From Diacronema lutheri (Eukaryota; Haptophyta; Pavlovophyceae; Pavlovales; Pavlovaceae): 64,000 nucleotides of DNA. Positions 1 through 64,000 of the stretch are shown piece by piece; position 1 is the stretch's first letter; the number at the start of each line of letters is the position of its first letter. Position numbers and translations under genes: made by a program. The notes beneath the pieces were generated by a model, which made no database searches, was not told the origin of the DNA, and worked only from the letters and a program-made list of their open reading frames with translations. The DNA is taken from the NCBI GenBank assembly GCA_019448385.1, contig JAGTXO010000013.1, positions 248,001 through 312,000 of the forward strand, given 5' to 3'.

Positions 1-333
1 TTCGACAGCGCACGGCAGCTTGACCGAGCGCGTGGTGCGCAGCCGGCCGTCCATCGTCTCGGCGACGACCGTCATCAGCTCGGAGTGCGGATCAATGTAC
101 ACGTGCGCGAGGTCAAACTCCTTCGCACGCGAGGAAAGAAAGCAAGGTCATGTGTGGGGTAAGGCGCGCGCGCGCACGGCCGCACACACGCCTCCCGCGC
201 AGCTTCCCTGGGCGCGCACATCCATTTCGTCGAAGGCGACTTCGAGCGAGTGGTCGGACGCGGTCTTGACACGCACGACGGGGTTGAGCGAATGCGAGAG
301 CAGTCCCGCTAAGCCTCCGAGCCCCGAGAACAT
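1..333 (-). CDS. Small heat-shock (Hsp20/alpha-crystallin)-like protein, copy A, 5' part only
   Basis: Amino-terminal part of a gene that runs off the left edge. Exon 1 is 333-220 and encodes MFSGLGGLAGLLSHSLNPVV, then RVKTASDHSLEV and so on. An intron at 219-121 (donor GTGCGC, acceptor GCGAAG) is followed by exon 2 from 120 to beyond base 1, in phase 0. Joining the exons gives a product collinear with copy B at 562-1463: the segments DHSL-V-F-EM and FDLAHV-IDPHSELMTVVAET are shared. Copy B carries a clearer alpha-crystallin-like beta-sandwich, so a holdase-type chaperone role is inferred for both. The two genes are tandem, in the same direction and clearly paralogous. The ATG chosen aligns with the ATG of copy B. 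The rest of the protein is outside the window. Confidence 0.6.
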
Positions 334-561
334 GTCGCTGTGCTTCGCAGCCACGGATCGAGCGTGTGGATGTGACGCCCAGCGTTTTTGAGTGGCTGAA
401 AATTGAAAATTCGTGCAAATCTTGCTGACCTTTCCCTGCAGCGACGACTGATGCTGGTCTGCAAGCGATCCACGATGCGAAATGGGGCCCTGGACGACGT
501 CGAGCTTCCAGGCAGAGCGTGGCTGTGTGGGTGCAATGCGGGGGGCGCCACGCCTGCCGGC

Positions 562-1463
562 TCAGCTGACTGCGATCTTCTGCCGCTGCTGGTCCTTCCT
601 CTTCTGCTCGAGCGCAACGTCAGGCACCGATACGACGAGCGCGTGCTGCGCCGGGTCGTACACTGCCTTGATGGCGCCGGGCGAGAGCACACGCGCATGC
701 AACTTGTACGCGCGGTGCACGTCGGAGGAGCCGTCGGCCGCCTTGCCCGCGACAGAGAGGATGCGTCCCTCGAGATCGACGTTGATGCCCTCCGCACGCA
801 CACCGTGCACGGTCAGCTTGAGCGCTTTCTGCTCGTCGTCGTGGTCGACCTCGAGCTGGCCCGCGCGCGGCGGGTACACGTGCACTTTGATCTCCTTCGG
901 CTCCACGGGCGCACCGGGCGCCTGGTGTGCCAGCGGGGCGGCGCCAGCGTCCGGCGCCTCGGGCGCCGCCGCGAGCGCATCGGCCGGGATCGTGACGATC
1001 ACGCAGCCGTCGTGCATCTGCGCGGTGATTTTGCGCGGCTGGTTGACGGCGCACGGCAGCTTGACCGTCCGCGTCGTGCGCAGCAGACCGTCCAGCGTCT
1101 CGGCGACGACCGTCATCAGCTCGGAGTGCGGATCAATGTGCCTGGCACGGGGCGTGCAGCGCGGCGCGCGTGGCGCGTTCACGGCGAGGCGAGCCGCACG
1201 GTAGGATGTCGTCGGCACGTGTGCCTTACACATGCGCGAGGTCAAAGCCCTGTCAACCATTTCGACGCGGCGGGCGAATCGCGCACAAGCATCAGCCTCG
1301 ATGCGCGCGCGCATCGGATGGCGCGGCTCTGTGCGTCGTGCGGCGCATCCAAGCCCACCTCCATTTCCGCAAAGACAACGTCGAGCGAGTGGTCGGGCGC
1401 GGCCTTGACGCGTACGATGGGCGTGATCGAGTGTGAGAGCAGCTCGGAGAGCCCGAAAAACAT
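562..1463 (-). CDS. Small heat-shock (Hsp20/alpha-crystallin)-like protein, copy B
   Basis: Three exons fit: 1463-1359, 1249-1230 and 1141-562, with introns of 109 and 88 nt (donors GTGGGC and GTAAGG, acceptors CAG), giving about 234 aa. The tiny 20-nt middle exon encodes GFDLAHV and is confirmed by copy A, where the same residues are contiguous. The C-terminal 100 residues read as an alpha-crystallin domain: LKLTVHGV, then VDLEGRILSVAGK, then IKAVYDPAQHALVVSVPDV, matching the GR-LSV-G, IKA-Y--G-L-V--P pattern of Hsp20 proteins. An Ala/Pro-rich linker around residues 100-130 separates it from an N-terminal beta-rich region. Predicted cytosolic chaperone. A small TIR element begins only about 105 bp upstream of the start codon, in the probable promoter. 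Family assignment is by motif only. Confidence 0.6.
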
Positions 1464-1568
1464 GCTGTCAAGGAGAGAGCGCGAGGGCGAGAAAGCTGAG
1501 AGCGGACGGACGGGGTTTCGTCAGAGGACTACATACCATCATATTGGGATACTGACATACTCCATTTA

Positions 1569-1701
1569 TACTAACGGCGTGCACAGGGTCGACGCCCTGA
1601 TTTCGGCCTGATGTTGCGTGCGCCCTTTCGCTCGCTCCGTTTGTCCAGCCTCGGCCCCGTGCGCGCCCCTCCTGCTGACCCGCCTGTAAGCGTCGTTAGT
1701 A
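1569..1701. mobile_element. 133-bp mini-element with TACTAACG ends and TTTA flanks
   Basis: Begins TACTAACGGCG and ends CGTCGTTAGTA, so its termini are imperfect inverted repeats of 11 bp. TTTA sits immediately on both sides (1565-1568 and 1702-1705), consistent with a 4-bp target duplication. Its body (about 1579-1690) is the 3' tail of the reverse transcriptase unit seen at 51788-51991, in opposite orientation, including the codons GVHRVDALISA and the stop. It looks like a minimal non-autonomous derivative. Confidence 0.55.
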
Positions 1702-1705
1702 TTTA

Positions 1706-2403
1706 TACTAACGACGCTTTCCGACGGGTCAACAGATGGGGTCAGGAAGTGCGCAGCGAGGCGCCAGGCGGAGCAGGCCCAAAGGCCCACTCGCGCCTAG
1801 CCACCGCGCGCCGCCGCCCGCGCGCCGCCGCACCGGTGGCCGCCGTCAATCACACCACCGGCCGACGCGCACGCGCACGCCGAGGCCCGAAGATCGTCGG
1901 CGACGACCGCCACCCCCGAGCCGCCGCCTGCCACGTCGCCAAGCCGCCCGCCGCCGCTGCAGAGCGCGACGCCCGCCGCCAGCGAGCCGCCGCCCTCCCC
2001 GCCGCGTCGCAGCCCCCTGCCGCCGCCGCGAAGCGTACCGCCACCCGCCGCCAGCGTGGCAAGCGCCGCGATGCTGGCCGCGTGGCCGCGCACGCGCGCC
2101 CCGCCATCCCCAAACCCACCGACCGGGGCGAAAAGTACGTTGTTCGCGGTGCCGGCGCAGTCGATGGGCAGGGGCGGCGGGGCGCGCGGAGCGCGGCCAT
2201 CAGAGCGCGAGGGCGCAGCCGTCGCAAGCGAAGGTTTCGTCGTAGAGAAGGCCACGCCGCCGTCGCTCGTGCGGCCGTGCGCGCGCGCCCCGCCACCTCC
2301 AAACCCACCGACCGGGGCGAAAAGTACGTTGTTCGCGGTGCCGGCGCAGTCGGTGGGCAGGGGCGGCGGGGCGCGCGGAACGCGGCCATCAGAGCGCGAG
2401 GAA
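1706..2403. repeat. Repeat-rich remnant with TACTAACGACG terminus and a 189-bp-period tandem duplication
   Basis: Starts with another TACTAACGACGCTT terminus directly after the TTTA at 1702-1705. Copies at 2087-2211 and 2276-2400 are about 97% identical and lie exactly 189 bp apart. The stretch is Pro/Arg/Ala-codon-rich in all frames and I see no convincing protein. It is probably a decayed non-autonomous element. Confidence 0.5.
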
Positions 2404-2629
2404 TACTAACGACGCTTACAGGCGGGTCAGCAGGAGGGGCGCGCACGGGGCCGAGGCTGGACGAACGGAGCGAGCGAAAGGGCGCACGCAACATCAGGCC
2501 GAAATCAGGGCGTCGACCCTGTGCACGCCGGCAGCGGGAACGGCCGGGACGGCAAGGACGTGGCAGGACGCGTCATGGGCGGACACCCACACACGCCTAG
2601 CCACCCCTCGCCGGCCCCCGCCGGCCGCC
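2404..2629 (-). repeat. Reverse transcriptase 3'-tail copy abutting the giant element
   Basis: 2404 starts TACTAACGACGCTTACAGG. From 2426 to 2629 the sequence matches 51788-51991 base for base apart from about one difference, with constant offset 49362. At 51.8 kb the same bases are the 3' end of a reverse transcriptase frame, so this is a second copy of that tail. It stops at 2629, just before the TTTA and TIR of the large element. Confidence 0.7.
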
Positions 2630-2636
2630 ATATTTA

Positions 2637-2752
2637 TACTAACGGCGCTTACGTCAGGACAGCGGGGTCAGCACCAGCTGCGGGGGAATCGAGTAGCCAC
2701 CAATGTCGTCGATCCCCGCGCATCCCGGTCACCAGCGAGCGGGCAGCGAGGC
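2637..2752 (+). repeat. Left terminal inverted repeat of the giant element
   Basis: Begins TACTAACGGCGCTTACGTCA and is the reverse complement of 34433-34548 with one visible difference (GATCCC here, GATTCC in the right copy). The same bases also form the start of the 1.36-kb element at 54010. Confidence 0.8.
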
Positions 2753-2898
2753 GGTGCGGGCCCAGAGGCCCGCCCGCGCCTAGCCGCCGCGCACCGCCGG
2801 CGCCCCCCGGCCGCGCGCGCCGCCGCACCCTCCGCAGCCGCGGCGCGCACCACAGCTAGCCGCGCCCGCGCCAGCAGAGGCCCGAGGGCCGACGGAAT

Positions 2899-3207
2899 TC
2901 ACCGCCGCCACCGAGCCGCGGCCAGCCCTGCCGCCGGACAGACCGCCGAGTGCGCCGCCGCCCGCACCACGCGCGCCGCCGCCCCGCACGCCTCCGCGCC
3001 GCCGGCCGCCGCCCCCGAGCGCGCCTCCGCCCGCCGCCAGCGAACCTGTCGGCCCGCCGGCAATCCGCCCACCATCGCTCAGCCTCCCGCCCACCGACGC
3101 GCGCACCGCGGCCTCCCCCGCCACAGCCCACCGACCCGCTTGCAAAGGCAGAGGCGGGAGCAGACAGAGCAGAGGGTTCCTGAAGCGCGAGACGGGGGAC
3201 AATTGAG
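2899..3207 (+). repeat. Direct repeat, copy 1 (309 bp, Pro-rich)
   Basis: Matches 3559-3867 at a constant offset of 660 bp with only a few differences; both copies end GGGGGACAATTGAG. A third copy is at 54272-54580 in the related element. It has no convincing coding sense. Confidence 0.8.
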
Positions 3208-3252
3208 GGCACCTCACGATGACGACGGCCTTACTTGGGAACACCAAAAACA

Positions 3253-3281
3253 GGTCCCACACGCGTAAAACGTGTGGGACC
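3253..3281. ncRNA. Conserved 11-bp hairpin near the Fanzor-side end; candidate guide-RNA scaffold part
   Basis: GGTCCCACACG (3253-3263) pairs perfectly with CGTGTGGGACC (3271-3281) around a 7-nt loop, CGTAAAA. The identical hairpin is at 54626-54654 in the non-autonomous relative. It lies between the Fanzor stop codon (4304) and the element terminus, where TnpB/Fanzor-type elements carry their guide RNA. The RNA role is inference; a simple structural repeat or terminator is equally possible. Confidence 0.25.
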
Positions 3282-3326
3282 CGCGGCGGCAGCCGGCATG
3301 GTCCCCCCATCTCGCGAACAAACGAG

Positions 3327-3558
3327 TGCGCATCGCGAGCGGGGATCTTGAAAGTCTTGTGGGAAGGCGCCGCCACCGGCACGCCCGTCCTAGTAATCGC
3401 CACCGTCGTCCTCGAAGACCGTGCCTGCGTCGTCCGAGTAGTAGCCACCGAGGGGCCGTTCGCCATCGTCCAGGCGGGCGGACGGCCGAGCCGCGTCGAC
3501 AGCTCGCACCGCCGCGTCGACGTGCGGGAACCAGCCTTCATCGCCAGCCCAGAGCATC
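3327..3558. other. Unique stretch between direct repeats; two opposing open frames, neither recognised
   Basis: This segment is absent from the 54-kb relative. On the minus strand an ATG at 3557 opens a 55-aa frame ending at 3390, acidic and aromatic, with GGYYSDDAG and VFEDDGGDY near its end. On the plus strand a frame with beta-like segments (VLVIATVVLEDRACVVRVV) continues into the Pro-rich repeat. I cannot decide which, if either, is real. Confidence 0.25.
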
Positions 3559-3867
3559 TCACCGCCGCCACCGAGCCGCCGCCAGCCCTGCCGCCGGACA
3601 GACCGCCGAGTGCGCCGCCGCCCGCACCACGCGCGCCGCCGCCCCGCACGCCTCCGCGCCGCCGGCCGCCGCCCCCGAGCGCGCCCCCGCCCGCCGCCAG
3701 CGAACCTGTCGGCCCGCCGGCAATCCGCCCACCATCGCTCAGCCTCCCGCCCACCGACGCGCGCACCGCGGCCTCCCCCGCCACAGCCCACCGACCCGCT
3801 TGCAAAGGCAGAGGCGGGAGCAGACAGAGCAGAGGGTTCCTGAAGCGCGAGACGGGGGACAATTGAG
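3559..3867 (+). repeat. Direct repeat, copy 2 (309 bp)
   Basis: Second copy of 2899-3207. It ends exactly where TTTA plus a TACTAACGGCG terminus begins (3868-3882), so an insertion or recombination junction lies here. Confidence 0.8.
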
Positions 3868-3871
3868 TTTA

Positions 3872-3898
3872 TACTAACGGCGCAATGTCGTCGACTCC
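3872..3898 (+). repeat. Internal TIR-like terminus with deletion
   Basis: TTTA at 3868-3871 is followed by TACTAACGGCG, then CAATGTCGTCGA. In the full TIR (2637-2714) these two blocks are separated by about 50 bp. This is either a deleted TIR copy or the true left end of an inner element into which 2637-3867 was added. Confidence 0.5.
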
Positions 3899-4303
3899 GT
3901 ATAGATGGTCAAGCCAAATCCGATCAGGGGCACGATCGCGCCCCGAGTGCAGCGCGGGCCGTTCGGAAGGACGTCCTTGTGAGGGAGCTCTTCGCGTTTG
4001 GCGAGCGGGGGAGCACGACGCGCAGCGTTGCTGCGGCGGCGTGCGGGCGGCGAGCAGCGGTCGGGCTGCTCGCGACGAGGCCGGAGCAGACGGCGCCGTG
4101 GCCGCCGGCGCAGGTGACGCGCGCCGACGAGCCGTAGCGAGCGTCCGTGATCCGCACGGCGGTTGGAGCGGGCCGGCTGGTGCGGCGCGCTCGGCCACGG
4201 GTGGCGGCGTGCACGGTCGTGCCGCGCGCGGCACGCGTCGCCAGCCGCGCGCGACCTGGGCAGAGCCCGCAAAGCGTCGACCGCTGCGCGGCTCGGCCGT
4301 GCG

Positions 4304-4490
4304 TCAACGCCGGCCGCGCTTCGGCCCGCGCGCGCTGCCGCCGCCGGCACTGGCGCTGGCAGCTCCGCGGGCGGGGGTGCGGGCGCGAGAGCCGCCGCCG
4401 CCACCGCCGCCGCGCCCGCCGCCGTCGTCGCCACCGCCGTCGCCGCCGCCGCCTCCCCCGCCGTCATCGTCGTCGTCGCCGCCGCCGCCT

Positions 4491-4523
<33 letters not shown>

Positions 4524-7150
4524 CCGCCGCCGTCGCCGCTGCCATCGTCGTCGTCGTCGTCGTCGCCCTCGTCGTCGCCCTCGTCGTCGCCGTCGCACTC
4601 GTCGTCGCAGTCGTCGCCCTCGCCGTGCACCATGCGCTCCTCACGCTCCCACACCTCGCCGCGCGCCCACCAGGCGAGCACGAGGGCAAAGCGCTCAGGC
4701 GTCGACGTGGTGTCGCGCCCGGCCGCGTGCGCCGCCATGTCGTGCACGTCGTAGAAGATGTTGCGCGCGGCGTTGTAGTCGCGGTGCACGGGCTTCTTGC
4801 CGCCGTTGCACGCCGGGCAGATGACGAGCGCGTGCACCGTGCGCGTGCCGCCCTTTGCCACGGGCAGGCGCGGGTTCTGCGCGAGCTCCGCGCCGCAGCG
4901 CTGCAGCCTGCCGCCCTTGGCGAGCCGCGGCATCGAGCAGTGCATCGACGTGTACGGCTCGGGCACGAAGACGGCCGCGACGCCGCGCCGCCGCAGCTCG
5001 CGCAGCAGCCCCACCTGGAAGGCGGGCGGCGCGCCCTTGGGCTGCGCGCCCTTGTGGTCGCGCAGCCACTTGCCCACGCACACGAGCAGCCGGTCGCGCG
5101 TCACGCCGTCGACACAGTGCGCCGCGATGAGCGCCTCGGCGACGCGCGCCGCGTTGGACCGCCCGCCGCTGTCGCGCCGCCAGCGCTCCTTCCGGCGCGC
5201 CGGCGCGTCGTACACGTGCTCGGCGGCGCGCTCGCGCACCCGCGCGCTCTCGCGGTGGAAGGCGATGTATTTGCCCGCGTCGAGCACCTTGGCGCTGTGC
5301 GCCTCGCCAAGCCGCGCCTCGTCCGCCTCCACGCTGAACTCCTCGCCGCGCCCGTCGGTGCGCACGCGCCGCCGCGCCGCGTTGGTCTTGGCCGTCTCGC
5401 GCGCAAAGCCCGCGGCGCGCGCGCGCGCGCGCTGCGTGAACTGCCGCCAGACGGCCGCCCGCCCGACGTGCGCAGAGTAGGTGGTGATGTTGCCCATGTT
5501 CGGGTCGGCCGCGACGACGACCGCCGCCTCGACGTCGATCGCCCGCCGCAGCTCGGAGCCGAGCGCGACGGCGATGCGCCCGTCCGGCCGGCGCCAGCGG
5601 TGCAGGACGCCCGAGCCGCCGGCCGGCGCCTGCGCCTTCGGCACGAGGACGGTCCCGACGGCGTGCACGGCGACGCCATCTGTCACCACCGACTTGACGG
5701 GCTGCCGGCCCGGGAGCGGCACGCGCGGCAGCGGCGCGAGGCCAACCCACGAGCGCCGCGCGTGCCACGGCAGATCGGCCGGCGGCCGCTCGCGCCCGGC
5801 GTAGTCGAAGACGCGGTTGGAGATGTCGAAGCGCGTCGCAAAGACCGCGTACCTGACGCGCACGTCCGACATCGGCGGGGTGTTGCCGTTTGTGCCTGTC
5901 CACTTGATCGGCTCGCCATCGTGGTCGCGCAGGTCCAGCGCCTTGAGCCGCGCGCGCAGCTCCTTGCGCTCGTCATCCGAAAGCGTCACCCAGATGGCGC
6001 TCGCGGCGAGGCGCACGTTGCGCGGCACCTGCGCGCAGCGCGCGGCGCGCGAGCGCGCGGGCGCGTGACCAACCTGGCCGCGGGGCGGCGCGCACGGCGG
6101 CGGCGCGCGCGCTTGGGCGCTCGGCGGCGGCAGCGGCAGCCACGCCTCGCGCGCACATTGTGCGTGCGCAGCGGCGCCACATTGTACCGCGGCGGCCGTC
6201 CGGTCAGCTGCGTGTGGATGTGCGCGAGCCGGCAGAGCAGCGCCTGCCCCTCGGCCACGTGCTGCAGGGTGCGGATCTGCACGAGGAAGTAGCGCGTCGT
6301 GTGCCGGTCGTAGTTCCACCTTTTCGTGGGCGTGCACTTGTAGTCGATCTTGTGGAGGACCATGTCGGGCAGGTGGCGGTCGAGCGCGGCGGGGCAGCCG
6401 ACGCGCGCGCCCTCCACGTCGCCGCGCAGCAGCCGCTCGCACAGCTCGCGCACGCGCGCGTTTCGCTGCATCTCGGGCAGCGCGACGAGCGCCTCGTCGC
6501 GCTCGACTGCCGCGCGGACGACGTCGCGGAGCAGCCCGTTCACGACGCGCGATGGATGCATCAGGCACGCGGTGGACACCTGCGTCGCCTCCGCCTCGAG
6601 GATCTCCGTGAGGCCCACCGCGCAGACGGGCTGGACGCCCTCGGCCATCTCGCCGACGGCGCGCGCCGTCGCCGCCTTGGTCTGCGCGGCGGCTTGCTCG
6701 GCGGGCTTGCCTCGGGGCGCTGCACCGTACGTGCTCTCGTCCTTGTGCCAGCCGATGGCCGAGAAGATCGCACGGACGGTTCCCTTGTCCATCGTGGTCG
6801 ACGTGTGCACGCTGGTCGACGGGCCGCCCGACGCCGCGCCGACGGCCTGCGCGCTCGCCACCGCAGCCTCGTCGCGCACCACCTTGTTGATGACGCGGTA
6901 CGCCTGTGTCGTGAGCCTGTGCACGGCCGCCGCGATGCGCCGCAGCTCCTTCCGCGCACCGGGCTGCGCCGTCACCGCCTGCGGCCCCGCGTTGAGCGTC
7001 GAGCGCTTGACCACGAAGCCCGGGAGCACGCTGACGCGCGTGCGCGCCGTCGCGCCGCCGGCGGCGCGCGCGCTCGGCGCAGCGGGCTCGTCCACGCGCG
7101 CGCGCTCGACGCCGCGCGCGCGGGGAACGCTCGGCGCGCGCGCGCCCGCG
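4304..7150 (-). CDS. Fanzor (TnpB-like RNA-guided DNA endonuclease) module
   Basis: C-terminal part of the giant gene, or a separate gene if an internal start is used. Exon pieces are up to 6157 and 6028-4304, joined phase 0 as YNVAPLRTHN|VPRNVRLAA, which restores the usual helical-to-beta transition before RuvC. RuvC-like acidic residues are visible: Asp in VVVAADPNMGNITTY (codon 5506-5504), Glu in VFVPEPYTSMHCS (near 4960), and Asp in VHRDYNAARNIF (4780-4778). Between motifs II and III a zinc ribbon is present: C-x13-C then CPAC. This DP-N, E--TS--C, RD-NAARN arrangement is the TnpB/Fanzor signature. The C-terminus carries an unusual Asp/Gly-rich tail of roughly 110 residues (about 4310-4640) ending in GPKRGRR, a possible nuclear signal. 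It lies at the element end nearest the candidate guide-RNA region. All three catalytic residues are intact. Confidence 0.8.
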
Positions 7151-10100
7151 GCGTCGCGCGCGCTCGCGGCGGCACCCGCCGCGGCGCGCTTGCCCGCGGC
7201 GCCCGACTCGCCGTGCGCGCGAAGCGGCGCCGACGCCAATGCCGACGCCGCGCCCGCGCCGCCGCTGCCGCTGCCCGATACGCCCGCGCGCCGCTTCTGC
7301 TCGTCGCGCGTCTTGCGGAACTGGGCGACGAGGTCGCTGCTCACGTTGGCCTCAGGCTCCCACGTGTCGGCGCTCTCGTCGTAGCCCCGCCACCTGATCC
7401 GGAACTGGAACGTCACCTTCTTGCCCGCCTTGCGGCGCTCGTCGACGACCGCCTCGACCTCGTACGTGCGCGCCTCCTCGTCGACGCTCGCGCCCGCCGC
7501 GCTCGCGCCCGTGTCCGGCCACCCAGCGACCGTGCCGCCCAGCCTCTCGGCGGCCGCGCGCAGCTGCCGCTCGCGCTGGGCGGCCGCGGCGCCTCGCGCG
7601 ACCAGCGCGGGCAGCATGCCCGCGCCGCCCGCGAGGCCGTGCGCGCCGACGCTGGCGGTCATCAGCGCGTCGAGGCACGCGAACGTTGCGAGCGCACGCG
7701 CGCCATCGTCGCCGCCGCGCGGCTGCGAGCGCACGACGGGCGATGGCCGCGGCTCCCCCTCGGCCGCGAGCAGCGGCCAGATCGCACTGGCCAGCGCGAC
7801 GGCATGCGCGCCGACCGCGACGGCCACGTCCGCGTCGAGCGGCGCAAAGTCGTAGCGCACGAGCGCGGCCGGGCGCGAGTCGTCCGTCGGCCGGTCGGCG
7901 ACGAGCAGCCCGACCGGGCGCGGCGGCTCGCCGGACGGCGCGGCGACGGGCACGCAGAGGAGCACGACGAGCAGGCGCGGCGTGCCGCCGAGCAGCGCGC
8001 GCGCGGCATCCGCCCCGTCGGCTCCGCCGCGCGCGGCCGCGGCGAGCAGCTCGGCCGCGCGCGTCGGGCCCAGCGCCGTGCGCGCGTCCTTGCGCGCGCG
8101 TGCGCGGGCCGTGTACGCGGCGCAGGCGTCGTCGAGCACCGCCGCGCTGGGCGCGGTGCCAGTCGTCGCCCACGCGCGCAGCGCGTCGCGCACCCGCGTG
8201 ACGATCGCCTGGTCGACCGCCGCCTCGCCGGCAGCGTGCGCCGGCGCGCACGCCGGCGGTGCGGCGGCAGGCGCGAGCGCGGGCGCGCCGTCGGCGCCGT
8301 CAACGCCGACGGCGCCGTCGGCGCGCCGCCACGCGAGCTTCGCCTCGATCTGCTGCCGGACGGCGTGGCAGTGCCGGTCGATGCCGCGCGCGTCGTCGAG
8401 CGCGGCCAGCGCGTCCTCAGCGGCGGGACGGCCGCTCGCGTCCGCGACGGCCTGCAGGCAGAGCAGCGCGGCCGCACGCGCGTTGCACGCGCTCTGCGGC
8501 TCGGGCGCGAGCGCGAGCTCGAGCTCGAGCGGCGACGCGCCTCGCGCCGCGGCGATCGCGTCCATCAGCACGTCCAACCGCTGCACCAGCGCCCTGTGCG
8601 CGTCGCGCGGCGCGCCCGTCGACGGCGCGCGCGAGCGCGTCGCCACGAGCCCGAGCGCGCGCGCCGGCGCGCCCGCCGGCGTGTGCAGCACGAGCAGCGC
8701 CGCGCCCGCCAAGCTCGCGTTGCGCGTGACGAGCGCGAAGATGCGCGTCGCCTCGTGCGCGCCCACCGACGCCCAGATCGCAGCGCGATCGGCGTCCGTC
8801 TGCGCGTCGCACAGGTCGCGCACGTCGTCCGGCGCGAGCAGCGCGCCGCCGCCGGCGGAGCGCGCGACGATCGCCCGCGCCTCCGCCACGAAGACGGCCT
8901 GCGGCAGGTCGGCGTGGCGCGCGTCGACGATGGCGCGCGTCGCGTGCACGCCGAGCTCCACGCCGCGGTAGAAGGCGCGCGCGTTGGCCGCGCGCGCGTG
9001 CGCCGGCCGTCCGTCCGCGTTGCGCCTCGCGCGCGCCTGCTTGCTCGTGCGCGCGAGGCCGTCGCGTGGCGGTGGCGGCAGCGTGGCGAGGAAGCGCGCG
9101 GCGGGCGGCGGCGCGCGCACGCCGCGCTGCCGCCGTGCGATGGCCGCGAGCCGCCGGCCCGCCGCGCTGCCGCCCGCGCCGACGTGCTGCCGGCGGCCGA
9201 GCGCCGCCGGTGGCGGCGGCGGCGGCGGCGCGGCGGCGGGCGGCGGCGCGACGGCGGGCGGCGGCGCGGCGGCGGGCGGCGGCGCGGCGGTGGGCGGCGG
9301 CGCGGCGGCGGGCGGCGGCGCGGCGGCGGGCGGCAGCGGCGGCGGCGCGGCGGCGACGGCAGCACCAGTCGGCTTGTCCGCCCACGCACCCGAGACTCTG
9401 TCCCAGACCTTGCCCCATGGCGCGCGCCCACGCGGCCGCGCGAACTGCCCCGGCTCGAGCGCCTGGCCGCGCTTGGCGGCGGCGGCGGCGGCAGGGGGCG
9501 GGCGGCCGGCGCGCCAGTCGAAGACAGGTGCAACCGTGGCGGCAGGCGCCGAGTGCCGCGCGTCGGTCACAGAGCGCGTGGTGCGCGCGGCGACCGTGGC
9601 ACGCCTGGCGGGCGGGCGGTGAGCAGCGCCCGCCGGCGCGCCGGCGGGCGCGGCCGCCTCGAGCCCGGCGGAGGCGCCGCGCTTGCGCTTGCGCGTGCCG
9701 CCGCGCGTGCGCCTGCGCGCGCGCCCGCCGCGCGCCCGTTCGGCCTGCGCGTCGCCAGCCGCGTCGCCGGCCGCGTCGCCGCGCCGCACGTAGACGACCG
9801 CGAACGCCTCCTCGCCGGTCCCGTCGACGCCGCCGCGCGCGCGGCGCAGGACCGACCGCCACTGCAGCCGCCGCGCGCGGCCGGGCTCGCACGCAAACCA
9901 GCGCCCACCGCGCCTGACGACGGCCACAAAGTCGTCGTCGCGCCGCCCGCGCCGGCGCGTGCGCAGCAGCACGCACTGCACGTCGAGCCAGCCCTCGTGC
10001 CAGTCGGCCGTGCTGGGGGCGACGCGAATCGACTGCGGGAGCTCGACGCCAAAGCCGGCGAGGCGCACGATGTGCGCGACGATGACGCTCGAAATGGCGG

Positions 10101-13100
10101 GGGCGCTCGACGGGTCGCCCGCTGCAGCGAGCACCGCCCCGCCCCAGTGCTCACGCGTGACGCAATCCGCGTCCTCGACGTGCACGTGCGCCACGCTCGC
10201 GCCGAGCTGGTGCAGCAACGCGCAGATGTCGGCGTCGACCGTCCTCTCCTCCTCGGCCGCCTCGGCCGTGCCGCGGGCGGCGGCGTCGCCTGCCGGCTGC
10301 CCGAGGTACGCGATCGCCCGCTCGACGGCCGCGCGCTCCGCACGCGCTGCGCTGTCGATCGCCGCATTGCCGACGGGCGCGCGCAGCGCCGCGATCGCGT
10401 CTTGCAACGCCGTCGCGTCGCCCGTCGCCGCCGCCGCCGTCACCGCCGCCGCGCTCGCGGTGCCGTGCGCGACGGCGTGCAGCGCGGCGGCGCGCGCGGC
10501 GGGGATGCGCCCGTCCAGCGCGAGCACGAGCGGCGGCCCGGCCGGCGTCTGCTGCCGCCGGTGCCGCCGGCTCGCAGCCGGGTGGTCGGCGCGCGCGCGC
10601 TCGAGCCGCGCGCGCCGCTCGACGACGCGCGCCCAGAAGGCCTGCACCCTCGGCTGCGCGAATGCAAGCCAGCCGGCGCCGCGCGTCACGACGTGCACGA
10701 CGATCCGGTCCTCGTGCCTGAGGTACTGCACGTAGAGCGCTTTGCTCACGCCGAGGACGTGCATGCCGAGCTGCAGCTGATCGCGGTGCGGCTGCGGCGG
10801 CCCGTCCTCGTGCGCCGTGGCGCCCGCCTTGGTGAGCGTCTTCACCTCGACGAGGACCTGCTCGTTGTTTTCGGGGAGGATGGCGAGCCCGTCCGGCGAG
10901 AAGGCGAACGGCGCGCTCTTGTCGTGCGGGTCCGCACGCACCATCGGCAGGTTGCACACGACGGTGATGCCGTACGCGGCCGCCAGCTTGCGCAGCGCGA
11001 CGGCCTCGCCGAGGATGCCCGCGGTCGTCGCCTTGGTCCGCACCTCGCGCCGCCGCCGGTGCACGTACTCGTCGGTGAGCGTCTCGTGCGCGACGCCGGC
11101 GTTGTCGTTCACGACGTCGCCAACCTTGCTGCCCGTGACCTCCTCCCATCGCTCGTCGTGCCAGCGCGGGCTGCGCTGCGCGGGCGCGCCCGCGCCGACG
11201 GCGTCGAGCACGCGGCGCAGCGCTGTGCCGTCGGGCGCAGCAGGCACGCGCGCGCGGTCCTGGGCCTCGCGAGCGTCGAGGACGCGGCCCGTAGTGGAAT
11301 CTTGGGGTAGGTCGAGCTTGCTCGCCTCGCCGTAGCGGCTCTCCAGCTGGCGCGGTGCGTCGGCAGGGCCGCCGTCCGTGCGCGCACCCGACGCGCCCGC
11401 CAGTGCACGCGGCGCAGCGTCCGAGGCGCCCGCCGCGCCCGCGCCGCCGCCAATCGCGCCAGCGCACGCGCGCGCCGCGACCTGCGGACGGCCAGCCGCA
11501 GGGACCTCGTCCGCTCGGCCGGCCGCTGCGTCGGCCGTCCGCTTGGCCACCTCGCGCACGTCTCCGAGCGCGAGCGTGGCTGGCGCCGTCGAGCTCCCGT
11601 GGTCTTTGTCCCAAAATTTGAGCAGCCCGCCAAGGAAGGGCGTGCCCGTCGGGCGGTCCTCGGGCACCTCCGCCAGGATCGCGTCGACGCGCAGCGCGGC
11701 CGCCACATCGCAAAACGCGCGCGCGGCGCGCGCCATCCGCTCGGCGCGCGCGCCGCCGTCGTCCGCCGCGCGGCGGATGGCGTGGCTCACGTGCGCGACG
11801 CGGAGCGAGACGACGGCGTGCGCCGGCGCGTCGGCGCCCGTGCCGAGCGTGTGCCGCCGGATGGCCAGCTGCCCATCGCCCATGCGCGGCGGCAGCGACG
11901 CGCACGCCGCGACGGTCGTCGTGCCGGCCGCGCTGTCGCACAGCCAGCTCGCCTCGCCGCCGCCCGCAAACTCAAAGGTCGCGAAGCCCTCGCGGCCGAA
12001 AAGCGCGACGAAGTGGTCGAGCACCGCCTTGTTGATCGCGCGCGCCGCCGGCCGCGTCGATGCGCCGCGGGCAGCGCCACCCGCCGCGCCGCGCGCATCG
12101 CTGCACGTCGCAGGGCAGGTGCAGCCGGACGCGCGCACGCCGTCCGACCGCGTCCGCGGCAGCTCGAGCTCGCGCACCTTGGGGCAGAACCAGAGCGGGT
12201 TGGACGCCTCGAGGCACAGCACGACGAGCCGCCCGTCCGTGCCGGCCAGCGCGCGCGCGTCGCGCAGCAGCTCGACGGCGAGCTCGGACGTCGCCGCGTG
12301 CACCGCCGGCTCGCCCGTCGCGCGGTCGGGCGGGAAGAGGCCACCGCCGACGAGCGGGCTGGGGCAGCGGCCGAGCATCACGAGCAGCGGCGGCGGCGGC
12401 GTCTGCGGCGCCTGCTGCCCGACCGCAGCCGCCGTCAGCCCGGCCAGGTCGGAGCTCGTGCGGAGGGCCTTGAGCGCGACGCGCGAGCCGGTGCCCGCCT
12501 GCTCGGAAAACGTGGCGAGCATGGCGCACGTGCTCGCCCTCGCGCCGCACTGCCAGCTGACGCGCGCGAGGAGGCCTTCCAGCGTGTCGTTTTCGCGCGG
12601 CCGCGTGACCGCGTCGAGCGCCGCCGGGCCGAGCTGGAGGCTGCCGGGCGTGACGCACAGCACCGCCTCGTGGTAGGCGCGCAGCAGCTCCCTCGGCAGC
12701 TGCTCGGCGGGCGTCGCCGCCTGCCCGCCCACCCACCGTGCACCGTGGCCGCCGTCGCCCGCGCCCGCGAGCCGCACCGCCGGCCCGCCCGTGATCGCCG
12801 AGGTCGGCGGCGTGCCGAGCGCGTCGACGAGCGCGCGCACGGGCGCGACACGCCTGCGCGCAGCGTCCGCGCCGACGGCGAGCGCGGCGATCTGAGCGCC
12901 CTCCCATGCGCGCTCCCTCGCGTCGTCCCGCGCGGCCGCCGGCGCGGCGCCCGGCCGCGCGCCGGGCGGCACCGCGCACGCCGCCGCGACGACCTCCGCG
13001 CGCGCGCCGGCGGCGTCGGGCGCGTGCAGCTGCGCGATCGCGCCAAAGAGCGCGGCGGCCGAGCGGTAGCGGCCGTGCGCCGCGACGAGCGCGTAGAGCA

Positions 13101-14872
13101 CGCGCAGCGCGGCCACGCCCGCCTGGTCGGGCGCGTCGTCAGCGATTTGCTCGACCTCCCACGTGCGCGTGGGCGGCGGGCTGCCGTCGGCCGGGTCCGG
13201 ACGCAGCGCCCACGCGCGCTCGACGATCGCGTTGAACACGTCGCGCGCGGCGCCCTCGTCAAACTCGGCGGCGCCCGCCGCGTGCGCGCACCACCCGTGC
13301 ACGCGCGACGTGGGCGCGTCCACGGCGCGCTGCACGACGAGCACCGCCGGCCGGTCGACGCAGCCGAGGCTCACCGCCGCGTGCTTGCCCTCGAGCAGCG
13401 CCGCCGCCGCAGCCTCGACCAAGGCGTCACCAGGCGCGTCGCCGACGACGACGGCACAGCCGTCGCCGTACTCGGCCTGCATCGCGGCGACGCACGACGC
13501 GACAAAGTCGCCGCCCGCGGCCGCCGCGTGTCGCGCCGCCAGCATCCGGCGCGCGATGGCAAGCCAGACGTACTCGGCCGGCGCGCGCGCGGCGCGCGCG
13601 CGAGGCGCGCCGGCCGCGCCGCGTGCGCCCGCGCGTGCGCCTCCAGCGGCCGCAACGGCCGAGGCGGCTGGAGCGGCGGTGAGCGTGCGCCGCGCGCGCT
13701 TCGCCGGCCGTGCGATGGGCGATGCACCCGCCATCGCACCGCCCGCAGCAGCCGGTGCGGCCGCCACAGCGCCCGCCGCAACGCCACTCGTCACGACGCC
13801 CGTGGCGGGCGGCGCGGCGTCGGACGCGGCCGCCTCGACGGGCGTCGCGCAACTACCGCCAGCGGTCGCGGACGCGCCCGGCGACGCGTCGGCGAGGAGG
13901 TGGCGCAGCACGCCGCGCGCGAGCGCGACTCGCACGGCGAGCGTCAGCGCGCGCAGGCGGTCGGAAGGCGAGGCGTCGCGCTCGGCGTCGGCGGACGTGG
14001 CGGCAGCAGGCGGGGCGGCGGGCGGCACGGCGGCGGACTGGGCGGCCGCCGGCGCAACCTCGTCGGCCTTGGCCAGCCAGACGAGCCCGGCGACTGCGAG
14101 CACGACGCTGTACGCGCCGACATCGTCACCCGCAACGCGCGCCAGCCGGGCGTGGGCGTCGGCCTCGGACACGGCGACGTGGAAGAGCACGTCGTCGCGG
14201 GCAGCTTGCTCGGCAAACTGACGCAGCTGCTTGGCCATCGTCACGCCGGCGACGCACGCCTCGCCCGCCTCTGCCTCGACCTGCTCGTCCTGGCCGATGG
14301 CGGACGCGCCGGCCTCGGCGCCAGCGTCGAGTGTCCGGCGGCGCTCGAGGGCAAAGCCACGCACACAGACGCTCTGGAGGCCGCCGAGCGCGCCCGCCTT
14401 CTCGTGCAGCGCGCACGACAGCTCGACCACCGAGTCCACGCGCCTCGCGGCGGCGCCCCCCCGCTCGCCGCGCGTGGCCGCGCGCACGACGAATACCGTG
14501 AATTGCGCGCGCTTCGCCGCGCGCGCCGACGCGCACGCGTGCTTCAGGAGCCGGCAAAGCGCGGGCCTTTGCGCCGCTGCGCCCCGCGTGCACAGCAGCA
14601 GTTGGCCGCGCTCGTCGCCCAGCTCCTGCTCGACGGCGGCCTCGAGCGCGTCGTCCGTCAAATCGCCGTGCTCCGTCGAGGCGAGCGCGCGCGCAGCCGC
14701 GAGCGCCAGCTCGCCTGCGCCCGCGCGCCGCCGGCGGCGCGCACCGGCGGGCGCGTGCGGCGCCGACGCGTGTGACGACGCCGCCGCGTCCGCGCGCGCA
14801 CACGCGGCGCGCAACGCCTCACGCGCCGAGGCGGCCGCGCGCGCCCTGGGCGCGAGCTTCAAGAACGTGCGC

Positions 14873-14949
<77 letters not shown>

Positions 14950-17900
14950 GCCGGCCGGCGGCGGCGGTGGCGGCGGTGGCGGCGCGGCCACGGCGGCGGC
15001 AGCAGCGGCGGCGGCGGCGGTGGCGGCGGCGGCGGCGCCCAGCGCGGGCGGCGGCGGCGTGGCGGCGGCGGTGGCGGCGGCGGTGACGCCAGCGGCGGCC
15101 TTGGCGCCGCGCGTCTGCGGCGGCGTTTCGGCGCGATCGGGGCTGCCCCCGCCACGCACCGCGCTCGTGACCGCGCAGACGCCGCCCGGCGCACGATCGC
15201 TGGCCGCGCCGGTCAGCGCGACGCGGAGGCGCTCGCCGACAGCGTACATGTCCGCCACGCTGAACGTGCGCGGCGCGGACGAGCAGCCCGCCGCGGCGAG
15301 CGCGTCGTTGAGCGCGCCCACTATCGCGAGGCCGCACGTCGCGCCACGCTGCGCCGCCTCGTTGAGCAGCAGCGCGCGGCGCACGCGCGAAATGTCGAGA
15401 CCCGCCGCGTGCAGCGTGGCAGTTATCGCCTTGGCGAGCATGAGCGCCTGCCTGCAGGGCGACGCGAGCGTGTCGACGAGCACCGCGTCGTAGCGATGCT
15501 CGCCCGCGCGCGCGACGCGCACAAGGCGCAACGCGGTGAAATGGCCGGAGGCGAGCTGCGCGCCGTCGTCACCGCCCGCGCCGCCGCGCTCGTCCGACGG
15601 GCTCCACACGCCGATGACAGCCTGCGTTGTCGCCTCGCTGCGCAGGCGGTGCAGCAGCGCGGCGCGCTCGGCGTCGTCCTGAAACACCGCGGGTTGCGCG
15701 GCGAGCGGCACGTGGCAGACATGCCCGCCGCCGGCCTGCCCGTGCACGCGCAGCACGACCTCGCAGCACGCGTCGACGGTTGAGGCGAGCATGTCGCCGC
15801 TGGCGATGCGCTCCACCTCTGCCTGCGGGAGGCCGGCGCTCGCGGCGGCGGCGGCCAGCCGGCGCGCAGCCGCGTCGCCCGCCCACGCAAGCAGCGCCGA
15901 GTTGGCGGGTTGGAGGGGAAGCTCAAGGGCGGCTGGTTCGGTGGCGGTAGCCTCGTTGGCAACGGGCACGTTGGCGGTGCGCGCGTTGGCGGCGGGCGCG
16001 GCGGCGATGGCTGGTGGGGCGGAAGACGCGCCCGCGGCGGCGGGCGCGGACGCGGCAGCGGCAGCGGCTAGTGGGGCGGGGAAAACGCCGTCGGTGGCAG
16101 GCGCGGAGGCGAATGCAGGAGCAACTAGTGGGGCGGGAAAATCGGCGGCAGGCGCGAAGGCGGATGCAGCAGCGGCTAGTGCGGCAGGGAAAACACCGTC
16201 GGCGGCAGGCGCGAAGGCGGATGCAGGAGCGCCCAGCGGGGCGCAGAAAACACCGTCGGCGGCAGGCGCGAAGGCGACAGCAGCAGCGGCCAGTGGAGCG
16301 GAGGCGCAGGGCCACGCGCGCGCCAGCCGTGCAAGCCCAAGCCGCGCGCGAGCGACGCACGCGCCGATGGCCGAGGCGGCGGCGCAGGCCACGACGTGGC
16401 CTGGCACCGGTGTGGCCAGCCGCTCGCGGGTGTGCACGTCGAGCCGCGCCCCACGCCAAGAGCGGCGGCGCGCTGAACGGAGGCGCGCGACCCCGATCGA
16501 TCCGCCCGCGCACGCGCGCGCCGGCTCAGTGTGGCCAACGCGCGCCGCTATGCAAGGCGCGCGCGCGATAACGGCGGCTGTCGGCCGTGGCGTGCGCGTG
16601 GCGGCGCCGCGGCGACGGGCGCGGCACACGAGCCGCTCGGGCGCGCCGCCGCCGCGCGGCACGATGTCGAGCAGCACGGTCACGCCGCGCGCGCGCGCGA
16701 CCGCCGTGCACGCGAGCCGCACGGGCAGCGGCGGCCCGTCCGGGCGCGCGAGCGCCGCCACCTCGGCGTCGGTGAGGCTGTGCAGCTCGCGGCGCGCGCG
16801 CGCGAACGCGGCGATGTCCGCGCGCAGCTCCGCGTCCGTGCCGAGCGCGGCACGCGCGTGCACGGGGAGCGACGCGCGCAGCGCGTGGAGCACGCCGCCG
16901 CGCGCGCCGCGCGGCGCCGGCGCGCGCTCGCGCTCAGCGCGCGCGGCGCGCGTGAGCTCGCGCACCGCGCGCGCGAGATTGCGCCGCGCGGCCGCGACGG
17001 GAGGGCTAGGTGCGCGCGCGCGCCGGTTGTAGCGCGGCCGCGCCGAGTCGAGGGGCGGCGGACGCGGTGCGTACGCCGCGGCGCGGCCCGCGCGCCAAAA
17101 GGCCGGCGGCGGGCGCAGCTCCGTCGCGTCGACCGCGGCCGCGAGCGCGCCGAGCGCGGCGTCGCTGTCGCCCGCCGCGTCGGCCGCGTCGACGAGCACG
17201 AAGAGCGCGCCGAGCGCGCGCGACGCGGCCGCCTGCGCGGCGGTGGGGCGGGCGCAGGCAGCGACGCATGCGGCCGCCATGCCGCGCGCCGCGGCGAACG
17301 CCGGTGACGTGACGGCCGCGCCGATGGCAACGGCGGCGGCGGCGACGGTGGAGGCGGCAGCGCCGGCGATGGAGGTGGCAGCGGCGGCGGCGCTTGCCAT
17401 CGCGCGGCGCGCGAGACGCGAGGCGCCACCGACCGCCGCCGCCGCAGCGCGCGCTGCGCGCGCGCCGGTGGCGCGCATCGTCGCCGCGCCAGGCGCCGCC
17501 GCGCCGACGCCGCCGGCGCCCGCGCCGTCGCCGCTCTCGGCCGTGCAGGGCTCCGATGGCGAACCCGGCGTGCGCTGGCGCGTGATGCGCGCGCCGAGGC
17601 GCGCGCTCCGCGCCGCGCGGCCGGCGACGTCGAGGAAGCGCCGTGCGCGCGCCGCGCGCAGGCCACGCGCGCGCGGCGGCGCACCGACAGGCGCCGAGCG
17701 CCGCGGCGCGCACGCCGGCGCGTCGCTGTCGGGTTGCGCAGCGCGCGCGCGGGAACTCGGCGCGGCGTGTGCGGGCGGCGGGCGCGCGCCCGCGCGGCGC
17801 AGAGGCGCGAGGCGCCGGCCGCAGACGAGGCGTGTGCGCAACCAGGACGGCGAGGGCCGCAGGGCGCCGTCGACGTCGCGCATCGGCGGGCCGCGAGCCC

Positions 17901-20900
17901 GCCGCGCAGCCGTGCGGCGCGCGCGAGGCGCTCGGCGGCGCGCGCGCCGCACGGCGCGCGCGGCGGCGCGCACGCCAGCGACGGCTGCGGCCACGCCGCG
18001 CGCCAACACGGCCGCGGCGTGCGCCATCGCACCGAGCACGACGCGTGGCGCGCCGAGCAAGCGCAGCAAGCGCGACGCCGTCGCGCGCGCCGGCGCACCG
18101 TGTGCAGGGGCCTCGCCAGCGCCAGCACCGACGCCGCCATCGCCGCAGCCGCAGGTGGCGTCGCCGCCGCCGCAGGCGTCGCGACGGACGCCGCCGCCGC
18201 CGAAACAACCGCCGCACACGTCGCCGCCGACGTTGCCACCCCAGCCGCCGTTGCGTGCGCAGGTGGCTGCGGCGCGTGCGTGCGGGAGGCGTGCCGTGCG
18301 GCGCGCATCACACGGGCTGCGCGACGCGAGCGACGCCGCCGGGGTCCCCGCTGCGCCAGGCGCGCCGTGCGCGCCAGCCTCGCCGGCCTCGCCGGCGCGC
18401 GGTCGCGCGCTCGCCTCGACGTGGCCGCCTCCGCCGCCATCGCCGCCGTCGAACCGGGCGGCGGAGGGCTGCCGCTCGAACCGCTCGTCGGCGTCGGCCG
18501 CCACCGCCGCCTCGCGCTCCGCCGCCGCGGCGGCCGCACGGCGCGCGTGGCGGAGCGCGCGGCCGCCGTCCGCTGCGCGGCGTGGCGGCGCGGGCGCGGG
18601 CTTCGGCGCGCGCGGCCCCTCGGCGCGCTCGCGGAGCACGGCGAGCGGCGTGCCCGTGGCGACGCTCGTGCAGACGCGCCGCAAGGCGGCGCTTACGCAC
18701 GCGTGGACGACGCGCGCCGTCCGCTTGTCGGCGGCGCGCGCGGCGCGGCGCGCGGCCTTGGCGGCGGCCTTTTTGGCGCGCCTCTGCTCCGCCTGCTCCG
18801 ACAGCGCGCGCGCCTGGCGCTCGGCTGCGAGCGCGTCCTCGGGCGAAACGGTCGGCCTCGGCGGCCGCGCGCGCGCGCTGCGACGCTGCGCGCTGCGGCG
18901 GTCGGACGGCGGCTGCCGCGGCGGCGAGGACGGCGAGCGCGAGCTCGGCGTGGGCGACCAATCGCCGCTGACGGTTGCGAGCGGCGCAAACGGGTTGTCG
19001 TCCCCGCGACCCGCGGCGTGCGACAGTGCACGCGGCGTCGGGCGCCGGCCGACCGCTGGCGGGCCCCACTCGGACGGCGGCTCCGAGGGCGAGCGCGCCG
19101 TCGGCGCCGCGCGTTGCGCGGCCGGCGGCGCCTCCCGGTCCAGCGCCGCCTGCTCTCTCGCCGCGGCCTGCTCGTCACCCTCCGGCACGCCACGCGGCGC
19201 GAGCACCGCGGTGGCGCAGCGCGTCGCGTTGAGCAACGCCGCCTCCATCTGCCGCACGCTGGCCTTGGCGCACGCCACACCCTGTCTCGCCCGGCGCAGC
19301 GCCTCGTGCGCGCGGCGCACATCCGCGTCGGCATCTTCGCGCATGCCAAAGTGCGCCTGTTGCAGCCGCAGGTCCGCAGGGCGCCCCTGCGCGCGAGGGG
19401 CACGGGCGCGGCGGCGCGCAGGTGACGGAGCTGGCGCGCCGTTCTGCGCTGCGCGCACGCCAATCGACGGGCGCGCGCGCGGCGGGGCGCGCGCGCGCGC
19501 GCGCGCGCGCGCTGCCTACCCAGCCGCCGGCCGGCTCGCGCGAGCGCGCCAGCTGCTCCGCCGCCTCGGCGTCGAGCACGCGCTGCTGCGCCTCCTCCTC
19601 GCCCAGTGCAGCGAGGTGCAGCCGGCGGGCTGCCTTGCGGCAGTTGCCCTCCGCCTTGCCCACGGCCTTGCGCGCCGCGTCGACGGGGTCGTCGTTGGCT
19701 CTGGCGCGCCTGCGCTTGCCCTTGTCGGCGGGCGGCGGCTTGGCGCGCTGCAGCGTGCCGAGCGCGTCGTCGGCTCCGCGCGCGGCCGCCCGCGGGCGGC
19801 GGGCCCCAAAAAGCGCACCGGTCGCCGTGCGCGCCGCGCAAGCAACGACCAGCGCTGACATGCCGGCGAAGACCGCACCGCCCAGCGCCACGGTTGCCAC
19901 GATGCGCAGCGTCCCGTGCGCAAGCTGCGCTGCCTCCGCCGCTTTGGCGGCCTCGCGCGCGCGCGCATCGGCGGCTCTCATCTCGTGCAGCAGCCCGGCC
20001 GCGCCGCTCGCGCCGTCGCGGCCGCGCGCGAGCTCGCACAGCACCGCCGCCGCGCGCCGCGTGGGCTCGCGCGCGAGCAGCTGCGCGCCGCCGTCGGGGC
20101 GCAGCTTCTCAACGAACTCGACAAACGTCGCGTCGCGCCAGAGGGACATGCGGAAGGCCCTGTGCACCGCCCCCTCCTGCTCGCGCATCCGCCGTGCCGC
20201 CCGCCTGCCGTCGCGCGCGTGCGCGTGCGCGGCCGCGTCGAATCCCGCGACGCCGCGCTGCGCGTCGCGCGCGGCCGACGACGGCGCCGCCGCGCTGCCC
20301 GCCAAGGGCGCCGCAGCGGCGACGCGCGCGTGCGGAGCGACGGGATCGCCGGCGGCCGGCGGCTCGGCGCGCTGCGGCGTGCCGTTTGCTCCGCGCGCGG
20401 CCGTCCCGGGGGAGATGGCCGCGATGGCGCCGCCAGCCGCGCCGCGCGCCAGCCACGCGCATAGGCTGCCGACGAGCTCGCCGAGACCCCCGACGGTCGC
20501 CGCGGCGGCGAGTGCGCCGGGCTTGCCGGCCGACAGCGGCTCGCGAGCGTCGTCGTCGCAGCCGCCGGCACCCGTCTTGGCGAGTGCGTCGCGCTCGCCC
20601 TCGACGCCCGCCACGACCGCCGCCCCTCCGTCGTCCGCCGCGCCGGCCGCGCGCGCGGCCGGGCGCAGAGGAGGCGTGCCGGTGCAGCCGTCGCCGCTCG
20701 TCTTCGCCGTTTCCTCCACTTTGGTCACTTCGTCGCCACCTGCGCCATCTCCGACGCCGGGGCCCTTGGTCACGCTTGCCGCCATGCGCGCCGTGCCCGC
20801 CGGCCAGCCCGCCGACTGCTCGAGCGCGGCGGCGAGCGGCGCGACGCGCGTCGACTCGGGCGCGCTCTCGTCATCGGGCTCGAGCGCGTTGTGCAGGCGC

Positions 20901-23194
20901 GCGAGCGCGCGCTCGACGGCCGCGGCGCCACTGCCGGGGGCGCGGCTCGCCGCGCGCACCGCGCGCCGCCAGGCCGGCGCGAACATGAGCGCCGGCTCGA
21001 GCGCCGCGAGCGCGCGCGCCTCGCGCGCGTCGCTCGCGCCGAGGCGCGGCGGCACGCGCGCGGCTCCGCGCGGCGCGGTGCCTCGGAAGCGTGGGCTCAG
21101 CGTGTAGGCGAGGTGCTGCGGCACGCCGCGCGCCTCCGCGCGCGCGCGTCCGTCCTCGACCTCGCGCCGCGCCTTCGCGATCGCCGGCGTGGCGCGCGCG
21201 AGCCAGTCGGGGTCGGCGGGCAGGTGGATCACGACGAGAATCGGCGCCCAGTCCAGCCGCGGGTTCTTGTGACGGTCGGGCACGACCCACACGAGCAGCA
21301 CCGTGCCCTCCGCGCCGCACGCCGCCTCGTAGATCCTGGGCTGCGAGCGCCAATCGGGCCTGACGCGCAGCGCCCGCGCGTGGTCGATGGCGGCGGCGCG
21401 GTCGCCATTGAAGTGAACCGTCGTCACCTCGCCGATGACGGACCGGCCGGACCGCCAGCAGAACACCGCGTCCGCCGACCCGCCGGCGATGGCCGCGAGC
21501 GATTCGGGCGCGGCGAGCCGCGGCAAGCCCTCGAAGGCGGCAAAGTCCTCGTGCGCATTGTACACGCCGCCCCAGCCGTCGTGCGCGTACGCGCGCGCGG
21601 CCGCTCGTACCGCGCGCGGCTGGTTCTCCACGCCCGACGTCATGTGCCATGTCGTCCCCGCGAAGCCGGGCTCGCCCAGCTCGGCCCGCACGACGGTACC
21701 GTACCCCGCGCCCTGCGTCGGGGCGGCGAGGTGGTGCATGCCCGCGCCGGTCACGCCCTCCGTGCGCTGCCGCGTGACGATCGTGCCCGTCGCGTGCGCG
21801 AAAAGCGTGTCGACCACGGCGGGCGCGCGCCCGCTGTTCGCCCGTAGCCGCGCCCTGCCCGCTTTTAGCTGCTCGGGGTCCTTGGCGTCGTACACGCGCG
21901 CGTCCGCGTCGCCCTCATCAGGCGCAGTGTAGACGCAGCGGCGTTCGAGCGGCGCCGAGCCACCGCCGTCCGCCGCCGCCGGCGAGGTTGGCGCCGCGCC
22001 CGCCGCCACCGCGCTCGTCGCCGCCGTGCCCGTCGCCACCGCCGCAGCCGCCGCGCCCGCGGGGTCGTCGTCCCCGTCCTCCGCGCCCTCCCCGTCGTCA
22101 GCGGTGGTGGCGTCGCCATCGTCCCCGTCGCCCTCGCCCCCGCCGAGGCTGCTGAATGGTCGGGGCCCCCACGCCGAGGCGGCGCGCCGCTGCGGCGCAC
22201 GCGGCGGTGGCGCTCGCGACGGCGGCCTTGGCGCCGCCGCGCCGCGCGGCCTGGCCGCCGTCGACAGCGCGCGGCCTGCAGCGCCCGTGAGCGCGTCGAG
22301 CGCGGCCGTGCGTGCGATGCGGTCTTCGGGCGCGCGCAGCGCCGCCTCGACGGCCTGCAGCAGCCCGTCGGGCGCGGATCCGCCGACACTGGCATCGCAC
22401 GCCTCGGCGAGCCGCGCGGCCTCGGCGAGCCGCGCGGCCTCGCGGGTGAACGGGCCGAAGCGCCTGGCGCGGTCGCCGAGCAGAGCGCCGATGGCGGCGC
22501 GGAGCGTGCGCGCGCGGGTCTCCTCGTACGCGGCCGTCGTGAGGCGCGCGAGGCGCGCGTCCAAAGCCTTCTTGATGTCGACAAGGACACTCGCGCGGCG
22601 GCCGTAGAGCGTCGATGCGCTCGCCACGACCTCGGCCGCGACTGTTGCCGCGGCGAAGCAACACGCGGCCCCACTCTGCGGGGGCGCCTTGAAGGCATCG
22701 ATGGGCGGCGCTGTTCTGCCGATGCGCTGCGCAAGCTTCTTGATGAGCACGCCGGCCGCCGTGGCGTACGCCGATTCGCCGTTGCCCAAGGTGCGCGAAT
22801 CGGCGAGCAGGGCGAGCGCGGCGCCGGGCGGCGCGCCGCGCTGCGCGGGCGGCGCGAGGAGCAGGTACGCCGCCGTCCAGTGCACGAGGCCGCTGGACGC
22901 GCGGAGGCAGAGCGGTAGCACGACCACGAGCACCTGCCCAAACCGGTCCGCATCCGCGCATGCTTTGCGCAGGTTGCGCAGCGCCACCTTGAGCGCATGC
23001 TGCGAGCACCCCGTGTCGCCCACCCTAACCCTGCTCGTGCCGAAATCCGCGTAACGCAGCAGGGCGATGAGGCAAGTGGATGGGACCACGTGGGGGTGGG
23101 TATCTCCCGGCGACAGAATGGTGCTGAGGGCCAGCGAGAAACTGTCCGAGCCGCCCCGCCCGCCGGGCAAAGCGTCCTTCACGGAGTCCTCCAT
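4304..23194 (-). CDS. Giant multidomain protein: Ulp1 protease - PD-(D/E)XK - Ulp1 protease - YqaJ exonuclease - chromodomain - Fanzor
   Basis: Three exons join in phase 0: 23194-19520, 19386-6157 and 6028-4304. The introns are 19519-19387 (133 nt, GTAGGC...GCGCAG) and 6156-6029 (128 nt, GTGCGC...CGCAG), giving about 6,209 codons. Each join restores a coherent domain: a coiled coil at the first, the Fanzor body at the second. Approximate residue order: Ulp1-like protease 1-230; PD-(D/E)XK-like 560-630; hydrophobic segment near 1100; Ala/Arg-rich low complexity; second Ulp1-like protease 2430-2610; poly-Ala/Pro; YqaJ exonuclease 3960-4150; Pro/Ala repeats; chromodomain about 5197-5255; Fanzor about 5340-6209, ending in an Asp/Gly-rich tail. 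Further introns whose length is a multiple of three could hide in the low-complexity parts, and it may really be several genes. No stop interrupts it. Confidence 0.5.
7296..7475 (-). other. Chromodomain in the giant protein
   Basis: YEVEAVVDERR, then VTFQFRIRWRGYDESADTWEP and EANVSSDLVAQFRK read as a chromodomain: E-E-V-D, the Y/F-IRW-GY----TWEP core, and the closing helix. Chromodomains bind methylated histone tails and are known to direct chromovirus integrases. Here it sits about 90 residues before the Fanzor N-terminal region in the same frame, suggesting chromatin targeting of the nuclease (inference). Confidence 0.85.
9225..9350 (-). repeat. In-frame Pro/Ala tandem repeat (AAAPPP)n
   Basis: About seven 18-nt units encode PPPxAA repeats in the giant frame, between the YqaJ region and the chromodomain. 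It is probably a flexible linker and a likely slippage site. Confidence 0.8.
10600..11180 (-). other. YqaJ/lambda-type exonuclease domain in the giant protein
   Basis: RWHDERWEEVTGSKVGDVV is a typical start of YqaJ-family nucleases. It is followed by GILGEAVALRKLAA (helix with Glu), FAFSPDGLAI (Asp), VLVEVKTL (E-x-K) and HRDQLQLGMHVLGV (Gln motif), then ALYVQYLRHEDRIVVHVV. This reproduces the D, E-x-K, Q catalytic pattern of lambda exonuclease-like recombinases, which resect DNA 5'-3' for recombination. All expected residues are present. Confidence 0.85.
12960..13280 (-). other. Possible degenerate protease-like segment
   Basis: The sequence around WEVEQIADD, PDQAGVAALRVLYALVA resembles the Q--G--C-G-F end of Ulp1-like proteases, but with Ala at the Cys position. 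If related, it is inactive. This rests on one weak motif. Confidence 0.2.
14870..15085 (-). repeat. Poly-alanine/proline (GCC)n tract within the giant frame
   Basis: A long run of GCC/GCG codons encodes about 25 alanines flanked by Pro and Ala/Gly stretches. It is most simply a linker or slippage-expanded trinucleotide, and it could conceal an intron. Confidence 0.8.
15220..15790 (-). other. Second Ulp1-like (C48) cysteine protease domain
   Basis: His in ASGHFTALRLVRV (near 15535), Asp in YDAVLVDTLASP, and QRGATCGLAIVGALND (catalytic Cys near 15333) form the His-Asp-Gln-Cys order of SUMO-protease-like C48 peptidases, over about 180 residues. The triad appears intact. Such domains are known accessory modules in several classes of large eukaryotic transposons. 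Confidence 0.65.
19387..19519 (-). other. Predicted intron 1 of the giant gene
   Basis: Donor G|GTAGGCAGCG and acceptor CGCGCAG|GGG. The intron contains a long (GC)n run. Splicing joins REPAGGW to GRPADLRLQQAHFG in phase 0 and merges two long frames; the 133-nt length explains the frame change. Confidence 0.6.
21300..21560 (-). other. PD-(D/E)XK-like nuclease region in the giant protein
   Basis: GSADAVFCWRSGRSVIGEVT followed by TVHF, then RSQPRIYEAACG and VLLVWVVPD, show the G--D----(E-x-T)---Q order and beta-strand spacing of PD-(D/E)XK nucleases, with Thr in place of Lys. It is a plausible but unverified nuclease fold. Confidence 0.4.
22600..23194 (-). other. First Ulp1-like (C48) cysteine protease domain
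   Basis: At the N-terminus of the giant protein: SGLVHWTAAYLLLAP (His105), LALLADSRTLG (Asp132) and PPQSGAACCFAAATVA (Gln173, Cys178/179). The spacing matches a compact Ulp1-like protease. The ATG at 23194 follows an AG (CTGCAG), so an upstream exon cannot be excluded. Confidence 0.6.
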
Positions 23195-23713
23195 CTGCAG
23201 ACTGTGGGCACGTCAGTGTCCGGATGGCGGCCCGGATGATACTTGGGAGAATTTACATGATGCCCTGGAGAATGCCCCGCTCTCCCACAACCAGGACCCG
23301 CCAGCGCGCCGAGCCTACTCGTTTGCCCGCGCCGCCTCTCTTTGCGCGCCCGAGCGCGGCCTCCGAGCGCGGCCAACGTCCTCCGGGGGCGTGCATCGTG
23401 GCTGCTCGGAGGGGCTGCGACGCGGCGAAAGCTCGCTGCGCGGCCGCAACGTGAGCGCGCGCGCGCGGCCGCGCGCCGGCCTGCGCTGCTCTGCACGGCC
23501 GCGCGCCGGCCTGCGCAGCCTCGTCGCGCAGCGTGAGCGCGAGCGCGCGCGAGGTGAGCTCGGCGGATGGGTGCGCGGCGGCGTTGGCGGCGGGTGCGGC
23601 GGCAGGCTGGGCGGCGGGTTTGGACGGAGAGTGTCGGGGAAGAACGGGGCGCATCCTGGCTGGGAGTTGGACGGCGCCCACCACGCGCTGGCGGATCCTG
23701 GTTGCCACCACCA

Positions 23714-23735
23714 CCCCCCCCCCCCCCCCCCCCCC
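23714..23735 (+). repeat. Poly-C tract (22 nt)
   Basis: Uninterrupted C run preceded by a CCA-repeat. Confidence 0.9.
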
Positions 23736-25103
23736 GGAGACGAGGACCAGGGGCATGGCCGACTCGCTGCGCCGCACAGCGCGCGGCGCGCGGCATGCTG
23801 CGCGACCTCAAGCACATCCAGCCGCGCTCCGCCCACGCAACGCGCGCAATGCCGCGTTGCACTGCAGGTGTGCACGTGCGGCTCTCACGCGCACTGTGTT
23901 GCACGAACGGCATCACGCCACCGAGCTGCGTCCGGACCACGCGCCGCGCGCAGGCGACCACACAGGGGCGCGCCGCGCCGCGCGTGCGCGCCCTCGCAAC
24001 CGTTGCAGCACGCTCTGCCTTGCACTGCGCCGAGCCGCCGCGCGCTGTGCGCGTGCATGCAGGGCGCACGCGTGCGACGAAGCGCGCGCGCGGCGAGGCG
24101 CGCGGGCGGCTCGCTGCGCGGGCGGCAACGCGCCCAGCTGCGCCCAGGCCAGGCGCGCGCCCGCGAGTGCCACCGGGACGCACTGCCCCCACCGGGGTCG
24201 CCGCGCGCTCTGTGTGTGCGCTCGCGCGCTGCGAGCGCGGCGGAACGTTCGTGCATGGCGCGAAGAGCGCGGCACCCGAAGACGGCTGCCCCGAGCCCGC
24301 GCCGGGTGGCAGCGAGCGGCGGCACCTCCTCGGCGAGCCCGCCCCGCGCCTTCCCCTCCACGTGGCGTTTTGAGGCAGACGGACACGCGCCCACACTGCG
24401 ACTGGGCACGCTGCTCGAGGCAGACACGCACCCAACGCGCGCGCACCACGCGCCCGCGTCGGCGGGCCGGTGTGAACGAGCGAGAGCTCGGTGTCGCCAA
24501 CGGGGGCACGGGCGCGACTTCGGTCCGCCTCTCGACGGACGCAGGCGACGCTGCCGGGAACTTCCCCGACGCCTGCACATCCAGGGCTTCGAGGTACAGA
24601 GCTGGGCAACAGTGCCGCTCGTCACCGATGAGGCGGCCAAGCTCGCTATCCTTGCTGCCCTCGGCTCCACCAAACAGCCGGGCGACCCAACGGTTCGTGA
24701 TCGCCTGGCCGCCAGGTGCGAACCGCGCCCGTGCAAGCGCTTCACCCGCATTCTCCGCCCCGCTGCGGACGTCCGCCTGCCGGCCGCGAACACGGCCGGT
24801 GCGCGTTGCCGCCTGGCCCAACACGAAAACCCGCCCGCCCCCGAGGCCGCAGGTCCTACCTGCCCAAGCGCAGCCCAACGGCACGCAGACAGCCCGCCTT
24901 GGCAACCGACTCGTGCGCGAGCGCTCCGCCCTCCACAAGAGCCTGCCCCACGCCACCGCCGACGCGGAGCCAGCGCAGCCGACGCCCCTCCGCGACGCTC
25001 GCGCCGCAAGGCGCAAGGGCCCCGGCGAGACGGCGTCAACCAAGCCCGCCGCTGGCACAGCGCCGGCACCCGGAGCCCACCCCAAGCCCCCGCGCACGCC
25101 TCG

Positions 25104-25144
<41 letters not shown>
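25104..25144 (+). repeat. Poly-C tract (41 nt)
   Basis: Longest homopolymer in the window; exact length is likely uncertain in the assembly. Confidence 0.9.
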
Positions 25145-25145
<1 letters not shown>

Positions 25146-25547
25146 ATCGGCGGACCGATTGCGTTTTGGTGCGCCAGGCTCAATGCGCCATCGCAGTGGC
25201 GGGCCCGCAGACGCAGACGCTGACATGCCCAACGCTGGGCACTGAGGCCGCAGGCCGGCCCTCCTGGACCTGGCGGGCGAGCTGCCCGCGCAGCGGCCAC
25301 GCGAGCCTCGCACTGACCGTGGCGGTCGCTGCCACCGTGATAGCTGCGGGTGCGGCGGCCTTGGCCCCAACCCCATCATCCGTCTTCATCCCCGCCCTGC
25401 TCGCGCTCGCGGCCTACGTCGGCAATCCCTGCACCGGGATCCGCCCCGCGAAGTCCACACAAGACTTATCCGTGCTGCACGCCAGCCGCGCGCGCCGACG
25501 CGCGCCGCTCCCACACGCTCACCTCCGTTTCCGCGGGCGGCCCAACG

Positions 25548-25585
25548 CCCCCCCCCCCCCCCCCCCCTCCCCCCCCCCCCCCCCC
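25548..25585 (+). repeat. Interrupted poly-C tract
   Basis: C runs of 20 and 17 separated by a single T. Confidence 0.9.
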
Positions 25586-25659
25586 GGCAGGCGGCCATCG
25601 AGCCGCATTAGCACACCCGCCCGGGGCCTCCCGCCGCACCCGCAGCGGCTCGGCGCCTT

Positions 25660-25870
25660 GAATCCTCCCGTCCCCCGGGGTGAGGCCTTCAACCCGGGCC
25701 CAGCGCGCTCCGACTGCCTCACGCGCGCCAGCGCCAACCTCGGCGGCATGGTAGACCCCGAGCGAAAAGCCGCACTTCTCGCCGTCCTCCTTAGGCGCAA
25801 GTACGTTATCCTGCTCCTACTGCCGACGCGGCTCCCGCGCGCGCGGACTACTACGCCGGGCAGATCGCCG
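25660..25870 (+). pseudogene. Possible LINE endonuclease start, truncated
   Basis: The frame reads GEAFNPGPARSDCLTRASAN, then LGGMVDPERKAALLAVLLRR and KYVILLL. The FNPGP followed by SAN-GG---PE-K--LL--L------LL pattern resembles the beginning of apurinic-type endonucleases of non-LTR retrotransposons. It breaks off within about 60 residues without the later catalytic motifs. Weak call. Confidence 0.3.
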
Positions 25871-26138
25871 CAGACGCACGTGAGTGCACACGTGCGGACA
25901 AGGCGCACACGCTCGACGTCCAGTTAGCGCACGTGCACGTGCGCGCCACTGGTCACATTTGAGCGTCCGTGCTCGCCCACAGCGTCGCCATCCACAAGAT
26001 GCGCGCTGGAGCCATCCAAGCAGGGCTCTGCCTGCTCGGCTTCCGCAAGGCAATTTGGGCCGCGGACAGCGGACAGCGGACGGCGTGCGCGTGCGAGGTG
26101 CGAAAGGAGGAAGAAGGTAGGGAGAGTTGTGTGTGTGT

Positions 26139-26139
26139 G

Positions 26140-26168
<29 letters not shown>
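26139..26168 (+). repeat. Poly-G tract (30 nt) after (GT)n
   Basis: GTGTGTGT followed by 30 G; within or just beyond the C-terminal exon of the USP gene on the minus strand. Confidence 0.9.
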
Positions 26169-26169
<1 letters not shown>

Positions 26170-26173
<4 letters not shown>

Positions 26174-27600
26174 CGGCCGCCGGAGACGAGGACGCACTCA
26201 CCGCTGTTGGCAATGCGCGCGTCACGGAGACAACTTGGCGGGCCTCGCACGCAGCTGGGCCGATCGCCGCCGTAGAGATGTCTGCAGCCGTCTCCGCGAT
26301 GCCGATCGTCGCATCTGTTGGCACCGCTGCCATCTGCCGCACCCGCGGCCAGGCTGCCGGCAAGGTCGGCGCGTCGGGCTCCGAGCTCGGCCACGCAGGC
26401 GATGCGGCCGACGGCGGTGACGCTGAGCCCAGCGCCGGGTCCAACGGCTCCACGTCGAGCCGGCTGTGAACGAGCATGCTCGCACCACTTGCCCACGCCA
26501 GCGCGTCGGACTCAGGCACGTTGTAGATCTGCGCGGGCAACGCGCGTGCGTGCGGCAGGCGCGCGCGCGAGCTTTCAGGCCACGCGCGCGTGCCGCGCGG
26601 GAGGACGGGGCGGTCGCGGCTGCGCTCGACCGCCGGTCGCGGCACCGAGCGACCGTGCGCGCCGCCGCACGTTGTAGTCGTCGCACGGAAACCAAGCCTC
26701 GTTGCGGAGCACGATGGCGACAAGGTGCCCGCTCATCGGCCCCTCGCCCACGTGCACCACGCCGGCGACGGGGAGGTGGTCGCGCCCGCCGAGCAGCAGC
26801 CGCGGCGCGCACACGAGCGCGCGGTTGTTCTTGCACTGCGAGCCATTGCCGCGCGTCGTGCGCGGCGCCTCGACAGCAATGCTGGCTGGCGTGAGCACGC
26901 CCGAGTGGCCCGCGTTCGTGTGGCGATCCCGCGGCGGCCCAGCGGCGCCCCCCAGAGCGTGTGCAAGCGCGCGCGCCGCATCGCCGCCGACGCTGACGAG
27001 TACGGCGATGCCCTCGCCGGCCTCTGAAGGCACGGCGATCTGCTCGAGCACTGGCCCGACGCGTGTGTCGGCTTCAAAGGCCGCAGCGAGCCCGGGCACT
27101 CGGCCGAGCAGCAACCGGAAGAACTCAGCGGCATCCTGCGGCGTCCTTCGCGCGCCACGGCCCGAGATGACGTCGATGACGGACACAAGACACAGCCGTG
27201 TCGGCGCCCTGGTGTCCTCGATCAGCGTGCCAAAGTCCCGAAAACGCGCCCTCTCGACGCTGTTGGCACGGCGCGAAGCGGAGCGAAGCATCGCACGGAG
27301 CATGTTCAGGGCGAAGAGCGATTGCATAAGGACGGTCGTGTAGCACGCGCTGCCCTCGTTTTTCGCGCCTGCGCCGCGCCGCGCAGCGCCGGGTGTGCGG
27401 GGTGCGCACGCACGGTTTGCGGCGGGATGGAGGGAGGCTGGCTGGGCGCGCGCCGAGCCCGGCAAGCCGTGCAGGCGCTCACCACGCGGCACGCCGGGCA
27501 CTCTCACCGGCCACATCGGGCCGTCAAACGCGTCTTCCACAGGCTGCCGACCGACGACGTAAAACTTGCTCAAGGCGCCGCGCCGTGCACGCGCCATGCG
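26170..27600 (-). CDS. Ubiquitin-specific protease (USP/C19) inside the giant element
   Basis: Cys box NEGSACYTTVLMQSLF (near 27350, catalytic Cys), QDAAEFFRLLLGRVPG (the QD-EF helix) and His box MSGHLVAIVLRNEAWFPCDD (near 26720) are all present. This is the order of C19 ubiquitin hydrolases, which release ubiquitin from proteins. An intron at 26670-26529 (GTGCGG...CGCAG, phase 0) joins DDYN to IYNVPESDALAWASGASMLV, restoring the strand that ends a USP fold. An upstream exon near 27597-27520 (SKFYVVGRQPVEDAFDG) is likely, but its donor and phase are unclear, as is the exact C-terminus in or after the poly-G tract. The protein is shorter than many USPs, about 330-450 aa. Its position in the element suggests cargo acting on host ubiquitin signalling. 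Confidence 0.65.
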
Positions 27601-27609
27601 CGCGCTGTT

Positions 27610-28890
27610 GCGGGCTGCGCAGCAGGGACGACGGGGGAATTGGCGAGCGAGGGTTGGGCGCAGATCAGCGTGGTGGCGCGGCAAGACGAGCGCGCGCCGG
27701 GCGCCTGGCGCGGAGGCGCCCCGCGCGAGGACGCGAGCCGCTTCTCGCACCGGACGGGCGCCCACGCGCAAGCCGGCTTTCGAGGGCTGGTGGATGGTGG
27801 CAGATGCCGAAACGGACACATGGAATGATGCGTCGGCGGCGCGAGCGCGGGACGATCTTGCCCGGGCAATTTTGCGCACGCTGCCAGCGCGCGTATGCGT
27901 GCGCATGCAGCGGGCGGCGCGCACGTTGCGCGTGACGGGGCGCCGAGCGGCACACCGGCGGGGACGCGCTCGCCGCTGCCGTGGCATCGTACGCTGCCTG
28001 CGTGCTGGCCCGCACGCACGTTGCCGGCGCGAGGGGACGGCGAGTGCGCCTCGGCCGAACAGGCGCGAACGTTACGCCCGAGCGCGTGGCCGGGCCCCGC
28101 CGACTGCACGCAGCGCCGGCCCAGGCGCGCATCCGCCCGACGCGGATTTGGACGACGCATCGACCGGCACGCCGAGCGTCTGCGCCCGCCTCGCGGCCGG
28201 TCGCGCCGGCCCCTCTTCGGCCCGAGGCCGCACGTCCGCCGCGCGCCGCTTTGGCGCGCGGCGCGGCGCTCCCGGAACGCGCATGGCACACGCGCGGTGC
28301 GCGGGCACGCCCGCAACGCGCCATTCCAGCGCGAGCAGTTCGGCAAGCTTGCAGCGCGCGAGCAGCCGGGCATGTGCCGCGGAAACACAGTTCGCTGTGT
28401 GCGCCGGCCGCGACGACACGGCGTAGCGGCGCGAGGCTGGCCGCCGGGGCCACGGGCGTACTGCCGTGGCGCGACGCCATGGTATGAGCATTAAATTCAT
28501 CGGGGGGTGGGGTGGGGGGGGGGGGGGGCGCGTTGTGCGCACTTGGCGCGCGAGTAGTGCGAGTGGCGGGCGAGCCTCGTCGCCCACGGAGCCCGCCCCC
28601 GGCTCGGCGGCGCGCCGCCTGCTCGCCGGGTCGCGCACCGCCGTCGCCGCCGCTGCGCACTTGCCCAGCTTGCCGGCAGGCGGCAGGCGGCGGCGACGGC
28701 GGCGGCGGCGGCTGCGGCGCGAGCGCGACGCCGGGCGGCGGCAGCGCCGACGGCACGCGCGCAGCGGCGACCCACGCGGCGGCGGGCAGCGCGCCAGCGT
28801 GAGGCCCCTGCGCGCCGGCCGCATTGGAGCCGCCCTGCGCGCCCTAGAAGGGCGCGCAGGTACGCGGGCCGGTCGCGCGGCGCGCGGTGC
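27610..28890. other. Stretch without a recognised gene
   Basis: Between the USP 5' side and the PIF1 3' end. Open frames are Arg/Ala-rich in every register. It includes a G-rich run at 28501-28528 and Pro/Ala-type low complexity. I see no family motif. Confidence 0.4.
28513..28528 (+). repeat. G-rich homopolymer run
   Basis: Near-continuous G run inside a longer G-rich stretch beginning at 28502. Confidence 0.8.
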
Positions 28891-28949
28891 TGGCGAGCAC
28901 CCGACGGCTGCGCGTCGGCGCGAGCGGCGCGGCGGGCGTCGCGCCGGCG

Positions 28950-31491
28950 GGTGCTGGCCAGCACCGCGCGCCGGCGGCGCGCCCGCCGCCAGCGCGCCGC
29001 CCGCCGCCGGCGCCGCGCGCGCCGTCCGCGCCCGCCGCCACCGCGCGCCGCCGCCGCGCATTCGCGCGCGGCGGCGACGGCGGCCGCGGCGAGCGCCGCC
29101 GCCGCCGCCTCGCCACCGCTGACCGCGCGGAGCACCTCTTTGAAGACGACGCTGCGCGTCACGAGGTCCGGGCCGAGCGCAAAGCGGACGCGCGACGTGT
29201 GCCCGACGCGCGAAGCGGCCACGTGGAGCTGGCCGTGCGTGAAGCACGGCTCGGCGAGCCACACGCCCGCGCACCCGAGCGCTTGCCCCTGCGCCTCGTT
29301 ACGCCGGCCGCACCGGGGAACTGGCGGCGCATCCGCACAAGCGCGAACGTGCCGTCGTCGGGCGAGTGGTGGTCGACACGCGCGACGAGCACGGTGCTGT
29401 CGCGCCCGGCGGCCGCGCCGGGGCGTGCGCACTCGAGCAGCCGGCCGCCGGCGCGCATGCCGCGCACGATCAGCCGCGTGCCGCCGCACAGCCCCTCGCC
29501 GGGCGAGAGGTTGCGCGGCAGCATCACCACCATCCCGGGCTTCAGGTCGAGGACGCGGTGCGGCATCTGCGCGTGCTCGAGCGAGTCGAGGAATTCGACC
29601 GACGCCAGCGCAATCTGCTTGCCCGCCCCGTCGTCGCGCCAGCTCGTCCGCCGACGCGCACCTCGCCGCCGCGCCCGGGAAGCGGCCGATCGCCAGCCAG
29701 TTGATCCGCGCCACGTCCGTCTGCTTGGCGCAGAGCACCGCGCGGTCGCACAGCGAGCCGTCGTCGGTCCAACACGTCGCGCCGTGGACAAAGTCGTCAC
29801 GAGCTCCGTCGGGTAGGCCGAGCCCACGCGGATGGGGACGCCGCCGACGGCCTCGGGCAGCTGCACGGGATCGAGCGGGAATGCGCCGGGCATGGCCCCG
29901 GCCGCCGGCACCGCCGCGGGAACGGCGCCGTCGCCGGGGCTGCGCAGCAGCTCCGCCCACTCGCCCGCGCCGAGCGCGTCGCCCGTGTCGCGCGCCGCGC
30001 TCGAGGCGCGAACGTTCTCGACCAAGGCGTGCTGCCGATCGTGCTGCCACGGCGCCGAGTACTTGAGGCAGGAGCGCACGATCTGCGCGCGCGAGCCGCG
30101 CCGCACCACCGGCAAGCACTGGCGAAAGTCGCCGGCGAGCAGCAGCGTCTCGCCGCCGAAGCGCTCGTCGACGCCCGTCACGTCGCGCAAACACCGATCA
30201 GGCGAGTCGAGGTGGCACCGCGTCTGCATCGGCGCCTCGTCCCACACGACCAGCCGCCGCGGCGGCCAGGGAGCGCCCGCGCTCGGAGCGCGGCACGCCA
30301 TTGAACGGCTTGCCCGTCGGAGTCGGCACCGCCGGGCACCTTGAAGGTCAAGTGGAAGGTGCGGCCGTCGGGCAGCAGCGTGGCGGCGACGCCCGAGGAC
30401 GCGCCCACGACGACCGCGTGCCCATCCGCGCGCACGGCGGCGATAATGGCGCGCTCGACGAACGTCTTGCCCGTTCCGCCCGGCGCGTCGCAAAGATGCA
30501 GCCGGTTGCCCACGCCGCGCAGCGCCGATTTGACGACCGCGCCGTGGAGCGCGCACTGCTGGCCGCCCTCGGCCATCGCCGCGCGCGCCGCCGCCGCGCT
30601 CGCAGCCCGCTCGGCGCGATGGTAGCCCTGCGCGCGCGCGAGCTCGCGCCCGCCCGGCCCGGCCGGCGCGCGCGCCGTGCGCAGACCGGCCACCGCCGCG
30701 AGCGCCGCCGCGCGCTCGCGCTCGTCGGGCACGTACAGCCCCGTGGAGTCGAACGTGTCGGCCCAGGCGGGCACGCCGTACGAGGCGAAGGCGTCCGAGC
30801 CGGGCTGCGGCCGCTGCTCGGCGCGCTTCAGGAGCATGACCCCGCACACGTTCCACTTGGTGCCAAACATCGAGCCCGTGAGCCCCGTGTAGACGCGGTC
30901 GAGCTGCGTGGCGATGGCGCAGACGTCCTCGTGCCGGATCTCGTCGACCGGTTCGCGCCGCGCGTCGACGAGCGGCACGACGCGCTCGGAGCCCGCCCAC
31001 GTGAACGTGCGCGTCGACATGTTCAGCCGCGTGTGCGCGAGCGTGTCGTCCTCGTACTTGGGCTTGACGGCGGGCGAGAGCTTGCCGCGCACCTCCTCCT
31101 TCGAGAGGCCGCGCGTGTTGAGCAGCTCCTTCTGGCGCGCGTGCACCGTCTCGACGCGCTGATCGTCGATGGCGCGCAGGGCGCCAAAGTAGGCGTCCAT
31201 CTGCGCGAGCGGCGCGCCTTCAATCGGCAGCTCCTTGTCGGTCACGCCGGCCGTGTACGCCGCCTTGTCGACGTCCGTCGGCCCGTACATGGTGCCAAAG
31301 TTGCCGTCGCCCGTGAGCTCGGGCCAGTCGACGACGCAGGGCGGCGAGACGAAGGCGAGCGCGCGGCGCGACGGCCCGTAGCTCAGCTTGTCGACCGTGC
31401 GCGCCTGCTCGCTCGGCTTGACCGGCCGCGTGCTCACGATCTCGCAGTTGACGAGCGCCGCGTCGAAGGCGCGCAGGTCGATGGCGGCCAT
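28950..31491 (-). pseudogene. ssDNA-binding-like domain fused to PIF1-type helicase, frameshifted
   Basis: ATG at 31491 (MAAIDLRAFDAALVNCEIVS). The first about 240 residues (YGPSRRALAFVSPP, GNFGTMYGPTDVDK, MFGTKWNVCGVMLLK) resemble viral or transposon ssDNA-binding proteins only loosely. They continue in frame into a PIF1 helicase: Walker A DAPGGTGKTFVERAI, then GASSGVAATLLPDGRTFHLT. Later motifs sit in other frames: VVWDEAPMQ (DEAP box) and LLLAGDFRQCLPVV in a second frame, AKQTDVARINWLAIG in a third, VMLPRNLSPGEGLCGGTRL back in the second, and NEAQGQALG with HGQLHVAASRVG in the third. The switches at about 30260, 29800, 29650 and 29300 leave no room for introns at some points. So this is either a decaying gene or repeated indel errors in the assembly. 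The motif order is complete for a Helitron/PIF1-like superfamily 1 helicase. Confidence 0.65.
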
Positions 31492-31966
31492 GGTCGTTGT
31501 GCGCGGGAGATCACGCTGCAGGCGGCTCCACAGTAGGTTCGAGAAAAAAAAAAGCTGGGCCAACGGTCAGTCGAGCGCCACAAGCAATCCTCGGGAGCCG
31601 GTGGCCCAACCCAACCCAACGATCTTCGTCGCCACCCTTCGCGCGTTTTCCGTTCGCGCCCAAGCAGACAATGAGACCACAATCTCGGTGCTGCTCGGCG
31701 CGATGATGGGCCTCAGCGGCTCGGTGGCGATCGTGCTCTACGTGCGCGCGCGACGTCGCGAGGTGCAGCACGGGCGCGTGGCGACGCCGCGCATCATCCA
31801 GCGCCAGCTCGAGCTGCAGCTGCCGTGGGGCCGGCCGGACGAGGCATCCGTCGCCTCGCGTGCCGAAACGCCGGGCGTCGAGGCCGCGTCGCGCTCGGTG
31901 CGCGACGCGGCGCCCGAGCCGGACCCGGACGAGGGCTACGTGCGCGTGGCGAGCGCGGCGTTCTGA
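31490..31966 (+). CDS. Small single-pass membrane protein, unknown
   Basis: Frame ends at TGA 31966. A hydrophobic helix TTISVLLGAMMGLSGSVAIV precedes a basic stretch (RARRREVQHGR), then an acidic C-terminus (EPDPDEGYVRVASAAF). In-frame ATGs lie at 31490, overlapping the helicase start on the other strand, and at 31703, which would cut the helix, so the true 5' end is unsure. No family recognised. If real, it is divergently transcribed from the helicase gene inside the element. Confidence 0.35.
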   Translation: MVVVRGRSRCRRLHSRFEKKKSWANGQSSATSNPREPVAQPNPTIFVATLRAFSVRAQADNETTISVLLGAMMGLSGSVAIVLYVRARRREVQHGRVATPRIIQRQLELQLPWGRPDEASVASRAETPGVEAASRSVRDAAPEPDPDEGYVRVASAAF

Positions 31967-32065
31967 GGCGCGCACGACGTCGCCCAGCCAGAGCAGCCCG
32001 GGGCGGGGCGAGTCCGGCTGCGCGGAGGTCCGGCTCGAGCGGGCGGGCGCCATGCTCTGAGGCGC

Positions 32066-32379
32066 CGCCGCTTTCTAAAAGGGTGTAGGGTGTAGGGTGT
32101 AGGATGCAAAACAAGCCCTCCCCACATCTGGGCCCGACGTCATTCCTTCTTTCGTCACAGCGTCATTCCTTCACTCCCTGTAGGACTTTCGTAACCGTAC
32201 TTATCCTACACCCTACACTATGCAAATACTTAGAGAATAGATACATCCTACACTAAGTAAAGGTACTCGTATGTGAGTAACGTCACGGCTTCGAAGAAGG
32301 AATGACGTCGGGCCCAAATGTGGGGAGGGCTTGTTTTGCATCCTACACCCTACACCCTACACCCTTTTAGAAAGCGGCG
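32066..32379. mobile_element. 314-bp palindromic MITE with telomere-like GGGTGTA repeats
   Basis: Arms 32066-32151 and 32294-32379 are 86-bp inverted repeats with one mismatch. Each contains three GGGTGTA units after CTTTCTAAAA. The central 142 bp is AT-rich (TATGCAAATACTTAGAG) and strikingly unlike the surrounding GC-rich DNA. No coding capacity and no clear target duplication seen. Nested within the giant element. Confidence 0.8.
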
Positions 32380-32794
32380 CCGAAGGTGGGAGGATGCCAC
32401 CCGTATGCGCGCGTTTGAACGTGCGCGGACGGCCGTTGGCTTCGCGCCCTTTCGCCCACGGTCTGCGCGCCAACGGACCAGTCCTCCGCGGGCGCCGCGC
32501 ATCGTCTCAGGGGCGGTCGGTGTGGTACGCCGCGCGCATCGTCAGCGCCGCGGCGTCGAGCTCGGCGAGCGAGGGCGCGTACGTGACGCCGCTCAGCACC
32601 TCGTCCGCGCCCGCCCTCGTCGCGCTCGCCGCCTCCGCAGTGCGCGCAGGCGGCTTCGTGACGGCACGCGAGGCCACGCCGCGCGCCGCAGGTGCCTTCG
32701 CGCGCTGCATCGTCTGTCTGCCGGTCCGACGCGCTCTGCTCTGAACGAACGGACGGCACGCCCGACGAGATCTCGTCGCGTGCACGCTCGCACA

Positions 32795-33629
32795 GCATGT
32801 ACCCCCAGAACGTCTCCGAGCTGCTGCCCGACGAGATCTTCGGCGACGAGCTGCTCGTCGACCGGCACTACCGCGTGCGCATCCTTCAGCGCGTCGCCCG
32901 CCGCCGCGATGCGGCCGAGGCCAACTTTTGGCTCGACGGCGGGCCCGCCGACTCGGTCGTCGGCGCGTGCATGTGCGGCCGAATCTACGCGCTCAAGTGC
33001 ATGGGCCGGCTCGTCCGCGGCGCCCGGATCCTCGCGCTGCTGCGCAAAAATGTGGCGCTCGCCACGTGCCGCGCACACCTCATGGGCCACATGCTCCAGC
33101 GCATCGTCGGCGACAGCGGCGTCGCGCGGCTGCTGCAGCTGGTTGCAGCTCGTTCGCGAGGATCACGACACGCTCAACGCCGAGCACCAGGCCTTGGAAG
33201 CACAGCATGACACCGGCCAAGTCATGCGACGGCATGTGCGCGCGCGCCGACGCGCTCTCCAAGGACCTCGCACGGGCGCACGAGCACGCTCACAAGCTCG
33301 ATGGCTATCTGGTGTGGTGCAGCGAGCGCCTCGGTGAGAGTGACTCTTTCAACGGAGCGCTCGAGAACCTGAACACGCGGTGCAGCATGAGATGTGCTGG
33401 CTCCACGCCGAGATGTCGTCGCTCGTTGCGAGTTCGCCCGAGGCTTACGCGAACGACAGCGAGGCCACCGACTTCAAGGACCACGGCGTGTGCGTCGAGT
33501 TCGATGTCTTCAACCGCGACGGGGTCGAGGGCGCGCCCGTGCCCGCGACCGCGCCCACGAAGGCAGAGCCGGGCATCGAGTCCGAGTGCATCGCGCCCGC
33601 ACAGGCAGAGCCGGGCAGCGAGTCCGAAG

Positions 33630-33662
<33 letters not shown>

Positions 33663-33690
33663 GGCAGAGCCGCGCACCGAGCCCAAGTGA
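32795..33690 (+). pseudogene. Frameshifted coiled-coil protein, unknown
   Basis: MYPQNVSELLPDEIFGDELL followed by VDRHYRVRILQRV, then CGRIYALKCMGRLVRGARI, in one frame. Near 33140 a 10-bp tandem duplication (GCAGCTGGTT/GCAGCTCGTT) shifts the frame to REDHDTLNAEHQALEAQHDT. Two more frame changes lead to ARADALSKDLARAHEHAHKL and MCWLHAEMSSLVASSPEAYA, then acidic, Pro-rich repeats with AEPG-ESE units. The helical, heptad-like pieces line up across the frames, so this was probably one coding sequence. Function unknown. Confidence 0.4.
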
Positions 33691-33699
33691 GCCAACGTG

Positions 33700-34380
33700 C
33701 CGCCGAACTCGCCCAAGCTCTCGTCGGTCGACAGTCAGGCCACCGAGTACAAGACCTCCTACGCGAACTCACGTGCTCGCCACCTGCAACGCCTCGAGTT
33801 TACGCACGCGTTCGAGTCTGTGCAGGCCGAGGTCGCTTAGCCAAAGCGCGCCAAGGTTCCGGCCACCGGCGCATCCAGCCGCTGGCTGCGCAACACGGCG
33901 GTGCGCAACACCCGCAGCTCGGCCAACGGCAAGTAGCGCGCCGGCGCAGCGCACGGTATGCCGCGGCGAGCTCAGTCGCGAAGAGTGTCCGACTGGCCGC
34001 GCCCTCCACGGGGTGCACGCGCACTCGGCGCGGTCCGGTCAGTCAGGGGGCCTCAGCTTGCGCGATGCCAGTTGCGAGCCCCCCCGGAATCCGCCATTCT
34101 ATTCTACTAGGCGTAAATCACCCAAGCCCTTCCGGTCGCCCGCATTCCGGGGTCGGACCCTCCGTCGGCCCGGCTCGGGCCCTCCGTCCGCCGCGCCCGC
34201 TCGACCCCGAATTCTACTCCAAATCGGCCGGTCAGGAGGGTGTCTCGGTCCTAGGCTCGTCATAAGCCTCGCCCCGACCCCTCGAGCGCTCATTGGCTGG
34301 CTTTTAACCCTTGATTGTACGACCCGGGTCGTACTCTCAGCCTTACACTGGCCGGACCAGCCCGGACCGCGCCCTATATA
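33700..34380. other. Non-coding stretch before the right end
   Basis: Frames are short and interrupted; base composition drops toward AT near 34300-34390. Nothing recognised. Confidence 0.4.
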
Positions 34381-34382
34381 GA

Positions 34383-34392
34383 TTATTACGTA
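34383..34392 (+). repeat. 10-bp direct repeat TTATTACGTA, left copy
   Basis: Same 10 bases recur at 34550-34559, flanking a 157-bp block that holds two outward TIR termini (ending 34422 and 34548). It may be a target duplication of a small inserted element at the right end. Confidence 0.5.
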
Positions 34393-34393
34393 G

Positions 34394-34422
34394 CCGCTGT
34401 CCTGACGTAAGCGCCGTCAGTA
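34394..34422 (-). repeat. Extra TIR terminus (29 bp) near the right end
   Basis: GCTGTCCTGACGTAAGCGCC then GTCAGTA is the inverted TIR end with one change (CAGTA for TAGTA), followed by TTTA at 34423-34426. It marks a second possible right boundary. Confidence 0.6.
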
Positions 34423-34432
34423 TTTATTTCGG

Positions 34433-34548
34433 GCCTCGCTGCCCGCTCGCTGGTGACCGGGATGCGCGGGAATCGACGACATTGGTGGCTACTCGATTCC
34501 CCCGCAGCTGGTGCTGACCCCGCTGTCCTGACGTAAGCGCCGTTAGTA
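34433..34548 (-). repeat. Right terminal inverted repeat of the giant element
   Basis: Reverse complement of 2637-2752 with one difference; ends GCGCCGTTAGTA, then TTTA. Confidence 0.8.
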
Positions 34549-34549
34549 T

Positions 34550-34559
34550 TTATTACGTA
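34550..34559 (+). repeat. 10-bp direct repeat TTATTACGTA, right copy
   Basis: Partner of 34383-34392; overlaps the TTTA outside the right TIR. Confidence 0.5.
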
Positions 34560-34612
34560 TCAAGACAGAGCGTGCCACCAAGGCCCTTCTGTAGCGCGTC
34601 GTTGGCACGCGC

Positions 34613-37195
34613 TCAAGTCAAGGCCAGCGGCGGTCGGGCTGCGGCTGCTGCCCGCTTGGCCCAAGCCGGCACCTGGTCAATGTGCGCGGCGACGCGGTAG
34701 TGCGGCTCGCACGCCTCTTTTGGGCTCCACAGCGCGCACGCGCCGTTTGCGGCGCGCTCGCGCCACAGCCGCGCAACGAGCGCACTCCACCCGTCGGAGA
34801 AGCGCTCTGCGGCACCTGCGGCAAAGGCCTGCTGCAGCCGCCCGAGGCGCGCGAGCGCACCGCGCACGTGGAGCGCGTGCGCGCGCCCGACCGCGGCGAC
34901 GAAGCGTGCCGGCGAATGGACAGGCGTCGCCATCCACGCCACCTCGTCGGCCGCAAACTGCTCGGCGGTGCCGCCCGCCGCCGTCGCGACGACCGGCACG
35001 CCGCGCCGCATCGCCTCGAGCGTGTTGAGCGGGTACGCCTCGTGCGTCGACGCGCTGAGGTGCAGGTCCGCGATCGCCGAGAAGCGCCAACCCGACCGGT
35101 CGAACGGGATGAAGGACACTCGTCCGCGCAACGGCTCGATGCGCGCGCGCTGCTGGAGGGCGGCGACGTACTCGGGCTCGCCGCCGCGCCCGCCGTGCTC
35201 ACTCGGCGCGCCGACGAGGAGGAGGTGTGCGTCCGCGCCCGCGCGCACCAGCCGCTCGAGCGCGTCGAGCGCGAGCGCCTGCCGCTTGCGCACGCAGAGG
35301 GTGCCTACGACGGAAAGGAGGAAGGCGGTGGGCGCGATGCCCAGGCTGGCGCGCGTCGGCAGGTCGTCTTGCACCGTTGTGGACTGCGCGTGCTCGACGT
35401 GCCCCGGGATCACGTGGAAGTGCGCGTGGTCGTGCCGCTGCCAGATGGCGCGCTGCGCTCGCGAAACGAACACCACCGCGTCGGCGCTCAGCAGCGTGCG
35501 GCGGAGTAGGGGCGCGGAGCGGAGCGTGACAAAGTCGCGCCCCCACCAGTAGCCGCTCGCCGATTTGTGCGCAGCGTCCAGCTCGAGCTCGTGCAGCACC
35601 CACACGAGCCGCGGCGCGCGCGCGCACCAGCGCAGCGGCTCGTGCGCGTAGAACAGGTCCGCCCACACGACCGTGTTGAGCACGACCACGTCGGGCGAAG
35701 CAAAGGGCGGCAACCGCTGCAACTCGCGGTGGAGGTAGGCCCATTGCTGCACGAGGCCCTGCCGCAGCCCGGGCAGCACGGCGACGCGCACGCCGAGACA
35801 GCGCAGCGCGTCGCCGAGCGGCCCATCGGCGGGCGTTGCGCACAGAACCTCGTCGCCGCGCGCGCGAAGCCACTCTGCCAGCTGCAGCAGGTAGCGCGGT
35901 GCACCGTCCAGGCCGAACGAATGCGAGACAAGCACGACGCGCAGCTGCGCGCGGCGCGGCGCCAACGCGAGCTCGTCGGCTGCGCTGCTAGCAGCTAGCG
36001 GGTTTGACCTGCGCTCGAGCTCGCGCGACGGGCGCTCGCAGCAGCAGCGCTTGATCGTGCCCGTGTATGAGATGCCGAGCATCCCGCCCACCATCGCGTA
36101 GTTGCGTCCGGCCACTTGCGCGAGGCTGCGCTGTGCACTCGGCGCGAGCGGCGCCTCGAGCAAGGCCGCCCACAGCCGCTCCGCGTAGTGCCCCTCCTCG
36201 ATCGAGTCGCCGCGGCTGAGCAGCGCGCCAAGTCGGCCGTACGCCTCGCGAGGAAGGGCGTGCACACGCTTGGCGGTCGTCACGAACGTACCGCCGTAGC
36301 ACACTGGCACAAACGGACGGCTGAGCAGCGCGTGCAGCTGCTCGCTGTCGCCGAGCGCGCGCGCGGCAAACTCGCACATGCCCGTCTCGGCAGCGAACGG
36401 CACGCGCTCCGTCGTGACGTTGACGCGCGCCTTGCGCCGTTGCTGTGCAAGCTGCTCGGCCGTCACGTAGCTGGGCAGGCGGAACTTGAAGAGCTCGCGC
36501 CGCACCGCCCACTGCGAGCCGCCGAGGTCGGGCGCGCGGAAGCACCCAAAGCCGTGCCGCTGGGCGAGGGCGAGCACGCCGGATACGGGGCGCACGAGCG
36601 CGCGCAGTTCCTCCAGTGGGTAGTCCCATGTCGAGTCTTTGACCAGCAGCACAAGACCCGCAAGCGTCTCGTAATGTCGCGCGAGGTGGTGCGCGTAGGT
36701 GCCATCGCACCGGCCAACGTTGGGCAGGCGGACGACCTGCGCGCTGCGCAGCTCGGGCGCGCGCGCGAGCGCGTCCGCGCGGCCGCATTTGGAATAGATC
36801 GTCACGCGCTGCAGCGCCAGGGCGAGAGCCGTGAGCGCGGAGCGCACGCCCGGCAGCCAGCGAGCGACGTCGTGCGTGCAGTGTGCGACGACGATTTCGG
36901 CGGTGCCGATCGCCGTGCCGGGCGTTACGGGCGGCTGAGCGTCCTCCGACCGGGCGCGCACGCGCGTGAACGCGTCGCAGTGCGCGCAGCCACCGGTGCA
37001 CGAGCTGAGCGCGGCAGCGGTCGCGCACGAGGCGAGTAGCGCGAGCAACGTCGCAACTCGGCCACGCCGGCATGGTATGGACGGGTTGCGCACGCCGGCG
37101 TGGGCGAGCACGTGGGCGAGGCGCCTCGGCATGGTATGGACGGGTTGCGCGCGCCGCAACCCGGTTCTTTTGACCTCGCCTGTCTCATGAGTCAT
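34613..37195 (-). CDS. DUF3431 domain fused to GT4-family glycosyltransferase
   Basis: 860-aa intact frame. ATG at 37195; a second in-frame ATG at 37132 (MPRRLAHVLAHAGVRN) would better expose a signal-anchor (VATLLALLASCATAAALSS). Residues about 100-300 match DUF3431: AEIVVAHCTHDVARWLPGV, VTIYSKCGRAD, VVRLPNVGRCDGTYAHHLAR and DSTWDYPLEELRAL. The C-terminal half is a GT-B glycosyltransferase: LVSHSFGLDGAPRYLLQLAE, FHVIPGHVEH, LLSVVGTLCVRKRQALALDA, HLLLVGAPSE, and ADLHLSASTHEAYPLNTLEA followed by GVPVVATAAGG, which carries the nucleotide-sugar-binding E-x7-E region. Predicted secretory-pathway transferase of unknown acceptor. Its stop codon lies only about 65 bp from the right TIR of the giant element. 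Twin 21-bp direct repeats are at 37072 and 37130, within the 5' coding region. Confidence 0.8.
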   Translation of the reverse strand: MTHETGEVKRTGLRRAQPVHTMPRRLAHVLAHAGVRNPSIPCRRGRVATLLALLASCATAAALSSCTGGCAHCDAFTRVRARSEDAQPPVTPGTAIGTAEIVVAHCTHDVARWLPGVRSALTALALALQRVTIYSKCGRADALARAPELRSAQVVRLPNVGRCDGTYAHHLARHYETLAGLVLLVKDSTWDYPLEELRALVRPVSGVLALAQRHGFGCFRAPDLGGSQWAVRRELFKFRLPSYVTAEQLAQQRRKARVNVTTERVPFAAETGMCEFAARALGDSEQLHALLSRPFVPVCYGGTFVTTAKRVHALPREAYGRLGALLSRGDSIEEGHYAERLWAALLEAPLAPSAQRSLAQVAGRNYAMVGGMLGISYTGTIKRCCCERPSRELERRSNPLAASSAADELALAPRRAQLRVVLVSHSFGLDGAPRYLLQLAEWLRARGDEVLCATPADGPLGDALRCLGVRVAVLPGLRQGLVQQWAYLHRELQRLPPFASPDVVVLNTVVWADLFYAHEPLRWCARAPRLVWVLHELELDAAHKSASGYWWGRDFVTLRSAPLLRRTLLSADAVVFVSRAQRAIWQRHDHAHFHVIPGHVEHAQSTTVQDDLPTRASLGIAPTAFLLSVVGTLCVRKRQALALDALERLVRAGADAHLLLVGAPSEHGGRGGEPEYVAALQQRARIEPLRGRVSFIPFDRSGWRFSAIADLHLSASTHEAYPLNTLEAMRRGVPVVATAAGGTAEQFAADEVAWMATPVHSPARFVAAVGRAHALHVRGALARLGRLQQAFAAGAAERFSDGWSALVARLWRERAANGACALWSPKEACEPHYRVAAHIDQVPAWAKRAAAAARPPLALT

Positions 37196-37417
37196 GACAC
37201 CCCGAGTCAGTCAGAGGACATGTCACTGTGCGTTCCTGACTCACTCACCACATGATGCGCGGCTCGGCGGCCTTCGCCGGGCACGTCACGCGGCGGTGCG
37301 TGCTGCGTAGCTCGCCTCGCGCCCGCTCTCTCCCCTTGGCTTGGGGCGTGTCCTGGCCGCGGGCCACCCCAGGACGCCGCCTGGGCGCCACTTGAGTCGG
37401 CGCGAACCAGTCACGAC

Positions 37418-38419
37418 TCACGCCGCGCATGTGGGCGCGGCGTTGGCTGGCGCGGCCTCGGCCAGCGGCGCGCCCGCCATGTTTCCCGATGGGCAGAGCT
37501 CGACCATGCGCGGCAGCTCAAAATGGCCGCCGCGCTGCCTGGACCGCGGCGCGGTCACACGGCCGAGCGGCGGCGCGCGGCCGTGGAGATCCACCTCGGC
37601 CTCGCTCGCGACGCGCCGCTTGGTCTGCACCGCGTGCGGCGCGAGCGCCGAGCCGTCCGCCGCGAGCATCTCGTGCATCACAGGCAGCCTCACCTCCGAG
37701 TACGTGTGCGCACGGCGGCGGTTGCCCGGCAGGACGTCGCCCTCGGCGGCGAGGATGGCCTGCACGTACCGCTCGACCGCCTTGGCCGGAAGGGCGAGCG
37801 TCGCGTGCCGTTCGCCATTGCCTTCGGACGCGAACGCCGCTGCGCGCTGCCTGCCCGGCGTCGCCAAGATCGAGGCGGTGAGCGGCGAGAGCGATTGTGC
37901 GTCAATCGGCACCGCGCCCTCCGACATATTGCGCCGTCGTGGCTTGGGCGCGTTTGGCGCGGCGGCCAGGTTGTCGATCGGCACCTCGGCATACGTGCGA
38001 GAGCGCACTCTCGGCTGGCTCACGAACGGCTGCAAGAGCGCGGACACGTCGAGCTCGGGCGGGGCAGGCGGCGGCTGGTCCGCGAGCGTCGACGCCAGGG
38101 TCGGGTCGACGCTGGCGGGCGGAACCGCCGGCTGCGCGTGCCGCGCCTCCGCTGCCGGTAGCGGAGGCGAAGAAGGCAGAGGCTCGCTCCCGTCGCACAC
38201 GGCGCCCGCGTCGGCAGGCAGCTCGCCCACGAGCGTGGGCAGCGGCAATGCCGGCGCAGGCTCGGGCCGAGGCTGGCGTTCGTCGCGCACGCCGCCTACG
38301 CCGGCAGGTAGCTCAGCCGCAAGTGCAGGTGGGCGCGAGGGCGAAGCTGTAAGTTGCGGCTTTGGCGCGCCCCGCGGTGCCACGCGCTTGGGCTCCAACG
38401 CGCTCCCGCCGCTGCCCAT
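37418..38419 (-). CDS. Unknown 333-aa protein with N-myristoylation motif and repeated phospho-like motifs
   Basis: ATG at 38419 opens MGSGGSALEPK, which fits an N-myristoylation consensus (Gly2, Ser6). The middle is Pro/Ala-rich. Four related short motifs recur: RSRTYAEVPI, RRRNMSEGAVPI, RRRAHTYSEVRLP and TKRRVASEAEVDL, that is a basic cluster, then Ser/Thr and Glu-Val/Ala. Such repeats look like basophilic-kinase or 14-3-3-type sites (inference). No known domain recognised. Composition is less low-complexity than the antisense frames, and the stop at 37418 is clean. It may be a membrane-associated signalling adaptor. Confidence 0.5.
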   Translation of the reverse strand: MGSGGSALEPKRVAPRGAPKPQLTASPSRPPALAAELPAGVGGVRDERQPRPEPAPALPLPTLVGELPADAGAVCDGSEPLPSSPPLPAAEARHAQPAVPPASVDPTLASTLADQPPPAPPELDVSALLQPFVSQPRVRSRTYAEVPIDNLAAAPNAPKPRRRNMSEGAVPIDAQSLSPLTASILATPGRQRAAAFASEGNGERHATLALPAKAVERYVQAILAAEGDVLPGNRRRAHTYSEVRLPVMHEMLAADGSALAPHAVQTKRRVASEAEVDLHGRAPPLGRVTAPRSRQRGGHFELPRMVELCPSGNMAGAPLAEAAPANAAPTCAA

Positions 38420-38519
38420 GCTCCACCCTTCTTCTCACCTCTCAACGTCCCCGGGCGTTCGCTGAAGGTTTACGACACGGGACGCAGACGGTCATCAGAC
38501 GTAACGTTCATCGAGGCAC

Positions 38520-39977
38520 TCACTTTGTGTTTGCACCGTCGGAGAGGACGCGCGCGCGCGGCGCGCGCGCCTCGGCGGTGGACGTTGGTGCGCCCACGGC
38601 TGCTTTGTCAGGCGCTCGGGTTTCGGCAGCCGTCGGCGCCTTTGTGCCTCGCGCGAGCGCGCGCGTCTGCTGCAGCTCGGCCCGAAGCTGCGAGCCGTCA
38701 TTCTCCAGCGCGCTCACGAAACGCTCCTCCATGCGCTGCAGCCGCGCGCGTGCTGTGCGCAAGTGCCTGGTTTGGCAGCGCGCCACGCGGGCGGGTGCGC
38801 TCGGCTGTCAGCGCGCGCGCGGACGCGCTGCGGTCTGCCTCGAGGGACGCAGGCTGTGACGTGATGTGACGCGTGCGCAGGGTGTGCTCGCGCGCGTCGC
38901 GAAGCCGAGCGGCGCGCGCACTTCTCGTCGCGCGCGGCCGCCAAGCCGCGGAGCAGCGCCTCCTTCTCGGCCTGCTTGGCGGCTTGCGCGCGCGCAGCCT
39001 GCGGATCCGAGCGCGGCGCGGGTGCGCGCTCGGTTGGCCGCGACGAGGGCGCAGCGCACGGGGCGCGACGCCAAGGGAAGGTAGACGGAAGGGAAAGTGG
39101 ACGGAAGGGATGGTGGAGCGCACGCGCCGCGCGCGCTCGCGCGCATCGCGGTGCGCACCTGCGCCGCGCGCTCGTAGGCCTCGCGCACGCGCGCTCCAAC
39201 CTCGTCTTCCTCCGCGGCGAGCGCGGCGACGAGCGTGCACCGCTCGGCGGCCGCGCGCGCGCGCTCCGCCAGCGCCACGCGCGCCGCGCGCGTCGCCTCG
39301 CGCTCCGCGCTCGCGTCAGCCCGCACGCGCTCGGCGCGCGCGGCGTCGAGCTCTACGCGCAGCGCCTGCGCGGCGCCGCTGCCCGTCGCGGCCGCGGCCG
39401 CGCAGCGCTCGTCGGCGTCGGCGCACGCGCGCGCCGTGCGCTCCTCGGACGCGACGAGGCGCGCGCGCCAGTCGTCGTGCTTGGCGCGATGCTGTGCGGC
39501 CTGCTGCTCGGCGACGTGCAGCGCAGACGCGAGCCGCTCCTCCGCCCGCGCCGCGCGCTCCTCGGCGCGCTGTCGCGCCGCGGCCTCGGCCGTGAGGCGC
39601 GCGCGCAGCTGTGCGTGCTGCGCGCTGGCGGCGCGCTCCGCGTCGGCAGCCGCGGCGGCCGCGGCGGCGCGCTCGCCGGCGTACGCCTCGGAACGCGCCA
39701 GCCGCGCGTGCAGCTCCTCCGCCTCCGCCTCCGACCTCACGAGCAAGGCGAGCGCGTGCGCCTGCTCGGCGGCGAGCGCGCGCGTGTCCTCCTCTGCGCG
39801 CGAGAGCGCAGCGCGCGTTGAGCTGTGCGCTGCCGCCTCAGCTTCGGCGGAGGTGAGCGCGGCGTCGCGTCGCCGCTCGGATGCGGCTAGCCGCTCAGCA
39901 AGCGCGCGCTCAGCGGCGCCCGCGCGCGACAGCGCCGCGCGCGCATCCGCGAGCTGATCGCGCAACGCGGCCGCGCT

Positions 39978-40016
<39 letters not shown>

Positions 40017-41648
40017 ATTGCCCACGGCCGGCCCGGCTGTGGCGTGCACGCGTGCCGCTGCGCGAGCAGTTGCGCTCACGGCCGGGCTCTCGGCGGTACC
40101 ACCGCCAAAGCTCGCGACGGAGATCGCCGGACTCGCGACGGAGATCGCCGGACTCGGAGGCGCGCGCGCGCCGCGCGGCGTGCCAGCGGCGTCCGTGTTC
40201 GCGCCGGCGCGCGCAAGCGCCGACGGCGCGCACGGCGTGCTCGCCGTGCGCGCGCGGCTGCTCTGGCGGCTGCCGTCCCGCGCGGACGAGGCTCCATGCG
40301 CAGGAGCGCGCGCTCGCTCCTGGCGCGGCGCGCGCGACGACGCGCTCCAGTGCGGGCTCGCGCCTCCTCCCGCGAGGCGGCCGGAGTCGTTGTCCGCGCC
40401 GCCGCCGCCGCCGTCGTCGTCCGACGATGCGCGCGCGGTGTCGTCGGCGTGCGGCCGGTATGCGCGTGGCGCCGCACAGGCGGCAGCCGCAGCGTCAAGC
40501 CCGTCCGATGCGTCGCTCGTGCCACCACGGCTGTGCTCTGCCGGCGAGGGCGGAGACGCACTTGCCGACGGCGGTAAAAAGACGGAGAGGCCACAGCTGC
40601 CGTCAGCCCGAGCGGCCGGCGCCGACCGTCGCGGGGGCGGAAGCGGCGGGGTGGGCAGCGGAGAGCCGAGGCCCATGACCGCGGCGCTTGCCGCCGGCAA
40701 GTCCGCCGGTTGTTGCGGCCGCAGCGCGTGCCTTGCGCTGCTCGGGCTGGCCGTCGTCGCGGCCCATGCGCTGGCCGTGAGCGCCGCGAGCAGCTCAGCA
40801 CAGGGCTGCGCGCAGCCGGCGTCGGACGCGGCAAGGCGTCGGATCACCCTCTCGCCGCCGAGCACGCGCACATCGGCAAGCCCGCGCGGGCAAGTGGCGA
40901 GGAGGGCAAGTAGATCAACGCATGCGCGTGCACAGTCGCCCTCGCCCTCGCCGCCACTTCCCCGCGCGCCAAGCAGCTCGAGCGCGGCGCGCGCAGCGCC
41001 AGCGTCGAGGAGCAGCGCGCGGCCCGCGCTGCACAGCGCGAGGCTTGCGCACGCCTCCGCAGCCCAGACGCGCAGCTCCGCACTCGCGCTGCCGCCGTTC
41101 GCGCTCTCGCCGCGCATCGCGCCGACGAGGTGAGAGGCCGCGCTCCCGCCGAGCGCGGCATCGACGCGCACAATGCCAGGATCGCAGATTCGGACGAGCG
41201 CGTCACGCCCCGCGCCGTCACGCAGCTGGTACGCCAGCGCGCTGATGGCCCACGAGCGTGTCTTCTCGTCCGTCTGGCCGGCGACGAGTGCGCGGCACAG
41301 CGGGTAGACGAGGTCGCATCCGGCGGCGCGGATGCGCGCGCGGGTAGAGGGTGGGCGGCTGAGGTAGCGAAGGCACATGGCCGCCCACTCGCGGCTTGGC
41401 ACCGGCTGCCCATCGATGAGCGCACCAGTCAGTGCATCGAGCACCCGCGGCGTCGCCAAGCTCTCGTGCGCGCGCTCGGCGCACGCCAGGTAGGCGAGCG
41501 CCGATGTCGCGAGCAGCCGCGTTTCATCGAGGTGCGCGCCGGGTGCGAGCGCTTGTTCAAGCAGCACGGCGACGGCGCCCGGCGCGTCCGCGACCAACCC
41601 GTCGCGGCACAGGACGACGAGGTGCCGCAGCTGGTCCCCGGTCGCCAT
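38520..41648 (-). CDS. Armadillo-like repeat protein with long coiled coil
   Basis: ATG at 41648. Exon 1 (41648-39159) starts with helical ARM-like repeats (DETRLLATSALAYLACAERA, PSREWAAMCLRYLSRPPSTR, EKTRSWAISALAYQLRDGA) over about 300 residues. A Ser/Pro/Asp-rich linker follows, then a coiled coil of about 300 residues from LRDQLADARAALSRAGAAER onwards. An intron at 39158-38999 (GTGCGC...CGCAG, phase 0) leads to AARAQAAKQAEKEALLRGLA. The next junction is unresolved. The final exon near 38760-38520 encodes LQRMEERFVSALENDGSQLR and ends at TGA 38520. Short SPAISVAS repeats are visible mid-protein. A scaffold or ciliary/cytoskeletal role is possible, but the family is not identified. Confidence 0.6.
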
Positions 41649-42098
41649 CGAAATGCGTTTGAAATCGCAGGCGAAGTCGCCACCGACCTGTCGACGGCAG
41701 CATCACCTGCGAGAACTCTTCAGCGTGATGTCCGTCGCGCGGTCCACTGTCGGCGGCAACGAGTGTCGGCTGATCGCCTCGCCAGAGCGAAATATCACTC
41801 GTCAAACCGGCTGCAAGGTGCAGACACTCTCATGCCCAGCCTGCATCCCTCACCATGGGGCCGCCAGCGAGGCTGTGTGGTGCGTGCGGCTGAGGCACAA
41901 CAGGCAAACAGTGTGGCGGCGCGCGGGCACATCCGCAGTCACGCGCGCGCACACCAGCCGAGCCGAGTCGCGCAACGCGAGCGCGTCGCACGCTGGTGCA
42001 ACGCGCACAGCGGCAACGGCGCGCGCCGGGGGACACAGCGCGTCGTGGCACGACGACGCGCGCCGGGGGGGAACACGGCTGGAGAGACACCGTCGTGG

Positions 42099-42114
42099 GG
42101 TGTAGACATACACC
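42099..42114 (-). terminator. Histone 3'-end stem-loop of H2B copy 1
   Basis: On the minus strand GGTGTA-TGTC-TACACC forms a 6-bp stem with a 4-nt loop, about 75 nt after the H2B stop. Stem length, loop size and GG...CC closing pairs match the replication-dependent histone mRNA stem-loop. Confidence 0.75.
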
Positions 42115-42189
42115 AGGTTGTGTGGAAACGCCAGCGGTGAGCGCGTGCGCCTCGAGGGCGCGGCGGCGCGCCGCCGGCCGGCCGCGGGC

Positions 42190-42555
42190 TTAGGCGTTGG
42201 ACGTGTACTTGGTCACCGCCTTGGTGCCCTCGGACACGGCGTGCTTGGCGAGCTCGCCGGGCAGGATGAGGCGCACGGCCGTCTGGATCTCGCGCGACGA
42301 CAGCGTGCCCTTCTTGTTGTAGCGCACGAGCTTGCCGGCCTCGGTCGCGATGCGCTCGAACGCGTCGTTGATAAACGAGTTCATGATCGACATCGCCTTG
42401 CTCGAGATGCCCGTGTCGGGGTGCACCTGCTTGAGCACCTTGTAGATGTACGACGAGTACGACTCCACGCGCTTCTTGTTCTTCTTGCTCTTCTTCTCCG
42501 CCTTGGGCTTCACCTTCTTCTCGATCTTCTTCGACGGCGTCTTCTTGGCGGGCAT
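42190..42555 (-). CDS. Histone H2B, copy 1
   Basis: 121 aa, single exon, ATG at 42555. A Lys-rich tail ([20 protein letters not shown]) is followed by the H2B fold: [80 protein letters not shown] and [10 protein letters not shown]. The C-terminal AVTKY contains the conserved Lys that is ubiquitinated in other eukaryotes. It is divergently paired with H3, sharing a 196-bp promoter region. Nucleosome core component, nuclear, and probably S-phase expressed given the 3' stem-loop. Confidence 0.97.
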
Positions 42556-42751
42556 GGCTCTGTTCGGCGGGAGAGCCACTGGTGCGTACACGACCGGTGG
42601 GGGGCAGCTTTTGCCCAAAGCCGCGAAAAAAGGGCGCAGCAGGCGGCGCTTGCGCGGAGTGCCGCCCGAATTGCGACCGGTTCCTTTTCTCCCAACTAAC
42701 CGTCTGCGCAGTAGCACCCGTCAGCTCCCAAGTCCCTCCCAAAAACTCGCC
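42556..42751. promoter_or_regulatory. Bidirectional H2B/H3 promoter, copy 1
   Basis: 196 bp between the divergent start codons. It contains CCGCGAAAAAAGG at 42621-42633, which reads TTTTTTCGCGG on the other strand and resembles an E2F site. The same block is in copy 2 at about 60198-60210. Regulatory role inferred. Confidence 0.5.
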
Positions 42752-43297
42752 ATGGCCCGCACCAAGCAGACCGCGCGCAAGTCCACGGGCGGCAAGGCGC
42801 CGCGCAAGCAGGTGCGCGGCGCGCGCGCGCACGCGCCGCCGCCCGCTGCGTGGCATCGGCGCCGTCGCGCCGCGCACCCCGTCGCTCGCGCTCACTCGCG
42901 CGCCCTGCACCCATTGTCGCGCGCCGTCGTGCGCCGCGCGGCTCAGCTCGCGACCAAGGCCGCGCGCAAGTCGGCGCCGGCGACGGGCGGCGTGAAGAAG
43001 CCGCACCGCTACCGCCCGGGCACCGTGGCGCTGCGCGAGATCCGCCGCTACCAGAAGTCGACTGAGCTGCTCATCCGCAAGCTGCCGTTCCAGCGCCTCG
43101 TCCGCGAGATTGCGCAGGACTTCAAGACCGACCTGCGCTTCCAGTCGTCGGCGGTCGTTGCGCTGCAGGAGGCGTCGGAGGCGTACCTCGTCGGCCTCTT
43201 TGAGGACACCAACCTGTGCGCGATCCACGCCAAGCGCGTGACGATCATGCCCAAGGACATCCAGCTCGCGCGCCGGATCCGCGGCGAGCGCGCCTAA
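42752..43297 (+). CDS. Histone H3, copy 1, with one intron
   Basis: Exon 1 42752-42811 encodes [20 protein letters not shown]; intron 42812-42946 (135 nt, GTGCGC...CTCAG); exon 2 42947-43297 starts [20 protein letters not shown] and ends [13 protein letters not shown]. The mature product is 136 codons and canonical, with K4, K9, K27 and K36 contexts present. The intron splits between Q19 and L20 and is (GC)n-rich; its length, a multiple of three, keeps the frame open, so naive translation would insert 45 residues. Confidence 0.97.
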
Positions 43298-43426
43298 GCA
43301 CTGCAACGTGCGCACGCGCGTGCCACCAAGGGCCGCCGCGCAGCGCGCAAACGGCGACGAGCGTCGTGATCATTGGCTTCGCGCCGATGATCTTGCCGGC
43401 GAACAAGGAGAACAAGGAACCCATTC

Positions 43427-43442
43427 GGTGTATATCTACACC
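43427..43442 (+). terminator. Histone 3'-end stem-loop of H3 copy 1
   Basis: GGTGTA-TATC-TACACC, 6-bp stem and 4-nt loop, 130 nt after the H3 stop. Same design as at H2B. Confidence 0.75.
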
Positions 43443-43518
43443 CCTGTGACTCTCTCCCTTTGCGAATGCCTGTGCAACGACCATGATCGCGATGGCATGA
43501 CTGCTTGCCACGGCCTGT

Positions 43519-46500
43519 CTACACGGGTGGCAGCGGCACGGTCTTTCGCAGCATCGCGTTGCCCGAGCGCTCCCACTTCACGGCGGGCTGGGCCATCGAG
43601 CCGCGCGCAAGGACGCCGCCGCCGAGGCGCGTTCCAATGTTTGATGTGGCCGAGCGTGCAGCAGACGAGTGCAGTGCATCGGGCAGCGTCGCGCCGACAG
43701 GCGCGGAGCGCGCCGTGGGCTGCGTGAGGAAGAAGGAGGCCTGCTCGCGGAGAGCGCGCAGCTCGAGCTCCTGCTCTGTCAGCCGTGCTGCGCTGCGCGC
43801 CGAGCGCCGGGCGCCCGCGCGCTCGGCCGCGTCGTCGTCGTCGCCGCCGCCGTCGTCGTCGTCGTCGTCCGCATCGCTCAGCCCGAGCGTCTTGAGCATC
43901 GACGCGCGCTCGATGGCGATCTCGCCCGCGCCGCGCGAGTTGAGGTGCTGCTCCACCATTGCCTTAGCGCGGTCGAGCGCGCGCTTGAGCCGGTGGTTCT
44001 CGCGGCGCAGCAGGTTGACGTCGTCGAGCAGGTCGGCGTTGTCCGAGCGCTGCGCGCGAAGCGCGCCGTTGCGCTCGGCACGCGTCGTCGTCAGGCGTGC
44101 GCGCAGCCGCTGCGCGTCGCGCTCGGCGACCGAGCGCTGCCGCTGCGTCTCGCGCAGCGCCATCGCCTCAAAATGCGGCGGGTGCGTGGGCGCGGGCGCG
44201 TCCGCGTGCGCCTTGAGCAGCGCCTCGACGTCTGCCCACGAGCGGCTCGACGTACTCACGACGCGGCCAAGCCCATCGGCGAGCACAAAGAGGCGATGCT
44301 CGAATGAGGCCGAGCGACCGCTCGCGACGCGCAGCTGCGTGGCCGCAGCGTCGTGCGCGTGCTGCCTCGCGGCGAGCGCCTTCTCGGCGAGCTCGCGTCG
44401 CTTCGCCTCGTCCTTGAGCTCGGCGAGCATTGCGTCGGCCTTGCCGGCCAGCTCGCGCCGCTGCTGCTCGGACGCGCGCTCGCCTGCCTGAGCGGCGCAG
44501 GGGTCGCGCGAGGGCGCGTCGCGCGGCGCACAATGCGTTGATAGCGGCGCGCGGCGCGGCGCGGCGCGCGGCACGGTGCGTGCGTGCGCGCGCGCGCGCT
44601 CGCGCACACCTCGAGCTCCTTGACGCGCGAGTCGAGCATATCGCGGCAGTTGACGAGCTTGACGGCCGTCTCGGAGAGCTCGTGGTACGCTCGGTCGCGC
44701 TCGCCAAGGCCGCGCTCGCGCTCTTCGACGGCGACATGCATCGCGCCGAGCTGCCGCTCGAGCGCCTCGATTTTGGCCTTGGCCGCGCCGAGTGCCGCCG
44801 CCTTTTGCACCGCGGCCTCCTCGAGCGCTTCGACCTTGGCGGCGCGCTTGGCCATCTGGTTCCGGTCGACGAGCCGGTCGACGCGCAGCTGCGACACCTC
44901 TGCCTGCAGCGCGCGGTGCTCGTCGGCCGCCTCGCGCCGCAGCCGCGCGACCTCGTTGTCGTGCTCCTCCTCGCTCATCGCTGACGCCTCATCGGCGACG
45001 ACGTTCGCGACCTCGAGCTGCTGCGACGCCGCCTGCTGCACGCGCCGCAGCTCCGCCGCGTGCGCCTCCGCCGCCGCGTCCGCAGCGGCGCGCTCGGCGC
45101 TCAGCTGCTCGAGCAGCGTCGCGAGGCGGCTTGCGGACGCGGCGCGCTCGGCCTCGAGCTCGGCGGCGAGCGTGGTCGCCTTCTCGATCTCGAGCTTGAG
45201 CGCGCCCTCGAGATGGGACGCCGTCTCGCGCCGCTGGTTGTCCGCGTGCTGCGCCTGCGCGGAGAGCCGCTTTGCAAACGCGGACGCCTCGCCCAGCCGC
45301 GCGGCGTGCGCCTCGCCGAGCTGCCGCTCGAGCCGCGACGTCGCGGCGGTGTGCGCGCTCTCCTTGAGCTCGAGCCGCTCGCGCCACGCGCTCTCGACGC
45401 GCGCGACCGCCGTCTCCATGTTGATGCCGGTCTCGCTTGCCGCGAGCACCGCCTCGGCAAGCTGCGTGCGCAGCTCTTCGAGCGAGCGCCTGCCGATGGA
45501 GACGACGTCGGAGAGCAAGAGCGAAGCGAGCGGCACCGGCTGCGCGCTGCACTCGAGGCCGCACGCGAGGAGCGTGAGCGAGAAGACGAAGACCGAGCCG
45601 TCCTCGCCCGCGCTCATCAAGAAGGAGTCGTCACTCGTCACCGCCATCCGCGTCACGCGGCCGTGGTGCGCCTGCCACGCGCGCGCGCCAACCGGGCCGG
45701 GAACGAGCACGGCGACGAGCCCGCCCGCGCGCGCACCGCCCGAGCTCACGACCGTGAGCGTCGCGCTCAGGCGCGCGTTGCCGCCGTGGCCGCTGCCCAC
45801 CGCCGGCGCGCCGCCGTCGGCCCGGCGCTCGGGGCGCGCGTCGCGCCCGGCCCTCGGCGCGACGCCGCCCGCGCCGTCCCTCTCGCGCGCCTCGACGCCA
45901 AAGACGTGGATCGCGCCGTCAGCCGTGCCCGCGAACACGACGGGCTGAGCGCGCATCGCGGCGAGGCACGTGTACTTGACGGTGCCGCCCGGCGCGCCGG
46001 CAACGGGCGCCGGCGGCGCGTCGCCGTCGACGCTCGGCGCATCGGTGAGCGCCGTCTGCGCGACGACGAGCTCGGTCACCTCGCCCGCGCAGACGAGCCG
46101 CAGCCGGTGGTCTGTTCCAACCGCGACGAGCGCCGGGCGCGCGCGCGGGTCGACGATGCCGCGCGACACGCGCGCGCGCGGCTCGAGGTCGAGCGCGCCG
46201 CCGCTGCCGTCGTGCGCGCGCGCGTCCGCCGGCCATTTCCGACGTGCGCGCGCGTCGCCGTCGTCGGCGGCGGCGGCCGCGCCGGCGGCCGACGCTCCGA
46301 AGCGCACGGCGCCGACGAGGGCGACGGAGGAGTAGGACGTGCCCTTGACGTGGTGCTCCTCGACGCGCGAGCCGTCCGCGAGGCCCCAGCAGTACGCCAT
46401 CCCGTCGGAGCCTGCCGACGCGAGCGTCAGGTCGTCGGGCGCCCAGTAGATGGCGTTGACCGCGCCCATGTGCCCGTGAAGCTTGGCGACCAGCGCGCCC

Positions 46501-48296
46501 GAGAGCACCGAGTAGACGAGCACGACGGAGCCGCACGCCATCGCGAGCTGTCCACCGCCGTTGGAGTAGGCGGCGCAGCTCGCATGCGCGACGTGCAGCT
46601 CGCGGCTCGGCCAGAGCGCGTCGACGCCGACCTCGAGGAGCGACACGCGGTCCTTGCGCACGAGCGCGAGCTGCGTGCCGAGCGGGTGCAGCGCGAGCGA
46701 GAGGGCCGCGCCCTCCTCGGCTGCGTGCACGATGAGCGTGACGCGCGGTGCCAGGTAGCTGTGCACGCGCACGCTCCCGTCGTCACAGCACGTCGCGAAG
46801 ATTGGTTTGGACACCGCCGCGGCCAGCCCGTTGATCGCGCCGCGCGGCACCGAGCCGAAGAGCAGCTCGTACGCAAACTCGGCCGGCGCGCGCAGCGGCG
46901 CGTCGAGCGCACCGTCGGCGCCGCCCGCACCGGCGCCGCGGCCGCCGGCCGCGCGCGTCGCGGTCGCCGACGCGCCGCCAGCGGCCGCCGTGCCGCCCTC
47001 GAGGCCAAGCGTGCGCAGCGCCGCGCGCAGCGAGAGCGTGCCCAGCTGGCAGTCGTCGAATTGCAGCAGGCACTCCGACTCTGACGGCGACAGCGCGATG
47101 CCGACCACGGCCGCCGAGCGCGCGTCGCTGCGGATCGCGCACGCGAAGCGCAGCCGCGAGCCCGTCGGCTCATCGACAAGCACGAGCGTCGAACCGTCGG
47201 ACGTCCCGATGAGCACGCCCTGCACGGACGCGCACACGCACGTGACCGAGCACGGCGGCGGCGCCGCGCGCGCATGCGCCGCGGACGACGACGCGGCGGC
47301 CGAGGACGGCGCGCGAGCGACCACGGCCTGCGCGATCACGGTGTGCGCCTGTGACACGTCGGAGGGCTGTGCGAGCGCAGCCGTTGGCTCGGCAGGCGCG
47401 CCGGCGCTCGATGCGTCATCGCGCGCGCTGACGCTCGGCTCGCTCGTCAGCTCCTCGTCCTCGTCCTTCCCTTCTGCCGCACCGCCGCCGCCCGCCGCGC
47501 CCGCGCCCTCGTCCAGCGCGACGGGTGGGCGTGGCGGGTGATACCAGCGCAGCGCGTGGTGGTGCTCGCCGGACACGAAGATGTGCGCGAGCCCGTCGGC
47601 GGTCAGGACGACGAGGCGCGAGCCGGAAAGCCAGACGTGCTCCTGCACCGCACTTCCGCCCAGCTTGCGCATCGACGGGATCTCCACCTCCTTGAAGTTT
47701 CCCTTGTCGCCCAGCCGCGCGATCCGCATCGGCGGCGAGAGTGAGAGGATGGCTGGCTGCTCCGGGTTGAACCGCACGCGGCTGACGGGTGTGCGCGACT
47801 TGGATGTGCCGACGATTTTCGCCTTCTCCCAGTGCCACACCGTGCACGCGTGCTCGGGCGCGCCCAGCTGGCACGCGACGAACTTTGAGTCGTGCGAGAA
47901 GGTGGCGCACGTGATCGCGCCCTCGACGGACGTGTGGTGCAGCGTGCGCATGCTCCGGCGCGTCGGCAGGAAGACGATCGTAAGCTGGGAACGGCTAGGC
48001 TTGCTCGCGCCGTACGCCGAGTAGAACTCGCACACGGCGAGGTATTTGCCATTGGGAGAGACGGCCATCGCCGTCACCTCGTGCACCGCGGCCGGCTGCT
48101 CGTAGACAAAGGACTGGAACTGCGACTGCGTGTCGTACAGCGCCACGTACTTGCCCACGGGGTAGAGGAGCGAGTGGTCGTTCGCGTAGGCGATGCCGTC
48201 GCGCATCGAAGCGGTGCGCGTGCCAAAGCCGTGATGCACGGTCAGGCGCGCGCCGTCCGCCTGCGCGCCGGCGCGCGCCGCGGCAGCGTGTGACAT
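43519..48296 (-). CDS. CFAP57: CFAP57/WDR65-like WD-repeat and coiled-coil flagellar protein
   Basis: Exon 1 48296-44610, intron 44609-44488 (122 nt, GTGTGC...CTCAG), exon 2 44487-43519, joined in phase 0, about 1,550 aa. The N-terminus has the CFAP57-type opening: VHHGFGTRTASMRDGIAYAN, then LLYPVGKYVALYDTQSQFQS, followed by WD-like blades (MAVSPNGKYLAVCEF, CATFSHDSKFVACQLG, YWAPDDLTLASAGSDGMAYC). After about residue 900 it becomes an uninterrupted coiled coil (RVESAWRERLELKESAHTAA and onward). This matches CFAP57, an axonemal inner-dynein-arm-associated protein, so the organism should build motile flagella. Ser/Ala-rich insertions lengthen the WD region. It is divergent from phosphomannomutase. 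The last about 115 coding bases are duplicated near 61.1 kb. Confidence 0.8.
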
Positions 48297-48555
48297 GGCG
48301 CGCAGGCCGGGTGGCGCGGACGGCCATCGACCGCTCGGGTGCGCGCGAGCAGTCGCAGGCGAACGCGGGGATAGAGGTGCGCGCCGGGTGCGCGGGCGCA
48401 CCCGCTCCTCCTCCTCGTCGTCCACGCCATGCTGCCGCGCGCGCGACATGTTGCGTGGCGCCGTGCGCCACGACCGCCACCGTGAAACCGACCGCGAAGT
48501 CTGAAACACAGGTTCACGTGCGTCGGCGCAGCTCGTGTGGGAAGCGCGCGCGGCG
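48297..48555. promoter_or_regulatory. Shared upstream region of CFAP57 and phosphomannomutase
   Basis: 259 bp between divergent start codons. No specific element recognised; a bidirectional promoter is inferred from geometry alone. Confidence 0.35.
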
Positions 48556-49459
48556 ATGGGCCGCGAGCAGGTGCTTTGCCTGTTCGACGTAGATGGCACG
48601 CTCGCAAAGTCGATGAACAAGGCCACGCCCGAGATGCTCGCGCTGCTCAAGCAGCTGCGCGGCAAGGTCCTGATCGGCGTGGTCGGCGGCTCCAACATTG
48701 GCAAGCAGCAGGAGCAGCTCGGCAAGGATTGCCTGAACGACTTTGACTACTTCTTCTCCGAGAACGGCCTGTGCGCGTGGAAGAATGGCAACGTGCTCGC
48801 CACCACGTCCATCAAGGACCACCTCGGCGAGAAGAATATCAAGGTCTGCGCGCGCGCAGCGCGCTGTGGGCCACGCGCGCGCGCGCGCGCGCGCGCGCGC
48901 TACGCGCATGCGCGGGGGCTCACTCCGCCCGGGACGGCGCGCGCGCACCCGTCGTGGCGCCCGCGCAGGACCTCGTCAATTTCTGCCTGAGGTACATTGC
49001 CGACCTCGACATCCCGATCAAGCGCGGCACCTTCTTTGAGTTCCGCAACGGGATGATAAACGTCTGCCCGATCGGCAGAAACTGCTCGCAGGCGGAGCGC
49101 GACGCGTTTGAGCAATTCGACGCGAAGGCGGGGGTGAGGAGCAAGTTTGTCGCTGAACTTAAGAAGCGCTTCGCGGACAAGATGGGCCTGCAGTTCTCAA
49201 TCGGCGGGCAGATCTCGTTTGACGTCTTCCCAATCGGCTGGGACAAGACCTTCTGCCTGCGGTACGTCGAGCACGTGCCGACCGTACACTTCTTTGGGGA
49301 CAGGACGATGCAGGGCGGCAACGACTTTGAGATCTATTCGCACCCGCGCACGATCGGACACGCCGTCACCGACCCGGCGCACACGATGCGCTTGCTGCGC
49401 GAGCTCTTCTTCAAGGAGGTGCCCGCGCCACTCCCGCTCGTCTCGCTGCCGCAAAAGCT

Positions 49460-49491
<32 letters not shown>

Positions 49492-49580
49492 AAAGCCTCT
49501 TCCCATCGGCGAGCGCGCTATTCGCCACCGCGCTGCTCGCGGCTGCGGCCGGGCTCGTCATGCAGCAGCCGGGCTTCTGA
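48556..49580 (+). CDS. PMM: Phosphomannomutase with extra C-terminal membrane tail
   Basis: Exon 1 48556-48843, intron 48844-48968 (125 nt, GTCTGC...CGCAG), exon 2 48969-49580, phase 0. HAD-type catalytic motif [10 protein letters not shown] (nucleophile and acid Asp), then [87 protein letters not shown] and [16 protein letters not shown] are all eukaryotic PMM signatures. It converts mannose-6-phosphate to mannose-1-phosphate for GDP-mannose synthesis and glycosylation. Unusual: after the normal end (LLRELF) there is a Pro-rich linker and a hydrophobic segment, [18 protein letters not shown], that could anchor the normally soluble enzyme. The neighbourhood is rich in glycosyltransferases. 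Confidence 0.95.
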
Positions 49581-49775
49581 TTTCGTAGTGAAGCTGAGGG
49601 CAGACACGCCTTTCCCGCCACGGCCGCCAGGCGTCAGAATCAGAATGCCCGAGGGCTGGTGCCTGCGCGGGTCGCTCCGCCGCAGCGACACTTGTGCACG
49701 GGCCACATGCGCTGCACGTGGGCACGACCTCGTGCTCGTGCGCGTGCCTGCCAGCACAAGGTTGATGCTGGCGAT

Positions 49776-49810
49776 GCGCTCGTCACTCGTCACTCGTCAC
49801 TCGTCAGTCG
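49776..49810 (+). repeat. Short tandem repeat (CTCGTCA)n
   Basis: Three to four units of CTCGTCA between PMM and the CRM gene. Confidence 0.8.
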
Positions 49811-49864
49811 GCTTTGTTTGGACTTCGGAGTTGACGAAAGTTTCAAAGTTGGTTTGTCACCGCC

Positions 49865-50455
49865 ATGCTGCTTGCGATGGTCGCGAGCGCGTGGCTGGCG
49901 GCCGTTGGCTGCTCGCCGACGGCATACCGGGCGCTCGCGCGGCCGCTCGGCCGCCCATTGCGATACAGCGCTCGTGTTGCCGCGCCGCGGATCACCGCCA
50001 GCGACGCGGACGCGGCATACGGCGACGAGCTGGACGGCAGGAAGCGCCGCGCCCTCCGCGCGCTCGCCGGTCGGTTGGCCGCGGACGGCTCGTTGGCGGT
50101 CCTCAACGTGCTCGGCGTCGATTACACGGCGCAGTTCTTGGGCAAGATTGACCGCGCGCTTGACCAGCACGAGCTCATCAAGCTGCGCATGCGCGACATT
50201 GGCACCAAGAAGGAGCTGAAGCTGGTCGCTGAGGACATCGCGACGGGCCGGGGCGCGCACGTCGCGCAGATTGTCGGGCACACGGCGCTGCTCTACCGAG
50301 CGCGGCACAGCGAGGTAGGGCCGCCGCGGATCGTCTTCTTTGACGACTGCAAGTCCGCGCGCATGGAGCAGCCCTTGGACGCGGACGAGCAGCGCGAGGT
50401 CGCGGCGCTCGACGCCATCCTCACTGACGAGCGGCCCCGCGAGCGGGGCGAGTAG
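49865..50455 (+). CDS. CRM (YhbY-like) RNA-binding domain protein
   Basis: 196 aa, ATG at 49865. The N-terminus is hydrophobic then basic (MLLAMVASAWLAAVGCSPTA), suggesting organelle or secretory-type targeting such as a plastid signal. The core matches CRM/YhbY: LNVLGVDYTAQFLGKIDRAL, DQHELIKLRMRDIGTKKELK, VAEDIATGRGAHVAQIVGHT and ALLYRARHSE. The HELIK-R segment and the GA-V-QIVGH-A-LYR end are diagnostic. Bacterial YhbY binds pre-50S ribosomes, and plant CRM proteins assist group II intron splicing. A role in organellar ribosome assembly or splicing is inferred. Confidence 0.85.
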   Translation: MLLAMVASAWLAAVGCSPTAYRALARPLGRPLRYSARVAAPRITASDADAAYGDELDGRKRRALRALAGRLAADGSLAVLNVLGVDYTAQFLGKIDRALDQHELIKLRMRDIGTKKELKLVAEDIATGRGAHVAQIVGHTALLYRARHSEVGPPRIVFFDDCKSARMEQPLDADEQREVAALDAILTDERPRERGE

Positions 50456-50778
50456 CCGGCTTGGACGGGCCCGGCTGTGCACGCACATGGCCAACTTGTG
50501 TTGATCGTGTGGGGCTCAGCTGGCCGCGTTCGAAGAATGGCGCCGCCGCGCCGTCCACGCCACGAGCCACGTGGCTCGCCCACCTCGTCGGTGCATTTTC
50601 CCAGATTTCTTTATTGTTTTTGGACGGTCGCCGGCGGCCATCCCCGACGAGCCGCCGCGCCGGGCTGGCAAAAGGCCGCGGAATGGCCGGAGTTGCGCCG
50701 CCGCGCGCGCCCTCCTCCTCGTGCGCGCCAGCGAAACACGCCGGGTATCGCCGGCGCCCCGCCAGCGCGCGGGCGGCG

Positions 50779-51729
50779 ATGCGCACGTGGGCCGTCGCGC
50801 TCGCGGCGCTCGCGCGCGTGGGCGCGCTGCGGCCCGCGGCGGAGCGGCCGTGCGCAATGATCGTGGACGTGGTGCTGATGAGCAACCACGTGAGCTGCAT
50901 CGTCAATAGCACGATCGCCTCGCTCATCCGCCTGCATTCGCCGCGCCCGCGGACGGTGCACGTCGTCGTGCCCGACGCGCTCGTGGGCGCGTGCACAGCC
51001 CAACTCGGGGCCGTGGCGCGGTGCCACGCGGAGCACGCGCTCGTCGGGCTGAGCAAGGACGAGGTCGTCTCGATCCTCATCGCCAAGGGCGAGCGCTGGC
51101 TGCAGAAAGCGCGCAGCGTGCGCAAGCGTGCCCTATGGTTTTACCAGCAGGTGGTGAAGCTGACGCTCCCGCTCTCGCTCCGCTCGCTCTCGCGCCATTT
51201 CCTCGTCTGGGACGCGGACCAGCTGCTCGCCAGGCCGTACGCCTCGTGCATCGACGGCCACGTGCGCATCGACTATGTGAGCACGGTCGACAAGCACACC
51301 GCGCGCAACACGCACTACGAGTCCACAACGCGCGCGCTGCTCGGCTACGTCTCGCCTCCGCCGCGCAACTGGGTGACGCACAAGATGTATGTCGTGCAGG
51401 CGCACGCGCGCAGGATGCTCGAGCGGCTGTGCGGCGCGGCGCACGACGCGAGCGCGTGCGCGGCCGAAATCCTCCGTCGCATCCCTACCAACGCCGACCC
51501 TCACCTCGGGCTCTCCGAGTACGACCTGTACGCCGCGTACATGCTGCGCGAAGCGCAGGCGCTCGTCTTGCCGCAGGCGGTGCGGCTCTTCCGCACGGAG
51601 CCCCTGCACAAGCGCCCGGCGGCGGAGATCTGCGGTGAGCTCAACGCCGGGCTTGACGGCTTTTTGCAACGGCTCGGCGGCCAGGCTGCCGCAGCTGCAG
51701 CCGACATGATTGTCGTCGAAAGCTTTTGA
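50779..51729 (+). CDS. DUF6492-like glycosyltransferase
   Basis: 316 aa, starting MRTWAVALAALARVGALRP, a signal peptide; upstream in-frame codons lack an ATG with a better context. VDVVLMSNHVSCIVNSTIAS is the first Rossmann-like strand and helix, RHFLVWDADQLLARPYAS contains a DxD-type metal/nucleotide-sugar motif, and NWVTHKMYVVQAHARRMLER and HLGLSEYDLYAAYML match the conserved C-terminal H-M and SEYELY elements of DUF6492 proteins. Likely a Golgi/ER transferase. Substrate unknown. Confidence 0.65.
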   Translation: MRTWAVALAALARVGALRPAAERPCAMIVDVVLMSNHVSCIVNSTIASLIRLHSPRPRTVHVVVPDALVGACTAQLGAVARCHAEHALVGLSKDEVVSILIAKGERWLQKARSVRKRALWFYQQVVKLTLPLSLRSLSRHFLVWDADQLLARPYASCIDGHVRIDYVSTVDKHTARNTHYESTTRALLGYVSPPPRNWVTHKMYVVQAHARRMLERLCGAAHDASACAAEILRRIPTNADPHLGLSEYDLYAAYMLREAQALVLPQAVRLFRTEPLHKRPAAEICGELNAGLDGFLQRLGGQAAAAAADMIVVESF

Positions 51730-51787
51730 AAATTTGAGCCGAGCAGAGAGGGCGGGGTAGAAGAAAAATGAGGCGTGTTCAGATACT

Positions 51788-51991
51788 GTCAGCAGGAGGG
51801 GCGCGCACGGGGCCGAGGCTGGACAAACGGAGCGAGCGAAAGGGCGCACGCAACATCAGGCCGAAATCAGGGCGTCGACCCTGTGCACGCCGGCAGCGGG
51901 AACGGCCGGGACGGCAAGGACGTGGCAGGACGCGTCATGGGCGGACACCCACACACGCCTAGCCACCCCTCGCCGGCCCCCGCCGGCCGCC
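51788..51991 (-). repeat. Reverse transcriptase 3' tail, also found at 2426-2629 and in 1579-1690
   Basis: 204 bp identical to 2426-2629 except for about one base. Begins in the frame end and covers the 3' region of the reverse transcriptase remnant. Confidence 0.8.
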
Positions 51992-53999
51992 GCCGCCGTC
52001 GCCGCGCCGGAAGCAGAGGCCGTCCACACCGCCGCAGGCGTCCACATCCGCCTGGACGCCGTGAGCCGCGTGGCGGTGCGGCGGCGCCTGTCCGCGCGCC
52101 ATCTGCGCGCGCGCGAGCAGGAGCTGCGCGTGCCCACGCACGACGCACGCGGCGAGCTGGAGGCGCATGTGGCGCTCGAGGGCCGCGCGGGCGACGTCGC
52201 GCGAGGGCGCGCCCATGCGCGCCATCCACGCGTCCGCGCCCATGTGCGAGAAGGTGGCGAGCAGGTCGGCGAGGCCGGCCGACCACTCGCCGAACGAGCC
52301 GATGACCAGCGCGCGGATCGGCGGGAACGAGTTGAGGCGCGCCTGCATCGGGCCCACCTGGCCCGGCTGCATGCCGAAGAGCTCCTCGTCGAGTTGAGCG
52401 CACGCACGCCGCCGCTCGCCGCCGACGGCCGCCGCCCGCCACTCAGCGGCCTGGCAGCGGCGCGTGTCCGACTGGCCGTAGCGCGTGGGGCAGTACGAGA
52501 TCGACTTGAGCTCGCACAGTGTCTGCACGAGCTGAGGGGCCGAGCCCGCACCGTTGAGCACGACGACGAGATCGACGGTGGGCACGCGCCGACGACGCAG
52601 GGCCGCGCGCCCGGCCGGCGGCACGCCGGCGAGCACGGACCCAAAGATGTCCGCGTCCTCGCGCCGCGCGTAGGTCCCGGCGTATCCGCGAGCCAGCGAG
52701 GCGAGCAGGTTGAGAGCCGGGTCGTGGCGAAGCTTCGCGACGTGGTCGTGGGCGACGCCCGGTGCCGCCGCGAGCGCGTCGCCGAACGCATCGACCGGGA
52801 TCGGGCGCTGGCTGCCGCTGCGCGCGAGGCGCGCGCCCGCCGCCGCGAGCTGCGCGCACACGGGGCTCGGCAGACCCAAGTAGCGCGCAACCGCCTCGGC
52901 CCACTCCGCCGGCGAGAAAGCGGCATAGGCTCGCGGCAGGGCCTCGAGGAAGAGGCCGCTCTCTTTGCCGAGGCCAAACCAGAGGCCGCGTGGGCGCGAG
53001 CCCGGCGGCATGGCGGCGTGCTCAGCGTTGAGCATGTCGAAGCGGCAGCGCTCGCGGTCGCCAGTGATGTCGGCCAAGAGGCTAGGCCGGCGTCCGGCGG
53101 CGGGAGCGGCGGGCGCGACGGAGCCGGGCGGCAGGCGGAGGACGCGCACTTCCGTGTCGCCCTGGCCGCCGCCGAGCTCGGCCTGCATGGCGTGCCAGGC
53201 GGAGGCGAGATCGCGCCCCAGGCGCGAGCCCGAGGCGAGGAACGAGCGCCACCCGTGCGCGTCCATGTCGGCGAAGGCGTCGTGCCCGACGCGCGCCGCG
53301 ATGGCAGGCCGGTCGAGGACGCCCGCCTCCAGGACCGAGCCGTCCGCGGCGCGCGTGTCGAGCAGGTGCGGCAGGGCGAGGCTGGCGGCGCTCCAGATCA
53401 GGGCGGGAGCGAGGTCGACCTGCTTGCGCAGGCCGGTGCCATGCATCGCAATCGGGAGCGGCAGCCGGCGGCTCGCGATGGCATCCGTCGAGACGGAGAC
53501 GCCGAGAGCGACGGTAGCCTGCCGGGCGAGGATGTCGTCGAAGGCAGCCGCGGCCTGCAGGGAGTCCGACAGGTACGAGTGGGAGATCAAGTAGGAGAAG
53601 CGGAAGATGGTGGAGCGGCGGGTGAGGACCCACAGCGACTGTTTGGCCGACGAGCCGAGCGTTGTGATCAGCTTGTTCGAGATGCCAGCGATCTCGTCGG
53701 TCTTGGTCGCGAGTGTCCTGCCCACGTAGCCAGGTGAGCCCACCGGCACGCCGTAGATGTTGAGGCCGTAGTGGAGAGCGCCAGTGGCCGGGTCCGCCAC
53801 CGAGCCGAGGGGAACGGCCCCCCGGCAGCCCTCGAGCGCATCAGCGCTGCGCGGATCGATCCAGCACGCCGACTTGGCCAGATTGGCGTGAAGGCCGAGG
53901 CCGGCGAGCGCAGCCTCGAAGCGCGAGAGCGCAGCGGCAACGAGAGCGGGCGGGCCGACGGCGTAGACGTCGTCATGACCTGCGCGCGCGGCCCCACCG
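51959..53999 (-). pseudogene. 5'-truncated reverse transcriptase with C-terminal ELK nuclease-like motif
   Basis: An open frame begins at the junction with the TIR element at 54001. Its first residues (GHDDVYAVGPPALV) look like palm motif C (x-x-DD) of a reverse transcriptase, so fingers and most of the palm are missing. Next come LHANLAKSACW, GVPVGSPGYVGRTLATKTDE and the thumb-like part found after motif E in non-LTR-type elements. Near residue 430, VDLVVVLNGAG and then LCELKSISYCPTRYG give a D...E-x-K pattern suggestive of a PD-(D/E)XK endonuclease. FGEWSAGLADLL and EELFGMQPGQVGPMQARL follow. Truncated by insertion, and the 3' end lies in the shared 204-bp tail. A separate frame ends GVHRVDALISA within the tail. 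Confidence 0.6.
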
Positions 54000-54625
54000 A
54001 CAGATAGAATACTAACGGCGCTTACGTCAGGACAGCGGGGTCAGCACCAGCTGCGGGGGAATCGAGTAGCCACCAATGTCGTCGATCCCCGCGCATCCCG
54101 GTCACCAGCGAGCGGGCAGCGAGGCGGTGCGGGCCCAGAGGCCCGCCCGCGCCTAGCCGCCGCGCACCGCCGGCGCCCCCCGGCCGCGCGCGCCGCCGCA
54201 CCCTCCGCAGCCGCGGCGCGCACCACAGCTAGCCGCGCCCGCGCCAGCAGAGGCCCGAGGGCCGACGGAATTCACCGCCGCCACCGAGCCGCGGCCAGCC
54301 CTGCCGCCGGACAGACCGCCGAGTGCGCCGCCGCCCGCACCACGCGCGCCGCCGCCCCGCACGCCTCCGCGCCGCCGGCCGCCGCCCCCGAGCGCGCCTC
54401 CGCCCGCCGCCAGCGAACCTGTCGGCCCGCCGGCAATCCGCCCACCATCGCTCAGCCTCCCGCCCACCGACGCGCGCACCGCGGCCTCCCCCGCCACAGC
54501 CCACCGACCCGCTTGCAAAGGCAGAGGCGGGAGCAGACAGAGCAGAGGGTTCCTGAAGCGCGAGACGGGGGACACTTGAGGGCACCTCACGATGACGACG
54601 GCCTTACTTGGGAACACCAAAAACA

Positions 54626-54654
54626 GGTCCCACACGCGTAAAACGTGTGGGACC
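54626..54654. ncRNA. Second copy of the conserved hairpin
   Basis: Same 11-bp stem and 7-nt loop as 3253-3281, retained in the non-autonomous element. RNA function is conjectural. Confidence 0.25.
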
Positions 54655-54891
54655 CGCGGCGGCAGCCGGCATGGTCCCCCCATCTCGCGAACAAACGAGC
54701 GAGTTCAGATAGAATACCGGCTTTGGCCCGGAATTGAAAAAACGGCCGAGAGCGCGGCCCTGCGTCCGCCTCGACGAGCCGCGTCGATTGGCACCAAGTT
54801 TGTCTTCAGGTGCGAAGAACTCGGCGAGATATGGTGTGTAACGGTCGCTGAGAAAAATGTTGCCCGGATAGAGCGCCCGCCCCTTCCATAG

Positions 54892-54911
54892 CCCCCCCCC
54901 CCCCCCCCCCC
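54892..54911 (+). repeat. Poly-C tract (20 nt)
   Basis: Inside the 1.36-kb element. Confidence 0.9.
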
Positions 54912-55375
54912 TGACGCGCCGCCGCGCTCGCGCGCAGGGCGACACCATTGAGCAGCAGTCGACAGACGGCGGCGGCGCGGGCGCGAGCGAGGACTCGGTC
55001 GCGTCGCGCGCGCCAAGTGCTGCCGATATGGTCAGTGCCGTCATGCCTGCCATGCGACTGGGCGCGACCAAGCCCGCGCGCACGCCCGCGCGCCACTCAC
55101 ACCCGCCATCGATGACACCTCCCTGACCCGGCCATCAGGACGAGGTCGGTTGGATCGAGCACCATTCGGGCAAACAACGCGCCACGCTCGACGAGTGCCC
55201 GCGACAACGCGCCCCCGACAGGACGTGCCAACATCGCGCCCCGCCCGCGCGGCTATGCGGGATCCTGCCCAGATAGAACGAAAAAACACGTTTTGCCTCG
55301 ATTCCCCCGCAGCTGGTGCTGACCCCGCTGTCCTGACGTAAGCGCCGTTAGTATTCTATCTGGACACGCCACAAA

Positions 55376-57025
55376 TCAAAAAGAGAATTCCTCGCGCATT
55401 GGCGCGGATGCGCCCTTCCGCTCGGCCGCGGCGAGCACCTCGCAAACCTTTGTCACGCGCGCGCAGCGTCCGCTCGCAAGGAGAGCAATGACACATTCAG
55501 GGTCGGCGAGCACCACCTCTGCGCGGAAGAGCGCCTCCATTGCCGCGGCGCCGGCGCGGGCCGCGTCCCTCGCGCGCAGACGGAAGGGGAGCACGCCCTG
55601 GCCAAACCAAGTGTCCGGAAAGTCGCCGAGCGCCTCGTACTTTTGAACGAACGCTGGGTAGCTGCACTCGCAAAAGTGCAGCACGCACAGGTCGTCGGGC
55701 GCGGCGAGTACGACGCCACAGCCGGCGGCTCTCGGCAGGAGCCATTTGTGCACGCCGTGCGGCCTCGCGCCAAAGCCGACGCGTGCCATCGCCTTGCCAT
55801 TGTCGTACTGCACGAACGCGCACGCATCGCTCGGCTCAGCGGCCTCGGGCGCGCCCAACGCGCCCACGCGATCGGACGGCGCGCAATGTGCGCGCGCAAG
55901 AAGGCCCCCAGCCGCACGCACGCGCGCGTTGAGCTTGAAGAGGTTGAGCTCAGCAAATGGGTCGGCGACGGCGCGCAGTGCACACAGGGGCTCGCCCGAG
56001 GCGCCGCCGGGCGCGTTGTGCGCCGTCGCCTCAAGCGCGGCCTCGTGGTTGGCCAGCTGAATGGCGCACGCGCCCGCCGCCTGCGCTGCGGCAAGGAGCG
56101 CACTCAGCGTGTCGGCGTCGGTGCGCCCGGCAATGCCCAACGGCGGGCGATGCGGCCGCACACACACGAGCTCGTCCACGTCGCAATGGCACAGCCAATC
56201 GCACACCGCCGACTCCGAGCGCGCGCCCGTCCGTCCAGCGTCGAGGCCATCGCTCTGCGCGTCGCACGTGCCGATCGCAGCCGCGCGCCGGTCGGCCTGG
56301 CGCTGCAAAAGGGCGCCGGCGTGAACCATCGCGTGCTCAGCGTTGAGGCACTGGCGGGCCATGACCGAGCTGCCCGCCTCCGCAAGGCGCGGCCCGTACC
56401 GCCGCCAGCCGACGAGCCCCTCCCACTCGCGACGGAGAGCGGCATCGACGTCGACGACGCGTATCAGCGCGCCCGCGGCGCCCAGCGACGCGGCGAGCGC
56501 GCGTGCCTCCGCAGCGTCGGCTTCGGAGTCGGCGTACAGGTAAAAGGCGCGCACGCCGACATGGAGGTGGAACACAATCCACGAGCGCAAGTTTGGTGCC
56601 GCACGAAACGTGCTCACGAGCCCCAAGCGCGGCAGCCGGGCGAGGGGCGCGGACGGCGCAAGAGCTTGTGCGTCGAGGCGCAGCGGCGCGTGCAGCCAAG
56701 CGAGGTCAAAGGGGCAGACGTCATTGCACTGCGTCCAACTGACGACCCGGGCGCTCTGCACACAAGTTAGCGCCGCGCACGCGTCCTCGAGCTCCTCCGC
56801 GCCCACCTCGCCCGTCCAGCTGCGCACCGTCGCGACCGCGGCGCGCACGCCAAACCCGAGCTCGCGCGTCATGTAGCCGCGCCACTCGATGTCGGGGCTC
56901 AGCCCGAGGGTGGCTGCGGCCTGGTACACGTCGCTTGGCGCGTCCTCCGCGTCCGCGGGGAGCAGCTCGATTGACATCTCGACGATCGACGACTCGGCTG
57001 GACGCCCGTCCGCCGGCTCCTCCAT
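55376..57025 (-). CDS. GT92/GT2-like glycosyltransferase, DVDEL motif
   Basis: 549-aa intact frame, ATG at 57025, no signal peptide. LGLVSTFRAAPNLRSWIVFH followed by LHVGVRAFYLYADSEAD is the opening of the GT92/DUF23 fold (acceptor-facing loop, then strand and Asp). VCDWLCHCDVDELVCV holds the D-x-D metal motif. Later HKWLLP, VLHFCECSYPAFVQKYEALG and FPDTWFGQG match the C-terminal half (H-Y----F--K). Probably transfers a hexose to a glycan or lipid. The protein ends EEFSF 13 bp from the TIR element, so its 3' UTR is probably supplied by the element. Confidence 0.7.
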   Translation of the reverse strand: MEEPADGRPAESSIVEMSIELLPADAEDAPSDVYQAAATLGLSPDIEWRGYMTRELGFGVRAAVATVRSWTGEVGAEELEDACAALTCVQSARVVSWTQCNDVCPFDLAWLHAPLRLDAQALAPSAPLARLPRLGLVSTFRAAPNLRSWIVFHLHVGVRAFYLYADSEADAAEARALAASLGAAGALIRVVDVDAALRREWEGLVGWRRYGPRLAEAGSSVMARQCLNAEHAMVHAGALLQRQADRRAAAIGTCDAQSDGLDAGRTGARSESAVCDWLCHCDVDELVCVRPHRPPLGIAGRTDADTLSALLAAAQAAGACAIQLANHEAALEATAHNAPGGASGEPLCALRAVADPFAELNLFKLNARVRAAGGLLARAHCAPSDRVGALGAPEAAEPSDACAFVQYDNGKAMARVGFGARPHGVHKWLLPRAAGCGVVLAAPDDLCVLHFCECSYPAFVQKYEALGDFPDTWFGQGVLPFRLRARDAARAGAAAMEALFRAEVVLADPECVIALLASGRCARVTKVCEVLAAAERKGASAPMREEFSF

Positions 57026-57248
57026 GGATGTGTCATCCCGCCTTTGAAGGGCGCTTTGACACGCAGTTTCGGCGCGAGCGTCGGTGTCGCACGCCCATAC
57101 TCACCCGTCGCCAACAGCCGTGTGGCAGTGCCCGTGGTGGCAGTGGGGCTCACACCCAGTCAGACTTGCGCCCGCACACATGTCCACAACTACAACCACA
57201 CAGCGGTCGGATGCTGCCGGATGTCGGTGATCCATGACGCCAACAATT

Positions 57249-59176
57249 TTAGTGGTGGAAGAGGCGAATGCCCGAGTGCGCCATCACCATCCCGTACTCG
57301 TTCGCGGCCGCCGTGACCGGCTCATCCTGGACCGACCCGCCCGGGTGGACAAGGTACTTGACGCCAAAGCGCGCGGCGACGTCAATGTTGTCGCGGAAGG
57401 GGAAGAAGGCGTCGGACGCGAGGCACACGTCCGTGAGCGCCACCTTGAGGAACGCGGCCTTGTCCTCCGCCGTAAGCGGCTGCGGCGAGGCAGCGGGGGC
57501 GGCGTGGCGCGTGTGCGGCGCAGCACGTGAGCGCGCGCGCGTGGCCGTCGGCGCTCGCGCGGGCTGCGGGCGGCGGGCGGCGGGCGGGCGGGCGGGCGGG
57601 CGGACGGCGGCGGCGGCGACGGCGCGCGCGCGCGCGCGCTCACCGGCACGTCCGCCGAGAAGTTTGCCTTGAACTCCTCGTACTGCGGCGCGGTGAAGTC
57701 GCCCTCAATGTACGCGACGCGCGCGTTGATGCGCTCTTGCCGTTTCACACCCTCCTTGAAGGGGAGCGCGAGCACCTTTGGGTGCTGGCGCAGCGCCCAC
57801 GTCTGCGCCTTGCGGCCGGCGAGCTTCACGCAGTCGACGCGGCTCTGCTGCCCGGCGCCAACGCCGATCATCTGGCCGCCGAGCGCATACCCGACCGAGT
57901 TCGACTGTGTGTACTTGATGCAGATCTGTGAGAGGACAAGGTCGCGCGCGGCGCCGGCGGGCAGCGCGGTGTCCGTCGTCACCAGCTTTGCAAGCGTCGT
58001 CTTCGCGTCGATGATCGCGTCGTTGCGCCGCTGCTCGAAGCGCGCGCCGCCCATGTCGCGCCGCTCGAGGAGCGGCGGCTCGAAGCCGGGGTGCGCCTTG
58101 AGGACGATGAACGCGCCCTTCTTCTTCGCCGAGAGGATCGCGAGGGCCTCGGGCGAGTAGTCGGGCGCGATGATCCCGTCGGAGACCTCGCTCTTCAAGA
58201 ACTCGGCCGTCTCGACGTCGACCGGGTCGGAGAGCGCGGCAAAGTCACCAAACGAGCAGAGTGGGTCCGCCTGCCGCGCGCGCAGGTAGGCGATCGACGC
58301 GGGCGTGAGCTTCTTCCCCTTGACCTCGTACGCCTCGAGCAGGATGTCGGGCAGCGGTTCGTACACCGCGGCGCCCGCCGGGCTCACGTGCTTGAACGAC
58401 GCGGCGGCGGGCACGCCGAGCGCGTCGCGGCACTCCTTGACGAGCTGCCACGCGTTGATCGCGTCGAGGAGGTTGATGTAGCCAGGCTTGCCGTTCAGCA
58501 CGTCGAAGGGGAGCGGCTTGCCGCCAATACCGCCGATCGACGCGGGGATCTGCTGCGGGTTGCAACCGTACTTGAGTGGCGTCAGCAGCTCCGAGTGCGA
58601 CGCGGTGCCGAGCCACGACGCGATCATCCCGTCGTAGTGCGCCGTGTGCGCAAAGGCCTTGGCGGCGAGCTTGGCGCGCTGCTCCTGCGTCGGGCCAGCC
58701 GGGAGCGAGCCGATGACCATCGAGTAGTCCGCCGGATCCACCACGATGCTCACGCGCTGGTGGTTCTTGGCCGCTGCGCGCACCATGCACGGGCCGCCGA
58801 TGTCAATGTTCTCGACGCACGTCGCGTAGTCGGACCCCTTGGCAACCGTGGCCTCGAACGGGTAGAGGTTGACGACGACGAGGTCGATCGGATGGCCGCC
58901 AATCTCCGCGAGCTGATTGAGGTCCGACTCGATCGGCCGCGCGAGGATCCCGCCGTGCACGCGCGGGTGGAGCGTCTTGACGCGCCCATCCATCACCTCG
59001 GGCGAGCCCGTGTACTCGGACACGTCGGTCACAGGGATGCCCGCATCGCGCAGCGCCTTGGCGGAGCCGCCCGTCGAGAGGATCTTGACGTTTTGCTCGA
59101 CCAGAGCCTTGGCCAGCTCGGCGAGGTGCGCCTTGTCCGACACGGAGAGCAGCGCGCAGCGGATCTTCTCGGCCAT
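57249..59176 (-). CDS. PURH: Bifunctional purine biosynthesis protein PurH (AICAR formyltransferase / IMP cyclohydrolase)
   Basis: Exon 1 59176-57644 (511 codons), intron 57643-57480 (164 nt, GTGAGC...CGCAG), exon 2 57479-57249 ending SGIRLFHH. The cyclohydrolase domain has ALLSVSDKAHLAELAKALVE, LSTGGSAKALRDAGIPVTDV, VMDGRVKTLHPRVHGGILAR and ENIDIGGPCMVRAAAKNH. The formyltransferase domain has LKYGCNPQQIPASI, SFKHVSPAGAAV (catalytic Lys-His), YTQSNSVGYALGGQMIGVGA and FPFRDNIDVAA. The enzyme performs the last two steps of IMP synthesis in the cytosol. About 587 aa, normal for the family, all key motifs intact. The intron opens with a (GC)n run. Confidence 0.97.
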
Positions 59177-59401
59177 GTCAGCGAGGGCGCGCGTGGACGT
59201 CAAATCCAATGCGCCGAAAAATTCGGGAGCGATGAATATTGAAACGCGGCAACGCCAAAGGGGGGGGGCCGGGGGGGCTGCTCCGCATGCACCCTCCCGT
59301 TGCGATGTCAGGTGCAGGCGTCTCACTGGTGGCCGAGGATTTGCACGACACATTCGTCAGTGCCCGAACGGCGCGTATGCAGCCTGTAACCGCGTGATGA
59401 A

Positions 59402-59404
<3 letters not shown>

Positions 59405-59434
<30 letters not shown>
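59405..59434 (+). repeat. Poly-G tract (30 nt)
   Basis: Upstream of PurH, just outside the histone duplication. Confidence 0.9.
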
Positions 59435-59435
<1 letters not shown>

Positions 59436-59675
59436 TGTTCCTCGGCGAGCTCTCACAGTTCACCGCGTCGATGCGCGTGCACCCTGCGCAGAGACATCTG
59501 TAGGAAGCGGAGCGGGCGCGCAGGCGCACACCAGCCGAGCCGCGCGACGCGAGCGCATAGCACGCTGGTGCAACGCGCACAGCGGCAACGGCGCGCGCCG
59601 GGGGACACAGCCTGTCGTGGCACGACGACGCGCGCCGGCGGGGGGGGAGACACGGCTGGAGAGACACCGTCGTGG

Positions 59676-59691
59676 GGTGTAGACATACACC
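59676..59691 (-). terminator. Histone 3'-end stem-loop of H2B copy 2
   Basis: Minus strand GGTGTA-TGTC-TACACC, identical to copy 1. Confidence 0.75.
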
Positions 59692-59766
59692 AGGTTGTGT
59701 GGAAACGCCAGCGGCGAGCGCGTGCGCCTCGAGGGCGCGGCGGCGCGCCGCCGGCCGGCCGCGGGC

Positions 59767-60132
59767 TTAAGCGTTGGACGTGTACTTGGTCACCGCCTTG
59801 GTGCCCTCGGACACGGCGTGCTTGGCGAGCTCGCCGGGCAGGATGAGGCGCACGGCCGTCTGGATCTCGCGCGACGACAGCGTGCCCTTCTTGTTGTAGC
59901 GCACGAGCTTGCCCGCCTCGGTCGCGATGCGCTCGAACGCGTCGTTGATAAACGAGTTCATGATCGACATCGCCTTGCTCGAGATGCCCGTGTCGGGGTG
60001 CACCTGCTTGAGCACCTTGTAGATGTACGACGAGTACGACTCCACGCGCTTCTTGTTCTTCTTGCTCTTCTTCTCCGCCTTGGGCTTCACCTTCTTCTCG
60101 ATCTTCTTCGACGGCGTCTTCTTGGCGGGCAT
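59767..60132 (-). CDS. Histone H2B, copy 2
   Basis: Encodes the same 121-residue protein as copy 1 (start 60132). Coding differences are few and synonymous as far as I can read. Divergent from H3 copy 2. Confidence 0.97.
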
Positions 60133-60329
60133 GGCTCTGTTCGGCGGGAGAGCCACTGGTGCGTACACGACCGGTGGTGGGGCAGCTTTTGCCCAAAGCC
60201 GCGAAAAAAGGGCGCAGCAAGCGGCGCTTGCGCGGAGTGCCGCCCGAATTGCGACCGGTTCCTTTTCTCCCAACTAACCGTCTGCGCAGTAGCACCCGTC
60301 AGCTCCCGAGTCCCTCCCAAAAACTCGCC
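60133..60329. promoter_or_regulatory. Bidirectional H2B/H3 promoter, copy 2
   Basis: Near-identical to 42556-42751, including the GCGAAAAAAGG block (about 60200-60210). Confidence 0.5.
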
Positions 60330-60875
60330 ATGGCCCGCACCAAGCAGACCGCGCGCAAGTCCACGGGCGGCAAGGCGCCGCGCAAGCAGGTGCGCGGCGC
60401 GCGCGCGCGCGCGCCGCCGCCCGCAGCGTGGCATCGGCGCCGTCGCGCCGCGCACCCCGTCGCTCGCGCTCACTCGTGCGCCCTGCACCCATTGTCGCGC
60501 GCCGTCGTGCGCCGCGCGGCTCAGCTCGCGACCAAGGCCGCGCGCAAGTCGGCGCCGGCGACGGGCGGCGTGAAGAAGCCGCACCGCTACCGCCCGGGCA
60601 CCGTGGCGCTGCGCGAGATCCGCCGCTACCAGAAGTCGACTGAGCTGCTCATCCGCAAGCTGCCGTTCCAGCGCCTCGTCCGCGAGATTGCGCAGGACTT
60701 CAAGACCGACCTGCGCTTCCAGTCGTCGGCGGTCGTTGCGCTGCAGGAGGCGTCGGAGGCGTACCTCGTCGGCCTCTTTGAGGACACCAACCTGTGCGCG
60801 ATCCATGCCAAGCGCGTGACGATCATGCCCAAGGACATCCAGCTCGCGCGCCGGATCCGCGGCGAGCGCGCCTAA
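60330..60875 (+). CDS. Histone H3, copy 2, with one intron
   Basis: Exon 1 60330-60389, intron 60390-60524 (135 nt), exon 2 60525-60875. The protein is identical to copy 1. The intron shows a few substitutions and the same (GC)n donor side, so the duplication is young but not brand new. Confidence 0.97.
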
Positions 60876-60995
60876 GCACTGCAACGTGCGCACGCGCGTG
60901 CCACCAAGGGCCACCGCGCAGCGCGCGAACGGCGACGGGCGTCGTGATCATTGGCTTCGCGCCGATGATCTTGCCGGAGAACAAGGAACCCATTC

Positions 60996-61011
60996 GGTGT
61001 ATATCTACACC
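60996..61011 (+). terminator. Histone 3'-end stem-loop of H3 copy 2
   Basis: GGTGTA-TATC-TACACC, same as copy 1. Confidence 0.75.
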
Positions 61012-61087
61012 CCTGTGATTCTCTCCCCCTGCGAATGCCTGTGCAATGACCATGTTCGCGATGGCGTGACTGCTTGCCGTTGCCTGT

Positions 61088-61205
61088 CTACACGGGTGGC
61101 AGCGGCACGGTCTTTCGCAGCATCGCGTTGTCCGCCCGCTCCCACTTCACGACGGGCTGGGCCGTCGAATCGCGCGCAAGGACACCGCTCCTCAGGCGTG
61201 TTCCG
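61088..61205 (-). pseudogene. Fragment of the CFAP57 C-terminus carried in the duplication
   Basis: Reads VKWERADNAMLRKTVPLPPV and stop, versus VKWERSGNAMLRKTVPLPPV at the real gene. No upstream coding sequence accompanies it. Confidence 0.75.
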
Positions 61206-61283
61206 AGCGTGGCCTCTGCAGTGACCATGGACGCGATGGCAACACCACCTGCCTCGGCCTATTCACACCACGCGCGCCGCTCC

Positions 61284-62837
61284 TCAAAGGTATGCCCCCG
61301 GAGCGGCGGCGCCATCCGTGGCGTCGCCCTCGTCAAGCGGGAGCGGCGCCGTCCCATCAGCGTCGGCGCGGTCAAAGACGCAGACGCACTCGATGTGGCG
61401 CGTTTGAGGGAAGAGGTCGAAGGGCTGCGCCTCGCGAAGCGCGTACCCCGCCGTGGCGAACGCGAGCGCGTCGCGCGCCTGCGTCGCCGGATCGCAGCTC
61501 ACGTACACGACGCGCGCGGGCCGGAAGGCGAAGAGCTGCTGCAGAAACTCGTCGCTGCATCCTTTGCGCGGTGGGTCGAGGATGACGGCAGTGCGCGCGG
61601 GCACCACGCCACCCGCGCAGATGAGCGGCTCGAAGAGCGCCTCGACCTCGCCGGCCTCAAAGCGCGCGTTCGCGATGCCGTTGCGCTCGGCGTTCGCGCG
61701 CGCGGCGGCCACGTTGTCGGCGGACACCTCGACGCCGACGACCGACTCAAAGTGTCGCGCGGCGCACAGCGCGAAGAAGCCGCCGCCACAGTACGCGTCG
61801 ACGAGCCGGTCGAGCCGTCCTCCGCCGCGCGCCCGTCGCACCACGTGCCGCACGAGTGCGGGCAGCACGCTCGGATTGTTCTGGAAGAACTCGCCAGCAG
61901 GAAAGAGGAAGCGCACGCCGTGTACCGTCGCGCGCACGGGCGCGCGCGGCTCGGTCTCGACACCATCCTCCGCGTCGCGGAGGAGAAGCGTTGCGCCCTT
62001 GGGCGCGCGCCGACGCTCGCCGCTCTCGCGCCGCTCGGCGATGCGCGCCGCCCGCTCGCGCGCGCGCTCGCGCGCGGCCGCGCGCACGGCGGGCAGCGCG
62101 TCGTTGATCGCCGGCGACGCGATCGGGCACGCGTCAACGTCGACCAGCCTGCGGCGCGAATGCTCGTGGAAGCCAATCGCACCGACCTCGTGCGCCTCGC
62201 CGCGCGCGCCCTCGTGGTGCGGCGTGATCTTGGATCGGTATCCGTACGCCTCGGGCGCGCCCGCCGTCGGCCGGACGAGCGTCTCGAGCTCGGCGCAGAG
62301 CAGCGGGTGCTTGGCCTCGCGCGGCGACTCGGTGAAGCCGCCGATGCGGCCGAGCGCGTCGACGACGTGCTGCCGCTTCCACTCGCGCTGCATCCGCAGT
62401 GGCATGTGCTGGTACTGGCAGCCGCCGCAGCGTCCGAAGAGCGCGCAGCGCGCCTGCACGCGCTCCGCCGACGGCGTGAGCACCTCGACGAGGTCGGCGT
62501 TGGCAAAGGAGGGGCCGACGCGGAAGACGCGCGCGAGAACGCGCTCGCCAGGAATGACGAAGGGCACGAGCACGACGTACCCCTCGTCGAGCCGAGCCAC
62601 GCCCGCGCCGAGCGACGTGAGGCTGCTGATCGTCAGCTCGACCACCTGGCCGGCGAGCGCCGCGTGCGCGTGCGCGGCGGCCGGCGCCGCGGATTTTGGC
62701 TTTGGCCGGCCGACCGCAAGGCAGCGGCGGTGCGTGGGTCTCACGAACGCGTGCAACACGCCAGCCCGAGCGAGCAGCGGGCCGCTCGGCCGGATGGCCC
62801 CAATCGTCACTAGCAGCACGCCGGCGACGGGCACCAT
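61284..62837 (-). CDS. TrmA/RlmD-type RNA (uracil-5-)-methyltransferase
   Basis: 517 aa from the ATG at 62837, whose N-terminus (MVPVAGVLLVTIGAIRPSGP) looks like an organelle-targeting presequence. Domains in order: TRAM-like beta barrel (VVELTISSLTSLGAGVARLD, then FVIPGERVLARV); iron-sulfur cysteines CALFGRCGGCQYQHM with an upstream Cys; SAM-binding core LVDAYCGGGFFALCAA and VVGVEVSADNVAAARANAER; VILDPPRKGCSDEFL; and the catalytic Cys in VVYVSCDPATQARD. GEFFQNNPSVLPALV is also typical. It methylates uracil-5 in tRNA or rRNA. All catalytic residues are intact. Confidence 0.9.
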   Translation of the reverse strand: MVPVAGVLLVTIGAIRPSGPLLARAGVLHAFVRPTHRRCLAVGRPKPKSAAPAAAHAHAALAGQVVELTISSLTSLGAGVARLDEGYVVLVPFVIPGERVLARVFRVGPSFANADLVEVLTPSAERVQARCALFGRCGGCQYQHMPLRMQREWKRQHVVDALGRIGGFTESPREAKHPLLCAELETLVRPTAGAPEAYGYRSKITPHHEGARGEAHEVGAIGFHEHSRRRLVDVDACPIASPAINDALPAVRAAARERARERAARIAERRESGERRRAPKGATLLLRDAEDGVETEPRAPVRATVHGVRFLFPAGEFFQNNPSVLPALVRHVVRRARGGGRLDRLVDAYCGGGFFALCAARHFESVVGVEVSADNVAAARANAERNGIANARFEAGEVEALFEPLICAGGVVPARTAVILDPPRKGCSDEFLQQLFAFRPARVVYVSCDPATQARDALAFATAGYALREAQPFDLFPQTRHIECVCVFDRADADGTAPLPLDEGDATDGAAAPGAYL

Positions 62838-62991
62838 GCCTCCACGCTCGTTTGCGTCACTGCCCGTCACGTCATCAAAGAGCGTCACAAGTCATTTGCC
62901 GGTCAGCGGCGCGGTCCGCGGACCGCTCGGGCAGTGGCCAAAACAGCGAAGGGCGTGCACGGTGCACCTTACCGCCTTCCGACCGAGCGCC

Positions 62992-64000
62992 TCACGTTGG
63001 CTTGGAGATCGTGAGGTCAGTAAGCGCGGCGGTGCCGTCGACGCACAGACCCTTCTCGTTTGCGAGGTGGAGCAGGCAGATGAAGCAGTACGCGACCGAC
63101 ACGTCGCGCATGGCCTCGGCGGGCGCGTGCGCCGCGAGCGTAGTCATCGCCGCCTTAAAGCTCTGCGCCGGCTGAGCGCTTGGCGCAGCGCCACGCGGCG
63201 GCGCGCAGGCCGTGTCGAGGACATTCCAAAGCGACTCTTTGAGCATCCGAATGTTCACCTTCTTCGCAACCTGAAGGGCGCAGCGCATGCGGCGGCAGCG
63301 GGTGGCAGCGCAGCGCGCGGGAGCGGAGCGGACGTGCGGCGACGCCGATTGACGGGGCGGGGGCGCCGGATTGCGCGACGCCACACGGCGCGACGCAGCC
63401 CCGCGCACGCGCGCATGTGCACGCGCTGCGCACCTTTGCGTACGTCACTTCGGGCGGCAAGGCGGCGAGCGGCGGCGCGAGCCAGCCAGGCTGAGCACCG
63501 CCGTCGCTCTCGCCGAGCGCACCGCCGCCCGCAGCAGCGAGCGTGGGCGGCGACGCGGCCGCAGCGTGGGCGGGCGACGCGAGGAAGCCGTCCGCGTCGT
63601 CGTAGCCTGCGCACGCGCCGCCATCGCCGTCGTCTGCGACGCGCGAAGGCGGGCACGCGGCACGGGGCGTGCGCAGTGAGCGATGCGGGCCAGCGTGGAT
63701 CGCGGCGAAGACGGCGCAGCGGCGCGCGCCGGATGGCGGTTGGGAGGGGGGGGGGCGGCGCACGGCGCTGCTCACCATCGGAGCACGCGCCCACTGCGTC
63801 CAGTGCGCCTGCATCCGTGCGCACTTCGCCCGCGTCAGCAGGCGCCCGCAGCGTGCGCAACCGCGTCGCCCTGACGTGCGGCCGTGCAAAGAGCGCGGTC
63901 AGCTGCTCGACCGTGAGGTGGTGGTCGTAGGGCAGAGTGAGCGGTCCGGCGGCCGCCTTGCTGAGTGCGAGCGCCGTCAACTTGTTGCTGCCGCGCGCTG
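62992..64000 (-). CDS. Condensin complex subunit 2 (CAP-H/Barren), C-terminal part
   Basis: Three exons join: right edge to 63776, 63633-63434 and 63270-62992, with introns 63775-63634 and 63433-63271 (donors GTGAGC and GTGCGC). The products read LTLPYDHHLTVEQLTALFAR, then DDGDGGACAGYDDADGFLAS, then PPEVTYAK|VAKKVNIRMLKESL. The ending AEAMRDVSVAYCFICLLHLA, NEKGLCVDG and LTDLTISK is the kleisin C-terminal winged-helix signature of CAP-H (VA-K-VN---LK--LW and ISV-FCFICLLHLANEKGL). Condensin compacts mitotic chromosomes, and this kleisin bridges the SMC2/SMC4 heads. The N-terminal part lies beyond the window. Confidence 0.9.

Follow-up and report, generated by a model that had tools for sequence, protein, structure and literature searches.

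Helitrons end in TC...CTRR and insert between A and T, and Helentrons insert between T and T. A PIF1 helicase, a single-stranded DNA-binding (SSB)-like protein and Fanzor, when found together, recall the gene content of Helitrons; SSB, RecE-type exonuclease and PIF1 also occur in large DNA viruses. Fanzor-bearing eukaryotic transposons have been treated by Bao and Jurka (2013), who deal with Fanzor1, mention Helitrons often and also report Fanzor elements of unknown class that lack terminal inverted repeats (TIRs) (PMC3627910). The element described here has Fanzor in common with transposons described there that are a few kb long, whereas ours is 31 kb and carries its Fanzor behind a chromodomain in an ~18-kb gene. 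The genome paper of the host, the haptophyte alga Diacronema lutheri, puts repeats at 22.9%, with LTR elements and LINEs making up most of those annotated, and no word beginning with "transpos" occurs in its main text (PMC8379373). Among the papers listed for Fanzor, YqaJ and Diacronema or haptophyte transposable elements, no title concerns this element.

The window is the whole 64,000-nucleotide stretch of D. lutheri DNA that was analysed. Within it lies a giant mobile element that the genome carries in about 200 copies, here nested within unrelated TIR elements, as follows:

3899 to 34381, no strand assigned: giant mobile element, 30,483 bp, delimited by exact ends, unrelated flanks and the empty site of another copy
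2637 to 3867, no strand assigned: left portion of MITE1, the TIR element enclosing the giant element, with a 116-bp TIR (2637-2752) and outer TTTA (2633-2636)
3868 to 3898, no strand assigned: left remnant, with TTTA, of another TIR element, a very small one (TACTAACGGCGC..., read from the sequence)
34382 to 34426, no strand assigned: right-hand remainder of that very small TIR element, with TTTA (34423-34426) and a 30-bp TIR match (34394-34423)
34427 to 34548, no strand assigned: right end of MITE1, with TIR (34433-34548) and outer TTTA (34549-34552)

The giant element starts with GTATAGATGG and ends with CCSTATATA(G); the termini of the copy in the window are GTATAGATGGTCAAGCC on the left and GGACCGCGCCCTATATAG on the right, its final G possibly being derived from the target. 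An exact-pattern search of the 43.5-Mb genome finds 202 left ends and 197 right ends (none for the control), and the leading G is retained in 194 of the 202. The 56 end pairs on contigs C1-C43 sum to 1.56 Mb (a 57.6-kb pair is omitted from the count, two left ends on C4 having shared one right end); 23 of them span 30.9-31.1 kb and 12 span 21.0-21.7 kb. The modal full length is ~31.05 kb, with further size classes at 21.5, 26 and 29 kb. Seventeen of the 18 other copies that were read from the end searches are 99.5-99.95% identical across 2 kb at one end, and the eighteenth (L042) is 97% identical across 1.6 kb. That a 31-kb element exists in about 200 copies, and that these are near-identical wherever they were read, implies a very recent and massive spread.

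The element has no TIR of its own longer than a few bases and no long terminal repeats. By eye, GTATAGATGG and CTATATAGGG match at 7 of 10 bases, comparison of the terminal 1.5 kb at either end yields no convincing inverted match, and no long direct repeat links the ends. What the ends do share is the short direct repeat TATAG. Beyond the constant terminal bases, no target-site duplication is seen by eye across 14 end pairs.

An earlier note on this DNA had placed the termini at 2637 and 34548, reading the whole as a candidate 32-kb TIR transposon with a TTTA duplication. The inverted repeats that it described are real: the arms at 2636-2752 and 34433-34549 are 117 nt long and 99% complementary, a match beyond chance, and TTTA lies outside both (2633-2636 and 34549-34552). 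They belong, however, to the TIR elements that enclose the giant element. In all 11 other copies with a right end read, the sequence departs from that of the window no more than a few bases from 34381 and the arm is missing at that place, and the left flanks of other copies diverge upstream of 3899. The TIR also occurs compactly without the giant element, at 54001-55362 (691 bp of the left part of MITE1 match 54009-54699 with a single difference) and at L027, where facing arms are 600 bp apart. A 124-bp left-arm query has at least 45 matches in the genome, including the window's own (40 of 287 candidates were scored), and among the 45 listed, only the pair in the window faces at ~32 kb, as judged by eye. 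Seventeen of 20 TIR loci (L011-L030) show no second TIR match in the 8-9 kb read inward, so compactness is not a constant feature of the TIR element; in the same direction, L024 and L030 have an end of the giant element 175 and 852 bp from a MITE1-type TIR. With the equal TTTA flanks, these are the points in favour of a TIR transposon ending at 2637 and 34548, which we nevertheless regard as very improbable. The second, very small TIR element is the direct host of the giant element. The description of a giant multi-copy mobile element of unrecognised class with DNA-processing genes stands, and its boundaries have moved.

The coding content of the element is listed below.

4307 to 23212, minus strand: giant gene in three frames (~23.1-19.5 kb; a 4,509-codon open frame at 19515-5989; ~6.0-4.3 kb)
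10609 to 11187, minus strand: YqaJ/RecE/lambda-type exonuclease domain, from Pfam and PHROG profiles
7312 to 7464, minus strand: chromodomain, preceding Fanzor within one open frame
4307 to 7029, minus strand: Fanzor (TnpB homologue), the C-terminal part of the giant gene, with its TNB domain at 4757-4996
30754 to 31491, minus strand: predicted SSB-like domain, 246 aa, sharing an open frame with PIF1 and lying N-terminal to it
29000 to 30558, minus strand: PIF1 helicase split over three reading frames (by introns or frameshifts), with domains at 30322-30558 and 29915-30361 and domain 2B at 29462-29596
26578 to 28071, minus strand: open frame with a USP/UCH-like domain (27103-27369), coding signal at ~26.6-27.3 kb
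32662 to 33560, plus strand: candidate for a small spliced gene close to the right end; three frames show coding signal

The three frames spanning ~18 kb are apparently a single gene: the expected frame scores highest of the six in 61 of 62 300-bp segments (the best score is negative in 6 of the 62). Its exonuclease matches PHROG 434 at E 4.8e-17 and the Pfam profile at E 8.9e-4 (20 bits, under the cut-off of 22), and the chromodomain, which the earlier gene list lacked, has an E-value of 4.7e-13. The tail is a Fanzor protein by its TNB zinc-binding domain (PF07282, E 1.8e-6, 28.5 bits against a cut-off of 26.3) and its RuvC residues, which, like its N-terminal limit, were assigned by eye; the match to the TnpB model is weak (E 0.024) and lies below the cut-off. 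Fanzor reads toward the left end of the element, 408 bp away, a position that would suit a guide RNA reaching the element's end. The intervening stretch folds barely better than its shuffles (z -1.18 and -1.29), and Rfam and tRNA searches gave no useful match. Most of the giant protein is without an assigned domain after profile searches; a homologue search with residues 1200-4400 gave no useful match, and neither did PDB sequence searches.

PIF1 (E 1.8e-24 and 3.7e-14) and the USP/UCH domain (E 4.3e-8) are likewise secure by profile. An SSB-like protein is supported but not proved: the predicted structure of the domain has a pLDDT of 84 and a pTM of 0.80 (43 pLDDT for an earlier model), and its family comprises 22 sequences, the 21 relatives being predicted to stand alone as proteins of 171-310 aa, while neither Pfam nor PDB profiles match it. 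The Ulp1-like domains once proposed are candidate Cys-protease motifs seen by eye, with no profile match. The main genes do lie on one strand, as had been said, but coding signal on the plus strand at ~31.5-31.9 and 32.7-33.6 kb makes that statement incomplete; the possible gene at 32662-33560 has no Pfam match.

The assembly of PIF1, SSB-like protein and Fanzor, together with the absence of a target duplication, is what the giant element has in common with Helitrons and Helentrons, and one may ask whether it is a highly diverged member of the rolling-circle elements, with a Rep nuclease that escapes recognition. We think this improbable. PIF1 is here fused to the SSB-like domain and not to Rep, no Rep profile (Pfam, on pieces of the open frames) or two-tyrosine motif is found, and the ends are not TC...CTRR; the one target that can be examined, described below, is not A|T and has lost bases. 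(Subterminal hairpins were considered as a rolling-circle sign and rejected, because 36% of the interior 200-bp segments hold stems of at least 8 bp.)

The gene types SSB, RecE-type exonuclease and PIF1 would suit a virus-like genome that became integrated, or the satellite of such a genome, with mobilisation in trans, and one relative of the SSB-like protein, P0018, matches DUF5871 weakly (E 0.0046, below the cut-off). Against such an origin, which we consider distinctly unlikely, the scanned stretches gave no recognisable capsid, packaging ATPase or polymerase, six IMG/VR scans with pieces of the element confirmed no relative, and some 200 copies, near-identical where read, are transposon-like; no viral or prokaryotic relatives of these pieces have been established. 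Polintons/Mavericks share large size and DNA-processing genes with the giant element, but the scanned stretches contain no Pfam match to a protein-primed polymerase B or a retroviral-type integrase and no recognised packaging ATPase, and the element shows neither a long TIR nor a 6-bp duplication at its own ends. No reverse transcriptase profile, as expected of LTR or non-LTR retrotransposons, was found in the scanned stretches. As the earlier note had it, no known transposase family is recognised there; nor is any integrase or Rep, by profile.

One insertion, which has 10 empty counterparts, bears on how the element enters DNA. All 10 intact copies of a host repeat read CAGGGCAGAG-ATTCA(A/G)T-GTCAGCGAGCC; in the filled copy these 7 bp are missing, nothing is duplicated and GTATAG...TATATA stands in their place, which for the family defines an inserted segment with boundaries other than those of the earlier note, an outcome that the note itself had named as refuting its reading. 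An interim reading, in which TATA was targeted or duplicated, is rejected because the 10 empty copies contain no TATA and the filled site is short by 7 bp. (A search for the empty site of the copy in the window returned no matches. Two C4 copies have flanks that resemble certain arrangements of TIR elements, but these too were rejected as empty sites: the gaps, at 119-157 bp, and the divergence of the TIR copies cast doubt on a common origin.)

The fixed ends bear on a further alternative, a tyrosine or serine recombinase (as in Cryptons, Starships or IS607) that would be encoded in a region of the giant protein with no assigned domain and would insert a circular form, with TATAG as the core. 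Giant size (as in Starships), the lack of a TIR beyond a few bases and TATAG at both ends all agree with it, as does a possible target preference: of 24 fetched flanks, 13 have A directly 3' of the right-hand G. So much of the giant protein is without an assigned domain that a recombinase may hide there. On the other side, the scanned stretches contain no integrase profile and motif scans for a tyrosine recombinase were unconvincing, and a target without TATA that loses 7 bp is unlike core-matched conservative recombination; a haptophyte host and ~200 copies of one element also set this family apart from Starships and Cryptons. A hidden recombinase is a minority possibility in our view; if present, it would make the element less novel.

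We favour replicative spread with an end-joining-like integration, and hold the whole explanation, gene roles included, to be evenly balanced between right and wrong. The element would spread through copying: the SSB-like/PIF1 protein and the RecE-type exonuclease would replicate a DNA copy whose ends are fixed and would process it, and this copy would join chromosome breaks by an end-joining-like reaction in which a few target bases may be lost. The chromodomain-Fanzor tail might direct RNA-guided cutting at chromatin, breaking empty sites for instance, so that copying is favoured, and the protease-like parts may cut the giant protein or strip host ubiquitin-like tags. The integration step is drawn from the one empty site, and no DNA polymerase is recognised in the stretches scanned. 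It is pertinent, also, that ~200 fixed ends, with a leading G in nearly all, suggest a dedicated end-recognising enzyme over plain end joining.

The giant element fits none of the transposon classes tested, and it is the failure of all of these that leads us to consider a new one. In its fullest form the proposal is of a transposase-less class of eukaryotic giant element, in which DNA with fixed ends is replicated by a phage-like set (SSB, RecE-type exonuclease and PIF1) and end-joined at breaks, with a chromodomain-tethered Fanzor, the tail of a giant multidomain protein, biasing repair, so as to fill about a tenth of an algal genome; we put this forward tentatively, as more probably wrong than right. 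Whatever its class, a spreading element that lacks a name among the profiles used is a natural high-copy instance of Fanzor joined to a chromodomain, and a test case for how large DNA can move when no integrase is recognised. Its mechanism is testable in a single alga, given many copies whose ends are fixed, several size classes and one empty site or more. Some contigs end at the left terminus of the element; telomere capping as the cause of this is unsupported, and TTAGGG arrays, judged from the first 100 of 212 matches, mark other contig ends.

The giant mobile element of this stretch, ~31 kb long, does not end where an earlier note had placed the termini of a ~32-kb transposon with terminal inverted repeats (TIRs), at 2637 and 34548. 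The host assembly that was searched has 103 contigs that total 43,492,796 bases, including a contig of 3,042,068 bases; the Diacronema lutheri NIVA-4/92 genome is described as 43,502,671 bp in 103 contigs, the longest of 3.042 Mb, with 73.25% GC (PMC8379373). Window 33860-34400, immediately inward of the right arm, matched as a query at ~100% identity at the scored places (best 40 of 288 candidates); 39 of these 40 matches end at query position 521-528 (window 34380-34387), the exception being the window's own copy. Query 3900-4440 matched at 100% over its full length at the scored places (best 40 of 379 candidates). Copies begin with (G)TATAGATGGTCAAGCC on the left and close with GGACCGCGCC(C/G)TATATA on the right, with unrelated flanks outside. 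As exact patterns these ends occur 202 (left) and 197 (right) times in the whole genome, where backward-pattern controls for both gave 0; the search for further copies that had been proposed thus yields ~200 places. The left end has a G before it at 194 of 202 places, and the right-end TATATA has one after it at 169 of 197. A 28-mer situated 8 bases inward from the left end has 207 occurrences in the genome, as against 202 exact left ends, which means that a few ends have been clipped or have mutated. In the window, the giant element occupies 3899-34381 (30,483 bp), inside a tiny TIR element that is itself inside the TIR element of the earlier note. As read from the sequence, the hosts are:

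2637-3867 plus 34427-34548: TIR element enclosing the tiny one, TTTA on both sides
3872-3898 plus 34382-34422: tiny TIR element directly hosting the giant element, TTTA on both sides

On host contig C27, a giant copy (fetched loci L067/L068) is inserted in a host repeat, its 157- and 146-bp flanks matching an intact repeat copy at 96.8% and 98.6%, respectively. (The repeat, at ~1731-2040 of locus L016, is multi-copy and coding-looking.) Genome-wide, 10 intact copies have CAGGGCAGAG-ATTCAAT-GTCAGCGAGCC (ATTCAGT in one case), and the filled copy reads CAGGGCAGAG/GTATAG...TATATA/GTCAGCGAGCC (slashes mark the junctions). Comparison of intact and filled repeats implies that 7 bp were lost and nothing was duplicated, that the target lacked TATA and that the leading G is the element's own; the TTTA duplication that had been ascribed to the giant element is not seen at this empty site. 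A second copy, on contig C4, agrees with regard to the G: CAAC/GTATAG, as against CAAC/ATCAGG in most of the left-flank-repeat copies examined. By eye, 14 end pairs show no target duplication beyond constant terminal bases.

The lack of target duplication, the loss of target bases, the fixed ends and the set of SSB, RecE-type exonuclease and PIF1 genes together point to a mechanism in which the DNA of the giant element would be replicated as a copy and then captured by an end-joining-like reaction, a reading that we infer from the gene content and a single empty site. Its main rival is a possible end-recognising enzyme hidden in the giant element, kept in play by the fixity of ends across ~200 copies. 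In the long open frames and selected pieces scanned, profiles identified no transposase, integrase, Rep or polymerase. In the stretches and ends examined, the giant element does not show the defining features of DDE/TIR elements, Helitrons, Polintons or retrotransposons. As for a tyrosine-recombinase element, the scanned stretches gave no recombinase profile or convincing motif, most of the giant protein being without domain match. Bao and Jurka 2013 (PMC3627910) describe Fanzor from several kinds of transposon as well as from some unclassified elements that lack TIRs; at least some of these are a few kb long, as against ~31 kb for the giant element. The main text of PMC10711439 nowhere mentions haptophyte, Diacronema, lutheri, Pavlova, chromodomain or helicase.

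A TACTAAC-type TIR terminus lies at most 7 bp from the giant right end in 6 of 19 flanks (L032, L034, L035, L040 and L062 by script, L060 by eye) and in 0 of 18 left flanks, the counts being of distinct flanks from giant-end searches, exclusive of the window copy and TIR-selected loci. In L034, L035 and L062, G replaces the usual T before ACTAA. Either insertion of TIR elements into TATATA or insertion of the giant element at breaks at TIR-element ends could account for these termini.

Pairing of 91 left and 98 right ends on contigs C1-C43, among the matches listed, gave 56 pairs with a summed length of 1.56 Mb: 23 at 30.9-31.1 kb, 12 at 21.0-21.7, 7 at 26-27, 7 at 29.0-29.5 and 7 others. Without partner are 35 left and 42 right ends, some since contigs end inside the element. 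By extrapolation, ~200 copies of mean length 27.8 kb would add up to ~5.6 Mb and make up 13% of the assembly. The window copy is ~570 bp below modal length. Full matches to a 541-bp query (20114-20654) include full-length copies and fall nowhere within 21.5-kb copies among the best 40 scored, which only suggests that the latter have a common internal deletion. Of the other ends that were read, 10 of 11 right ends and all 7 left ends are 99.5-99.95% identical to the window over 2 kb; the eleventh right end (L042) has 97% identity over 1.6 kb, and older copies at 95-97% are also present. Inverted 89-bp arms lie inside the giant element at 32063-32382, and older copies (L021, L024) show rearrangement there. 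Eight contig ends lie within 2 nt of the left terminus; at the right terminus there is one among the matches listed, the start of C32. The contigs with ends at giant termini are C1, C5, C6, C8, C10, C12, C14 and C32. Contigs running in from the left flank break off at scattered points inside the element. The contig ends at the left terminus may be genuine ends of DNA molecules or may have arisen in assembly.

Training sequences for the coding-frame model were the exonuclease segment, itself part of the giant gene, together with the SSB/PIF1 stretch and a host glycosyltransferase. Over 4501-23100, the expected minus-strand frame outscores the other five in 61 of 62 300-bp windows, with the best score itself negative in 6 of the 62. 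The frames, -1 (to 19.5 kb), -0 (to 6.2 kb) and -1 (to 4.5 kb), are read as a putative single gene with two introns; the middle one is open for 4,509 codons, of which the first ~1,100 score weakly in part. Domains matched by profile are:

10609-11187, minus strand: RecE/lambda-type exonuclease (PHROG 434, E 4.8e-17)
7312-7464, minus strand: chromodomain (E 4.7e-13)
4757-4996, minus strand: Fanzor TNB domain (E 1.8e-6)

The exonuclease also met TIGR03033 (6e-7) and Pfam YqaJ (8.9e-4), both below cut-off. Fanzor and a YqaJ exonuclease, both claimed by the earlier note, are borne out by the TNB and PHROG 434 matches. Several stretches of the giant protein resemble, by eye, degenerate Ulp1-type, Josephin-type or endonuclease/phosphatase folds; profile searches of the scanned stretches supported none of these, including the Ulp1-like domains proposed before. 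Fanzor comes last in gene order and points toward the left end, 408 nt away. A gene reading out to the element end is the known placement for TnpB/Fanzor guide RNAs; the folding structure of these 408 nt is not unusual.

Upstream of the giant gene, profile matches confirm a USP-like protein and the PIF1 helicase. N-terminal to PIF1, in the same open frame, lies an SSB-like domain, formerly put down as possible ssDNA-binding; its model has a strand-rich fold (pLDDT 84), and a collection of 5.8 billion proteins contains 21 relatives apart from the window's gene (predicted proteins of 171-310 aa), but the domain matched no Pfam or PDB profile. Scans of IMG/VR or GTDB genomes did not confirm relatives. 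The look of the sequence and the gene company suggest that the domain would bind ssDNA. The main genes are on the minus strand, in line with the claim that all lie on one strand, but plus-strand coding signal at 31.5-31.9 and 32.7-33.6 kb probably marks small genes, of no recognised family.

The TIR element enclosing these is in any case a family in its own right. Window self-comparison gives inverted arms (2636-2752 and 34433-34549) of 117 nt, 99% complementary, with TTTA immediately outside both, much as had been described. A third occurrence of the 116-bp TIR in the window, at 54008-54125, is opposed by a shorter partner at 55297-55362, and 54009-54699 repeats the window's 691 bp from 2636 with one difference. 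A 124-bp left-arm query found at least 45 matches in the host genome, the window's own included (best 40 of 287 candidates scored). The 20 fetched loci have a sharp outer boundary, in most cases TACTAACGG, beside which the flanks are AT-rich and unrelated to one another; reading 8-9 kb inward gave no second TIR match at 17 of these 20. Facing TIRs are compactly spaced in the 1.36-kb element at 54001-55362 and in a 600-bp pair in L027. The former carries CAGATAGAATACC at ~54707, where the left-arm-region match ends, which suggests a further nested insertion. Another TIR family, at 1575-2530, has 129-bp arms (TACTAACGACGCTTACAGG) with termini related to the 116-bp TIR; part of it recurs at 51788-51991. 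A long open frame at 51962-54040 on the minus strand, cut at 54009 by the TIR element, has a YDDVYAV-like motif and, by eye, may be a reverse transcriptase; it had no Pfam match at E 0.01. The host glycosyltransferase (GT4/GT1 domains, E 7.1e-17; 34616-37210, minus strand) adjoins the nested elements, and a ~1.7-kb direct duplication lies to the right of the giant element (41961-43635 and 59533-61204, 90-99% identity).
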